NCBI GenBank assembly: GCA_002716085.1
Contig: PAYZ01000016.1
Location: 65,704 to 112,934 of the forward strand
DNA: 47,231 nucleotides
Source of the DNA: Methanobacteriota archaeon
GTDB lineage: Archaea > Thermoplasmatota > Poseidoniia > Poseidoniales > Thalassarchaeaceae
Reading direction: 5' to 3'
The notes below the pieces were generated by a model, which did not search any database, was not told where the DNA came from, and saw only the letters and a list, made by a program, of their open reading frames with translations. Numbering within the stretch: the stretch's first letter is position 1; each line of letters starts with the position of its first letter. A program made the translations under genes and the position numbers. Below are positions 1 through 47,231 of this stretch, piece by piece.

Positions 1-1332
1 GAAGAAGTGTTTGGAAAGGTCCCAATTGGAACAGCAGAAGATGTTGATTCGGCGGTTTTTGCTGCCAAGAAGGCTTTCCCAGAATGGTCGAACACGACTA
101 TAGAGGAACGTTCAGAGATCCTGAATGATATTTCTTCTGCAATAAAGGACAGAGGGGAAGAGTTGGCTAGACTAATTACCTCCGAAGTAGGAACTCCCAT
201 CGATTACTCCCGGATGGCCATGGTAGGCACTCCTAGGGTTGTAGCTAGGTCATACTCAAAGATCCTACAAGATTTCGAATGGGAAGAAGAGATCAGGAAT
301 TCACTAGTTGTCAAGGAACCAATAGGGGTAGTAGGAATGATCACTCCTTGGAATTTCCCTCTTCACCAAATTATTGGAAAGGTGGCACCTGCAATTGCAG
401 CTGGTTGTACAATGGTGCTGAAGCCTTCCAAAGAAGCCCCACTCAATGCCTTTGTTCTTGCGGATATTCTTCACGAAATAGGACTACCTAGAGGGGTCTT
501 CAACCTAGTTTCTGGCCATGGTTCAGAGATTGGCGAGGCTATTGCTGGGCATCCTGATGTGGACATGATAAGCTTCACTGGATCAACAAAGGCTGGAGTT
601 AGGGTCTCGGAGCTAGCTGCAGCTAGTGTGAAGAGGGTGACTTTGGAACTTGGTGGGAAAAGTGCAAACATAGTTCTAGATGATGCTGATTTCCCTAGGG
701 CTGCTTCGTCGGCTATCCATGCTTGCTTCGGGAACTCAGGGCAAGAGTGTTCTGCGCTTACAAGGCTCCTGATACCAGAAAATTCCAAGGACGAAGTGAT
801 TGAAGTGATCTCCAGAAAAATCGGACGTTACACCGTCGGGGATCCCATGGATAATTCAAACAAGTGTGGCCCTCTCGTTTCAAAGAGGCAGCAGGATAGC
901 GTGTCGGAATTCATTTCTACTGGAAAAAATGAGGGTGCAACTCTAGTAGCCGGAGGAGAAGGGATGCCTGAGGGTCTCGAAAGAGGTTTCTTCGTTAAGC
1001 CCACCGTATTCGCAGACGTTACTCCGGAGATGACTCTTTTCAGAGAGGAGATATTTGGCCCAGTTCTTTCCATTACTACTTATTCTAGTGAAGAAGAGGC
1101 CATTGAATTGGCCAATGATTCAGAGTACGGATTATCTGGCGGAGTTTGGTCAGGAGATTTGGATAGAGCAATGGATGTGGCAAAGAAGTTGCGTACTGGC
1201 CAAGTAAGTATCAATGGGGGGGCCTTCAATGTCACCGCACCATTCGGCGGATACAAACAATCAGGACTTGGTAGGGAAATGGGGATTCACGGATTGGAGG
1301 AGTTCCTTGAGATTAAGTCAATCCAGAGATAG
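1..1332 (+). CDS. NAD(P)-dependent aldehyde dehydrogenase, 5'-truncated by window edge
   Basis: Oxidises an aldehyde to a carboxylic acid with NAD(P)+. The frame is open to base 1, so roughly the first 35-45 residues are outside the window; 443 residues remain of a usual 475-490. The family landmarks are all present: the TPWNFP segment near base 345, the Rossmann signature FTGSTKAG (573-596), the general-base Glu in LELGGKS (codon 646-648) and the catalytic Cys in SGQECSA (codon 748-750), then the late EEIFGPV and PFGGYKQSG motifs. It is therefore probably active. Substrate cannot be told from sequence; succinate-semialdehyde, betaine-aldehyde and generic aldehyde enzymes share these motifs. 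The next gene starts 8 bases later on the same strand, so the two may be co-transcribed. Confidence 0.95.
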
Positions 1333-1340
1333 GTGCCCTA

Positions 1341-1922
1341 ATGAGTTCCAGACTCCTAATTATATCTGGAACTAGTGGAGTCGGGAAATCCACGATGTCT
1401 GCGAAGCTAGCGTCTTCGCTGGGTTTTTCTAAAACTGCATCTACTGATACTGTGAGGGAAGTTCTTCGTACTCAATTCTCTCCGACTGAAATCCCAGCAT
1501 TACACAGATCTTCTTTCGAATCTGCTGGAGGATCGACGATTGAAGACTGGAAAGAGACTGCCGAAGCTCTTTCAGAAGGGGTGAATGCAGTCATAGCTAG
1601 GGCAAAAGATAAGGGAGTTGACTTGATTATAGAAGGGGTTCATTTCATTCCAAATAAGGCTGTGATTGATTCCTGGATAGAGTCTGGGGGATTTGCAACT
1701 GGAGTAGTCCTATATGTCGCTAGTGAAGAGAGGCATAGAGGGATGATTGCAAATAGAGAAAAGCACAATGGGAAGAAAGTGGATCATTATCTCAAGAATC
1801 TTCCCAGAATCAGGGAGATTCAGGAAGATATGGTCGCAAGCGGGTCTATTTCTGACTGGCTTCTCATTGACCCGACTAGGGAGTTTGATGCTGAAGGATC
1901 GATTGGGAAGAGGCTTAGTTGA
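1341..1922 (+). CDS. P-loop kinase, 2-phosphoglycerate kinase-like
   Basis: A 193-residue P-loop protein. The Walker A motif is GTSGVGKST at residues 9-17, followed by STDTVREVLR, a pattern typical of the archaeal 2-phosphoglycerate kinase group, in which the Asp-Thr/Arg segment follows the first helix. A second strand reads LIIEGVHFIP (about residues 92-101), again as in that group, and RIREIQ near residue 152 could be the lid region. Known members phosphorylate 2-phosphoglycerate to 2,3-bisphosphoglycerate, but this protein lacks the N-terminal ATP-cone-like extension of methanogen enzymes and could be a small-molecule kinase of other specificity. It follows the aldehyde dehydrogenase by 8 bases and ends one base from the convergent enoyl-CoA hydratase gene. 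Confidence 0.7.
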   Translation: MSSRLLIISGTSGVGKSTMSAKLASSLGFSKTASTDTVREVLRTQFSPTEIPALHRSSFESAGGSTIEDWKETAEALSEGVNAVIARAKDKGVDLIIEGVHFIPNKAVIDSWIESGGFATGVVLYVASEERHRGMIANREKHNGKKVDHYLKNLPRIREIQEDMVASGSISDWLLIDPTREFDAEGSIGKRLS

Positions 1923-1923
1923 G

Positions 1924-2769
1924 CTACTTTCCTACCCACTTTGGGTCTGACCTATCGATAAATGCCTGAACACCAATCTCTTTGTCTTCCGTATCGAAAA
2001 GGGCTACGAACTCTGACCTTTCCATCAATATTCCTTCTGAGAAAGGAAGATCGAGGGCCCCCCTCACTGCCCTCTTTGCTACTTTGGTAGTGTATGGGGA
2101 TTTCCTGGAGATCTCCTGTGCTAGATTCATAGTTTCAGACTCAAGATCCTCGGCAGGAACGATTCTATTTACTATTCCCATTTGTAAAGCCAGATCTGCG
2201 GAAACCATCGAGCCTGAGAGAACTACCTCCATAGTATTGCCGTAACCTATCAGGCGACAAAGCCTCTGAGTCCCTCCCCCGCCTGGAATCAGCCCTAGAT
2301 TGATCTCTGGTTGGCCAAAGTTAGATCGGTCTGAAGCAATTCTGATGTCGCAAGAAAGTGCTAACTCAGTTCCCCCCCCTAGGGCAAAACCATCAACCAT
2401 AGCTATCGTTGGTTTGGATAGATTCCAGACTGCTTCCCAGGCGTTGTCCTCAAAAAATGGTCGAACATCGTCAGAGTTTTTACCTGAGAACTCAGATATA
2501 TCTGCTCCAGCCGCAAAGGAAGGTGGCTTTGGCCTCTTTCCCTCCTCGGAATCTGGAGGTGGGGCTCCTCGGATCACAACACAACGAATATTGTCATCAG
2601 ACTCGACTCTGGAGCATTGATCCTTGATGGCAGCATGTGACTGAGAATTTAGTGCATTCAGCTTGCTAGGTCGGTTAAGTGTCCAAATGGAAATCAGCCC
2701 ACCTTTGGGATTGGATCCTTCTACGGAAACGTCTTCGACTATCAATACCTGTTCTGACATATTTCGCAT
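1924..2769 (-). CDS. Enoyl-CoA hydratase/isomerase (crotonase family)
   Basis: Crotonase-fold enzyme of 281 residues, expected to hydrate trans-2-enoyl-CoA in fatty-acid or amino-acid breakdown. Visible landmarks are the oxyanion-hole segments FAAGADISEF and DGFALGGGTELALSCD, the PEINLGLIPGGGGTQRL block that carries the first catalytic Glu, and TMEVVLSG that carries the second. Both catalytic Glu positions of true hydratases are therefore kept. The loop just before FAAGADI is about ten residues longer than usual and rich in Pro, Lys and Glu (APPPDSEEGKRPKPP), beside the acyl-CoA pocket. A second Met at residue 4 (base 2760) is an alternative start. It is downstream of the bud32-rdgB-membrane protein genes on the same strand, 34 bases away, so it may be the end of that unit. 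Confidence 0.9.
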   Translation of the reverse strand: MRNMSEQVLIVEDVSVEGSNPKGGLISIWTLNRPSKLNALNSQSHAAIKDQCSRVESDDNIRCVVIRGAPPPDSEEGKRPKPPSFAAGADISEFSGKNSDDVRPFFEDNAWEAVWNLSKPTIAMVDGFALGGGTELALSCDIRIASDRSNFGQPEINLGLIPGGGGTQRLCRLIGYGNTMEVVLSGSMVSADLALQMGIVNRIVPAEDLESETMNLAQEISRKSPYTTKVAKRAVRGALDLPFSEGILMERSEFVALFDTEDKEIGVQAFIDRSDPKWVGK

Positions 2770-2803
2770 CGAGTAGGGGGTGTGGCTTCAACGTATCATA
2801 GAG

Positions 2804-3727
2804 TTAGTCATCATTACTCGGAGGATGGGGGAGTTCTGGCAAGGGAGGGGGAGTTTCCATCCCAGAAGGCAATGGTGGAGGGGGCATGGGTAATTGTGAA
2901 TCTAATCCAGATTCCTCGTTCCCACTATTTTGAGATTGATCGGGGACATCTAGTGAAACTCTGATCTTGAGGATTCTTTCGTCGTCAATCCTGAAGTATG
3001 AGATTCCCTGAGGGATTGAGGGGTCTGGGTCCTCAGGCTCGTAAGAAACAGCTAAACCATGACCGGGGATCTTTGTTATTGTAGATAGGTCCTCGCCATC
3101 CTCGACATCTGACCACTTGCTCACCTCTTCTGCCTTCCTGTGGGAAAGTCCCAATCTTCTCTCACGATGAAGTCTGTCCCTGAATACTGACCTCCTAGCT
3201 CTCTGTTGCTCTAGATATCTGTCTACCTCGGCCTCGGCTAATAGCTCAGGATCGGACTTTGCTACATGCACCTTCGCCAGACCCTCCACATCCTCGTCTT
3301 GAATTTGGGGCAATGGGGGCCCTTCTTCCATTGAAAAGACGTCTGGGTTTGGAAGTGGTGATGGAATGTCCATTTCTTGTGGGTCTTCTGTAACCCCCCT
3401 ACCTCTGCTCCTCCGGATCTTGGAGTCTCTAATCTCACTTGTGCTCTCTTCGGAAATTATGGGAGGTGGCAGCTCTATGTCGCCAAAGATGGTTTCCTCT
3501 TCTATTACAACCTTTGATTTGCTATTTGAAACGGGGGTCCTCCTTCCAGTGAAAAGAATTAGTGAAATCAGTAAGAGGATTACTACGCTACCTGCAATTT
3601 GTAATAGAAGGCCTTCGGGAACGATAAATACTAGAAATACAGGAATAAATATCAAGGTCAGAGCGATCAGAATTAGTCGGGTTGCCGTGACCATATACCA
3701 AGGGCACGAGGGAGTGCGTCTATTCAC
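2804..3727 (-). CDS. Membrane protein with Pro-rich, charged tail, function unknown
   Basis: I do not recognise the family. The 307-residue product has two adjacent hydrophobic segments near the N-terminus (about residues 13-33 and 36-57), separated by a short turn, then about 240 charged residues predicted to lie on one side of the membrane. The tail has an acidic-proline stretch, a basic Arg-rich helix (about residues 165-200) with EVDRYLEQQRARR, and ends in several PPPLP repeats that resemble polyproline interaction motifs. The GTG start overlaps the rdgB stop as GTGA, showing translational coupling. Met12 (base 3694) is an alternative start directly before the first membrane segment. The context bud32-rdgB upstream gives no clear function. 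Confidence 0.75.
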   Translation of the reverse strand: MNRRTPSCPWYMVTATRLILIALTLIFIPVFLVFIVPEGLLLQIAGSVVILLLISLILFTGRRTPVSNSKSKVVIEEETIFGDIELPPPIISEESTSEIRDSKIRRSRGRGVTEDPQEMDIPSPLPNPDVFSMEEGPPLPQIQDEDVEGLAKVHVAKSDPELLAEAEVDRYLEQQRARRSVFRDRLHRERRLGLSHRKAEEVSKWSDVEDGEDLSTITKIPGHGLAVSYEPEDPDPSIPQGISYFRIDDERILKIRVSLDVPDQSQNSGNEESGLDSQLPMPPPPLPSGMETPPPLPELPHPPSNDD

Positions 3728-4317
3728 TTTGACGGGGGATTGAGGAGTTCTGAAACCTCCTTTAGGGCCCTGCCCCTGTGCGAGATTTGCGATTTCTCCA
3801 CTCTGGACATCTCCCCACAGGTTCTTCCATCTCCTTCGTATGGAATGAAAATCGGGTCATAGCCAAATCCAGACTCACCAATTACTGAATAGGCAATCTT
3901 TCCCCTGCATGAGCCAACGGCTTTGACTATCTTTCCATCAAATGAAATGGCTGCGAGGGCCCTGAACTCTGCCTCTCTGTTTTCTTCTTCTTTCAGGAGG
4001 TTTAGAATTCCTGTGAGCCCAATTGTCCTCTCCACGTATGATGAATATGGGCCTGGGAAATTTCTCAGAGAGTCGATGAATAGTCCAGAGTCCTCAACTA
4101 AAATTGCTGAGTGTTCCAATGGAGTGCCCTCTACCATTGCTCTAGCTTGTTCTATCTTTGAAACAGCAATTTCCTCCATATCCTCTGATTGGGGCTCTAT
4201 GAACTCTGGAGTTGATCCTCCCAATTCCAACTGCAACACACTAAGACCTTTCTTTGAGAATATCTCTGATGCCTCAGATACCTTGTTCATATTTCCTGTT
4301 GCAAAAAGAATTTCCAT
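3724..4317 (-). CDS. rdgB: XTP/dITP diphosphatase (HAM1/RdgB family)
   Basis: House-cleaning pyrophosphatase that removes dITP, ITP and XTP from the nucleotide pool by releasing pyrophosphate. The 197-residue length is normal. The N-terminal substrate motif is FATGNMNKVSEA (residues 5-16); EDSGLFIDSLRNFPGPYS (about 73-90) holds the Mg-binding Glu/Asp; GFGYDPIF (about 150-157) and SQISHRGRAL near the C-terminus complete the base-recognition site. The gene sits between bud32 (7-base gap upstream) and a membrane protein whose start overlaps its stop by four bases. Neighbourhood of this enzyme and the KEOPS kinase Bud32 is familiar in Archaea, which supports both calls. Confidence 0.95.
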   Translation of the reverse strand: MEILFATGNMNKVSEASEIFSKKGLSVLQLELGGSTPEFIEPQSEDMEEIAVSKIEQARAMVEGTPLEHSAILVEDSGLFIDSLRNFPGPYSSYVERTIGLTGILNLLKEEENREAEFRALAAISFDGKIVKAVGSCRGKIAYSVIGESGFGYDPIFIPYEGDGRTCGEMSRVEKSQISHRGRALKEVSELLNPPSK

Positions 4318-4324
4318 GCTTACA

Positions 4325-4987
4325 CTAACCGTGGTATCTGACTCTTTCAGTAATCTTTCGGAATCGCTGGATTACAATTTCTGCCCCTTCCGAGTGCGAG
4401 TTGTTTTGTTCGTAATTGAGATAGCCCTCACATACTTGCTCGATACCATCTATAATTGTAGAATGGCTGGCCCTTAGGCACTCATTCAATACTTGTAAAT
4501 CTAGACCCATGTGTTCTAGTTCTGGAGACTGTCTTGACAATCCGAAATCAATGAGATGTATTCCGTTTTCTGAAACCATAGCGTTGTGAGTAGTCAAATC
4601 ACCGTGTGAAATGCCTGCCTCATGGAGCCTCCTCAAAAGACCGCCTAAATCGAATAGATCTTGGGCACCTGCATCTCCTGATTTTAGTTGGTCGTATAAT
4701 GTTGCACCATCAATCCTAGTCATTAGGATAGAGGCGTTTTTCAAATCTAAATGAATCAGATGTGGCGAAGGAAATCCGATAGAAGAAAGGCGAGAAAGAA
4801 TCCTTGACTCCGCGGACAACCTCTGTCTAGTTAGCCTTCGATCGAGATCTGGATGTCTGTAACTCCTTGGTCTTCTCAATTTGAGGACTGCTTTTTTGCC
4901 CATCCATTTCCCCTCGATGACGGTGGCCTCGGCGCCTTCGTGGATTATTTGGCCCTCATGCCAAATTGATTTTGCACCCCCATCCAT
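4325..4987 (-). CDS. bud32: KEOPS complex kinase/ATPase Bud32
   Basis: Small atypical kinase of the KEOPS complex, which with Kae1 makes the universal t6A modification at position 37 of ANN-decoding tRNAs. The 220-residue product has a glycine-loop equivalent GAEATVIEG (about 18-26), the ATP Lys in AVLKLRRP, the RLxxE-type helix containing RLTRQRLSAESRIL, the catalytic loop SHGDLTTHNAMV and the metal-binding IDFGLS. Short length and the HGDLTTHN loop are diagnostic of Bud32 rather than RIO kinases. It is a free-standing gene and not fused to kae1, which is not in the window. Its start is only 9 bases from the divergent nadA start, so each promoter must lie inside the other gene. Confidence 0.93.
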   Translation of the reverse strand: MDGGAKSIWHEGQIIHEGAEATVIEGKWMGKKAVLKLRRPRSYRHPDLDRRLTRQRLSAESRILSRLSSIGFPSPHLIHLDLKNASILMTRIDGATLYDQLKSGDAGAQDLFDLGGLLRRLHEAGISHGDLTTHNAMVSENGIHLIDFGLSRQSPELEHMGLDLQVLNECLRASHSTIIDGIEQVCEGYLNYEQNNSHSEGAEIVIQRFRKITERVRYHG

Positions 4988-4996
4988 GGAACTCCG

Positions 4997-6130
4997 ATGC
5001 TAGATGACTTGAAAGCGGTTGCACCCAGCCGATTAACTGGTCACATGGTTCTAGATATGCCTGCGGCTCCCTTGCCAAGAGGTTTGGTTGGGACATTCGG
5101 ATATTCGGAGCAAGAGATAGAGAAGGAGGCATTGAGGCTGCAGTACGCCATAAAGCAACCAATGAGATGGAGCATAGAGGTTTGTCGATCATTGGCCCCC
5201 ATGACATTGGAAATAAACAGGCTGAAAAGAGAAAAGGATGTTTTCCTGATTGCTCATTCCTACCAAACGCCCGACATTACCTATGGGGTTGCAGACTCGG
5301 TTGCAGACAGTTATGCCCTTTCAAAAGAGGCTAGGGACGCACCACAGCAGACCATTCTATTTTCTAGTGTAAGATTCATGGCAGAAACTGCGAAGATTGT
5401 GAGTCCGCACAAGACCGTACTGCATCCCTCTCCAGACGCTGGGTGCTCCCTAAGCGATGGGATTTCAGCAAATGATGTTATTTCGCTTAAAAAAGCCAAT
5501 CCAGGAGTACCTGTGGTGTGCTACATCAATACCAGTGCAGCAGTAAAAGCTGAGTGCGATGTATGTGTAACGAGTAGCAACTATCTTTCGATTTGTGAAA
5601 AGCTCGAAGGCGATAGGCTAATCTTTGTCCCTGATCGCTTTATGGGGAGCCATCTGCAGAAAGAGCTTAGTGGAAAAAAAGATGTTCTAGTTTTCGATGG
5701 GGAATGTGAAGTTCATGCCGAGTTCACAGGAAAAAAAATCAGGAAGTGGAAAGAAAACATGTCTGAAAATGGCATTGACCTGGTAGTCCTAAGTCACCCT
5801 GAATGCGACGCTGAAGTTTTGAAAGAAAGCGACTTTGTTGGAAGTAGCGAGGTTCTGAAAAATGAGGCAATTAGACTTGCAGCAAAGGGCAAGAAGGATC
5901 TGATGCTTATTACCGAATGTGGAACTGCTGATAGGGTCCTTGCTGAGACTAATGACCACCTGAATCTTATTGGGTCCTGCGTAATGTGTAGGCACATGAA
6001 AAGGACACAACTTGAGGATATCCTACAGGCCCTAAGAGACCCCACTCAAGAGCAGATTATTGATTTGGATGAGGATATCATAAGAAGGGCATCGAAAAGC
6101 TTGGATGAGATGTTTAGACTTGCCGAGTAA
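4997..6130 (+). CDS. nadA: Quinolinate synthase NadA
   Basis: Iron-sulfur enzyme that condenses iminoaspartate with dihydroxyacetone phosphate to quinolinate in NAD synthesis. All three [4Fe-4S] ligands can be assigned: Cys150 in DAGCSLSD, Cys237 in FDGECEVH, and Cys331 in CRHMK. Other landmarks are HSYQTPDI (87-94), VRFMAETAKI (125-134), VTSSN (191-195) and SHPEC (266-270). At 377 residues it is the long form with about 60 extra N-terminal residues compared with typical archaeal enzymes, more like Bacillus-type NadA. nadB and nadC are not in the window. The start follows the divergent bud32 start by 9 bases; Met17 is an alternative. The last 17 bases overlap the convergent membrane-protein gene. 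Confidence 0.95.
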   Translation: MLDDLKAVAPSRLTGHMVLDMPAAPLPRGLVGTFGYSEQEIEKEALRLQYAIKQPMRWSIEVCRSLAPMTLEINRLKREKDVFLIAHSYQTPDITYGVADSVADSYALSKEARDAPQQTILFSSVRFMAETAKIVSPHKTVLHPSPDAGCSLSDGISANDVISLKKANPGVPVVCYINTSAAVKAECDVCVTSSNYLSICEKLEGDRLIFVPDRFMGSHLQKELSGKKDVLVFDGECEVHAEFTGKKIRKWKENMSENGIDLVVLSHPECDAEVLKESDFVGSSEVLKNEAIRLAAKGKKDLMLITECGTADRVLAETNDHLNLIGSCVMCRHMKRTQLEDILQALRDPTQEQIIDLDEDIIRRASKSLDEMFRLAE

Positions 6131-8210
6131 GAATCTGATCGGCTCCGAAGGACTGTGTCACCCATAGGAAGATTAGGGGTATTGGAACCAATACAGTTGC
6201 CTGTAGGAGAAGCCTATTCCTATCCTCGATCGTGTCCTCAAAAGAATGAACGCCCAACGTCTTTTGTCCTTGTTCATCCTCCTCGATGAATGCTATTCCT
6301 TTCGATAGTGTCTGAGGGAGGGACTGGTCAACATCCTCATCATTTGTCAGTTGATCTGTCTGGCCAGATTCAAGATAGTGGACGTACAAGTCGTTATTTC
6401 TGTCAGAATCGCCTCCGAATGTATTCAAGTCGTCTCTGGTTACTTGAAGGAATGCAACCATTCCGTTCCCTATACTGGGAGAGGATGAGTCCCAACGTGG
6501 GTTTGAAATTATGGACTGATTAAATGACAGAGTGTCCACAAGAATCGTCCTATTGAATTGTCCAACGTCAACAGTCGCAACTAGCCAGTTTGATTCCAAC
6601 TCCAACTCTACTACTGAGGAATTTTCGAATTCAAGAGTGACTCCAGAATTCTCAATTGACCTGTCAGTTCTTTCATCTGATCTGGGTTCGAGAGGAATGG
6701 TAATTACTAGATCTGATTCGACTGAAGTGATGTTAACTAATGGTCCGGAAGTAGATTTCTCTGAGATGGCAATTAATGGGCCAAAGGAGGCGATTACAGA
6801 AGAGTTTGAGTTCAATTCTAGTAACTTCTCGGACTCATCTTGGGTGTCGACGAGAACTAGTTTTCCTTCCAACATTATAGCTAGTTTCCTTTTTCCATTA
6901 GAATCGGAGGCTATGGACAAGTCAGTGATGTTTTCCGATGTTTCTTTTCTAAACAATGGTTCTAGTGTACCTTCCGCATCGTCTTGCTCGAAGTAGTCTG
7001 CTCTATTTTCGCTGAAAACAACGAAGCAGCTTCCCGAAGTGGCAACTCTAGGAGGATCTAGCCATATCTCCCCCCCAATGGTTCTGTTTTCCCCCGAAGA
7101 AACGTTCTCAGCGGTAATGGAAACGCCATCTTCTGAGTCTTCAACCCATACTAGCCACTCTCCAGATCCTGATGCTGAAGTGGGCGATTCTGCTTCTTCG
7201 ATAGAAATCCGCTGATGAGTCACATCCCATAGGATAACTGATCCGGTCATTAACAAAAGTGCTAGGATAATCGCACCTGTCTGATTCTTGCCCGGCTCCT
7301 TCAAGGGTTCTAAGATACTGACTGAAGAATTGAACGTGCGCTTTATTGAGCCTATTGGATCGTCCAGGATTCGAGCCAGCCTCCTCGTGAATAGCCTCTC
7401 GTCTGCGTATCGCCAAATCGGTCCCTGTGTCTTTCCAGTCAGGTTTACAGCCATTATTGCTACAACCATACCGCCAATGATGTCAACGATCCAATGAATT
7501 CCTAAGTATACAATCGAAACAGAAGTAAGAAGAATGAAGACCAGCAAGAATCTTCTGTACCTTTTCCATCTTCCATCTTCGTCCCATCGGTGCATTGAGA
7601 GCCAAATGGCAAATGGCAGACCAATGTGTAGACTAGGCATCCCATTGGTGAATGGGTCTATTCGATTAAACCAATTGTGGATTTCAGGAGTCAGGTCGTA
7701 TGCTATGGTGTCCATTCCTTGGATATAGTTGCCTGTTACCTTTACGTTGAGGAACAAGTAGAATGGGACCGCTAGGACGTAAACCCAAAACATGGACAGA
7801 GAGACCCTGTCTGCCATATGCCTGTCATCGAAGTAAATGGGGTAAACGAAAGATGAGAAAGTTGCAGTCATGAATCCCATGACATAGAAATGGGTCATTG
7901 CCACATCTAGGAAATCGGTTCTCAGACCATCCTGCACCCATAGAACAGTGTCTCCTTCTATTGCGAAAACCAAGAAGGTCATATCAAGTTGGGTATTTGC
8001 CATTAGGACTCGATCTAGACCATCGAGGAGGTCCTTCCATAGGTATACTGAGAAGACCACAATCATGTGTGCCCAGTATCGCCTGAACATGTCGATAAAT
8101 CCGTCAGCGCTTATCTTGGCATATGGGGGCTTGAAAATTGGAATCATTGCAATGCTGATCAGAATCGATCCAGTTACCCAGGTAATGTATATTCCAGTTT
8201 CTCCGACCAT
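6114..8210 (-). CDS. PAP2-superfamily membrane protein with C-terminal beta-rich domain
   Basis: A 698-residue two-part protein. Residues 1-260 hold about six membrane segments and the PAP2/AUR1-like phosphatase site: PSLH (192-195) as motif C2, and YLGIHWIVD with His239 and Asp243 as motif C3. This suggests a lipid phosphatase or phospho-head-group transferase such as inositol-phosphorylceramide-synthase relatives. A further membrane segment (about 311-329) leads to about 330 residues rich in Asn, Ser and Asp with repeated beta-strand patterns such as GEWLVWVEDS and DLYVHYLESG that resemble TolB/WD-like propeller blades. A final hydrophobic segment (about 670-690) re-enters the membrane. The fusion is unusual; the extra domain could bind a glycan or partner protein outside the cell. 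It is downstream of the Mrp gene, 53 bases away. Confidence 0.82.
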   Translation of the reverse strand: MVGETGIYITWVTGSILISIAMIPIFKPPYAKISADGFIDMFRRYWAHMIVVFSVYLWKDLLDGLDRVLMANTQLDMTFLVFAIEGDTVLWVQDGLRTDFLDVAMTHFYVMGFMTATFSSFVYPIYFDDRHMADRVSLSMFWVYVLAVPFYLFLNVKVTGNYIQGMDTIAYDLTPEIHNWFNRIDPFTNGMPSLHIGLPFAIWLSMHRWDEDGRWKRYRRFLLVFILLTSVSIVYLGIHWIVDIIGGMVVAIMAVNLTGKTQGPIWRYADERLFTRRLARILDDPIGSIKRTFNSSVSILEPLKEPGKNQTGAIILALLLMTGSVILWDVTHQRISIEEAESPTSASGSGEWLVWVEDSEDGVSITAENVSSGENRTIGGEIWLDPPRVATSGSCFVVFSENRADYFEQDDAEGTLEPLFRKETSENITDLSIASDSNGKRKLAIMLEGKLVLVDTQDESEKLLELNSNSSVIASFGPLIAISEKSTSGPLVNITSVESDLVITIPLEPRSDERTDRSIENSGVTLEFENSSVVELELESNWLVATVDVGQFNRTILVDTLSFNQSIISNPRWDSSSPSIGNGMVAFLQVTRDDLNTFGGDSDRNNDLYVHYLESGQTDQLTNDEDVDQSLPQTLSKGIAFIEEDEQGQKTLGVHSFEDTIEDRNRLLLQATVLVPIPLIFLWVTQSFGADQILTRQV

Positions 8211-8263
8211 TACGTTCTTCTCGGGAAGCGCCTATATCATCAAGTCGACGCTGTTTCTGATTC

Positions 8264-9277
8264 TCAGATAATCCTTAGTGAACGTTCTGATCCTTTGTCG
8301 AGTTGCCCCATTATATTGTCAACAATTGATTCGAATGCCTTTGCAGTATTACCCTCTGGTTCGGCTATAATCCTGTGAACCCCATCGTCTCCCCCTCTAA
8401 CAATGCCTGGATCGAAAGGAAGCGTTCCTAGGAATGGCACCCCCATCTCATCTGATGCTTCCTCCCCCCCACCCGATTTGAATACGTCAAGAGTGATGTC
8501 CCAATTTCCCTCCGAGTCTGAGTCACATTCCTTCATCACCCCCTCCGGGCTCATCACCGAAATAGTTGAGTTTGGCTCTGCTGAGCCTCTGATAGTATAA
8601 CCACTCATGTTCTCCACAACTCCAAGAACTGGAACAGATATGGTCTTGGCGAAATTTATCGATTTCCTGCTGTCAAGAAGTGCGACCTCTTGAGGGGTTG
8701 TGACGATTACAACCCCATCTATGCCTGGCAGGCTCTGGCTGACAGTTAGTGGCTCGTCGCTGGTTCCTGGGGGGAAATCGATGATTAGTGCATCAAGCTC
8801 GCCCCATGAAACATCTCCAATAAACTGCTGAATTGCTCCTAGCTTGATTGGTCCCCTCCAAATTACCGGCTTATCTGGATCTTCTATCAAGAATGCCATC
8901 GAGATAACTTTCACCCCATTGGGACCTTCAGCAGGGTGGATCTGCCCGTCTTCTACGTTCAGATCTGCTTCTTCCAGGCCTAGCATTATTGGAACGTTTG
9001 GCCCGGTTATGTCTATGTCCATTAGTCCCACTTTCTTTCCCTTGCGAGCAAGCGAAAGCGCCAAGCCAGTTGCTACAGTTGATTTCCCGACACCCCCCTT
9101 CCCTGAAAGGACCATTATTTTGTGCTTAATGCCTTCATCCAACTTGCTAATCCTCATCTTTCTCTGCATCTGCTGGTATGCCTGTTCCATCTGTGCTTTC
9201 TGTTCATTCGAGGCCTCGGCCTCCGGACTCTTCTGACCTGAACCCGCAGGATGGTGGGAAACGGGAGAGTCAGGCAT
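8264..9277 (-). CDS. Mrp/NBP35/ApbC-type P-loop ATPase with insert replacing the CxxC motif
   Basis: Member of the Mrp/ApbC/NBP35 family, ATPases that carry or load iron-sulfur clusters. The deviant Walker A GKGGVGKST is at residues 59-67, DIDITGPN at 87-94 and the switch region DFPPGTSDEP at 167-176. In normal relatives ENMS is followed by a CPxC-type cluster motif. Here ENMSGYTIR (222-230) runs into about 40 residues (228-267) that read like a piece of a bacterial Ig-like repeat (GSAEPNSTISV...SEGNWDITLDV), after which the family sequence resumes with PFLGTLPFDP. The only Cys in the protein is Cys251, inside the insert. It therefore cannot bind a cluster in the standard way. The start is supported by a TATA-like box 26 bases upstream. 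Confidence 0.9.
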   Translation of the reverse strand: MPDSPVSHHPAGSGQKSPEAEASNEQKAQMEQAYQQMQRKMRISKLDEGIKHKIMVLSGKGGVGKSTVATGLALSLARKGKKVGLMDIDITGPNVPIMLGLEEADLNVEDGQIHPAEGPNGVKVISMAFLIEDPDKPVIWRGPIKLGAIQQFIGDVSWGELDALIIDFPPGTSDEPLTVSQSLPGIDGVVIVTTPQEVALLDSRKSINFAKTISVPVLGVVENMSGYTIRGSAEPNSTISVMSPEGVMKECDSDSEGNWDITLDVFKSGGGEEASDEMGVPFLGTLPFDPGIVRGGDDGVHRIIAEPEGNTAKAFESIVDNIMGQLDKGSERSLRII

Positions 9278-9298
9278 CAGTAGTAGGTCTGGGGATTC

Positions 9299-9307
9299 AT
9301 TATTGAA
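9299..9307 (-). promoter_or_regulatory. TATA-like box of the Mrp-family gene
   Basis: On the minus strand this reads TTCAATAAT, centred 26 bases before the ATG at 9277. That spacing fits a leaderless transcript. It overlaps a short dyad ATTCA-N4-TGAAT at 9295-9308, so the same bases may also be an operator. Confidence 0.4.
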
Positions 9308-9329
9308 TGCTGTTCTACGGCTATTTCCG

Positions 9330-9344
9330 CAAATAATCTATTTG
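9330..9344. promoter_or_regulatory. Perfect 15-bp dyad, candidate operator between mrp and arsC-like genes
   Basis: CAAATA-ATC-TATTTG is a perfect palindrome in the middle of the 104-base divergent intergenic region. It lies just upstream of the TATA-like box of the ArsC-like gene, a place where a dimeric regulator could act. No ArsR-type regulator gene is in the window, so the cognate protein is unknown. Confidence 0.35.
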
Positions 9345-9350
9345 TGATTC

Positions 9351-9359
9351 ATTTAATTA
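9351..9359 (+). promoter_or_regulatory. TATA-like box of the ArsC-like gene
   Basis: ATTTAATTA is centred 27 bases before the GTG at 9382, which would make this GTG the first base of a leaderless mRNA. A purine-rich GAAGGAGA at 9361-9368 lies between, but it would be upstream of the transcript start and so probably is not a ribosome site. Confidence 0.4.
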
Positions 9360-9381
9360 GGAAGGAGACTTGGAAATTTGT

Positions 9382-9765
9382 GTGCGAGTCCTCTTCGTTT
9401 GCGTTGGGAATACCTGCAGGAGCCAGATAGCTGAGGCGATTGCTAGGGATTTGGGGTATGACGCCTTTTCTGCCGGCACTGATCCGCGAGATGATGGGAA
9501 GATTACAGAGAATGCTTTGAAGGTACTCGAAGAAGCGGGATTGGAAACTGCAGACCTTTATTCAAAATCCTTAGACTCTTTTGATTCGGAGAAATTTGAC
9601 AAGATCATTAGCATGGGTTGCGGGGTAAGCTGTCCTGCAATCGAAATAGACCAGGATTGGGGTCTTAAAGACCCACATGGGGAAGATTTGGAGGTATTCA
9701 GAAAGACTCGGGACAAGATTCACAATCTTGTGTCCAAGATGATGAAATCGGATACCGACGCTTAG
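9382..9765 (+). CDS. ArsC-type low-molecular-weight phosphatase / arsenate reductase
   Basis: Small LMW-PTPase-fold protein, 127 residues from the GTG start. The N-terminal CVGNTCRS is the C-x5-R phosphate-binding loop shared by LMW tyrosine phosphatases and thioredoxin-coupled arsenate reductases. SMGCGVSCPAI and DWGLKDPHGEDLEVFRKTRD are typical of the arsenate reductase branch: after the nucleophilic Cys there are two more Cys three residues apart that could form the shuttle disulfide. I therefore favour arsenate reductase, but a phosphatase role remains possible because no arsR, arsB/acr3 or arsM gene is next to it. The GTG at 9382 gives the canonical MRVLFVCVGN start; a TTG at 9370 would add four residues and is less likely. 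Confidence 0.8.
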   Translation: MRVLFVCVGNTCRSQIAEAIARDLGYDAFSAGTDPRDDGKITENALKVLEEAGLETADLYSKSLDSFDSEKFDKIISMGCGVSCPAIEIDQDWGLKDPHGEDLEVFRKTRDKIHNLVSKMMKSDTDA

Positions 9766-9795
9766 AAAAGCCAGTCTTGTTTAGCATGTTCCCGA

Positions 9796-9870
9796 GCGAG
9801 TGTAGTGTAGCGGTTATCACCCCACGTTGCCAACGTGGGAACCCGGGTTCAAATCCCGGCACTCGCACCA
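9796..9870 (+). tRNA. tRNA-Gly (anticodon GCC)
   Basis: The acceptor stem pairs GCGAGTG (9796-9802) with CACTCGC (9860-9866), followed by discriminator A and an encoded CCA (9868-9870). The anticodon stem CCACG/CGTGG encloses the loop TTGCCAA, giving anticodon GCC, and the T arm is CCGGG-TTCAAAT-CCCGG (9843-9859). The D arm GTG...CAC follows the TA at positions 8-9. All arms are intact and there is no intron. The stop codon of the convergent surface-protein gene begins at the very next base, 9871. Confidence 0.97.
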
Positions 9871-12800
9871 TCAATACTCCAGATCCGAATTCCTCACGAC
9901 GTAAAGAAATGCTCCAATTGCAATACACAGCATTGCTATGATGGAGGCTACGATTAGCTGCGTTGAATTCTCAGAAAACCAAGATGAAGTCGGTGGTCCG
10001 ATATCGGATTTCACAATTGAAATGTTATGCCATTGTTGGTCAACTGGGGTAGTTGAAAGAAAAACATCGGTGGACCTAATCATGACATTTATCTCCCCCT
10101 CACTGAGTGAAGGTCTAGCAGAGAATGAAATGGAATAAATCCCATCTCCTGCGAATCTGTCAGGCCCACTTCCATCATCCAGCAGCAATAGCCAAGACTC
10201 TGACTTTCCAATTGGAGCTAACCTTCCAATCTTAGCTTGGGCTGAAGAGATTCCATCCAAATCCTCGATTCTCAACTCCATAGTGTAATTTATTGGTTTC
10301 CCAGAAATTGGAGCGGTGACAGAATCGACTACATCCCCATCTCTCATTAGTGTCAGATTCGATATTGAAGGAGGGAGGTTGCTGATGGTAATCTGATCAG
10401 ATTGCCTAGATATGGAGCTAGAAGGGATGTTTCTAGTTGATGAAGTTGAGGATGAAGCGCCCTCATTGTCTTCCAAAAGTATTGGGATTGTTTGACGGCC
10501 TGGTGAGATGCTGGTTGGGATGTCAATTAATCCTGACCATTGTTCCACCTTTGTGACGAACTCCGACCCGTCTTTCTCCCATACCCAATCGAAATCTCCA
10601 ACGAGATCCAATGGGAAAAGAACCCCTCCGAGAGCCTGTAGATCTGCCGAAACCGACTTGATTGCATGTCCATCGAACGCCCATACAGTTACCCTGACTT
10701 GGTCGCCCCTGTACACGCTTACTGGATCGAATTCAACATCTAGCATTCTTGGAGGGGGGTTTACTATCTGCAAACTAGCATTTTGCTGAACTGTTACCCA
10801 ATAGTCTTGCATTATTACTTCTATATCTATCACTCCATGCTGAAGTCCGTTATGCACAATTCTTGCAGTCCAGAGATCATCATGGATTATTCGATCGCCC
10901 AATAACCCCGAGTCGGAAAGCTCCACTATTCCGAGGCCCATTGTCGAAAGATCGACGCTGACTGAAGAAATATCCGTGTCCTTGTCATCCACTGAAACCT
11001 CGAGATGGGCGATACCGCCCTCTGAAGTTAATATTCCCTCTCTAAATCGGACAGCTGATTCCACCCCCTGGGAAAGTTCTGGTGGTGAATTCTCGTCCAG
11101 AGTGATAATCGATGGGTAGTGTATTCTATCGACCTCTTGGCTCTCAAAAAACGAGATTGCCTCGCCAACACCAATTTCTAATCTAACTTGCCTGCTAACT
11201 TGATTTAGAAGTCCAGAGAGTGGGCCTTCGTTGATTACGCTCCCGTTTGCAGAGCTCGAGTCCCCGAAGATCCCGTTCCAGTGAGCCACTGAAACAGAGT
11301 GACCATCGACCATTTCATTAGTCATCGCTGAGATCTCTACATCGAGAACCATTGCTGAGTTGCCAATAAGGTAGAAGCGATCTCCGGTGGAAACAATCTG
11401 GGGACAGACCCCTGTTTCTCTAGATATGTGGTCTGAGAAAACAGGGTTTGCTTCTGGGGGATCTGGGTTGAAGATTATTGGGGAGTTTTCTGGAAACTCG
11501 TCTTCTTCGGACCCGTTATCGTCGACATACGTGTAACGGATTGTTCGATTGTCCCAATCCTCTTGCGGAACAACGTATTCGTAAGTTAGATTATGTTCAG
11601 CACCCCATTCCTGGTCAATTGGGCCGAAAGGAGTTGCTGAGACATTGAACCAAAACTCATTTCGGATTTTGTCGGCCTCAAAAGGTGCCCCTGATGCATT
11701 CTCAAAAACTCCTGACTCGACAATCTGTCGAACTAGTCCGAAGGTTCCCTGGGCGTCACCATCGTATGTTCCATCTACTATGATTGTATCAGCTACTGTT
11801 TCTCCGCCTTCTGACTGGAAATGTAGAATTGGGATTGTTCCGTTTACCTCGATAAACGGATTATCCTCTGATGCTATGAAGTCGAATTCTCCGCTTCCGA
11901 AAATTCTAGAGTACTGGTCAGTTCTGACCCCTTCCTCCCATTTCTCTCGGATAATCATCTCTTCAAGATCGAAAGAGAAAAACTCGCCAACAGCAGAAAG
12001 CCTAACTGAGGCATTTGCTTCTACCTGCAGGTCCTGAAGTCTTCTGAATCCATCTTCATCCCAGGTCTCAAAATAAAGCAGGAATACCTCGCCGAAGGCT
12101 CCACCAGAGCTATCGTTGTCCCCTCCGTTAACAGAAAGCCAGCCATCTCCTTGGAATCGCATCCGTTCGCTAATCTTCCCGTCTTTGTATGACCTAAAGA
12201 CAAAGGCGTCATCTATTCTTGCATCAATTGTTGCCCCCTCGCCCCCATCCACAGCATCAAAGGACATGTTTCCAACGCCTGTCATCTCAAAATCTTGGAC
12301 GATTAGATCTGTTCCGTCATATGTCTCGTTAAGCCAAATCTTGTCCAAGTCGAGGTCCAATATTGCCCCACTAGTCCCATTGGTCATGTCCAAGTAGAGA
12401 GAGCCGTTTCCGAGTTCATTAGACTCCAGAATGCTTCCTGTCCTCTTCTGCCAGCCTCTGCCTTCAAAGAAAATCCCCTGGCCTTCACCGTCAATATCCG
12501 ACATGGCCCACCCAGTTTCCCTAGTAATCTCATGATCTTCTATTGGCTGATTCCAATTGGTAATGTTGAGAGATCTGCTACAAAGGGCTTTTTCGGATTG
12601 AAATGATATTGATATGAAGTCTCCAAATTGTGGTTGTTCCGGTAGGACAATGTCAACCTCCCCCCCAGCAACTAACATCGAAGTATTCTGTCCTGCAAAT
12701 TCAATCCCACCTCTGAGATGCTCAACTGAAGAGTTGATCAATGAGGGGGATGTTCCATTTGTGAATGGAGGATCGAAAACTACCCTGTACCTGTTGACCA

Positions 12801-12996
12801 ATGATGGCTTTGTTTCTCCGAATTCATCCAACTGCCACTCCTGATCCCAGTCAACTAAAATCTGGCATGAAGTTTCGGTCCCATCTTGGCCCTGAACTTC
12901 TGATAGGGGGAAGTAAATCAGCAGAAAAGATAAAACTGCCAAAGAGGCAAATACTCTGGTCACATTGTTCTCTGGGCACCTAGGCATTTCAACCAA
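9871..12996 (-). CDS. Large secreted, C-terminally anchored surface protein
   Basis: A 1041-residue exported protein of unknown specific function. The N-terminus has a signal peptide (hydrophobic core about residues 14-30, ending near SEVQGQ) and the C-terminus has a single membrane anchor (about 1011-1033) followed by a short basic tail RNSDLEY. The body is almost all beta-strand-like, rich in Asp, Glu, Ser and Asn with many N-glycosylation sequons. Around residues 950-965 it carries DDGSGPDRFAGDGIYS, the motif of choice-of-anchor-X-like domains, followed by Ig-like strands; a related motif with GDRIIHDDLW occurs near residue 700. The same module appears in the 1551-residue surface protein at 33.5-38.1 kb. 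The 3' end abuts the tRNA. Met4 is an alternative start. Confidence 0.85.
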   Translation of the reverse strand: MVEMPRCPENNVTRVFASLAVLSFLLIYFPLSEVQGQDGTETSCQILVDWDQEWQLDEFGETKPSLVNRYRVVFDPPFTNGTSPSLINSSVEHLRGGIEFAGQNTSMLVAGGEVDIVLPEQPQFGDFISISFQSEKALCSRSLNITNWNQPIEDHEITRETGWAMSDIDGEGQGIFFEGRGWQKRTGSILESNELGNGSLYLDMTNGTSGAILDLDLDKIWLNETYDGTDLIVQDFEMTGVGNMSFDAVDGGEGATIDARIDDAFVFRSYKDGKISERMRFQGDGWLSVNGGDNDSSGGAFGEVFLLYFETWDEDGFRRLQDLQVEANASVRLSAVGEFFSFDLEEMIIREKWEEGVRTDQYSRIFGSGEFDFIASEDNPFIEVNGTIPILHFQSEGGETVADTIIVDGTYDGDAQGTFGLVRQIVESGVFENASGAPFEADKIRNEFWFNVSATPFGPIDQEWGAEHNLTYEYVVPQEDWDNRTIRYTYVDDNGSEEDEFPENSPIIFNPDPPEANPVFSDHISRETGVCPQIVSTGDRFYLIGNSAMVLDVEISAMTNEMVDGHSVSVAHWNGIFGDSSSANGSVINEGPLSGLLNQVSRQVRLEIGVGEAISFFESQEVDRIHYPSIITLDENSPPELSQGVESAVRFREGILTSEGGIAHLEVSVDDKDTDISSVSVDLSTMGLGIVELSDSGLLGDRIIHDDLWTARIVHNGLQHGVIDIEVIMQDYWVTVQQNASLQIVNPPPRMLDVEFDPVSVYRGDQVRVTVWAFDGHAIKSVSADLQALGGVLFPLDLVGDFDWVWEKDGSEFVTKVEQWSGLIDIPTSISPGRQTIPILLEDNEGASSSTSSTRNIPSSSISRQSDQITISNLPPSISNLTLMRDGDVVDSVTAPISGKPINYTMELRIEDLDGISSAQAKIGRLAPIGKSESWLLLLDDGSGPDRFAGDGIYSISFSARPSLSEGEINVMIRSTDVFLSTTPVDQQWHNISIVKSDIGPPTSSWFSENSTQLIVASIIAMLCIAIGAFLYVVRNSDLEY

Positions 12997-13020
12997 TGCC
13001 CGAATTGATTAGCAGTTTTT

Positions 13021-13449
13021 CTAGAAGAGTGGTTCTTCGTAGTCATCGTCTACTCCTGACCTCTCCCTCCATAGATCTGCAGGCATACCGTCGTAAATGT
13101 CGGCATAAGGATCTTCGTTTTCCTTATCTCGTTCACTCTGAGCAACTAGTTTTGCAAAGTTCTCTGCATTAGGCTTGAACTTCCAGTAGTGAATCCTCCA
13201 TTCTCTTCCATCCCACAGCGTTGTCTCCTCTGATTCTGTAGTAAGGAGGTCATAATCCTGCAACTGGTAAAACAGATTCCGATCAGTTGGTTCAAGGGCA
13301 TTGTCAATTATTCTGTTGGAGAATCCGAAGAATCCTAGTGCGTGTTCTGCAATCGACTCTGCAACGGTGGTTTCCATAGAAGTGTCTACCTTGCTCTTGA
13401 TAGCTTGAGTAAGTTGCGCCAGCGTCAGCCCCACGTTCCCACCGAGCAA
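13021..13449 (-). CDS. Small conserved acidic protein, possibly DUF6015-like
   Basis: A 142-residue soluble protein without membrane segments. The first half looks helical (TLAQLTQAIKSKVDTSM, then VAESIAEHALGFFGF), and the middle has a strand-turn-strand pattern with DYDLLTTESEETTLWDGREWRIHYWKF, as in winged-helix proteins; the C-terminus is acidic. From memory it resembles the archaeal DUF6015 family, but I cannot verify this. The predicted start is TTG at 13449; a GTG at 13434 is also possible. A TATA-like GATATAAT on the minus strand at 13464-13471 lies 18 bases from the first and 33 from the second. It is divergent from the agmatinase-family gene. Confidence 0.65.
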   Translation of the reverse strand: MLGGNVGLTLAQLTQAIKSKVDTSMETTVAESIAEHALGFFGFSNRIIDNALEPTDRNLFYQLQDYDLLTTESEETTLWDGREWRIHYWKFKPNAENFAKLVAQSERDKENEDPYADIYDGMPADLWRERSGVDDDYEEPLF

Positions 13450-13519
13450 TGTTAGATAACAAGATTATATCAATCATCTTGCTAAATGATTCAATTTTAG
13501 CCACCGGCAATCCGAAGCG

Positions 13520-13527
13520 ATTAATCT
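13520..13527 (+). promoter_or_regulatory. TATA-like box of the agmatinase-family gene
   Basis: ATTAATCT centred about 26 bases before the ATG at 13549, again fitting a leaderless transcript. Confidence 0.35.
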
Positions 13528-13548
13528 TGGCTTTCTCTGCGATTAGCC

Positions 13549-14481
13549 ATGGAAGGTTGGGGCTCGCCTACATTCCTAGGTTTAGAAGAGTCAGAAGACG
13601 GACCATGGGACGTGTTGGTCTTACAAGTTCCATTGGAGCTTTCAGTTAGCTACGGCGAGGGAACAGAAAATGGTCCAAGAGCTTGCATTGAGGCCAGTTC
13701 ACAAGTTGAGCTATTTGACGAATTTTTGATGAGTGACTTACCTGGCGGCTACAGAATCAGAACAGCTGAGCCATGGTCTTCAGATGCGCCATACCTTAGG
13801 GAACAACTGGACTCGGTAAGGGAATATTTGGGAGGGTGGTTTGAGAGGGGTGGTTTCCCCCTGGTCCTAGGTGGAGAACATGGTATCCTTCTCCCAATTG
13901 TCGAAGCTATTGAGTCTCATGAGCTTGTTTCTGATATCTCTGAACTTACTATTGTTCAGATTGACGCACATGCCGATCTGAGAGACGAGCTTAACGGGGA
14001 GAGATTCTCGCACGGCACCGTAATCAGGAGGTGTTTGGAAGCTGGAGTGGGGGGCGTGATCCAAATTGGCGTTAGGGCATATAGTTCAGAGGAAAAGTAC
14101 CTTATTGAGAGCGAAGATAGGATCGAGACTTGGTTCGGAAGGGACCTTCTCTCTGTTTCAGGGGATTCCACCGTATGGGGTGAAATGATCTCCAGCTTAT
14201 CCGACATAAGTGGCCCTGTTTGGATTTCTTTCGATGTTGACGGTCTTGATGGTTCCTTGGTGCCCTCAACAGGAACACCAGTTCCTGGAGGTCTAAGCCA
14301 CTGGGGTGCAGTAGAGATAATTGAGAGTGTTTTCTCATCTGATAAATGCAATGTAATTGGGGCGGATGTCAACGAAATAGTCCCTGACTCGGAAGGAACG
14401 CTAACACAGTTTAGTGCCGCGATGATTGCAACCAAGATTGTGGCCTGCAAAATAGCAGATCTTGGTGGCGGGAAGACGTAA
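13549..14481 (+). CDS. speB: Agmatinase/arginase (ureohydrolase) family enzyme
   Basis: Binuclear manganese hydrolase that removes urea from a guanidino compound, most likely agmatine, feeding polyamine synthesis. The metal ligands can be placed: His111 in GGEHG, Asp139, His141 and Asp143 in QIDAHADLRD, and Asp229 and Asp231 in SFDVDGLD. SHGTVIRR (154-161) and TGTPVPGGLS (241-250) are standard agmatinase segments. Length of 310 residues is normal. Agmatinase is favoured over arginase because of the SHGTVIRR segment and because archaeal members are mostly agmatinases, but substrate is inferred. The M14 carboxypeptidase gene follows 32 bases later on the same strand. Confidence 0.9.
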   Translation: MEGWGSPTFLGLEESEDGPWDVLVLQVPLELSVSYGEGTENGPRACIEASSQVELFDEFLMSDLPGGYRIRTAEPWSSDAPYLREQLDSVREYLGGWFERGGFPLVLGGEHGILLPIVEAIESHELVSDISELTIVQIDAHADLRDELNGERFSHGTVIRRCLEAGVGGVIQIGVRAYSSEEKYLIESEDRIETWFGRDLLSVSGDSTVWGEMISSLSDISGPVWISFDVDGLDGSLVPSTGTPVPGGLSHWGAVEIIESVFSSDKCNVIGADVNEIVPDSEGTLTQFSAAMIATKIVACKIADLGGGKT

Positions 14482-14513
14482 CGATTGTAGCTATTGGCCC
14501 ACCCAGCGGCGGC

Positions 14514-15923
14514 ATGAGCCGCTTGGTTGCAGTATTGGCATTATCATCTATTCTTGCTGTATCAATTGCTCCGGTTGCTACGGCACAGGTGGGTCAACCC
14601 GAGATTATACAAGAGCATTGGTATCACTCATATGCAACACTCGCTCTGGATGTTAATGCTTGGGCTGACGATTATCCCGAAATAGTAAACCTAATCGTAG
14701 TAGGAAATACAGAGATGGGCAGGAACCTCTGGATGTTGCAAATCTCGGACTGGAATAATGAAACTAAGCCAGATGGGACGCCCAAAGAAGTGGTTTACAT
14801 TGATGGTGGCCATCATGGCAATGAGCACCTAGGTACAGAGCTTGCTTTCCTAACTGCAGAACATTACATTGAGGGGTGGGAGGAGGGGGACCAGGGCGTC
14901 ATTGATGTTCTCTCGACTACTGAGTTGCACATCCTGATCATGCTTAATGCGGATGGTAATGACTTTGATACCAGATGGAATATCAACCAAGTAGATCTGA
15001 ATCGAAACTACGATCATTACTGGAATACCTGCCCTACAACCCAGCCCGGGAGTGATGCATTCAGTGAATCTGAAACGTTGGCGAATTCGGTTTACATGAA
15101 TGAGGTAGTGCCACATGCTGATCTATACGTCACAATGCACACAGGAGTTTGGATAATGCTCTATCCGTGGGGGAAATGGCCAGAGCAACCCCCTGATTGG
15201 GAATTGTTCCATTCGATAAGAGATGAAGTCAATGCAAACATCTCAGAAATCCCAATTCGAAATGCCAACCAGGGCCTCTACCCCAATTGCGGAACTAGTA
15301 GGGACTATGGTTACGGGGTGATGGGTTACCCAACATTCACGTTCGAAACCGATGACGAGCAATTCCTTCTGGGTTCAATAGAATCTGTCTCTGATAGGCT
15401 GGCTGAAGAGCTTGATGTGATGGTTTACCTGATTGAGAATGTTTGGTACTGGAGAGCCCGCCTAGTTGTGGACTCAATGGAAGTGGAGGGAGGAGTCGTG
15501 AAGCTTAGCGTTTCCAACCTCGGACGAGCAACTACGTCAAATGCCACATTGACATACGTTAGCGGTGATGGAGAGATCTGGATGCCCGTTGGATTCGAAC
15601 CTGAAACATATCCATGCAACGGCTCTGAGATGCATTTCAACTACTCTTCCCCGGGATGCGGCTTCGCAGTTAATGCCACCAATAACACTGAGACTATGAT
15701 TGATTTCGGCGACGCTCCTATTTCTGACGGTGAAGGCCAGTTCAGCCTATTCTACCAGAAGAGGGTCATTGATGCATCGACTATGGTGTCCGAGCCGATA
15801 AATGGCTCGATAGTGGATTTTCGCGGGGCTTCCGAAAATGCCCTATCTTCCCCATCAGTTGTGATTAGCGTACTATGTGTGTTGCTATCTGCAGTAATTC
15901 CGAGAAGGGATGAGTTTGATTGA
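14514..15923 (+). CDS. Secreted M14-family zinc carboxypeptidase
   Basis: Exported metallopeptidase of 469 residues. A signal peptide covers residues 1-25 (cleavage near VATAQ). Zinc ligands are His101 and Glu104 in GGHHGNEHLG and His209 in YVTMHTGV; VDLNRNY (160-166) is the substrate-carboxylate site and Glu278 in FTFETDDE is the likely catalytic Glu. Residues about 315-440 form a beta-rich accessory domain with several Asn sequons and two Cys-containing loops, and a hydrophobic stretch at about 446-461 followed by PRRDEFD may anchor it in the membrane. It should trim C-terminal residues from peptides outside the cell, fitting a protein-degrading heterotroph. The leucyl aminopeptidase gene follows after an 81-base regulatory gap. 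Confidence 0.93.
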   Translation: MSRLVAVLALSSILAVSIAPVATAQVGQPEIIQEHWYHSYATLALDVNAWADDYPEIVNLIVVGNTEMGRNLWMLQISDWNNETKPDGTPKEVVYIDGGHHGNEHLGTELAFLTAEHYIEGWEEGDQGVIDVLSTTELHILIMLNADGNDFDTRWNINQVDLNRNYDHYWNTCPTTQPGSDAFSESETLANSVYMNEVVPHADLYVTMHTGVWIMLYPWGKWPEQPPDWELFHSIRDEVNANISEIPIRNANQGLYPNCGTSRDYGYGVMGYPTFTFETDDEQFLLGSIESVSDRLAEELDVMVYLIENVWYWRARLVVDSMEVEGGVVKLSVSNLGRATTSNATLTYVSGDGEIWMPVGFEPETYPCNGSEMHFNYSSPGCGFAVNATNNTETMIDFGDAPISDGEGQFSLFYQKRVIDASTMVSEPINGSIVDFRGASENALSSPSVVISVLCVLLSAVIPRRDEFD

Positions 15924-15928
15924 TTGCC

Positions 15929-15941
15929 AAATTATATCTAA
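15929..15941 (+). promoter_or_regulatory. TATA-like promoter element of the M17 aminopeptidase gene
   Basis: The AT-rich AAATTATATCTAA contains the best TATA match in the gap. A transcript start about 26 bases on would be near 15961, inside the dyad at 15951-15973, leaving a leader of about 44 bases. Confidence 0.4.
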
Positions 15942-15950
15942 AACGGTAAT

Positions 15951-15973
15951 TTTGCAAACGAATTGTTTGTAAA
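15951..15973. promoter_or_regulatory. 23-bp dyad, candidate operator
   Basis: TTTGCAAAC-GAATT-GTTTGTAAA matches its own complement at 8 of 9 arm positions. It covers the expected transcription start of the downstream aminopeptidase gene, so a bound protein could block initiation. Confidence 0.4.
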
Positions 15974-15980
15974 CTAGTCA

Positions 15981-15996
15981 CAAAACGGAAGTTTTG
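15981..15996. promoter_or_regulatory. Perfect 16-bp dyad, second copy of a repeated element
   Basis: CAAAAC-GGAA-GTTTTG is a perfect palindrome 8 bases before the ATG at 16005. A degenerate copy, AAAACGGTAATTTTG, lies at 15940-15954, 42 bases upstream. Two copies flanking another dyad look like cooperative operator sites. Bases immediately before the ATG contain no Shine-Dalgarno match. Confidence 0.4.
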
Positions 15997-16004
15997 ATAT
16001 AATT

Positions 16005-17528
16005 ATGCAAATAAGCAATAGTGAATTTACTCAACTGGGATCTCAGCTTATCCTCCCTCTGTTCGAAGGCACTGAAAAGGCACCAAACAACTCACTAGTA
16101 GGACTCAGCAGGAGCCAGAGGGGCTTGGTCAAGGAGGCGCTTTCTTCAGGAGAGTTTGACTGTAAGAAAGGAAAGAGGATGACATTGTGGACACCGGGAT
16201 GTAATATTATCTTGGTCGGGATGGGAGGCAGAGAATCATTCGGACACAAGAGGGCTAGGGACACTGGGGCGAGGTTAATTGCGTCCATGTCCAAGAAGAA
16301 GGGGCTAGATGTTTCTGTAAGGTTCACTTTCGGGTGGTCAGGAGATCGAATGATTGACTTTGCAGAGGGGATAATGCTCAGGAACTACGAGTTCCTGGAG
16401 CACCAAGAAACCCCAGAGGGCCACATAGGAGAACCGTGGGAGTTTGATTTTCAAGCCAGCAAGAGGCATCAAGTAGCCCTCTCCGGAGGGCTGAAAGAGG
16501 TGGAGTCAGTAGTTGCTGGCGTTCACCTGGCAAGGGATCTGGGTAATGAGCCTGCTAATGTCCTTTATCCAATGGAATTTGCCCGAAGGGCACAGGAATG
16601 GGGAGATGACAAGGGTAACGTCGAGATAGAGGTTTACGATTGGGACAAACTGCAAGATCTAGGCATGGGTGGCCACATCAACGTTGGGAAGGGCAGTGAA
16701 AGGAAACCTTGCATGGTGCTTTTCACATTGAACCCAGATTCAGACAAAGGAGTTCGGAGGCCCTGCATTGTGGGGAAGGGGATCACATTCGACACAGGGG
16801 GGATTTCTATCAAACCTGGCCGAGGAATGTGGGACATGAAGTACGACATGTGCGGAGCTGCCGCTGTCTTCGGCCTGATGGAAGCCCTGCACTCAAATGG
16901 CTACAAGGGACGAGTTAACGGCATTGCCTGTCTGGCTGAGAACATGCCCGGATCAGGAGCGTATAGGCCTGGGGACGTTTTCAGAACATATTCGGGAAAG
17001 ACGGTTGAGGTCTTCAGCACCGATGCTGAGGGGAGGAATGTGCTTTCGGATGGCCTTTGGAAGGCTGGCGAGTTTGATCCAGATTACATCGTAGACCTGG
17101 CAACCCTCACTGGAGCCGTCGTAACTGCTCTAGGAAACCAGATTTCCGGGATGTGGGCCAACGACGAGGGGATCGCAAAGCGCCTAAAGTCTGCTGCAAT
17201 GAGGAGCGGCGAGCCAGTATGGAGGATGCCCCTGAACGCTCAGTTCAGGAAATACATGACGGACTCAGCTTTTGCGGATATTAGGAACGGTTCCATCGGA
17301 GGGAGGGCTGGCAGCTCGAATACAGCTGCATCATTCCTCGAGTTCTTTGTCCCTCACAGAGGCTTCGACGAGTCAGAAGAGAAGATTCCCTGGGTCCATC
17401 TAGACATAGCCGGAACGGCCTGGGGACCAGGTTCAAAGGCTCGTTCGGAGGGAGCTAATCCCCTCTACCAATATGGTACATCTGGAGTTCATGTGCGAAC
17501 CCTATATCGGCTAATAACCGAGAAGTGA
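16005..17528 (+). CDS. pepA: Leucyl aminopeptidase, M17 family
   Basis: Cytosolic hexameric metallo-aminopeptidase that removes N-terminal residues from peptides. The M17 signature STDAEGRNVLSDGLW (around residues 338-352) and the metal/active-site block GKGITFDTGGISIKPG (about 257-272) with its Lys and Asp are intact; WKAGEFDPDYIVDLATLTGA follows the signature as usual. Length of 507 residues is typical and the N-terminal macrodomain-like region is present. It likely finishes digestion of peptides imported after extracellular proteolysis; the preceding M14 gene fits that role. The gap upstream holds several palindromes, so expression is probably regulated separately from the M14 gene. Its stop TGA abuts the dnaK stop (TGATCA). 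Confidence 0.95.
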   Translation: MQISNSEFTQLGSQLILPLFEGTEKAPNNSLVGLSRSQRGLVKEALSSGEFDCKKGKRMTLWTPGCNIILVGMGGRESFGHKRARDTGARLIASMSKKKGLDVSVRFTFGWSGDRMIDFAEGIMLRNYEFLEHQETPEGHIGEPWEFDFQASKRHQVALSGGLKEVESVVAGVHLARDLGNEPANVLYPMEFARRAQEWGDDKGNVEIEVYDWDKLQDLGMGGHINVGKGSERKPCMVLFTLNPDSDKGVRRPCIVGKGITFDTGGISIKPGRGMWDMKYDMCGAAAVFGLMEALHSNGYKGRVNGIACLAENMPGSGAYRPGDVFRTYSGKTVEVFSTDAEGRNVLSDGLWKAGEFDPDYIVDLATLTGAVVTALGNQISGMWANDEGIAKRLKSAAMRSGEPVWRMPLNAQFRKYMTDSAFADIRNGSIGGRAGSSNTAASFLEFFVPHRGFDESEEKIPWVHLDIAGTAWGPGSKARSEGANPLYQYGTSGVHVRTLYRLITEK

Positions 17529-19406
17529 TCAGCCCTGGTCCTCTTCTTCTGAGTCGACAACCTCGAAGTCTGCATCAACTATGCCATCGTCTTCTTCGCC
17601 TTCCTTCTCTTCAGCCATCTCAGCAGCAGCTGCTTCGTAGAGCTTTGTAGAAATGGCATGCATAGACTGTTCCAATTCCCCCATCTTTGCCTGAATAGCA
17701 GCCTCGTCGATTTCATCCAAAGGGATGGGGGTCTCGTCATTTACGATTAATGACTCAAGTTCATCTAACTTCTCAAGAACTGGTTTTGTGTCTTCCTCTG
17801 ACAGTTTATCCTCGTTCTCGTCGATCATCTTTCTTGTCTGATATACAATGCTGTCTGCTGAATTTCTAGTCTCGACCTTTGCCTTTCGGCGCTTGTCCTC
17901 CTCTGCGAATTTCTCTGCATCCTCAATCTTCTGCTTAATCTCATCCTCTGATAGTGAGGTCTGGCTTTCAATCTTGATCGATTGCTCCTTTCCAGTTCCG
18001 AGATCCTTGGCTGAGACATTGACGATTCCATTGGCGTCGATGTCGAATGTGACCTCGATCTGAGGGATTCCACGAGGTGCCGCGGGAATTCCCATCAAGT
18101 GGAAACGCCCTAGAGTGATGTTGTCCTTGGCAAATTCCCTCTCACCCTGCAAAACGTGAATCTCCACTGCAGGCTGGTTGTCTGCTGCTGTGGAGAAGGT
18201 CTCAGACCTCCTAGAGGGGATTGTAGTGTTTCTCTCGATCATTGTAGTAGTAACTCCCCCTAATGTTTCTATTCCAAGGGTTAGTGGCGTTACGTCCAGA
18301 AGGAGAACGTCTGTTACCCCTTCATCGCCAACAATAATGCCGGCCTGCAGGGCTGCCCCCATGGCAACCGCTTCATCGGGGTTGATTCCCTTGAATGGAG
18401 CCTTGCCGACCTCTTTCTCTATTGCCTGCTGTACTGCTGGGACTCTAGTGGAGCCGCCAACAAGCAAGACCTTGTCCACATCGCCCTTCTTTATGCCGGC
18501 GTCCTTCATTGCTTGCCTGGTTGGAGACATGGTTCTCTCAACCAAGGAGGCCGTGAGCTTCTCAAACTTTGAGCGAGAAAGTGAGATATCCAAATGCTCA
18601 GGCTGGCCGTCACTCATTGTTATGAATGGGAGGTTAATCTGGGTCGAAGGGGTGCCAGAAAGCTCAATTTTTGCCTTCTCAGCTGCTTCGCGAATTCGAC
18701 TCATTGCCTGAAGATCCTTGTCCAAGTCTATTCCTGTTGACTTCTTGAATTCGGAAACTATCCAATCCATTACGACTTCGTCGAAATCGTCTCCTCCAAG
18801 CCTATTATCCCCACTTGTTGCCTTGACCTCAATCTGTGGTTGCCCGTCGACCTGGTATATCTCTAGAATTGATACATCAAATGTACCGCCACCCAAGTCG
18901 TATACCAATACCGTCTGGTCTTCTTCCTTGTCAACACCGTATGCTAGAGCCGCAGCAGTAGGCTCATTGATAATCCTGAGAACCTCCAATCCGGCTATCC
19001 TCCCGGCATCCTTTGTAGCCTTTCGTTGTGAGTCGGAGAAGTAAGCAGGACAGGTTACAACCGCCTGTTTTACCTCTGTTCCAAGGTACTCTTCGGCATC
19101 TGCCTTCAGCTTCTGCAAAATGAAAGCTGATACTTCTTGCGGAGAGTAGCTATCACTGTCTATATCTTTTGTCCAGTCGGTCCCCATTTCCCTCTTTACC
19201 GAGATAATTGTCCTCTCAGAATTTGTAACTGCCTGCCTCTTAGCAGTGACTCCGACTAGCCTCTCGCCGTCCTTGGTAAATGCGACTACGCTAGGAGTAG
19301 TCCTAGATCCTTCTGAGCTCGGAATTACTACTGCCTTTCCTGCTTCTATTGTTGCCACACAACTGTTTGTCGTTCCCAAATCTATACCTATTACTGGTGT
19401 TCCCAT
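17529..19406 (-). CDS. dnaK: Chaperone DnaK (Hsp70)
   Basis: ATP-dependent Hsp70 chaperone, 625 residues. Motifs seen: [12 protein letters not shown] (phosphate 1), [47 protein letters not shown] (phosphate 2) and [12 protein letters not shown] (adenosine). The substrate domain has [17 protein letters not shown] and the tail is acidic. It is a bacterial-type protein, as in other archaea that obtained dnaK by transfer, but its base composition matches its neighbours. It is the second gene after the Hsp20-like gene, with a GAGG ribosome site (19415-19418) 8 bases from the ATG. grpE and dnaJ are not in the window. Confidence 0.97.
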
Positions 19407-19414
19407 TTTTCATT

Positions 19415-19418
19415 CCTC
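19415..19418 (-). promoter_or_regulatory. Shine-Dalgarno site of dnaK
   Basis: GAGG on the minus strand, 8 bases before the dnaK ATG. It shows that this internal operon gene uses a classical ribosome site, in contrast to several first genes that look leaderless. Confidence 0.5.
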
Positions 19419-19439
19419 TTTTTTCAATTTACTCTCGAG

Positions 19440-20042
19440 CTATTTTAGTTCGAATATTATGTCAAGTATGCCGTTGTTGATCTCCCACTTTGGCTGGCCG
19501 GTGGAGATGTGAGGGAGAACGTATTTTCTGAATGGCCTGATTTGATTCTTCCTTAGCATCTGAAGAACCTCCCCATTCCCAGTGAGGCTAAGCTCTAGAT
19601 TATCTGGACCGATGTCATCGAACCTTGATACATCTATAGTTACGAACATGTTTTCTCCTTCGACAAAAACGTCCTCTTCGTTTATTGAGTTGTCTTCTAT
19701 TGTTTCAGGATCTTTATCTACATCGACCTGAACCTCAGTAACTGAAGGTTTGATGTGTATATCTACGCCCATTCTTTTGAGGAATTCGCCTAGTCCCTGT
19801 GGGCCGCTAAACATCGTCTCAAAGCTCTTCATGAACTCCTCTGGGTCCGAATTGAGGCCGAATTTGACTTCACTCATTGATACCTTCTCTGGATCAATAC
19901 CCATTTCCTCGAACTGATTCCTTACCTGACTAATCATTGACTTCAGTGTTTTGAGATCTATTGGCATCCCCATCTTCTCGAACATCCTGGCCATCTCTTC
20001 GATGGCCTCGTCATCAAATTCATCCCAATCTGAGTCAGTCAT
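19440..20042 (-). CDS. Hsp20/alpha-crystallin-like protein
   Basis: A 200-residue acidic protein upstream of dnaK in the same operon (33-base gap). The N-terminal half is helical and Met-rich (EEMARMFEKMGMP; FMKSFETMFSGPQGLGEFL), which suits a flexible chaperone arm. The C-terminal part, from about NMFVTIDVSRFDD to the end, has the beta-sandwich rhythm of alpha-crystallin/CS domains: VTIDV, LELSLTGNGEVL, RKYVLPHIS and a last strand GILDIIFELK. I infer a small heat-shock protein or Hsp70 co-factor; sequence identity to well-known Hsp20 proteins looks low. The ATG at 20042 is chosen because a TATA-like box lies 27 bases upstream; a TTG at 20057 would add five residues. Confidence 0.72.
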   Translation of the reverse strand: MTDSDWDEFDDEAIEEMARMFEKMGMPIDLKTLKSMISQVRNQFEEMGIDPEKVSMSEVKFGLNSDPEEFMKSFETMFSGPQGLGEFLKRMGVDIHIKPSVTEVQVDVDKDPETIEDNSINEEDVFVEGENMFVTIDVSRFDDIGPDNLELSLTGNGEVLQMLRKNQIRPFRKYVLPHISTGQPKWEINNGILDIIFELK

Positions 20043-20064
20043 ATTATCACTAATCAACCTCTAG

Positions 20065-20073
20065 TTGTATAGT
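20065..20073 (-). promoter_or_regulatory. TATA-like box of the hsp20-dnaK operon
   Basis: ACTATACAA on the minus strand, centred 27 bases before the ATG at 20042. It sits in a 135-base divergent gap shared with the thermosome-like gene; a weak TTTGAATCAAA dyad at 20091-20101 lies behind it. Confidence 0.4.
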
Positions 20074-20177
20074 GGGATGTGGGAGTGATATTTGAATCAA
20101 ACGGATGAAAGTCGTGTCTCTTGGAGGAGATTTCCGATGAGCGTATTGAAAACTGAGACTAAAGTGGCTACTACACG

Positions 20178-21773
20178 ATGGTCGAGACTGATCACGAGGT
20201 TGCTCTAGAAGATACTGATAGAATTCAGGGGAGAGCGGCACTAGTGAATAATGTACGAGCGGCTACTTCACTAGCCGGAGCGATTCGCTCAACGCTTGGG
20301 CCCAAGGGCCTGGATAAAATGCTAGTAGAAGATGATGGTTCCGCGTTGGTTACTAATGACGGCGTAACCGTACTTGAGACTGCGAACGTTGAGCATCCAA
20401 CGGCTAGAATGCTAATCGATGCGTCATCTTCTCAGGACAGGGTAGCAAGGGATGGGACTACGACCACTGTAATTCTTGTTTCAGAAATGCTCCAGAACGC
20501 ATTGGAGCTTGTTAGGATGGGGATTCATCCTTCAATAATTGTCAAAGGTTACGATATCGCCCTCGAAGAGGCCCTTTGTGAAGTTAGGAGAGTCTCCAAG
20601 GAATCTGGAAATATCCAGAAGGTGCAGGTTGTTAGAACTTCTTTACAGGGCAAGGGCGACTCTTCCCTATGCGAATTGATTGGCGAATTGGCGATTAAAG
20701 CTGCTCAGAAAATTGCTGGGGAGCAAGGGGGAGACAACCTAGAGCGAATGAGGATAAAGCGGCTCCAAGTAAGGCAGGGAAGCGTCATGGACACCACTCT
20801 AGTTGACGGGCTAATGCTACTGAAATCGAGGGTTGATTTCTCTAGCCCTGCAAGCTCTGAACGAGGAAATGTTGCAATCATTGATGGGGGTATTGAACCC
20901 CCCAAATTATCTACAAACGCCTCTATTGAAGTTCAAAATACAGGCGTTTTGAAGGAATTCCATGAAAGGGCTAGAGATTCCATAAGGAAGAAGATTGACC
21001 ATATTTCCTCAATAGGAGCAGATCTTGTAGTGGTCAGAGATGGGATAGACGATGAAGCCATATCATTACTCACAGAGCGTGGAATTACCGCATACAGGCG
21101 ATTTGAAAGAGCGGATCTAGACCTTCTGGCCAATATCACAGGAGCTAGGGCTGTTAGAGATGCTCTCTCTTTACGCGTTGAAGACCTTGGGAGCTTTAGC
21201 AAGCGCTCCGAGGAAACTATCGCTGAGGTTTCTCACACACAAATTGAAGGTGATGGGAATGGGATGACACTAGTTGTCAAGGGGGCGACTCCGGCTATTA
21301 GGGAAGAGGCGATAAGGATCTTCGATGATGCAATCGGAGTGGCACACAGACTAAACAGCAAGCCTGGAGTTCTTCCAGGAGGGGGGGCCATTCATGCTCA
21401 TTTGGCAAGGCATCTGAGGTCTTTCTCGAATACCAACCCAGGAAGGGAGCAGCTAGCTATTGAGGCCTATGCATCCGCTCTGGAGTCAATACCCAGGATT
21501 CTCGCAGAGAATGCGGGAAGGGATCCTGTGGATGTTATCCTCTCACTATCGGCGGATCAGAATGAGTCAGGTGCATGGATAGGATTTGACCTAAACAAGG
21601 GAGTGAATGCGGACATGGAAGAGGCGGGGGTTCTCGATCCAGAATTTGTGGTTAGTCATTCTCTTTCTGGGTCAACTGAAGCTGCAATCAGTGTGATAAG
21701 AATTGATGATGTTCTTTGGGCAAGAACTGATCCAAGCACCCCCAACTGGGAAGAGGAGGAGGGCGAAGACTAG
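20178..21773 (+). CDS. Group II chaperonin (thermosome) subunit, divergent
   Basis: Subunit of the double-ring archaeal chaperonin that folds proteins in an ATP-driven cavity. STLGPKGLDKML (38-49), TNDGVTVL (59-66), DGTTTTV (92-98) and LPGGGAIHAHLARHLR match the equatorial ATP site, and REQLAIEAYASALESIPRILAENAG near residue 430 is canonical. The Gly of the usual GDGTT is Arg91 here; Asp92 and the later DDAIGV Asp are kept, so ATP hydrolysis is probably retained. At 531 residues it is slightly short and ends in EEEEGED, with no Gly-Met tail. It may be one of several paralogous subunits. It is divergent from hsp20-dnaK, forming a chaperone cluster. It shares a CTAG with the convergent gene's stop. 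Confidence 0.93.
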   Translation: MVETDHEVALEDTDRIQGRAALVNNVRAATSLAGAIRSTLGPKGLDKMLVEDDGSALVTNDGVTVLETANVEHPTARMLIDASSSQDRVARDGTTTTVILVSEMLQNALELVRMGIHPSIIVKGYDIALEEALCEVRRVSKESGNIQKVQVVRTSLQGKGDSSLCELIGELAIKAAQKIAGEQGGDNLERMRIKRLQVRQGSVMDTTLVDGLMLLKSRVDFSSPASSERGNVAIIDGGIEPPKLSTNASIEVQNTGVLKEFHERARDSIRKKIDHISSIGADLVVVRDGIDDEAISLLTERGITAYRRFERADLDLLANITGARAVRDALSLRVEDLGSFSKRSEETIAEVSHTQIEGDGNGMTLVVKGATPAIREEAIRIFDDAIGVAHRLNSKPGVLPGGGAIHAHLARHLRSFSNTNPGREQLAIEAYASALESIPRILAENAGRDPVDVILSLSADQNESGAWIGFDLNKGVNADMEEAGVLDPEFVVSHSLSGSTEAAISVIRIDDVLWARTDPSTPNWEEEEGED

Positions 21774-22726
21774 CCTCTGGATATTCCCGAAATCATTGCA
21801 TCTACCATTTCATCTAGATCAAAATTCGGAGACCAATCCCACTCCCTATGAGCAATTGATCCATCAATTGAGTCGGGCCATGAGTCGGCATACCTTTGTC
21901 TAACGTCAGGAGAATAGTCGCAAGAGAATCCTTCTATTCTACGTGAGATGGCTTCTGCAAGTTCCTTTGCTGTAAATGATAAGCACGGAATGTTGTACCC
22001 GGCCTTCCAAATCCCCAATGATTCCGACGGTGCATCCATTAATGTGAGCGTTGCCGTAATTGCATCTTCCATGTACAGCATTGGTAGACGGGTATCTGGT
22101 CGTACGAAGCATTGGTAGTGGCCACTGCCTAAGGCAGAATGGAAAATTTCGACGGCATAATCTGTTGTTCCTCCGCCTGCTGGGGCCTTGTATGAGATTA
22201 GCCCTGGATATCTTATCCCCCTAACGTCAACTCCATACTTATTCCTGTAATCTTTGGCCAAGGCCTCCCCAGTAACCTTTGTCTCCCCATAAACTGTAGT
22301 TGGATTCAGTATGGAATCTTGGAGGGCATGCTTCGGGGCGTCGGGTCCAAAGACCGCTATAGATGATGGAGAAAAGACCTTCAGAGAGCATTCTTTTGCT
22401 GCTTCTAGTACTGAAACTGTCCCCCCGACATTTACTTTCCTGCAGAGATCAGGATCCCTCTCTCCAGTAGCTGAGAGTAATGCAGCAAGGTGGTAGACTG
22501 TGCCAACCCCATGATCAATGCAAACTCTGATGATTTCTTCGGTTTCCAAAACATCGAGAACTACGAAAGGGCCGTCTTCAGCAATTTTATTCCCTTCCGA
22601 ATGGCGAATATCGGATGCAATTACCGAAGATAATCCGTGTTTTATCCTAAGTGCCTCCAGCAAGTCGGTGCCAATCTGACCCAATGCTCCGGTGACCAGA
22701 ACATTGTCTCCGGGAGGGTCCGACAT
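21770..22726 (-). CDS. SDR-type L-threonine 3-dehydrogenase / NAD-dependent epimerase-like
   Basis: Extended short-chain dehydrogenase of 318 residues. The NAD-binding GALGQIGTDL (13-22) and the catalytic Tyr-x3-Lys in VYGETK are present. The segments RYPGLISYKAPAGGGTTDYAVEIF and DTRLPMLYMEDAITATL match closely the SDR-type L-threonine dehydrogenases known from Thermoplasma relatives and some bacteria, which oxidise threonine to 2-amino-3-ketobutyrate. I favour this over UDP-sugar epimerase because of the GGGTTDYAVEI block. The partner 2-amino-3-ketobutyrate CoA ligase is not in the window. On the minus strand a TTTAATTTC element at 22752-22760 is about 30 bases before the ATG and may be its promoter. 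Confidence 0.85.
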   Translation of the reverse strand: MSDPPGDNVLVTGALGQIGTDLLEALRIKHGLSSVIASDIRHSEGNKIAEDGPFVVLDVLETEEIIRVCIDHGVGTVYHLAALLSATGERDPDLCRKVNVGGTVSVLEAAKECSLKVFSPSSIAVFGPDAPKHALQDSILNPTTVYGETKVTGEALAKDYRNKYGVDVRGIRYPGLISYKAPAGGGTTDYAVEIFHSALGSGHYQCFVRPDTRLPMLYMEDAITATLTLMDAPSESLGIWKAGYNIPCLSFTAKELAEAISRRIEGFSCDYSPDVRQRYADSWPDSIDGSIAHREWDWSPNFDLDEMVDAMISGISRG

Positions 22727-22809
22727 GGGTGACCCTAATTCTGGCGATACTTGAAATTAAAGCAGTGGCAAGCAGCATCTAAATTGCCAATGTTGATATG
22801 CGAGGGTCA

Positions 22810-24495
22810 ATGGCTTCAGACCCCGTTGATGAGATGAAGTATGTCGTCGTGACGGGTGGTGTCCTCTCCGGACTTGGCAAGGGAGTGACTGCAAGCAGCA
22901 TTGGAGTTCTGTTGAAAAGCGCTGGACTGAGAGTGACTGCAGTAAAAATAGATCCCTACTTGAATTGCGACGCTGGGACGATGTCCCCCTTTGAACACGG
23001 AGAGGTTTTCGTCCTAGATGATGGTGGAGAAGTGGATTTGGATTTGGGGAACTACGAGAGGTTCCTTGACGTCTGCCTAACAAGGGATAACAACATCACA
23101 ACTGGTAAGGTGTATGACAACGTAATCCAGAAGGAAAGGCGAGGAGATTATCTTGGCAAAACCGTGCAAGTGATCCCCCACATTACTAATGAGATTCAGG
23201 ATTGGATCGAGAGGGTCGCCCATACTCCCAGCGATGGAAACGGAAAGGAGCCTGACGCTTGTGTGATTGAATTGGGCGGAACTGTTGGGGACATCGAAAG
23301 TGCCCCGTTCATCGAAGCTCTGCGTCAGTTCCAATTCAGAGTAGGTCAGGAGAATATTTGCTTCGTTCACGTTAGCCTAATTCCAGTTATGGGTCCAGTA
23401 GGGGAGCAAAAAACAAAGCCGACCCAGCACACAGTAAAGGACCTCAGAGGCCTAGGGATAAATCCCCATATGCTCGTTTGCAGGTCTAAGAGCCCTCTGG
23501 TGGATGAAACTAGAGAAAAGATCTCAGCATTCTGTCACGTTTCTACTGATGCAGTGGTTTCTGCTCATGACGTGTCTAACATCTACCAGGTCCCAATAAT
23601 GCTGGACGACCAAGGAGTTACGAGGATGCTTGCGGAGAGATTCGGGTTCGAACTACCTACCAAAAGGAAGGTCCTGGAAGACTGGAAGGAAATGGCTGAT
23701 CACGTCGACACTCTGGATGAAGCAGAGGAGGTGCACATTGCTGTAGCTGGGAAGTACACTGATTTGGCAGACTCGTACCTTAGTGTAATCAAGGCACTTC
23801 AGCATGCATCTTTCAAGGTGAACAGGAAGCTGGTAATTGACTGGATTGAGTCCTCAGACTTGGATGACGAGGCAAAGGAGTCCGATTCAGAATCCTTCGA
23901 AGCGGCTTGGAAACTTCTGAGGGAGGCCGACGGAATCCTGGTCCCTGGTGGATTCGGCATTAGGGGTATTGAAGGCAAAATCAAGGCGGCCGAGTTCGCC
24001 AGGTTGAACGATGTCCCATACCTTGGAGTATGCTTGGGCCTCCAGGTAGCGACAATCGAGTTCTGTAGAAACGTTCTGGGACTCGAAGGAGCAAATTCAT
24101 CCGAGTTCGATGAAAACGCGCCCCATTCTGCAGTGGTGTTCATGCCTGAAATATCCAAGACACACATGGGTGGGACCATGAGGCTAGGTACCAAGCCCAC
24201 TCCTTTCCTAGTCGATGACTGCAAGATTAGGAGGTTGTACGGAGGAGCTGATCACGTAGACGAGAGGCACAGGCACAGGTACGAGGTAAATCCGGAATTG
24301 ATCGGGGAAATCGAGGGCAAGGGCCTGGTGTACGTTGGCAAGGACGAGACTGGCGAGAGATGCGAGATCATGGAACTCGAAGGGCACACCTACTATGTTG
24401 GAACCCAGTACCACCCGGAGTTCAAGTCAAGGCCGGACAGGCCTAGTCCCCCATTCCTGGGCCTCCTAAAGGCCGCATCTGGAATGGAAGTCTAG
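22810..24495 (+). CDS. pyrG: CTP synthase
   Basis: Converts UTP to CTP using ATP and glutamine. The N-terminal synthase domain starts [20 protein letters not shown] and contains [32 protein letters not shown] and the [11 protein letters not shown] segment. The class I amidotransferase domain has VPGGFGIRG and the nucleophile Cys in [11 protein letters not shown], with the His-Glu of [10 protein letters not shown] near the end. Everything is intact at about 561 residues. Three in-frame ATG codons exist (22798, 22810, 22834); 22810 is chosen because a weak TATA-like TCTAAATT (22778-22785) is about 28 bases upstream, but 22798 is nearly as likely. The stop TAG lies in a CTAG shared with the convergent gene. 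Confidence 0.96.
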
Positions 24496-25646
24496 TCTAC
24501 TGAAACTGGCAATATCCTGGTGGTTCGATATCCCTGTAGTATCTTCATGTACCTCTTAGACGCGAATTCGGCATCAAGATCCTCGTCTCCCGTCTCTATC
24601 CTTAGAGCCCTCACTGTCAGAAGCTTGGCTGGCGTGACTACCCCTAGGACGTTTTCAATCCCGATCTTCCTTAGTACTTCTGGGGAGAGTTGCAGATTTC
24701 CCCTTCCAATAAGAAACCCCTGCCCACCCATAGGGGAAAGCAGCAGAGTTACATCATCATCGTGGGAATCTAGGATTTCTATCAATCTCGCCTCGTCCAA
24801 GTCGGTCCCTATCTGATTTCTCCCCATGGTGGCATCGATCCCCAGTGTTGTCAAATCGAATCCAATATTGCCGCCTATGGAACTAAGCGTACCTCCTGAT
24901 CCCCAAATTATCATCCTATCCTCACTAAGTAATGACTGCTCGATATGGTCCGATAGTCCTTCAATAATCTCGTCTTCCGACTCTGTCTGGATCAGTTCTT
25001 TTGAGCCTTGCATCCACCTTGGCGAGTTAGGGGAGAAAGCCTCTGCGTAGAGCCTCACGACCCATTTTCCTTCTCTGTAAAGGTCTTCATCTAGGTCTAG
25101 AACTTCGGTGCTTGAAACCAGAAGATCGCCATGAATCCATGCAGATAGGACTTCCGCTGCAGCCTTTGGGGAGCTAGCAAAGCACCCAGAATGCATCTTC
25201 ACGCCAGATGGAACTCCTATGACTGGGAGAGATCCAGATCCTGCTGATTCCAATGCAGAAACTATGTCCCTGGTTGTTCCATCTCCACCGGAATAAACTA
25301 GTAATTGTATTTCAGATTCTATAATCTTCTCAATCGCATTTCCGGTGTCTTCGGCCGAGGTTTCACTTGATGACTCGTGTACGTGAATAAATGAGCTTGC
25401 CTGCAGGTCCTCTGGAATCCAATCAGAGCCCATTCTACCTTGGCTAGTTACCCATTCTATTTCGTGAGGTTTTTCCCTGTGTATTCTTGAGAAGTGTTCC
25501 AACATCATTCTCATCCTTGGCCCTGATCTATCCTCAGCCCCCATTGATCGAGCTAATTCTGCTTGACCATCTGATCCCTTCAAACCTAGCCTCCCTCCGA
25601 GACCGGCGTCGGGATTTACGAGTAGGCCAAGTCGCACCATGGACAC
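24492..25646 (-). CDS. ATP-NAD kinase/AcoX-like protein
   Basis: A 384-residue member of the AcoX / ATP-NAD kinase-like group. [13 protein letters not shown] at the N-terminus, the diacylglycerol/NAD-kinase type [10 protein letters not shown] (about residues 118-127) and [14 protein letters not shown] are diagnostic of that group. These proteins share the NAD-kinase fold, but their physiological substrate is mostly unproven, so NAD phosphorylation is only one option. A second conserved half with [16 protein letters not shown] and TLLGIDA-like segments completes the expected length. The start is GTG at 25646, with ATG at 25640 as alternative; a 6-bp hairpin (ACACGC at 25643-25648, GCGTGT at 25657-25662) covers this start. 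It is divergent from carbamate kinase. Confidence 0.85.
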
Positions 25647-25693
25647 GCCAGGGGGCGCGTGTTCTTATCGGTTCACGCTCGGGCGGCTATACG

Positions 25694-26602
25694 ATGAGAG
25701 TGGTCGTGGCACTTGGGGGAAACGCGCTTCTAAGGAGGGGGGAGCCTCTGACAGCAGAAAACCAACGGAAAAATGTCAGAGAAGCGTGTAGGGCTCTGGC
25801 ACCAATTGCAAAGGAGCACCAACTGGTAATCACGCACGGAAATGGCCCCCAGGTGGGCCTCCTAGCTCTGCAATCAGCTTCCTTCGATGAAGTAGAGGAT
25901 TACCCGCTGGACGTATTGGGGGCACAGACAGAGGGCATGATAGGGTACATGATAGAGCAAGAGCTAGGAAACTTGATGCCAACTGAGACTGCTTTCGCAA
26001 CCATTCTCACAATGGTAGAAGTTGATCCAGATGACCCAGCCTTCGGAAATCCTACCAAGCCAATAGGACCCGTATATAGCGAAGAAGAAGCTCTCAAAAT
26101 GGCTTCGGAGAAGGGTTGGCAAATCGCGAAAGATGGAGGGATGTGGAGGAGAGTAGTACCATCTCCCGAACCACACAGGATTTTCGAACTTCGGCCGATA
26201 CATTGGCTTCTTGAGAAGAAGACCGTAGTCATCTGTGCAGGAGGAGGCGGGATTCCTACGGCCTACAACTCTGATGGCGACTTAGAAGGTGTGGAGGTCG
26301 TAATCGACAAGGATAGGGCTAGTGCACTACTCGCTAGACAACTCGATGCAAGGCTCCTGATACTGGCCACAGATGCAGATGGTGTATACGAGAATTGGGG
26401 CGAAGATAATGAAAAGAAGATTGAGAATTCCACGCCAGAGGAGATGGAAGGATTGGAGTTCGAAGTCGGATCAATGGGGCCAAAGGTCGAAGCAGCATGC
26501 GACTTTGTGCGTAGAACGGGAGAGAGGGCGGTAATCGGTGCTCTATCTGATTTGGGAGACATGGTGGAAGGAATAGCTGGGACACAATTCAGCATAGAAT
26601 GA
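25694..26602 (+). CDS. arcC: Carbamate kinase (amino-acid kinase family)
   Basis: Catalyses carbamate + ATP to carbamoyl phosphate + ADP or the reverse, ATP-yielding reaction. The start [38 protein letters not shown], and the late [23 protein letters not shown] and [13 protein letters not shown] are all family hallmarks, and the length (302 residues) is right. The ATG at 25694 gives the canonical N-terminus; the frame is open further upstream but this would read into the divergent gene. No arginine deiminase or ornithine carbamoyltransferase gene is adjacent, so its carbamoyl-phosphate source is unknown. ThrS follows 68 bases later on the same strand. Confidence 0.95.
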
Positions 26603-26670
26603 GGTCAATAGCCGCATAACCTCCAAGGCCTTCATATCAGCGAGTCGACGGGAAGAGCACGAGGGATACC

Positions 26671-28614
26671 GTGACAATGATTTCCGTTGACATAGGAGAT
26701 GGCGAGTATCACGAATACGCCAGTGGGATCAGCGCAGGGGAAGTTATCGAGAACGTCCACGGAAAGAAGAGCGGAGCAGTTGCAGCACTCATTGACGGCG
26801 AAGAGCGAGACATGTCCCACGTTCTGGATCAGGATTGCAAAGTGGAGCCCATTGACGGGGAATCTGAACAGGGACTATACATCATCAGGCACAGCTGTGC
26901 CCATCTGCTTGCCCAAGCAGTGACAGAGCTATTCCCTGATTCAAGGCCAACGATTGGCCCACCAATAGAGCACGGATTCTACTATGACTTCCACATGGAC
27001 CCTATTGGGGAGGACTCCCTGAAGGAGATTGAGAAGAGGATGAAGGAGCTCGCGAAGAAGAACATCCCGATAATCAGGGAAGACCATGGGAACGAGGCAC
27101 TAAGAGAGATGTTCTCCTCAAATCCATTCAAGCTTGAGATAATGGATCAGAAGATCGGCCACGACGTAGGCTCCTCAGCCTATCGTCAAGGCGATTTTGT
27201 TGACCTGTGCAGGGGGCCACACGTATCCTCAACGTCCCAGCTTAGATGGTTCAAGCTTACGAGTACGAGCCAAGCTTACTGGAGAGCGGACAGTGACAGG
27301 GAGTCCCTGGTTAGGATTTACGGAATGTGCTTCGCGACAAAAGAGGGCCTGAAAGAGAGGCAGAGGCAAATCGAAGAGGCTTCCAAGAGAGACCACAAGA
27401 AGATCGGGAAGGAGATGGGGCTCTACATGATAGACGAGATGATTGGAAAGGGCTTGCCTGTTTGGCTACCAAATGGCGAGGTTCTGAAGAGTGAGATCGA
27501 GAGGTTTGCGATAGAGACAGAAGAGGCGTATGGATACGAGAGGGTGACCACTCCCGTCCTAGGGAAAAAGGAGCTCTTCGAAACTAGTGGACACCTCCCG
27601 CACTACTCGGATGGGATGTACCCCCCGATGAAGATGGATGATGGCGAATACTACCTCAAGGCAATGAATTGCCCCATGCACCACCTTGTCTTCAGCAACC
27701 GAAAGAGGTCCTACAGGGAGCTTCCAATTAGAATAGCAGAGTATGGGACCGTATATAGGAACGAGCTCTCTGGAACTCTGGCCGGCCTTCTGAGAGTCAG
27801 GATGCTTTCCATGAACGACGCGCACATATATTGCACGCTCGAACAGGTGGCTCAGGAAGTTGAGAGCAACGTCCGCATGGCACAAGACTACTACGAAGCA
27901 TTTGGCTTCGAAGACTACGACTTCCGACTCTCTCTTTGGGACCCAGAAAACAAAGACAAGTACATCGACCAACCTGAAAACTGGGAAGCAACACAGGATC
28001 ACCTCAGAGTGATTATGGATGATCTGGGGGTCGATTACACGGAGGCAATTGGAGAGGCGGCTTTCTACGGGCCCAAGATAGACATCCAGTTCAGGACCGC
28101 CCTAGGCAGAGAGGAGTCTCTTGCAACGATTCAGCTAGACTTCGCCGCTAAGGAAAGATTCGGTCTTTCCTACATGGATGAGTCTGGAGTCGAGAACGGG
28201 GAGGTTTTCGTAATCCACAGGGCGCCGCTGTCCACGCACGAGAGGTTCGTGGCGTTCTTGCTCGAACAATGGGCAGGCAACCTGCCAACCTGGCTCTCAC
28301 CGATCCAGGTGCAGGTCATTACCATTTCAGAGAAGCACAAGGACTACGCCGAGAAGGTGAGGGAGTCATTGGAGCTTGCTGGAGTGAGGGTGAGGGTGGA
28401 CGACTCCGACAACACCATTGGTAAGAAGATCAGGACTCACAGGAAGGTTAGGCCTGCATACATGGTTATTCTTGGCGACGACGAGATGGACGGCGGTTCG
28501 GTCTCGATCAGGAGCCGGGGCGGCGAACAAAAGAACGGTGTCGCCTTGGAGGAGTTTGTATCGGACATCTTCTCGGAGATCTCCAACAGGAGCAAGGCTC
28601 TGTCAATAGTCTAG
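26671..28614 (+). CDS. thrS: Threonyl-tRNA synthetase, bacterial type
   Basis: Charges tRNA-Thr. At 647 residues it has the full bacterial layout: TGS-like domain (1-65), editing domain with HSCAHLLAQAV and DLCRGPHV, catalytic core with the class II motifs (YRNELSGTLAGLLRVRML for motif 2; ending HRAPLSTHERFVAFLLEQ, motif 3) and the anticodon-binding domain (about 545-647). The zinc ligands are Cys in AMNCPMHH, a His in NDAHIYC and a His in VIHRAPLST. Typical archaeal ThrRS has a different, D-aminoacyl-tRNA-deacylase-like N-terminus, so this is the bacterial/eukaryal form. The start is GTG 26671 or ATG 26677; a TATA-like TCATATCA lies at 26633-26640. Confidence 0.96.
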   Translation: MTMISVDIGDGEYHEYASGISAGEVIENVHGKKSGAVAALIDGEERDMSHVLDQDCKVEPIDGESEQGLYIIRHSCAHLLAQAVTELFPDSRPTIGPPIEHGFYYDFHMDPIGEDSLKEIEKRMKELAKKNIPIIREDHGNEALREMFSSNPFKLEIMDQKIGHDVGSSAYRQGDFVDLCRGPHVSSTSQLRWFKLTSTSQAYWRADSDRESLVRIYGMCFATKEGLKERQRQIEEASKRDHKKIGKEMGLYMIDEMIGKGLPVWLPNGEVLKSEIERFAIETEEAYGYERVTTPVLGKKELFETSGHLPHYSDGMYPPMKMDDGEYYLKAMNCPMHHLVFSNRKRSYRELPIRIAEYGTVYRNELSGTLAGLLRVRMLSMNDAHIYCTLEQVAQEVESNVRMAQDYYEAFGFEDYDFRLSLWDPENKDKYIDQPENWEATQDHLRVIMDDLGVDYTEAIGEAAFYGPKIDIQFRTALGREESLATIQLDFAAKERFGLSYMDESGVENGEVFVIHRAPLSTHERFVAFLLEQWAGNLPTWLSPIQVQVITISEKHKDYAEKVRESLELAGVRVRVDDSDNTIGKKIRTHRKVRPAYMVILGDDEMDGGSVSIRSRGGEQKNGVALEEFVSDIFSEISNRSKALSIV

Positions 28615-28653
28615 TGAAGTATCAATACGGGACCCCTTCTAGGATTGTTCCAC

Positions 28654-29664
28654 ATGGTCTCCGATGATGGCTCCGAGAGTAAGGAGGCGATGCTTTCTAC
28701 CGCTAGGTCAGTGGTCCGGACCTGCCTACAGATTAGGAGAGAGGAGGACGTGCTGATTATCACAGACCCAGAAACCTCGGAGGTAGGACAGGCGCTGTAC
28801 GAAGAGGCGGCGAGGGTGACGGACAGGATCCTCCTCGTGATGATGCCCCCTACCCAGAAACCGGGGAAGGAGCCGCCGCTCCCCGTAGCAGACATAATGA
28901 GGAAGAACAGAGTGATCATTATCGCGACAAAGGACTCCCTGACCCATACCAGAGCTAGGCAACAGGCCACAAAGGAAGGGGCTAGGGTAGTCTCAATGCC
29001 CGGAACTGGAAGAGGTGTCTTCGAGACGGGGGGGATGACAGCAGACTACAATGCCCTACAACGAGAAATTAGCGGAATGGGGGCGGTCTTCAGGAGGAAG
29101 AGGCGCGTCCGAGTCAAGAGCTCGTCTGGGACAGACGTTGAGTTCCAGACTGGTGGTAGGTGGGTACTGGAGGACAATGGAATATGCAACAGGCCAGGAC
29201 AAGTATCAAACCTTCCTGCAGGAAAAGTGTTCGTCCTGCCAAAAGAAGGGTCGATGAATGGAAGAATTGTGATTGATGGCTCGTGGGAGGGCAGCATCCT
29301 ATCCGAGCCGATCTCTCTAATGGTCGAAAACGGGCTAGTTGTGGATATCTCGGGGGACGAGATAGTTGAAGACGTGAAATCGGTCTTTGATCTGGCGAGA
29401 GCCGGAATCAGGAGCTCAAAAAGAGACCTGGTATGGACTGTGGCTGAGTTCGGTTTCGGAATGAATCCCAAAGCAACTGATCTAGTTGGGAGTCGAGTGG
29501 AGGATCTCGTGATGAGGGGTTCGTCTTACTTCGGGTTCGGAGACAATACGCATATCGGAGGCTCAGCCAGAGTTGGATTCCACCTGAGAGGAGTCGTTAG
29601 AAACCCAGAAGTAATTCTGGAAGATGCAACGATTCTATCTGGAGGGAAGGTTTTCCTTCGTTAG
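28654..29664 (+). CDS. M29-like aminopeptidase family protein
   Basis: Related to the thermophilic (M29) aminopeptidases, also called aminopeptidase T or leucyl aminopeptidase-like, and to dihydroxypyridine dioxygenase relatives of the same fold. The C-terminal half carries the expected metal-site patterns: NLPAGKVFVLPKEGSMNG, then AEFGFGMNPKA with the conserved Glu, and FGDNTHIGGSARVGFHLRG with the His. The N-terminal half is an alpha/beta domain (LIITDPETSEVGQALYEEA). M29 ligands are two Glu, His, and further His/Asp; only some can be matched by eye, so hydrolysis is probable but not certain. The ATG at 28654 is preferred to a TTG at 28645. It lies 39 bases after thrS and 8 before the thiamine pyrophosphokinase gene. 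Confidence 0.8.
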   Translation: MVSDDGSESKEAMLSTARSVVRTCLQIRREEDVLIITDPETSEVGQALYEEAARVTDRILLVMMPPTQKPGKEPPLPVADIMRKNRVIIIATKDSLTHTRARQQATKEGARVVSMPGTGRGVFETGGMTADYNALQREISGMGAVFRRKRRVRVKSSSGTDVEFQTGGRWVLEDNGICNRPGQVSNLPAGKVFVLPKEGSMNGRIVIDGSWEGSILSEPISLMVENGLVVDISGDEIVEDVKSVFDLARAGIRSSKRDLVWTVAEFGFGMNPKATDLVGSRVEDLVMRGSSYFGFGDNTHIGGSARVGFHLRGVVRNPEVILEDATILSGGKVFLR

Positions 29665-29672
29665 GTGAGTGG

Positions 29673-30278
29673 ATGCGAGGAGTTCTATGGTGCAACGGGA
29701 CACCTCCTTCTAGGGAGTTGATTCGATGGGCCGTTTCACTGGATGCCCCGATTTTCGGAGTTGATGGGGGGGCGGATATAGCCGCCTCTGAGGGAATAGA
29801 GGTGATCGAGGTTCTCGGAGACATGGACTCCGCTTCCAAGAAGAACTGGGCCGGGAGGTCAGTGAGCCTTCCAGACCAGTCAACAAGCGACCTGTCTAAG
29901 TCGATTAGGTATCTTATCGAGAGAGGGTTCGAAGAGATTGAAGTCATTGGAGCTGATGGGGGCTCCCAAGAGCATATGCTAGGAACCTGGGCGGCTCTAT
30001 TCGAGTCTCCAGCCGGTGCAAAGATTAGGATCCATCACGAAAGTAATGTCTCTCGTAGATTCCACCCAGAAGACGGGGAGATGTGTCTCGAGATAGGTGA
30101 TGGTGCTCGCTTCTCCGTTTTTTCATTTGAGAGTACAAGGGTGTGGATCAAGGGATCAAAATGGGATGTCTCTGGAGAAGAGATGGGATTCTCCACCAGG
30201 GGCCTGAGCAACGAGGGGATTGGCGGGAAGGTTTCCATCAGGGCCGAAGGAGTCCTGGTGATAATTACAGGAAGGTGA
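29673..30278 (+). CDS. Thiamine pyrophosphokinase-like protein
   Basis: A 201-residue protein with the thiamine pyrophosphokinase pattern: a phosphate/metal site FGVDGGADIA (about 28-37), the LGDMDSAS aspartates (about 48-55), and SLPDQSTSDLSKSIRYLIERG (65-85), the D-Q-x-S/T-x-D-x-x-K block seen in TPK. A later IGADGG and a beta-rich C-terminal domain (SVFSFESTRVWIKGSKW) agree. It would convert thiamine to the coenzyme TPP. An archaeal relative family (6-hydroxymethylpterin diphosphokinase MptE) shares this fold, so the substrate is not certain. GGTGA at 29665-29668 provides a ribosome site just before the ATG, and the gene looks co-transcribed with the M29-like gene. Confidence 0.82.
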   Translation: MRGVLWCNGTPPSRELIRWAVSLDAPIFGVDGGADIAASEGIEVIEVLGDMDSASKKNWAGRSVSLPDQSTSDLSKSIRYLIERGFEEIEVIGADGGSQEHMLGTWAALFESPAGAKIRIHHESNVSRRFHPEDGEMCLEIGDGARFSVFSFESTRVWIKGSKWDVSGEEMGFSTRGLSNEGIGGKVSIRAEGVLVIITGR

Positions 30279-30279
30279 C

Positions 30280-31359
30280 TCATTCCTCTTCTATGACCTG
30301 CTTTGCCAGCATCAGAGCAATTGGCCTTGTCTTCTCGTCTTCTTCCAATGCAATCCTAGCAATTATCATGATTGGGACTCCGATTATCGCCCCAGAAATC
30401 CCCCAAACCGAAGCCGAGACCATCACTGTCAGAAGTAGTACTAAAGGGGAAATCCCTAGCTTCTGGCCAGAAAGATTTGGCTCAATGAATGACCCGAAAA
30501 GTTGCTGATTGGCAATCATGAGGGCACCCAATAAGAATGCCTGAAGAGGATCTAGGACAATTAGAGCGATAATCAAAGGAGGGATAGTAGCCAGAAGTGC
30601 CCCCAGTACAGGAATGAAGTCTAAGAGGAAGCAAAGGGTTCCGAACAAGAACCACCCTGGAATGCCCATGTACCAAAGCAATATCGTGAGCACGGTTGCT
30701 TGGCCTGCGCTGCAAGTTGCCTTTGAGATTACATACGTAGATATGGACTCGGAAGAGTTTGCAACTATCTTCTCCAACCTGTCGTATGATTCTGGGAAGG
30801 CCACCTTTAGCCTTCCAGGAAGGGATTTCTCCTCGAGGATCAAGAATACCACAAAGATTGCCACAGTCAGCATTGTGGTCATGAATGAGGCCACATCTGC
30901 AAGAATGATGGTTGCAAATCTCTGGATGCTCTCTGGGTTCAGGACATTCTGAATTGTCTCCTGACTAGTGATCACATCTTCGAGACCATAGAGATTTGCT
31001 TCCGACAGGTTTTCCCACTTTTCATCGAACTTGTCCCTTAGGCCCCCCTCGGCATTGACTTCGTCAATGAAACTGTCAATATTGTTGTAGAGTAGGATGG
31101 AAATTGCGTAAACCCCGAGCGACCCGACGAATAGGATGATCGCGTAAGCCATCAGGGGTAGCTTGGCTACGAACTCATAGCGATCGATGAGGTACTTCTC
31201 TGGAGCTCTGATTAGGAAATAGATCAGGATCGCAATCGCAAGTGGCATCAGAATGGGCTTCAAATTGACCAGAACCAGATACAAGACCATGAGGATAATG
31301 CTGAAGTTTGCTGCAGTTGCACTCTTCGACCTGATTCGTGGTGACTCTGTGGCGCCCAT
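30280..31359 (-). CDS. AI-2E family transporter (PerM/DUF20)
   Basis: Integral membrane protein of 359 residues with about seven or eight membrane helices. Two pairs of helices form the N-terminal part (residues about 17-95), followed by an extramembrane helical segment (100-145), and the C-terminal block has IPGWFLFGTLCFLLDFIPVLGALLATIPPLIIALI, which is the family signature. Known members export small molecules such as autoinducer 2 or work as sodium/proton antiporters; the substrate here is unknown. Stop codons of this gene and the convergent thiamine pyrophosphokinase gene are one base apart. It ends its own unit; the glycosyltransferase gene upstream ends 52 bases before its start. Confidence 0.9.
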   Translation of the reverse strand: MGATESPRIRSKSATAANFSIILMVLYLVLVNLKPILMPLAIAILIYFLIRAPEKYLIDRYEFVAKLPLMAYAIILFVGSLGVYAISILLYNNIDSFIDEVNAEGGLRDKFDEKWENLSEANLYGLEDVITSQETIQNVLNPESIQRFATIILADVASFMTTMLTVAIFVVFLILEEKSLPGRLKVAFPESYDRLEKIVANSSESISTYVISKATCSAGQATVLTILLWYMGIPGWFLFGTLCFLLDFIPVLGALLATIPPLIIALIVLDPLQAFLLGALMIANQQLFGSFIEPNLSGQKLGISPLVLLLTVMVSASVWGISGAIIGVPIMIIARIALEEDEKTRPIALMLAKQVIEEE

Positions 31360-31411
31360 CGACCATCGGAAGCAGGATTAGCAATCAAGAGTTTCCCCGG
31401 ACAAGGATTGC

Positions 31412-32638
31412 CTATCTGGCACGATCGTAGATTTCCAAGAAGGACTCCGCGTTACCCAGGAGGGTGAATTTCTCCATCACCCTATTTCTTCCCTCTGAAC
31501 CTTTCTTGAGTAGTATTTCTCTTGATGAGCACTCGTTAACTATCGCCTGTGCTAGCGCTTCCTCGGACCCCATCTCGAAAAGGGCCCCTACGCTTTCGTC
31601 TACCATCTCAGGCAATGGTCCGTGGTCGACAGTTACCACTGGAGTTCCGCTGGCCATAGCCTCAAGCGGAATCAAGCCCTGCCCTTCGTAGTAGCTGGGA
31701 TATGCTACAACATCTGCTGACCTGTACATCTCGGCAATTCCCTCGAAATCCATCTCTGACTCGATTGAGACCTTGTCCCCTATTCCTAGACTTGAGGCCA
31801 TCTTGGTAAGCCTGCGCTTTAGGGACCCTCTGCCGATGATTACCAAGTGCACATCAGTGGTGTCTGAGGCCCTCTTGAATGACCTCAGGAGCATCCCATG
31901 GCCCTTTCTAGCGGCAAGCCTACCGACCGCTAGGACCAGCATGGTTTCCGACGAGATTGAGTATCTGCCCCTCATCTCTGATTCGAAATGAGCCTGGTCC
32001 TCGCTGTCCCTGTGCGGGGGCACGAACATTTGCGTATCCACTCCCCAGTGGACAACCTCGCAATCCCAATTGTCCGGGGCATCGTACCTAGTCTCGAGGT
32101 CGATCTTGGTTGCATGCGAGTTTGGGACGATGATAGCAGAGTTTCTTACGGCGGAGTTCTCGAATTTTGCGTACCTCTTGGCAAGGAATCTGATTGCGAT
32201 GTCGTTTGGGTTCGACCAAACCGCAGGCTCTCCGAATTTAGCTGCCAACAGAAGGCCGTCCCTCTCCCCTAGCCAGGTCCCGTGCATGGATGAGACCACT
32301 GGAGCTACCTTGCTATGGCATGTTGAGAATTGCTTGTCGTCCCAAGAAACCATTGGACAATGGAGGTGTACGACATCCACATTGTCTCGCTCGTTGATCT
32401 TGATCAGCTCCCTAAGTGCATGCCTTCCGTAGGACCGTGTGAATGACATGGGGATCTTGGCCCATGGGACCCCTATGACAGAAACCCCCTCCACGATGGG
32501 GGGGTTCCCCCCCGACCTTCTGGTGATCACTGTGACCCTGTGGCCCATCTCTGCTAGTTTTGATGAGAGGTGGAAGACGGTGGATCCCATGCCTCCCCAC
32601 CTTGGAGGGTACTCTCCAGATATCATCGCGATGTGCAT
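31412..32638 (-). CDS. Glycosyltransferase, GT4 family
   Basis: A GT-B-fold retaining glycosyltransferase, 408 residues from the ATG at 32638. The N-terminus IAMISGEYPPRWGGMGSTV is the classic GT4 acceptor-side start, and the EGQGLIPLEAMASGTPVV block (E-x7-E) near residue 315 holds the two Glu that bind the sugar nucleotide. LAVGRLAARKGHGMLL (about 235-250) is the second-domain start. It probably adds a sugar to a lipid or protein-linked glycan at the cytoplasmic membrane. The frame extends about 42 residues further upstream, but those residues are not family-like, so the internal ATG is used. It is divergent from a GT2 gene, a sensible pair for glycoprotein or lipid glycan assembly. Confidence 0.93.
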   Translation of the reverse strand: MHIAMISGEYPPRWGGMGSTVFHLSSKLAEMGHRVTVITRRSGGNPPIVEGVSVIGVPWAKIPMSFTRSYGRHALRELIKINERDNVDVVHLHCPMVSWDDKQFSTCHSKVAPVVSSMHGTWLGERDGLLLAAKFGEPAVWSNPNDIAIRFLAKRYAKFENSAVRNSAIIVPNSHATKIDLETRYDAPDNWDCEVVHWGVDTQMFVPPHRDSEDQAHFESEMRGRYSISSETMLVLAVGRLAARKGHGMLLRSFKRASDTTDVHLVIIGRGSLKRRLTKMASSLGIGDKVSIESEMDFEGIAEMYRSADVVAYPSYYEGQGLIPLEAMASGTPVVTVDHGPLPEMVDESVGALFEMGSEEALAQAIVNECSSREILLKKGSEGRNRVMEKFTLLGNAESFLEIYDRAR

Positions 32639-32683
32639 AAGTTGCCCGATAATGCGGTCCGGGGGTGCGTTATTGAATGGAGC

Positions 32684-32697
32684 GGGAGAAAAATACA
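32684..32697 (+). promoter_or_regulatory. BRE/TATA-like element before the GT2 gene
   Basis: The purine-rich GGGAGAAAAATACAG region contains a BRE-like purine run and a TATA-like AAAATACA. A start about 26 bases downstream would leave a short leader before the ATG at 32741. Confidence 0.3.
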
Positions 32698-32740
32698 GCT
32701 TACAATGGTTCAAAAATGCGTTCTCACTAGCATAATCCCA

Positions 32741-33475
32741 ATGACGGACGAATTGCCAGTTCACGTGACAGTAGTTATCCCCACTCGAAACGAGGAGGAA
32801 GCCATCGTAGACACGATCAGGAGCGTCCCAAATGACGGTTGGTGCAAGGAGCTTAGCTTCCTGGTGGTTGACGGCAACTCCAGCGATAGAACCAGGGAGC
32901 TGGCGGAGCAGGAAGGGGCGACTGTGTTCCTGGAGCCGAGGAGGGGTTACGGCCGGGCCTACAGGACTGGGTTCGAAATCGCCCCGGGGGAAATCATTGT
33001 GACGATGGATGCTGACTGCACCTATCCCGGGGAAGAGGTTCCAGCTCTAGTCAGGAAGCTGGTGGAGGAGGAGCTCGAGTTCATCACCTGCGATCGTTTG
33101 AGGCGGGCGGAAGAGGGTGCTATGTCCGGGCTACACGGTTTTGGCAACTGGGTCTTATCCTTCACTGCAAGAATGCTCTTCTGGTACGGGGTGCATGACT
33201 CGCAGTCCGGAATGTGGGTTTTCAGAAAGAGCATACTGCAGGATCCCAAGATGCGACCGACTAACGATGGGATGCCACTCTCGGAGGAGATGAAGATCAA
33301 TGCCAGGAGGCAAATAGGGAAGAAGAAGGCCATCGAGGTCTCAGTGCCATACAGGAAGAGAGTGGGTCAAGCTGAGATCAACACCTGGGGGGATGGCTGG
33401 AAGAACCTGAAGTTCCTGTTCGTCAAGAGGCTGGGCCTGAACAGGGAGAGCACGCCCTGGGGTCCTGAGAGCTAG
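32741..33475 (+). CDS. Glycosyltransferase, GT2 family (polyprenyl-phosphate sugar synthase-like)
   Basis: Inverting GT-A glycosyltransferase of 244 residues. VTVVIPTRNEEEAIVDTI (8-25), VVDGNSSDRTRELA and TMDADCTYPGEEVPAL, with the DxD-like Asp pair, match dolichol-phosphate mannosyl/glucosyl synthases. SGMWVFRKSI and YRKRVGQAEINTWGDGWK near the end also fit that group. It has no membrane helices, so it should act at the cytoplasmic face and charge dolichol-type lipid with a sugar. It is divergent from a GT4 gene. The ATG at 32741 is favoured because the family motif begins directly after it. The stop lies in a CTAG shared with the convergent surface-protein gene. Confidence 0.92.
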   Translation: MTDELPVHVTVVIPTRNEEEAIVDTIRSVPNDGWCKELSFLVVDGNSSDRTRELAEQEGATVFLEPRRGYGRAYRTGFEIAPGEIIVTMDADCTYPGEEVPALVRKLVEEELEFITCDRLRRAEEGAMSGLHGFGNWVLSFTARMLFWYGVHDSQSGMWVFRKSILQDPKMRPTNDGMPLSEEMKINARRQIGKKKAIEVSVPYRKRVGQAEINTWGDGWKNLKFLFVKRLGLNRESTPWGPES

Positions 33476-36400
33476 TCCTCCTGAGAGTCGAACTGCTCGT
33501 CCATCTCCCTTGGATCGAAGGTCGACCACGATTCTATGACCTCGATGTCCTTGGCAATCTCAGCCAACGACCTTCTCCTGTAAAACAGTCCTGCAACGGA
33601 GAGCCCAGCTATTGATATGACCAATGTCGGGATGCCGAAGGACGAGACCCAAGCCTCTAGGCCACCAGATGATGGTTCTACGATTGGTACTGTGTGGACT
33701 TGTCCGGGGCTAACCAGATCTCCGTCAATCGCCCATACCTCAACCCTAGCCCAGTCTCCTCCGGAAACTACCCAGGAGGATCTGGAGCTCCAGATCCCAT
33801 CTCCAGCCACTGCATCCCCCCTAGTGCCGTCGTCCTGGAAGAACATGACCTGCGACGCCCCTCCAGCGAGGAGTTCCCCCCTGACTGTCTGGGTGGTCCC
33901 ATCCTCGTCCTCGAGGCGGACTGTTGTGGTAACCTCGGTGGGGACCCCATCCTCTACTCTCTGAACGGAGACGGTTAGATCGAATAGCTCTGGTGAGCTA
34001 GAGCCAACTGTGAGATTGATGGAGGTTATCGATTCGTCCCCCCTGGAGTCCTTTACCATCAGGTCAATCCTTACTGGACCTGGTGGGAATGACTGGTTGA
34101 ATGACATGCTGTCGCTTACCACCTCTCCATCAATTCTCCATTCGTACAGGACTATGTCTCCATCGTAGTCAATGGAGTCCTCAGCACTGAGTATAGCCAT
34201 CTGGCCGGGAGGCAGGTACTGTCCGTTGTCCATCCCGGATATCACGGCGACTGGGGCTGTTTCGAGAACTGTGATCTCCTGGAAGTGTGTCCTGACCATC
34301 CCATTGTCATCTTCAAGAACAAACGTCAGATTGTGCATTCCTGCAACGAGGTAGTCATTGTACCAGTTATCTGAGGTCTTGTCCTCTAGGATTGTACCCA
34401 TTAGGTCAGAAGAGACTGAGACAGTGAATTCATCTCCGTCGTAGTCAACTGAGGGTCTGAAGTCGAAAAGAACTGGGAGGTTGGATGTGACCTCGATCCC
34501 TGGAACAGGGGAGTCTAGTACCAGAACTGGTGCCGACTCGGTGACAGTTACCAAGACCTGGTCCTGGACAGGTCCAGAGCCATCGTCCAAGGTCAGGGTG
34601 ATCTCGTGGTCTCCCGCAGGAAGCCTTGTTTCCACATTCCAGCTTCCGCCCAATGGGGCCTCTGAAATGTTCGATTCCCAAATTACGGAAACCAACTCAG
34701 AGCTAGAAGGGGCGTCTGGGTTGCAAAGCAGCCCGGATCCATTGCTGGGGAGCTCCCCGCAGTAAAGGTCCCAGTCACCAGAACCCGTTGCGCCGAGGAG
34801 GATTACTTCCGACGAGTCTGTGAGCAAAGAATCAGCGGGGGAGGAGATTCGGGCATTGGGAATTGAGTTGGAAACGACTAACGTCTCTTCGCTAGTTTTC
34901 CACTGGCCAACGTGCTCAGGTTGGTCATCGCTAGATTTCATGGTTATCTTGTGGGCCCCCTTGCTAAGTGTACCCATCCACTCAAGCGATCCAGAGGTTG
35001 ATGTTCCCGAGGCTAGTAAACCGTCAATGTCGCTATGGAATTCGAACCTGACCTCGTTCCCTTCTGGGTCGGAAGTTCCTGTTCCATCGATGTGTACCCA
35101 ATCCGCAGAAGATTCCCCGGTCCTTGAAATCCCCATCACAGGCTCTGGTATCTCGTTGAACAGATTGACTTCGAATGTCCAAGACACCGCTGGATTGACT
35201 CCATCGAAAGCAAAGACTGAGGCTGTGAATTCCTCCTCTGGGGCACCTATGAATGACCTAACGATCTCCATTTGGCAGAACGGGCTATTTGGATCGGGGT
35301 CAGGTCCGGATTCGTACGAGGCCTCCACCCAGCACCACAAATCTCCGCCCTCTGGGTCGAAAGTCCCATTTAGGCTGACTGTCAGGCTGGCCGTCTCTCC
35401 GAGGAATAGGACTCCCCACGAGGAGATGGACGGTGTCGTCTTCACCGATAGGACAGGAGGGAGGTTGACGAGCTCAATCTCCCTTGTCTCGTTAGTGCAC
35501 TGGCCATGTGAGTCGCAGACCTCCAACGTTACCTGGTGGTTCCCGTCGGAGAGGCATCCAGAGCCATTGAAGTTGGCAATGAAGCTAGAGGAGTTGCCGT
35601 TCGAAGACTCGGGGCATGCCAATGCGAGGTCGCCGTCTATGCTGCTGGTCCAGCTGAAGGTCAGAGCGTCGAAGTCGAGGTCCCAGCTCTCGATGGCATC
35701 GAACTGGATCTCGCTCCCGCTTGAGAACTGTTCCTCGTCCAGTGGGGAGGACCACTGGATGAAGGGTGGCTGGTTGCTAAGCTCCATCCTGCAGTAGACC
35801 GTCTTGTCATCGTCGATTACTATCTCGGCCGTGTCGTTATGCACGGAGTCGTATTCGCACCCCACGAACGCGGAGTTGTTCTCTGACCATCCCTGGAGGG
35901 GCGTCCATCTCTTTCCGACGAATGGGCCATACTCTCCAACTCCCTGGTATGGCTGGATCGCATCCAAGTCATCATCGAATTGGGAGAATGAGATGTTAAC
36001 ATTTGCGAAGGGTATGTTCAGGAGGTTCTGATTGATGGTATGGACCTCCATGGACCACATGACGTCCAGGATGTTGTCGTCCTCCGTGTTTTGTGGGGTC
36101 AGCAGGGTGCCAGAAGAAATCCACCTGAGATGGGAGGACGAGTTCATTTCGAACGAGCTAGAGGCTCCAGCATCCTGGACAAGCGAAGACGCGGTGAAAT
36201 TGACGATGCTGTTGTCTAAAGTCGGAGCAGATGCATCGCAAATCAGGGTGGTTCCCACGACAATTAGCTCCGTATGCGATCTTAGGTCTAGGCAATGGGA
36301 CGGGCTATCCCAGATCACGCTGTTTGACAAGTGGGAGGTAACTGTTCCCTTTGCCTCCCAGAACATCCCTCCTTCCCCGCTCAGGTCAAGTCCGGAAATG

Positions 36401-38109
36401 TTAGCATCAACCTGGTTGAGCATTACAGAGTAGTTGGATGAGTCCGAATCTACCATCATGTCGTCAATGATCACGGTTCCGGGGAATATGGTCCCGCTGT
36501 TGTCTATGTCTACTGCTGGCTCACTCACCGAAGAAACCACTGTGGTCGAGATTAGCTGCACGTCTATGCTGTCACGCACGACCAGGCCACTGTGATCCCC
36601 ATTGGAGGAGCAAGAGTTGCAGGACACGTTCTTCCCCCCGCTCATCACGTAGTTCGACCCCTGGAAGTATAGGCCTGCACCCTCTGAAGATGCTAGACCG
36701 TTCTGGAAAGATTGGATTTGGGACAGCTCAACGTTGCTCGAGTCGATTACTGAGAGGCCGTGACGGTAGTTCCTCTCCGTCAGCAGATTCTCGACCCTCG
36801 GGTGGAACTCCACGAACGAGGCCCCGTCGCCAGAGTTGTCACTGATTGTCCAGTTGCTTCCAATTACTCCGCCCTTCGCCATCACCACTCCTGAGCCTGA
36901 GGAGTTCTGCACCGACAAGCCGTGAATCTCCGCAGGACCCTTGCCAGTCCAGCTCGTGCTCCTGAAAAGGAGGCCTGCACCGTCGTGGAAGCTCGCCGGC
37001 AACTGGGGGCCGTTGTCCCTAATCGTGAGATTTGAGATATGAGTCGAAGAGTCCGTAGTGTAGGCCCTGAAGCCAACGATTGCGTTGCCCTCGATGATTG
37101 CGTCAGAAACGCGTGCCCCGGATGTGTTCAGGTCGAACGCAGCGCCGATCCCGAGACCCGGGGTCTTAGCGTTAGGGCCGCCTGTCCCCCTAATCTCCAG
37201 CGACTCGAAGACAGCGTTGGTCTCAAGGTTCGAGAAGTTAGAGTGGTCTTGCCTCTCCACTAGGATGCCCCTGTACTGGCTGTCCTCGACCTTCGTATCG
37301 AGGAACGTCGGGCGAGTGGTCGAGTCGTCCGAGATGTGCCTGACTATGATTCCGTTGTCGGACCTGGAAACGTTGGAATTGGTGAAGAGGGGGATTGAGT
37401 CCTCGATCCAGATCCCGCTGCTTGGCGCGAGGGTCGATCCCGAGACGTTGTGGATTGAGATGTCGCTCCAGAGCCCTCCGGAGTTGTACCACATGTTGAC
37501 CCCCCTTGTAACTAGGTTCTCGATATGGGCCCCTCTGACGATAGGTGAGGAGAAGTCCCCTGCAGAAATCCCGATGCCGTACCTCCACGACAGTGATGTT
37601 CCGTGGATGTCCTGGCCGCCTCCGTCTATGACAAGGTCGTTGATTTTGGGGGAAGCGCCCGAGAATAGGTCCACTGCTACCCTGTGGGCGTTAAGGACGG
37701 TGAGGTTGCTGATGGTTGGGTTGCTGGAGTAGATCGTGATTCCGAACTCGGAGTCTGTTATTGTCACGTTGTCCAGGACCGAGCCCATGTTGCTGGAGCT
37801 AGAGTTGAACTGGATCCCCTGGTGGTCCCCCGAGATCGAGCCGAATGTAACGGGCGAGGAGGATGTGCCCTCTACGGTCAGCCTCCCATCGACCCCCAGC
37901 CTCTCGCCGTCGCCGAGTAGGACCGTCGTCCCTGCCTGGATGACCAGGACCTGGTTGGATTCCACCAGGTACCCGTCGGGCAGGCTGACGTTTCCCGACC
38001 AGACAGTCGTCGATCTGGCCATTCCGGCCGAGGTGCTGGAAATTAGCGGTGCCAGCAGGAAAAGGGCGACCAGGGTCGCAGCTGTGATCCTCCTGGAACC
38101 CAAGCGCAT
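33472..38109 (-). CDS. Giant secreted beta-helix / Ig-like surface protein
   Basis: About 1545 residues, exported and membrane-anchored. The signal peptide has the core ITAATLVALFLLAPLISSTSA. From about residue 55 to 660 the sequence shows parallel beta-helix repeats of 22-25 residues (NLTVLNAHRVAV..., NLTIRDNG..., runs of GI-xx-N and Ser/Asn turns), like NosD/pectate-lyase folds. From about 770 to 1370 there are Ig/PKD-like units (PPFIQWSSPLDEEQF, DLDFDALTFSW, SVDYDGDEFTV, ALSAEDSIDYDGD). DDGTRGDAVAGDGIWS at about 1438-1453 is the choice-of-anchor-X type module. A membrane segment GIPTLVISIAGLSVAGLFY and a cytoplasmic tail end the protein. The ATG at 38109 is favoured over 38127 because of a TATA-like box 27 bases upstream. 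Its role could be adhesion or polysaccharide binding. Confidence 0.88.
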   Translation of the reverse strand: MRLGSRRITAATLVALFLLAPLISSTSAGMARSTTVWSGNVSLPDGYLVESNQVLVIQAGTTVLLGDGERLGVDGRLTVEGTSSSPVTFGSISGDHQGIQFNSSSSNMGSVLDNVTITDSEFGITIYSSNPTISNLTVLNAHRVAVDLFSGASPKINDLVIDGGGQDIHGTSLSWRYGIGISAGDFSSPIVRGAHIENLVTRGVNMWYNSGGLWSDISIHNVSGSTLAPSSGIWIEDSIPLFTNSNVSRSDNGIIVRHISDDSTTRPTFLDTKVEDSQYRGILVERQDHSNFSNLETNAVFESLEIRGTGGPNAKTPGLGIGAAFDLNTSGARVSDAIIEGNAIVGFRAYTTDSSTHISNLTIRDNGPQLPASFHDGAGLLFRSTSWTGKGPAEIHGLSVQNSSGSGVVMAKGGVIGSNWTISDNSGDGASFVEFHPRVENLLTERNYRHGLSVIDSSNVELSQIQSFQNGLASSEGAGLYFQGSNYVMSGGKNVSCNSCSSNGDHSGLVVRDSIDVQLISTTVVSSVSEPAVDIDNSGTIFPGTVIIDDMMVDSDSSNYSVMLNQVDANISGLDLSGEGGMFWEAKGTVTSHLSNSVIWDSPSHCLDLRSHTELIVVGTTLICDASAPTLDNSIVNFTASSLVQDAGASSSFEMNSSSHLRWISSGTLLTPQNTEDDNILDVMWSMEVHTINQNLLNIPFANVNISFSQFDDDLDAIQPYQGVGEYGPFVGKRWTPLQGWSENNSAFVGCEYDSVHNDTAEIVIDDDKTVYCRMELSNQPPFIQWSSPLDEEQFSSGSEIQFDAIESWDLDFDALTFSWTSSIDGDLALACPESSNGNSSSFIANFNGSGCLSDGNHQVTLEVCDSHGQCTNETREIELVNLPPVLSVKTTPSISSWGVLFLGETASLTVSLNGTFDPEGGDLWCWVEASYESGPDPDPNSPFCQMEIVRSFIGAPEEEFTASVFAFDGVNPAVSWTFEVNLFNEIPEPVMGISRTGESSADWVHIDGTGTSDPEGNEVRFEFHSDIDGLLASGTSTSGSLEWMGTLSKGAHKITMKSSDDQPEHVGQWKTSEETLVVSNSIPNARISSPADSLLTDSSEVILLGATGSGDWDLYCGELPSNGSGLLCNPDAPSSSELVSVIWESNISEAPLGGSWNVETRLPAGDHEITLTLDDGSGPVQDQVLVTVTESAPVLVLDSPVPGIEVTSNLPVLFDFRPSVDYDGDEFTVSVSSDLMGTILEDKTSDNWYNDYLVAGMHNLTFVLEDDNGMVRTHFQEITVLETAPVAVISGMDNGQYLPPGQMAILSAEDSIDYDGDIVLYEWRIDGEVVSDSMSFNQSFPPGPVRIDLMVKDSRGDESITSINLTVGSSSPELFDLTVSVQRVEDGVPTEVTTTVRLEDEDGTTQTVRGELLAGGASQVMFFQDDGTRGDAVAGDGIWSSRSSWVVSGGDWARVEVWAIDGDLVSPGQVHTVPIVEPSSGGLEAWVSSFGIPTLVISIAGLSVAGLFYRRRSLAEIAKDIEVIESWSTFDPREMDEQFDSQED

Positions 38110-38132
38110 AGGTCCTGCCGCCCGCATTCAAC

Positions 38133-38140
38133 GTTAATCT
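38133..38140 (-). promoter_or_regulatory. TATA-like box of the giant surface-protein gene
   Basis: AGATTAAC on the minus strand, centred 27-28 bases before the ATG at 38109. It supports that start over the ATG at 38127, which would otherwise lie upstream of the transcript start. Confidence 0.4.
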
Positions 38141-38181
38141 ATTCCGGGAGTTGAGCACTGGTTGAATCCACACAGTAGGAG

Positions 38182-38188
38182 TCATAAG
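38182..38188 (+). promoter_or_regulatory. TATA-like box of the RAM-domain gene pair
   Basis: TCATAAG centred 27 bases before the ATG at 38212, as expected for a leaderless mRNA. Confidence 0.35.
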
Positions 38189-38211
38189 CGGCAAGTTTTC
38201 GCATTGGCCCG

Positions 38212-38445
38212 ATGGCACTGGCGTGGGTCCTCATATCATGCGAGCCGGGCAGGGAGAGGGACGTCTACCTGCAGCTGCTGGAGATGCCTACCGTTTCGGA
38301 GGTCTCTGTCGTTTACGGGGAGCTGGACCTAGTGGCCAGGATAGACTTCGAAAGCGAGTTGGAGATGTCAAAAACGCTGATCGAGAAGATGAGGCACGTC
38401 GACGGAGTCAGGAAGACGGAAACGCTGATCGCGGTGGAGGTGTGA
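38212..38445 (+). CDS. Stand-alone Lrp/AsnC ligand-binding (RAM) domain protein 1
   Basis: A 77-residue protein that is only the effector-binding domain of Lrp/AsnC regulators, without a DNA-binding helix-turn-helix. The pattern AWVLISCEPGRERDV...VSEVSVVYGELDLVARIDFES...VRKTETLIAVEV follows the alpha/beta sandwich (beta-alpha-beta-beta-alpha-beta) of this domain. Such stand-alone RAM proteins bind amino acids and assemble into rings; they can modulate a full-length Lrp partner or enzymes. The next gene overlaps its stop codon (GTGA) and encodes a second RAM protein, so they are co-translated. Target and ligand cannot be read from sequence. Confidence 0.87.
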   Translation: MALAWVLISCEPGRERDVYLQLLEMPTVSEVSVVYGELDLVARIDFESELEMSKTLIEKMRHVDGVRKTETLIAVEV

Positions 38446-38681
38446 GCTTGGCAGTTGGATTCGTACTTATCACCACCCAGCCCGGGGAAGAGGTAGCAGT
38501 CAGGGAGGCGGTCTCCAAGATCGAATGCGTGAAGGGCATATGGGTGGTCTTCGGGAGCTTCGACTGCTTCGTCAAGGTCGAGGCGGACGACGAGTCGGAG
38601 CTCACGGGCGCGATAGTCCAGGGCATCAGGTCCGTCCCGGGGATTGTGGAGACCAGGACCCTGATCGGAGCTGAGATCTAG
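38442..38681 (+). CDS. Stand-alone Lrp/AsnC ligand-binding (RAM) domain protein 2
   Basis: A second RAM-only protein, 79 residues from the GTG that overlaps the previous gene's TGA. The sequence GFVLITTQPGEEVAVREAV...IWVVFGSFDCFVKVEADDE...VETRTLIGAEI aligns along its whole length with the first RAM protein, so the pair looks like an old tandem duplication with clear divergence. A TTG at 38448 is an alternative start. Two translationally coupled, non-identical RAM subunits suggest a hetero-oligomeric sensor. The stop is in a CTAG that also contains the stop of the convergent HTH-STAND ATPase gene. Confidence 0.85.
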   Translation: MSLAVGFVLITTQPGEEVAVREAVSKIECVKGIWVVFGSFDCFVKVEADDESELTGAIVQGIRSVPGIVETRTLIGAEI

Positions 38682-40840
38682 AGCTCGTTGGCGAGCCTCT
38701 GCATCAGTTGCTTGGCGGCCTGTCCGCACTCCGAGTTCCTTAGGCGCACTATGGCCTCCTTCCAGCTCGATAGCCTGTCCTCGGCGTTCAGAACTCCCCT
38801 CCAGTACCACCAGTGGGATGCAGCCCTCCTGTGGGAGGCTATGTCGGGCCTGAGCTGCTCGAGATCGAAGGACGAGTGCGCCTCTTCCAACCACCGTGGC
38901 GGTTCGGAGCAGTACTCGAGCGCCAGGTGCATGGTCCTGAGCCTGTCAAGGGGCTCATCCGCTGACTCGATGTAGGAGCGAGCGGAGTAAAGCGCGTCCA
39001 AGAATGCCTCTCCCTCGGTCCCGGAGGAAAGCCTCGCCCTCAGATCCAGGGAGTGTATCCTGGGGTCATCGGGCCCCATGCTGCCCTCGATGGAGGCCCT
39101 AGTCCTGGACGCCGCCTCCAGATCGCCCATCTCCAGGGCTAGCGAGTGCCTAAGCAGGTCCAGTGCGAGGGAAGCGAGCCCCCTGTCCTCCATTCCGAGC
39201 TCGGAGACGTCCACCGAGTCGGCTCCGCTGGTGAGCTCCTGTGCCAGGCTGTCCTTGATCCTCCCTGGGAGCCTGTCGTCGTACCTCCTTACTAGGGCCG
39301 CAATCTGCGCTCGGGCCCTGGCTGAGGGCTCGAGGGCCGATATGGCCGAACCCTCAAGCTCTTCCGCCCTGCTCCAGTCCCCCTCGACCCTGGCGAGCCT
39401 AGCGGACCTTAGATCCCTGCCAGGTCCCTCGCTAAGGGAGCTGATGTGCGAGGATGCGACCTCCGCCTCGCCCCTCTCCAGCGCTATGTCTGCAGCCATC
39501 TCTACAAGCGACTCATCGCCGAAAACGGATATTGCCCTCTCGAGGACCACAGCTGCGGCCGAGCTGTCTGCGCTAGCGATCCCGGGGATGTTCTCGGAAA
39601 GCCAAGCGGAGTCTTCCTCGGACCCGGACTCGAGGCGGTGGTGCGCCTCCATCCTCCTCGCCCTCGGGCCATCCCTGGAGGACCACATCTTAGCGATCCT
39701 GGAGTGTAGCTCCTCGACTTCCTCGCCCTGGAGGGAGGCCCTCCTTACGTTCCTGACCAGGTGGTGAGGCTCTACCTCGACCCCCGACCACCTCAGGATC
39801 GCCGACTCGTCGAGCTCGTCGGCACCATCCGGCTCTAGCATCTCCTCGACCCTCAGGGGGAGGGGGGAGAGCGAGAGCTCGTCGAGGGAGGATGTGCCGT
39901 CCCCCGACAGCCTTCGAATGACCGTGGACTCCACGTACTCCTGGACGGCTCCGACGCCAGGGAGCTCGTCTTCAGGGGACCAGAGCTTGATCCCAAGGGG
40001 GTGCCCGTCCATTGCCTGGCACACCTCCATGGCACTGGCCTCCTCCATGTCGTCCGGCAGGAGTGCCACGGCCTGGGAAGGCTCGAGGCCCTCCAGCCTG
40101 ACTGGCTCGAAGCCTGAAAGGCTGGCGAACGGGTTCGGCGCCCTGGTCACCACCATCACCGAGGCCGAGCTGGCGGAGCATGCCTCTAGCAGCACCTGGA
40201 TGGAGCTGGTGTGCCTCTCGTCGGCCTGCTGGGCCTCGTCCAGGACCAGGAGGGTCCTGCTGGTGTCCACCTTTTCCACTACTGCCTCCGTGGAAGAGGG
40301 CGATCTCCTTCCCAGCCACATGGCCGAGACGGAGGATGAGTCGGAGTCGGAGTTGCAGGTGGCCCATCTGACCAGCCACCCGGAGTCCAGCAGGCTCTCG
40401 CAGACGGCCGTGCTGACGCTGGTCTTCCCGATCCCCGGGAGGCCCTCGAGGAGGAGGCTGCCTCCCTCCGAGAGGGCGGATGTGATGCGATCCACGACCT
40501 CCTCCCTGCCGTGGAGCGAGATGGGGTCTGGCATCGGCCCGATGGCCATGCCCCTGTCCGGCACGGCATCCACGGCCTCCCTGGAGGCCTCCCTGCCCTT
40601 CTCTGTGGCGTGGAACACCTTCCTCCTCCGGGGGGAGCCGATCACGTGGGTGGTCCTCGTGGTAACGAACCCCTCCTCCTGGAGGGACTTCAGGGGCGGG
40701 TTCAGGGCCGACCTCACGACGCCCAGGTGCTCCGAGAGCCCTGCTAGGGACAGGCCCCTGGGGACGTCCCAGGACTCCTCTAGGTCCCTGCCGAAGCCGG
40801 AAAGGAAGGCCAGGATGTCGAGCTGGCGCTGGCTGAGCAC
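38678..40840 (-). CDS. HTH-STAND ATPase with TPR-like C-terminal region
   Basis: About 720 residues in three parts. The N-terminus is a winged-helix domain (LSQRQLDILAFLSGFG...LSLAGLSEHLGVVRSALNPPLKSLQEEGFVTTR) with a following basic hairpin GSPRRRKVFHAT. A P-loop ATPase follows, with Walker A GLPGIGKTS and Walker B TLLVLDEAQ, then VMVVTRAP (sensor 1) and HPLGIKLWS as in NB-ARC/STAND proteins. The remaining 400 residues are alpha-helical and Ala/Glu-rich, like TPR repeats, and could sense a ligand. This architecture fits a signal-activated transcription regulator; a defence role is possible but nothing nearby supports it. GTG at 40840 is chosen because a TATA-like element (GATTTACA near 40863) precedes it by about 23 bases; GTG at 40882 would add 14 residues. 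Confidence 0.85.
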   Translation of the reverse strand: MLSQRQLDILAFLSGFGRDLEESWDVPRGLSLAGLSEHLGVVRSALNPPLKSLQEEGFVTTRTTHVIGSPRRRKVFHATEKGREASREAVDAVPDRGMAIGPMPDPISLHGREEVVDRITSALSEGGSLLLEGLPGIGKTSVSTAVCESLLDSGWLVRWATCNSDSDSSSVSAMWLGRRSPSSTEAVVEKVDTSRTLLVLDEAQQADERHTSSIQVLLEACSASSASVMVVTRAPNPFASLSGFEPVRLEGLEPSQAVALLPDDMEEASAMEVCQAMDGHPLGIKLWSPEDELPGVGAVQEYVESTVIRRLSGDGTSSLDELSLSPLPLRVEEMLEPDGADELDESAILRWSGVEVEPHHLVRNVRRASLQGEEVEELHSRIAKMWSSRDGPRARRMEAHHRLESGSEEDSAWLSENIPGIASADSSAAAVVLERAISVFGDESLVEMAADIALERGEAEVASSHISSLSEGPGRDLRSARLARVEGDWSRAEELEGSAISALEPSARARAQIAALVRRYDDRLPGRIKDSLAQELTSGADSVDVSELGMEDRGLASLALDLLRHSLALEMGDLEAASRTRASIEGSMGPDDPRIHSLDLRARLSSGTEGEAFLDALYSARSYIESADEPLDRLRTMHLALEYCSEPPRWLEEAHSSFDLEQLRPDIASHRRAASHWWYWRGVLNAEDRLSSWKEAIVRLRNSECGQAAKQLMQRLANEL

Positions 40841-40856
40841 GGTACGCCGGCTTGCA

Positions 40857-40867
40857 AAGTGTAAATC
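40857..40867. promoter_or_regulatory. Shared AT-rich promoter element of the STAND and uvrC genes
   Basis: AAGTGTAAATC is the only AT-rich stretch between the two divergent genes in this GC-rich region. In one direction it is about 23 bases before GTG 40840, in the other about 35 before ATG 40897, so a single region may serve both genes. Confidence 0.3.
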
Positions 40868-40896
40868 AAACCCCGCGCCCACCGCTTCATCGGACC

Positions 40897-42597
40897 ATGG
40901 GCATAGATCAGAGCAAGTTGGACCTCCCGGCGAAGCCAGGAGTGTACATTTTCCGGAGGAGCGACGAGCGCGTGATGTACGTCGGGAAGGCTACGGACCT
41001 GAGGTCCAGGGTCAGGTCATACTTCTCCAAGAGGCCTGACAGGGAGATGATCCCCCGGCTACTGGACGAGTCTTCTGAGATCGACTTCATAGTCACGCAG
41101 ACGCCGTCCGAGGCGCTTGTCCTGGAGAGGCAGATGATCAGGTCCCACCAGCCCAGGTACAACTCTATGCTGAAGGACGGCAAGTCGTTCCCCTTCATCG
41201 CGATCACCGCCCACGAAAGCCCGCGCATACTCTACACTCGGCACCCGCCCGAGGACGCGAAGATTTGGGGGCCATTCCCGGATGCCGGGGCTGCAAAGCT
41301 GGTGGTCAAGCTGCTTCGCAGGCACTTCGGGATCAGGGACAACAGCGACAGGGCCCCGTTCGGGTTCGTTGAGACCGGGGGCGAGGAGGGCTACGCCGAG
41401 AGGGTGAGGGCGGCAGAGAGCGTCCTCGACGGTAACGCGGGCGTTCTGATAGGGAGGCTCCAGGGGGAGATGGACGATGCGTCGGAGTCCCTCGACTACG
41501 AGAGGGCGGGCAGGGTCAGGGACATGATCGGCTCCGTCCAGAGGGCCATGTCCGAGAACGTGGTCTCCAGCAGGTTCTACCAGGACTGCGACGCTGTAGG
41601 CTTCTCGTCCCAGGGGGACAACGGGTGCCTGGTCATCCTGCACGCGAAGGGCGGGATCATCCAGGGCCAGGTGGACTACCCCCTGATCCACAGGGGCGAC
41701 GTGTCCGACTCGGTCTCACTGGTGCTCTCCGAGCACTACTCCAAGAGGAGGCCGCCACGGACCCTGCTAGTCCCCTCCCCGCTGGGCGACTCGATGGCCG
41801 AGTGGCTGGCCCAGAGGAGGTCGGGCCAGGTGGACGTCAGGGTCCCCCAGAGGGGCGAGCTGGCCAAGCTCAGGTCCATGGCGGACAGGAACGCGGAGAT
41901 ACAGCTGATCCGGAGCTCGAAGTCCAGCTCGGGCAACCTCGAGAAGGCGGCTGCCGACGACGGAGCGAGGCTCCTCGGGCTCCCCTCCCTGGACCACCTG
42001 GTGTGCTTCGACATGTCGCAGAACCTCGGAAACGAGCGTGTGGGCGCCTCCGTGGTGATGAGGGGCGGCAGGCCCTCCAAGTCGGAGTACAGGACCTACA
42101 GGGTCAGGTCCGACGCCCCAGACGACCTCAGGATGATGTCCGAGGTGGTCGGGAGGTGGGCCAAGAGGCAGGAGGAGTGGCCCGACCTGCTACTGCTGGA
42201 CGGGGGCAAGACCCACCTGTCAGCTATCGAGTCCGAGCTGGAGGGCCGTGGCCTGTCCGGGCTGTTCCCGGTAGCTGCCCTGGCCAAGAGGGAGGAGACC
42301 CTGCACATGGCCGGGACCGAGCCCATCGCCCTGGACAGGAGGGGCAGGGTGCTAGTGCACGCCAGGGACGAGTCGCACAGGTTCGCAAACAGCTACCACA
42401 AGAAGAGGAGGGGCAAGGGCGCTCTCTCGGACCCGCTCGAGGAGGTCGAGGGGCTAGGGGCGAAGAAGATCCAGGCCCTCCTGAGGCACTTCGGTGGCAG
42501 GAAGGGGATCGAGCACGCCACGGCCGGGGAGCTCAGGGACGTCCCCGGAATAGGCAAGGAGATGGCCGAGAGGATCCGCGCGCACCTCAGGGGGTGA
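40897..42597 (+). CDS. uvrC: UvrABC excinuclease subunit C
   Basis: DNA repair endonuclease that makes both incisions around a UvrB-bound lesion. The domains are in order: GIY-YIG nuclease (PGVYIFRRSDERVMYVGKA, residues 13-31), UVR helical hairpin near 185-215 (MDDASESLDYERAGRVRDMI), an RNase H-like endonuclease domain with VCFDMSQNLG and LLLDGGKTHL, the late Asp/His segment SHRFANSYHKKRRG, and two HhH motifs to the end (LGAKKIQALLRHFGG; LRDVPGIGKEMAERI). The 566-residue length is slightly short but all domains are complete. The ATG at 40897 is chosen over a TTG at 40852 inside the divergent gene's start. uvrA and uvrB are not in the window. GC content is high, but Arg is still mostly AGG, as in AT-richer genes of the window. 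Confidence 0.95.
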   Translation: MGIDQSKLDLPAKPGVYIFRRSDERVMYVGKATDLRSRVRSYFSKRPDREMIPRLLDESSEIDFIVTQTPSEALVLERQMIRSHQPRYNSMLKDGKSFPFIAITAHESPRILYTRHPPEDAKIWGPFPDAGAAKLVVKLLRRHFGIRDNSDRAPFGFVETGGEEGYAERVRAAESVLDGNAGVLIGRLQGEMDDASESLDYERAGRVRDMIGSVQRAMSENVVSSRFYQDCDAVGFSSQGDNGCLVILHAKGGIIQGQVDYPLIHRGDVSDSVSLVLSEHYSKRRPPRTLLVPSPLGDSMAEWLAQRRSGQVDVRVPQRGELAKLRSMADRNAEIQLIRSSKSSSGNLEKAAADDGARLLGLPSLDHLVCFDMSQNLGNERVGASVVMRGGRPSKSEYRTYRVRSDAPDDLRMMSEVVGRWAKRQEEWPDLLLLDGGKTHLSAIESELEGRGLSGLFPVAALAKREETLHMAGTEPIALDRRGRVLVHARDESHRFANSYHKKRRGKGALSDPLEEVEGLGAKKIQALLRHFGGRKGIEHATAGELRDVPGIGKEMAERIRAHLRG

Positions 42598-42601
42598 TGG
42601 A

Positions 42602-43453
42602 CTGCCTAGGAATGACCCGCACGAAGCACTGGGGGAATCGGTCTCCGAGTGGGCCGGGGGGGATCCCCCGGGGGACCTGCCACGGAGGTGGGAGAGGTTC
42701 GCTGACGTGGCGATACTGCCCGCGGGGGCCTTCTCCGGGCCCGAGTGGGACGTCGGCCCGGGGCTCTGGGAGGCGGTGGCCTCCGGGCTGGGTGCCCAGC
42801 GCCTGGCGAGGATGGGCGAGGTGACAGGGGAGCTCCGCGAGAGCGGGGTCGAGATGCTCCTGGGGGACGACGACTGGGTCGTCCGCAGGGAGAGCGGCAT
42901 CGACTACGGATACAGGATGACCCGCTGCATGTTCTCGGCGGGCAACGTGAACGAGCGGAGGAGGATGGGCGAGGTCGTCTCGGAGGGCGAGGTCGTTGTC
43001 GACATGTACGCCGGGATCGGCTACTACACGCTCCCGATGCTCGTCAGCGGAGGGGCCTCCCTGGTGCACGCCTGCGAGTGGAACCCGGAGGCAGTCGCCT
43101 CCCTGGACTGGGGCCTCGAGGCCAACGGCGTCGAGGGCAGGTGCGTCGTCCACGTGGGCGACAACAGGGAGGCCGCGGGCTCGCTTGCGGGCGTGGCCGA
43201 CAGGGTCGTCCTGGGGCTGCTGCCCAGCTCAGAGGAGGGCTACGGGACCGCGCTGTCCGTGCTCAGGCCGGAGGGCGGTACGCTGCACGTGCACGGGCTG
43301 GCGCCCGCAGGCGGCCACGGCGCCTGGGCCGAGGGGGTCGAGGGGGAGCTGTCGGGGATGAGGCCGGGCAGCGAGCTGTCCTCCTCCGTCACGAGGGTGA
43401 AGTCGTACGCCCCCCACTGGGACCACGTGGTGCTGGACGTCACCGTGGCGTAG
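42602..43453 (+). CDS. taw2: TYW2-like tRNA-wybutosine methyltransferase-fold enzyme, abnormal start
   Basis: Class I SAM-dependent enzyme of the TYW2/Trm5 family, which transfers the 3-amino-3-carboxypropyl group of SAM (TYW2) or a methyl group to the modified G37 of tRNA-Phe. VVDMYAGIGYYTLPMLVSG is the SAM site, followed by VHACEWNPEAVASLDWGLEANGV and VHVGDNRE, all characteristic. The first normal start codon in this frame is GTG at 42707, but the conserved segment LPRRWERFADVAILPAG begins before it (about 42677). The frame is open from 42554 and contains no ATG, GTG or TTG before 42707; CTG codons exist at 42602 and 42629. A real gene may therefore start at a CTG, or have lost one base after the ATG at 42597 that overlaps the uvrC stop. 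Confidence 0.75.
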   Translation: MPRNDPHEALGESVSEWAGGDPPGDLPRRWERFADVAILPAGAFSGPEWDVGPGLWEAVASGLGAQRLARMGEVTGELRESGVEMLLGDDDWVVRRESGIDYGYRMTRCMFSAGNVNERRRMGEVVSEGEVVVDMYAGIGYYTLPMLVSGGASLVHACEWNPEAVASLDWGLEANGVEGRCVVHVGDNREAAGSLAGVADRVVLGLLPSSEEGYGTALSVLRPEGGTLHVHGLAPAGGHGAWAEGVEGELSGMRPGSELSSSVTRVKSYAPHWDHVVLDVTVA

Positions 43454-43483
43454 GCTCAAACGCGCCCACGCGAGCGCGATATC

Positions 43484-44173
43484 ATGCGAGACTGGCTGTT
43501 GGGAGCCGCCGAGGCGTACAACAGGGACTCGTACGAGCAGAGGGAGAGGTACTCGACGTACCTCCTGATGCCCATAGACACGCTGCGCACGGTCATCCAG
43601 TGGAGCATGGACTCCATCCCAGACGAGGTCCTGATAGGGTTCGACCCGGACCGGGAGAGGCCCAACCCGGGGCACGTCGACGAGGCTTTCGGGCCTGCCA
43701 AGACGGAGTTCTCGGGGCACGGCTACCTGCTGGGCAAGCCCCACATCGTGAACGTGGGGGACTCGTACAGCGTCCACCACGTCCCCGAGGAGTGGACCGA
43801 CGGGGTGTTCTCCCAGGAGCGGGGGGCCAGGGGCTCGAGGTTCTCCTCGTTCCTCCACAGCCACCCCAACGCCTACGCCCGGCCGAGCCCGGCCGATGCC
43901 GAGGCGGCGGACTGGACTGAGGGCGTGGAGATGATCCTGGGGATCAGGTTCAGCCCGGCCCCCCTCGGCCTGGAGTGGCTCGAGGACGAGGAGAGCCACA
44001 GGAGGGGCCTGGACCCGGGCAGCGAGGGCGAGCTTCCCGTGCTGGCGCAGGTCTCGGGCAGGAAGATCCACGCGTTCGAGCTGATCGGGTACCTCCGGAA
44101 CGGCGAGGGCGTTAACCTGGTGATCACTTCGCCCGAGGGGGAGCCGATCGGGCTTGGAGTCAGTCGAGCTTGA
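43484..44173 (+). CDS. JAB/MPN-domain metalloprotease (JAMM motif)
   Basis: A 229-residue protein with a full JAMM zinc-protease motif: His125-Ser-His127, seven residues, Ser135, two residues, Asp138 (LHSHPNAYARPSPADAEAADW). The upstream catalytic Glu could be Glu48 in PDEVLIGFD, which matches the family spacing. Such proteins remove ubiquitin-like modifiers or process sulfur-carrier proteins; in archaea the substrates are SAMP/Urm1-like conjugates. An unusual N-terminal insertion and the extra C-terminal beta domain (LPVLAQVSGRKIHAFELIGYL) set it apart from short archaeal JAMM proteins. No SAMP, E1-like or MoaE gene is adjacent, so the substrate is unknown. The last 14 bases overlap the convergent oligoribonuclease gene. 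Confidence 0.82.
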   Translation: MRDWLLGAAEAYNRDSYEQRERYSTYLLMPIDTLRTVIQWSMDSIPDEVLIGFDPDRERPNPGHVDEAFGPAKTEFSGHGYLLGKPHIVNVGDSYSVHHVPEEWTDGVFSQERGARGSRFSSFLHSHPNAYARPSPADAEAADWTEGVEMILGIRFSPAPLGLEWLEDEESHRRGLDPGSEGELPVLAQVSGRKIHAFELIGYLRNGEGVNLVITSPEGEPIGLGVSRA

Positions 44174-44702
44174 GGTACTGCTGGACGTAGAACCTCAGCT
44201 CGTCCAGGCTCCCCTTGGCATCGGCCAGCGCGGTGTGGTCGCTCCTCTTGTAGAACCTAGGCCCATTGGGGGACACCCTCCTGAAGAGCTCCTTGAGGGA
44301 GCTGACGTCGATGATCCTGAACGTGCAGAAGTCCGCCACCATGGGCATCTCCCTCCTGATGAACCTCATGTCGTGGTGGACGCTGTTCCCAGCGATGATG
44401 GCGCCCTTCGCCATGTGCTCCCTGAGCAGCGCCATCACCGACTCCTCCGCCTCCGCGATGGAGACTCCCTCCTCGTGGACCCTCCTGATCAGCCCGGACT
44501 CCCCGTGGGTCTTGGTGTTCCAGTCGTCCATCGAGTCCAGTACTCCCGGGTCGTCGGGCTTCACCGCCAGGCACATCTCGGCCCCCTCGACGGGAGTCAG
44601 GTCGGCCTCGACTACCAGGCAGGCGACCTCGATGATCCTCTCGGACTCCGGGTCCAGGCCGGTCATCTCGAGGTCTAGCATGCAGATGCGCGAGTCCTTC
44701 AC
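44160..44702 (-). CDS. orn: Oligoribonuclease (DEDDh 3'-5' exonuclease)
   Basis: Degrades short RNA oligomers, including dinucleotides, to mononucleotides. Motif ExoI LDLEMTGLDPESERIIEVA, ExoII around AGNSVHHDMRFIRREMP, IDVSSLKELFRR and the ExoIII HTALADAKGSLDEL with the general-base His and Asp are all present, plus MDDWNTKTHGESGL, which is specific to Orn. The length, 180 residues, is normal. Orn is a proteobacterial, actinobacterial and eukaryal enzyme and is uncommon in archaea, so gene transfer is likely, although composition matches its neighbours. The GTG at 44702 is favoured over 44726 because a TATA-like box sits 26 bases upstream. It is divergent from the MFS gene. Confidence 0.93.
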   Translation of the reverse strand: MKDSRICMLDLEMTGLDPESERIIEVACLVVEADLTPVEGAEMCLAVKPDDPGVLDSMDDWNTKTHGESGLIRRVHEEGVSIAEAEESVMALLREHMAKGAIIAGNSVHHDMRFIRREMPMVADFCTFRIIDVSSLKELFRRVSPNGPRFYKRSDHTALADAKGSLDELRFYVQQYLKLD

Positions 44703-44724
44703 GGGCTGCCCATCTGAAACCCGC

Positions 44725-44732
44725 ACTTATTC
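44725..44732 (-). promoter_or_regulatory. TATA-like box of the orn gene
   Basis: GAATAAGT on the minus strand, centred about 26 bases before the GTG at 44702, the spacing expected for a leaderless mRNA. Confidence 0.35.
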
Positions 44733-44780
44733 ATGTTGGCCGTGGGGTGACAGTCATAGAGCCGGCGTCGTCGGGAGTCC

Positions 44781-46037
44781 GTGGCCTCACCCGGGTACCT
44801 CGAGTTGCTGAGGGGCAACAGGAGCTTCCGCAGGCTTTTCGCCAGCGAGATGGTGATGTTCACCGGGGACTGGTTCTCCGTCATCGCGATGTTCCTGCTC
44901 GCAGCGGAGGCTTCCGACGACTCGCCCCTTGCCATAGCGGGCGTCCTGGCTGTCCGGAGCTTCACCTTCGCCCCGATGGAGCCGATCACCGGTACCCTGG
45001 CAGACCGCTACTCCAGGAAGGGGCTGATGCTCGCCTCCAACGTCCTGTCGTTCCTCCTGCTGGCATCGTTCATCGCGCTCGACCTGATGGGGGACCTTCT
45101 CTCCGTCTACCTGCTCGCGATGCTGCTGGTGGTGGGCAGGGCCATCTACGACCCGGCCCAGACCGCATACCTGCCGAACGTGTGCGACGAGGACGAGCTG
45201 CTCACGGCCAACGCCCTGGTGTCGGGGGGCTGGTCGGCCTCCATGGGGATCGGGGCTGGCCTCGGGGGCCTGGTGATCTCCGAGTACGGGGTCGAGACCG
45301 GCCTGATCATCGACTCCGTGACGTTCCTCTTCGCGGCCCTGGTCATCACGACCCTTCCCCAGGGAGGGCCTGACCCCACGGAGAGGAAGTCCTCCAACCC
45401 GATCGACGTGTTCAGGGAGATGTTCGCGGGATGGGGCCACGTCCTGGCGAGGCCCCACATCAGGAGGATAGTCCTGGCCAAGGGGGCGTGGGCCACCGGG
45501 GGAGGCGCCCAGATATTCCTGCTGATCCTGATAGGGATGGAGGCTGGCTTCGGGGACGTGGCTGCCGGGATCGGGGTGGTCTACCTCTGCCGCGGCTTCG
45601 GTTCGGGGTTCGGGCCGCTGGTCGGCAGGCCACTGATGGCCATGCCCAGGGTGATGCCCTACCTGATCGGGTTCGCCCTGAGCGGGGCCGGGCTCCTCTA
45701 CGTGGGGGTCTCGCAGTTCGAGTGGGGGATGCTCACCCTGGTCTGCATATTCTTCTCCCACGGCTGCAGCGGGATGTCCTGGGTGTTCAGCACGACTCTG
45801 CTGCAGCGCAGGACGGACGACGAGTGGATGGGCCGTGTGGCCGGCACTGACAACCTGATCATCACCCTGACCATGGGGGTCTCGACCCTGCTTGCGGGGA
45901 TAGCCATGGAGAACGAGCTGTTCGAGCTGAGGGAGATGCTGCTGCTGACCGCTGCGATCCAGATGACGGTCGGCGTGCTCTGGCTGCTCGTGGCCTCGCC
46001 GAGGGAGGGGGAGTTCATGTTCCCTACAGGAGCCTAG
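44781..46037 (+). CDS. MFS permease, MFS_3/EntS-like
   Basis: Major facilitator of 418 residues with about 12 membrane segments. LLRGNRSFRRLFASEMVMFTGDWFSVIAMFLL at the N-terminus is the pattern of the EntS/macrolide-efflux-like MFS_3 group (an 'FRRLF...' start followed by a first helix), and LADRYSRKGLMLASN is the cytosolic loop 2-3 motif of the superfamily. It likely exports a small organic compound; the substrate cannot be told. The start is GTG at 44781 and there is no clear ribosome site. The gene is in the most GC-rich part of the window. Its last 14 bases overlap the stop of the convergent membrane-protein gene. Confidence 0.9.
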   Translation: MASPGYLELLRGNRSFRRLFASEMVMFTGDWFSVIAMFLLAAEASDDSPLAIAGVLAVRSFTFAPMEPITGTLADRYSRKGLMLASNVLSFLLLASFIALDLMGDLLSVYLLAMLLVVGRAIYDPAQTAYLPNVCDEDELLTANALVSGGWSASMGIGAGLGGLVISEYGVETGLIIDSVTFLFAALVITTLPQGGPDPTERKSSNPIDVFREMFAGWGHVLARPHIRRIVLAKGAWATGGGAQIFLLILIGMEAGFGDVAAGIGVVYLCRGFGSGFGPLVGRPLMAMPRVMPYLIGFALSGAGLLYVGVSQFEWGMLTLVCIFFSHGCSGMSWVFSTTLLQRRTDDEWMGRVAGTDNLIITLTMGVSTLLAGIAMENELFELREMLLLTAAIQMTVGVLWLLVASPREGEFMFPTGA

Positions 46038-46806
46038 GCAGGCCCAGAAGGACGACCAGCGGGAACACGGAGAACAGCGTCCCAGTGAGCATGGAGCGCT
46101 TCGATGCCTCGACCCTCTCGCTGATCCTGGTCTGGATCTCGGAGTCCATCCTGTCCACGGCGTCGCCCGCGGGCACCCTCACCTGGTCCAGGGCCATGTC
46201 CAGGACGTCGGCCCCCATGTTGAGCACGGAGGAGACCGCGCCGAATACGGGGTTGCCTGCCTCCTGCTGGGCCCCCTTCTCGGGCTCGCTGGCCCATGGC
46301 CTTGGGATCCTGAAGCCCCTGACGGCCTTGAGAAGGTCCCTGCCCACGACCGCGGTGTCCACGGCCTGCTTGGCGGTGTCTATGTCCAGCTCGGCTAGCC
46401 TGCGGATGTGGCCCCTGCTCCTCGCGACCCTGCCGAAGTCGTATCCGACCCACATCATCCCGGCCAGCAGCAGCAGGGCGAGCCCCAGGAACGGTATCTC
46501 CCAGCTCTCCCAGCCGATCGGCCCGATGTACAGGCGCGCTGCGACGGCGATCGCGCCGGGCAGCACCACGGCCAGCAGCTCGTTGAGCACTATGAGCCAG
46601 AATCGCTCGGCGTTGAGCCTCTTGATCCGGTCCAGCACCCACCTGGCGTGCTTGGTCCTGTCATCCTTGGGCAGGAACTTGTGCGACAGGTCGAGGAGCG
46701 GCGGGGCGACGAAAATGAGCCTCATCAGGAACGGCAGCAGGAGGATGATCGTGTACGCCTCGAAGGGGCTGAGCGGGGGCACGGACGGTAGCAGCGCCTC
46801 CGACAT
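46024..46806 (-). CDS. Multi-pass membrane protein, function unknown
   Basis: No recognisable family. The 260-residue product has a first membrane segment (YTIILLLPFLMRLIFVAPPLL), a cytoplasmic basic helix (KFLPKDDRTKHARWVLDRIKRLNAER), then two segments (FWLIVLNELLAVVLPGAIAVAARLYI; IPFLGLALLLLAGMMWVGYDFG), an amphipathic helical region with heptad-like spacing (residues about 150-245), and a last hydrophobic segment at the C-terminus (TLFSVFPLVVLLGLPRLL). The ATG at 46806 is chosen because the TATA-like box at 46876-46883 would give a start near 46853; GTG at 46842 is possible, TTG at 46872 is unlikely. It is the last gene before the composition cliff. Confidence 0.72.
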   Translation of the reverse strand: MSEALLPSVPPLSPFEAYTIILLLPFLMRLIFVAPPLLDLSHKFLPKDDRTKHARWVLDRIKRLNAERFWLIVLNELLAVVLPGAIAVAARLYIGPIGWESWEIPFLGLALLLLAGMMWVGYDFGRVARSRGHIRRLAELDIDTAKQAVDTAVVGRDLLKAVRGFRIPRPWASEPEKGAQQEAGNPVFGAVSSVLNMGADVLDMALDQVRVPAGDAVDRMDSEIQTRISERVEASKRSMLTGTLFSVFPLVVLLGLPRLL

Positions 46807-46858
46807 GGCGCCCTTCAGGAGGCCGTGACCAATCAACCTCACTGCTTCGGGCTGTGGC

Positions 46859-46873
46859 GTTGCCGATGGCAAC
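46859..46873. promoter_or_regulatory. Perfect 15-bp dyad at the composition cliff
   Basis: GTTGCC-GAT-GGCAAC is a perfect palindrome between the TATA-like box at 46876-46883 and the inferred transcript start near 46853. It is well placed for a repressor of the downstream membrane-protein gene. Confidence 0.4.
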
Positions 46874-46875
46874 TA

Positions 46876-46883
46876 GCATATAC
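46876..46883 (-). promoter_or_regulatory. TATA-like box before the membrane-protein gene
   Basis: GTATATGC on the minus strand. A start about 26 bases downstream would be near 46853, so translation should begin at GTG 46842 or ATG 46806. Confidence 0.4.
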
Positions 46884-46896
46884 TTCGTAGCCCTAG

Positions 46897-46921
46897 GATA
46901 GGTTTTCCCAGCAAACCTATC
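46897..46921 (-). terminator. Hairpin between the right-edge gene and the membrane-protein gene
   Basis: GATAGGTTT (46897-46905) pairs perfectly with AAACCTATC (46913-46921) around a 7-base loop. On the minus strand it follows the stop of the right-edge gene and a T-rich run ATTTTTGAG at 46923-46931, which is what an archaeal terminator usually needs. It could also be a protein or replication-linked site, since it stands exactly where base composition changes. Confidence 0.45.
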
Positions 46922-46936
46922 TCAAAAATTTGTCAA

Positions 46937-47231
46937 TTAGAGGCCGGTTCTATCTCTGAATTCTTTTGTTGCTCTTTTGCCTATTTCGTCAACTCTTTTT
47001 CCATATCTAATGGCTTTCTTTTTCGTTCCTCTTACGGTCTTTCTGGTGGATCGGACAGCGTCAACCATTAAATCTTCAAACAAACTCATTATTTCGCCGA
47101 TCAAGCTCTTAATTTCTACGTCATCTCTTTCCTCAGAAAAAGCTTGAATGATTTCCAATTTATGAGACTCTGATTTCTCTGAGATTTCATGAATTGCCTC
47201 TATTTGCTCATTGATTTCCTGTTGAGAGATG
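46937..47231 (-). CDS. Charged, coiled-coil-like protein, 5' end outside the window
   Basis: The reading frame stays open to base 47231, so the N-terminus is missing; 97 residues are visible. I do not recognise it. The visible part has a helical, heptad-like pattern (INEQIEAIHEISEKSESHK; IKSLIGEIMSLFEDLMV) and a very basic C-terminal third (STRKTVRGTKKKAIRYGKRVDEIGKRATKEF), so it may bind nucleic acid or a membrane. Base composition is about 33-37% GC in the lines counted, unlike the roughly 65-70% GC genes next door. It is followed by a T-run and hairpin. Confidence 0.65.
   Translation of the reverse strand, partial: ISQQEINEQIEAIHEISEKSESHKLEIIQAFSEERDDVEIKSLIGEIMSLFEDLMVDAVRSTRKTVRGTKKKAIRYGKRVDEIGKRATKEFRDRTGL

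What the first reader, a model, noticed from the sequence alone, without database searches (positions are those of the whole stretch)
22000..47231. Long GC ramp ending in a sharp cliff at about 46.88 kb
Hand counts of single 60-base lines give 43% GC at 1, 38% at 20881, 57% at 28021, 47% at 36001, 62% at 39001, 68% at 43021, 72% at 45241 and 63% at 46801, then 37% at 46921 and 33% at 47101. The rise spreads over more than 15 kb of ordinary core genes (thrS, surface protein, uvrC, orn, MFS), and Arg stays mostly AGG throughout, so this does not look like one transferred island. A ramp that peaks at a fixed point and then drops is what frequent recombination with GC-biased repair next to an insertion or replacement hotspot would produce. 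Replication-linked mutation bias and a misassembled junction are the other explanations.
Basis: partly seen in the sequence, partly recalled or inferred. Interest (0 to 1): 0.8.

Follow-up and report, generated by a model that had tools for sequence, protein, structure and literature searches.

The report
Conserved GC peak in marine archaea
In one genus of uncultured ocean archaea a stretch of ordinary core genes has been pushed to extreme GC content in many species while the same genes are unremarkable in the other genera sampled, which looks like a long-lived recombination hotspot with GC-favouring repair and would make that process testable in archaea.

Summary
The ramp is real. In the window, GC at four-fold sites climbs from about 40% (20-25 kb) to 88-90% (42.6-46.9 kb) across syntenic core genes; Arg stays AGG. 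The window is the right end of a contig of a Ca. Thalassarchaeaceae (Marine Group IIb) MAG. The same block (uvrC, TYW2/Trm5 methyltransferase, JAB, orn, MFS, g282) is GC-raised in 13 of 20 genomes of the genus with DNA held (in a 14th the rise lies further right), including two that are single-cell genomes by name, and in none of 54 loci from other genera. Polarised synonymous changes show GC-to-AT changes about five-fold suppressed at the peak in four lineages, but at the flank rate in G019, sister of one of them. Species-specific inserts and synteny breaks border the block, and MFS shows allele replacement between species. Best reading: GC-biased gene conversion at a persistent recombination/insertion hotspot (about 0.5); a local mutation or repair bias is the main rival. 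The 'cliff' is weaker: 359 bases at the contig end, seen only in this genome, perhaps the edge of an AT-rich insertion, possibly an assembly join. A new variant of a known kind, interesting because GC-biased conversion is essentially untested in archaea.

The parts
20178..21773 (+). Thermosome (Cpn60/TCP1); flank gene, GC3 43, four-fold GC 38
   Evidence: Pfam PF00118; composition
22798..24495 (+). CTP synthase; flank anchor gene used to orient relatives, GC3 57
   Evidence: Pfam PF06418/PF00117
26671..28614 (+). Threonyl-tRNA synthetase; foot of the ramp, GC3 66
   Evidence: Pfam
33472..38127 (-). Surface-type protein (beta-helix, PKD); middle of the ramp, GC3 68
   Evidence: Pfam
38678..40882 (-). 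AAA ATPase with a possible N-terminal winged helix; shoulder, GC3 84
   Evidence: Pfam AAA_16; PadR and MarR hits below their cut-offs
40852..42597 (+). uvrC; start of the peak, GC3 89
   Evidence: Pfam
42584..43450 (+). TYW2/Trm5-type methyltransferase; peak, GC3 92 (the ORFs 42587-43153 -, 42745-43920 + and 43229-44071 - are taken as out-of-frame shadows)
   Evidence: tblastn with the G161 gene; Pfam
43466..44155 (+). JAB-domain-like protein; peak, GC3 93
   Evidence: Pfam Prok-JAB 23 bits, cut-off 25
44160..44726 (-). Oligoribonuclease-like exonuclease (orn); peak, GC3 93; the JAB|orn junction carries extra genes in G014, G160 and G020
   Evidence: Pfam RNase_T
44781..46037 (+). MFS transporter; peak, GC3 92; gene tree shows allele replacement between species
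   Evidence: Pfam
46024..46806 (-). g282, conserved gene without a Pfam match (membrane protein by eye); right edge of the conserved block, GC3 91; start moved to the ATG at 46806 shared with relatives
46807..46936 (.). Upstream region of g282; similarity to relatives ends about 65 bp upstream of the start, and GC falls here
   Evidence: alignment of six genomes
46937..47230 (-). P0001, AT-rich orphan ORF fragment (97 aa, GC3 36, 8 of 9 Arg are AGA), running off the contig end
   Evidence: no other match at E<=0.001 in 40 relatives (best 0.04), none confirmed in viral contigs or phages; best PHROG E 0.052

Best explanation
A position-specific force favouring G and C acts on about 6-10 kb of core genes (uvrC to g282), with a declining skirt to the left, in one clade of Ca. 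Thalassarchaeaceae. Shown: the raised GC is regional, carried by syntenic resident genes, clade-limited, and goes with suppressed S-to-W substitution in four recent lineages; the block is a site of repeated insertion and synteny breakage and of at least one inter-species allele replacement. Inferred: DNA breaks or incoming DNA at this hotspot are repaired by homologous recombination with long tracts, heteroduplex mismatches are resolved towards G/C, and distance-dependent inclusion in tracts makes the ramp. DNA that arrives starts at its own GC and is raised later; the AT-rich stretch after 46.88 kb may be such a recent insert.
For: Clade specificity: uvrC minus surface-gene GC3 is +15.9 to +24.2 in 10 of 13 loci of the genus (three flat: -0.5, 0.9, 2.9) and -0.7 on average (SD 3.4, range -13.5 to +4.5) in 54 loci of other genera; 13 of the 80 fetched loci lacked one gene and were dropped (one search had counted one genus member, L142 = G024, among the others). 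Same 1297 codons: GC3 92 in G000 and 58 in G011, although G011 is the higher of the two in the left flank (65 v 51); GC1 and GC2 rise with GC3 across 12 genomes. G010 spans the block with GC3 57 (surface gene), 62 (AAA), 81, 77, 85, 82, 82, 79, then 68, 73, 68, 74, 70, 60 to the right, a two-sided peak. Polarised synonymous changes without MFS, G021+G014+G007+G000: S->W 56/2138 at the peak v 314/2452 in the flank (OR 0.18, p 3e-40); W->S 21/66 v 240/1254 (OR 1.97, p 0.017). Position effect: acetamidase is GC3 76 in the G161 high zone and 44 on G000 contig C2, 92% identical proteins. A 1.9-kb two-ORF insert at the JAB|orn junction of G014 has about 50-60% GC within about 65%. Right neighbour of g282: S51 peptidase (G010, G013), S15-type hydrolase (G021, G019, G160), pseudouridine synthase (G161), a rhodanese-like gene by eye (G011, G004), P0001 (G000). 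MFS tree: 5 of 8 supported splits conflict with the flank tree. Contig ends fall in an 8-kb zone over the block in 13 of 19 genomes v 4.6 expected.
Against: No polymorphism or read data, so fixation bias and mutation bias are not separated. S<->S changes are also raised (OR 2.4; 2.0 at four-fold sites), not predicted by conversion bias alone. W->S is not significantly raised at four-fold sites without MFS (8/30 v 132/592, OR 1.27, p 0.65). In G010+G022 S->W is not suppressed (12/185 v 136/2632; at four-fold sites OR 2.05, p 0.047 the other way) and in G019 it is at flank rate (61/633 v 61/673), so the force must have stopped there. Excess tree conflict (9/39 v 6/85 supported splits, p 0.017) vanishes without MFS (4/31 v 6/85, p 0.45), and five of the nine flank genes had built the reference tree, which favours the flank. 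The contig-end zone was chosen after seeing the data. Intergenic spacers are too few and short to show a trend (8 spacers of 30-95 bp, GC 39-62). The G014 insert is not wholly unraised: its ORFs have GC3 70 and 58. The polB insert of G160 has GC3 78, like its neighbours. G011 and G004 share the block and lack the peak. Haloferax volcanii conversion showed no clear GC direction (PMC8223754, passages).
Confidence: 0.5

Rival explanations
1. A local mutation or repair bias without gene conversion: something about this locus (fork stalling, a repair pathway, local DNA damage) lowers GC-to-AT mutation and raises other changes, so GC equilibrates high.
For: S<->S changes are about doubled at the peak, which suggests an altered mutation process; the equilibrium estimate at the peak is about 0.92 on the G000, G021, G014 and G007 branches (MFS included; other branches of that call give 0 to 0.96 from few sites).
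Against: S->W is cut five-fold while S<->S is not cut, so mutation supply is not simply lower; G and C rise about equally at four-fold sites; insertions, an allele replacement and synteny breaks coincide with the block.
Confidence: 0.25
2. Direct selection for GC-rich DNA or codons in this block (translation, DNA stability, or break-tolerance as proposed by Weissman et al. 2019).
For: Weissman et al. report raised GC flanking AT-rich restriction sites, decaying mostly within 50 bp (PMC6867656, section 9 read).
Against: The length scale here is kilobases; codon positions 1-2 also rise; the thermosome in the flank, expected to be highly expressed (recalled), has GC3 43; the same genes are not raised in 54 loci of other genera.
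Confidence: 0.08
3. A horizontally transferred high-GC island.
For: Species-specific genes lie to the right and in the JAB|orn junction.
Against: The block order is kept in loci of other genera; uvrC gives no supported split against the flank tree; Arg codons stay AGG; the G014 insert has lower GC than the resident genes.
Confidence: 0.03
4. A replication origin or terminus compositional domain.
For: An Orc1/Cdc6 gene lies on the same contig (G000:C17:32411-33499).
Against: It lies about 80 kb away in a 2-kb bin of 42% GC; cumulative GC skew in 4-kb steps has no clear turn at the peak; a second Orc1/Cdc6 is on another contig; no closed genome of the genus was available to place origin and terminus.
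Confidence: 0.06
5. For the cliff only: an assembly chimera at the contig end rather than an insertion edge.
For: The AT-rich stretch is 359 bases at the very end of a contig of a MAG with 5.85% estimated contamination; the sampled ends of two other contigs of the bin have 28-32% GC; contigs of relatives also stop in this zone.
Against: The break lies upstream of g282, where species-specific neighbours are common.
Confidence: 0.35

Closest known systems
GC-biased gene conversion in bacteria (Lassalle et al. 2015, PMC4450053; passages)
   Same: Higher GC where recombination is inferred, in core genes.
   Different: There it is a gene-level relation within genomes; here one locus has an extreme, species-spanning peak with a skirt. 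Their single archaeal group (Sulfolobus) gave little evidence of recombination.
Recombination and GC along the E. coli chromosome, and integration hotspots (Touchon et al. 2009, PMC2617782; passages, abstract in part)
   Same: Insertion and rearrangement recurring at the same core-gene junctions; recombination linked to regional GC.
   Different: In E. coli the GC effect discussed is a low-GC terminus; no sharp GC peak appeared in the passages read.
Replacement flexible genomic islands and homologous recombination in aquatic prokaryotes (PMC4033161; search listing and start of abstract only)
   Same: Variable genes at a conserved site, with homologous recombination involved.
   Different: No GC ramp in the flanks was mentioned in what was seen.
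GC peaks at eukaryotic recombination hotspots (recalled)
   Same: Local peak, decay with distance, turnover of hotspots between sister species.
   Different: Meiotic machinery is absent; the initiating signal here is unknown.

Membership tests
GC-biased gene conversion hotspot | Regional GC rise at synonymous and non-synonymous sites | tested here: met
GC-biased gene conversion hotspot | GC rise in non-coding DNA too | tested here: inconclusive
   8 spacers of 30-95 bp, GC 39-62, no clear trend
GC-biased gene conversion hotspot | Substitution bias: S->W suppressed, W->S raised | tested here: met
   S->W OR 0.18 (p 3e-40), W->S OR 1.97 (p 0.017) in four lineages; not in G019 or G010/G022; W->S not significant at four-fold sites alone
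GC-biased gene conversion hotspot | S<->S changes unaffected | tested here: not met
   S<->S OR 2.4 overall, 2.0 at four-fold sites
GC-biased gene conversion hotspot | Raised recombination at the peak | tested here: inconclusive
   MFS replacement and long identical tracts in the region; excess conflict not significant without MFS
GC-biased gene conversion hotspot | GC alleles favoured within populations | not testable with these tools
   no reads or strain collections
Horizontally acquired genomic island | Foreign genes absent from relatives, atypical codon use, block edges | tested here: not met
   syntenic core genes, gradual left edge, AGG kept
Insertion/rearrangement hotspot | Different genes at the same core junction in different species | tested here: met
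   right of g282 five kinds of neighbour; JAB|orn junction holds extra genes in G014, G160, G020
Replication origin/terminus domain | Position at origin or terminus, skew switch | tested here: inconclusive
   Orc1/Cdc6 about 80 kb away, no clear skew turn at the peak, but no closed genome

The most novel reading that the evidence does not exclude
Some marine archaea carry heritable, place-bound GC-biased conversion hotspots that persist through speciation, impose about 90% GC3 on whatever core genes lie there, and switch off in individual lineages (G019), a prokaryotic counterpart of eukaryotic recombination-hotspot GC peaks; a second such place may lie at the eIF5A/giant surface-protein locus.
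Probability: 0.4. Interest if true: 0.85.

Novelty: new variant of a known kind. Interest (0 to 1): 0.68.

Why it matters
Whether GC-biased gene conversion works in archaea is open: in the comparative study seen, the one archaeal group gave little evidence of recombination, and the Haloferax experiment saw no clear GC direction. A single locus with a large, replicated, clade-limited GC effect, and sister lineages in which the force looks on (G021) and off (G019), gives a natural experiment that population metagenomes could settle. It also warns that GC deviation in MAGs, often used to flag foreign DNA or to bin contigs, can be native.

Tried and rejected
Transfer island, origin/terminus and codon selection were considered and are disfavoured (see rivals). 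The three ORFs at 42.6-44.1 kb first sent to Pfam gave nothing and are taken as shadows of the methyltransferase and JAB genes. P0001 has no relative in the places searched. An exponential fit of four-fold GC gave lengths from 0.6 to 40 kb over 13 genomes, flat ones included (G000 15.5 kb, 3.5-7.6 kb in 6 of the 9 other raised genomes fitted, 1.4, 12 and 33 kb in the rest), so no tract length is claimed. The polarised counts included MFS, which is discordant, so (without MFS) is used. The contig C13 ramp is not counted as independent proof because its end is one giant repeat gene and eIF5A might have its own codon bias. More genome stretches could not be fetched. Literature: searches showed no description of a GC peak in Marine Group II; only search listings, starts of abstracts and the passages or sections named were seen.
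Full report
What was checked. The window is bases 65704-112934 of contig C17 of a 1.58-Mb MAG in 27 contigs, and its right end is the contig end. Named relatives with the closest uvrC are Ca. Thalassarchaeaceae / Marine Group II genomes. Windowed GC confirms a rise from about 0.47 to 0.64-0.71 with a drop at about 46.88 kb. Four-fold-site GC goes 38, 41, 45, 39 (thermosome, epimerase, CTP synthase, NAD kinase), 47-55 (four genes from thrS to a glycosyltransferase), 79 (AAA), 85 (uvrC), 90, 90, 88, 88, 88 (methyltransferase, JAB, orn, MFS, g282), with G and C rising about alike and AGG remaining the main Arg codon (gene names). Spacers are too short and few to tell. Among 160 overlapping 24-kb stretches on seven sampled contigs of this genome, the ramp included, the SD of the fitted GC change is 0.054 and the largest is 0.21.

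The rise is shared by relatives. uvrC DNA was held from 20 of the 28 genomes of the genus; the other eight (G002, G003, G005, G006, G009, G016, G018, G162) gave no uvrC match or only a weak hit to another protein. uvrC GC3 is 79-90 in 12 of 20 and 67-68 in G160 over a flank of 40-48% four-fold GC; G161 has 55 at uvrC but reaches 73-90 from about 8 kb further right; G004, G011, G015, G020, G023 and G024 (held as L142) are flat. In the named collection, uvrC minus surface-gene GC3 is +15.9 to +24.2 in 10 of 13 loci of the genus (the other three are flat species); in 54 loci of other genera it is -0.7 on average, SD 3.4, range -13.5 to +4.5; 13 loci lacked one of the two genes. On one set of 1297 orthologous codons from 12 genomes GC3 runs from 56 to 92, and GC1 and GC2 follow. 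In G010 GC3 falls on both sides of the block. If so, neither binning nor a metagenome chimera explains the peak. A tree from five flank proteins groups the raised species (support 0.998), with G004/G011 as flat sister and G012/G017, raised over a GC-rich background, outside (that split 0.73; G161 and G023 not in the tree).

What force. Synonymous changes were polarised by parsimony with a sister and outgroups. Because the MFS tree conflicts with the flank tree, MFS was left out. Pooled over G021, G014, G007 and G000, S->W is 56/2138 at the peak and 314/2452 in the flank; W->S 21/66 and 240/1254; S<->S 74/2138 and 36/2452. So changes away from GC are suppressed five-fold while G<->C changes are doubled. 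Lower mutation supply cannot give this; a fixation bias or a changed mutation spectrum can. In G019, sister of G021 at about 93% nucleotide identity in the CTP synthase gene, S->W at the peak equals the flank (61/633 v 61/673) and W->S is 0/15: there the force appears to be off and the peak is decaying. G010+G022 also show no suppression (12/185 v 136/2632). At four-fold sites alone the S->W result stands (OR 0.21), W->S does not reach significance (8/30 v 132/592).

Position, not gene identity. Acetamidase sits in the high zone of G161 with GC3 76 and on contig C2 of G000 with GC3 44, at 92% protein identity; of the conserved synonymous third positions that differ in class, 163 are W in G000 and S in G161, 34 the reverse. 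A 1.9-kb insert of two ORFs between JAB and orn in G014 has about 50-60% GC inside about 65% surroundings, with GC3 70 and 58 against 88-94 in the residents: it looks recent and only partly raised. Not all inserts do: the polB gene in the same junction of G160 has GC3 78, like its neighbours. In G000 the genes that adjoin g282 in G010 (S51, two winged-helix genes, HxlR, HADH, glycosyltransferase) lie on contig C16 with GC3 78-82, next to another GC drop at about 48 kb of that contig, so the junction g282|S51 has been broken in this genome. Contig C16 is 56-64% GC over some 44 kb, so the genome has other GC-rich stretches that I cannot place.

Hotspot evidence. In 11 loci of other genera the order uvrC, methyltransferase, JAB, orn, MFS, g282 is kept, with extra genes in most, JAB not found in one, g282 not found in two, and MFS inverted in one. 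To the right of g282 lie, by species, S51, an S15-type hydrolase, pseudouridine synthase, a rhodanese-like gene, or P0001; the JAB|orn junction holds different genes in G014, G160 (family-B polymerase) and G020 (aldo/keto reductase). In MFS, G010, G013, G014 and G160 share one allele type (support 1.0) against the flank tree. Supported splits in conflict: 9 of 39 in six peak genes, 6 of 85 in nine flank genes (p 0.017), but 4 of 31 without MFS (p 0.45); five of the flank genes had built the reference tree, which lowers their count. Pairwise identity shows long replaced or near-identical tracts across the region, for example G001/G013 at 98-99% over about 9 kb in a 92-96% background; no equal survey elsewhere in the genome was made. 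Contigs end within an 8-kb zone over the block in 13 of 19 genomes, 4.6 expected from mean contig lengths (G024 left out as borderline, eight without uvrC; zone chosen after the fact, lengths rounded). One of the 13, G015, is a flat, AT-rich species. Strain diversity or GC dropout would both do this.

Mechanism. I commit to GC-biased gene conversion at a persistent recombination and insertion hotspot, at about 0.5. Shown: regional, clade-bound GC rise in resident genes; suppressed S->W in four lineages; an on/off difference between sisters; insertions, breaks and an allele replacement at the block. Inferred: that recombination is more frequent here, that mismatch resolution favours GC, and what starts it. 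The doubled S<->S rate fits recombination-associated mutation but is equally a point for the mutation-bias rival (0.25).

The cliff. It exists, but only in this assembly and only on 359 bases, the first 64 of them spacer. The ORF fragment beyond has GC3 36 and AGA arginines, unlike the neighbouring genes, and no relative was found. A recent AT-rich insertion at the hotspot is my preferred reading; a chimera is about one in three.

Known work. Bacterial GC-biased conversion is argued from gene-level relations (PMC4450053, passages), E. coli shows integration hotspots and recombination-linked GC (PMC2617782, passages), and raised GC at restriction sites has been reported at the 50-bp scale (PMC6867656, section 9). 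In the Marine Group II paper looked into, the passages gave genome-level GC only (PMC6461757). I found no report of such a peak in the searches named under Tried and rejected.

Noticed in passing
G000:C13 right end (L222, L211): A second ramp: GC 47% to 69% over the last 20 kb, GC3 59 (SRP54 by eye), 71 (transporter by eye), 81 (eIF5A), 81 in a 3385+ aa protein with DTDGDG repeats at the contig end. eIF5A GC3 is 72-90 in 16 of 18 genomes of the genus with a match (23-25 in AT-rich G015 and G024); of 12 loci of the other family read, G032 has 86 and G037 68, the rest 34-60.
   Followed up: partly
G000:C16 near 48 kb: Long 56-64% GC stretch that drops to about 50% just after the S51 and glyoxalase genes, where synteny with G010 breaks.
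   Followed up: partly
G000:C5, C21, C27 (left 12 kb sampled): Stretches of 25-41% GC in a bin otherwise mostly 40-65%: possible contaminants or mobile elements.
   Followed up: no
window:43466-44726 and relatives: JAB and orn fall into two deep allele types (roughly 71-86% within, 41-55% between) at the same syntenic place, suggesting in-situ replacement in an ancestor.
   Followed up: no
G001, G013, G022, G010 contigs left of uvrC: Tracts of about 5-10 kb at 97-100% identity alternating with stretches down to 72-88%: exchange of long tracts between close species.
   Followed up: no
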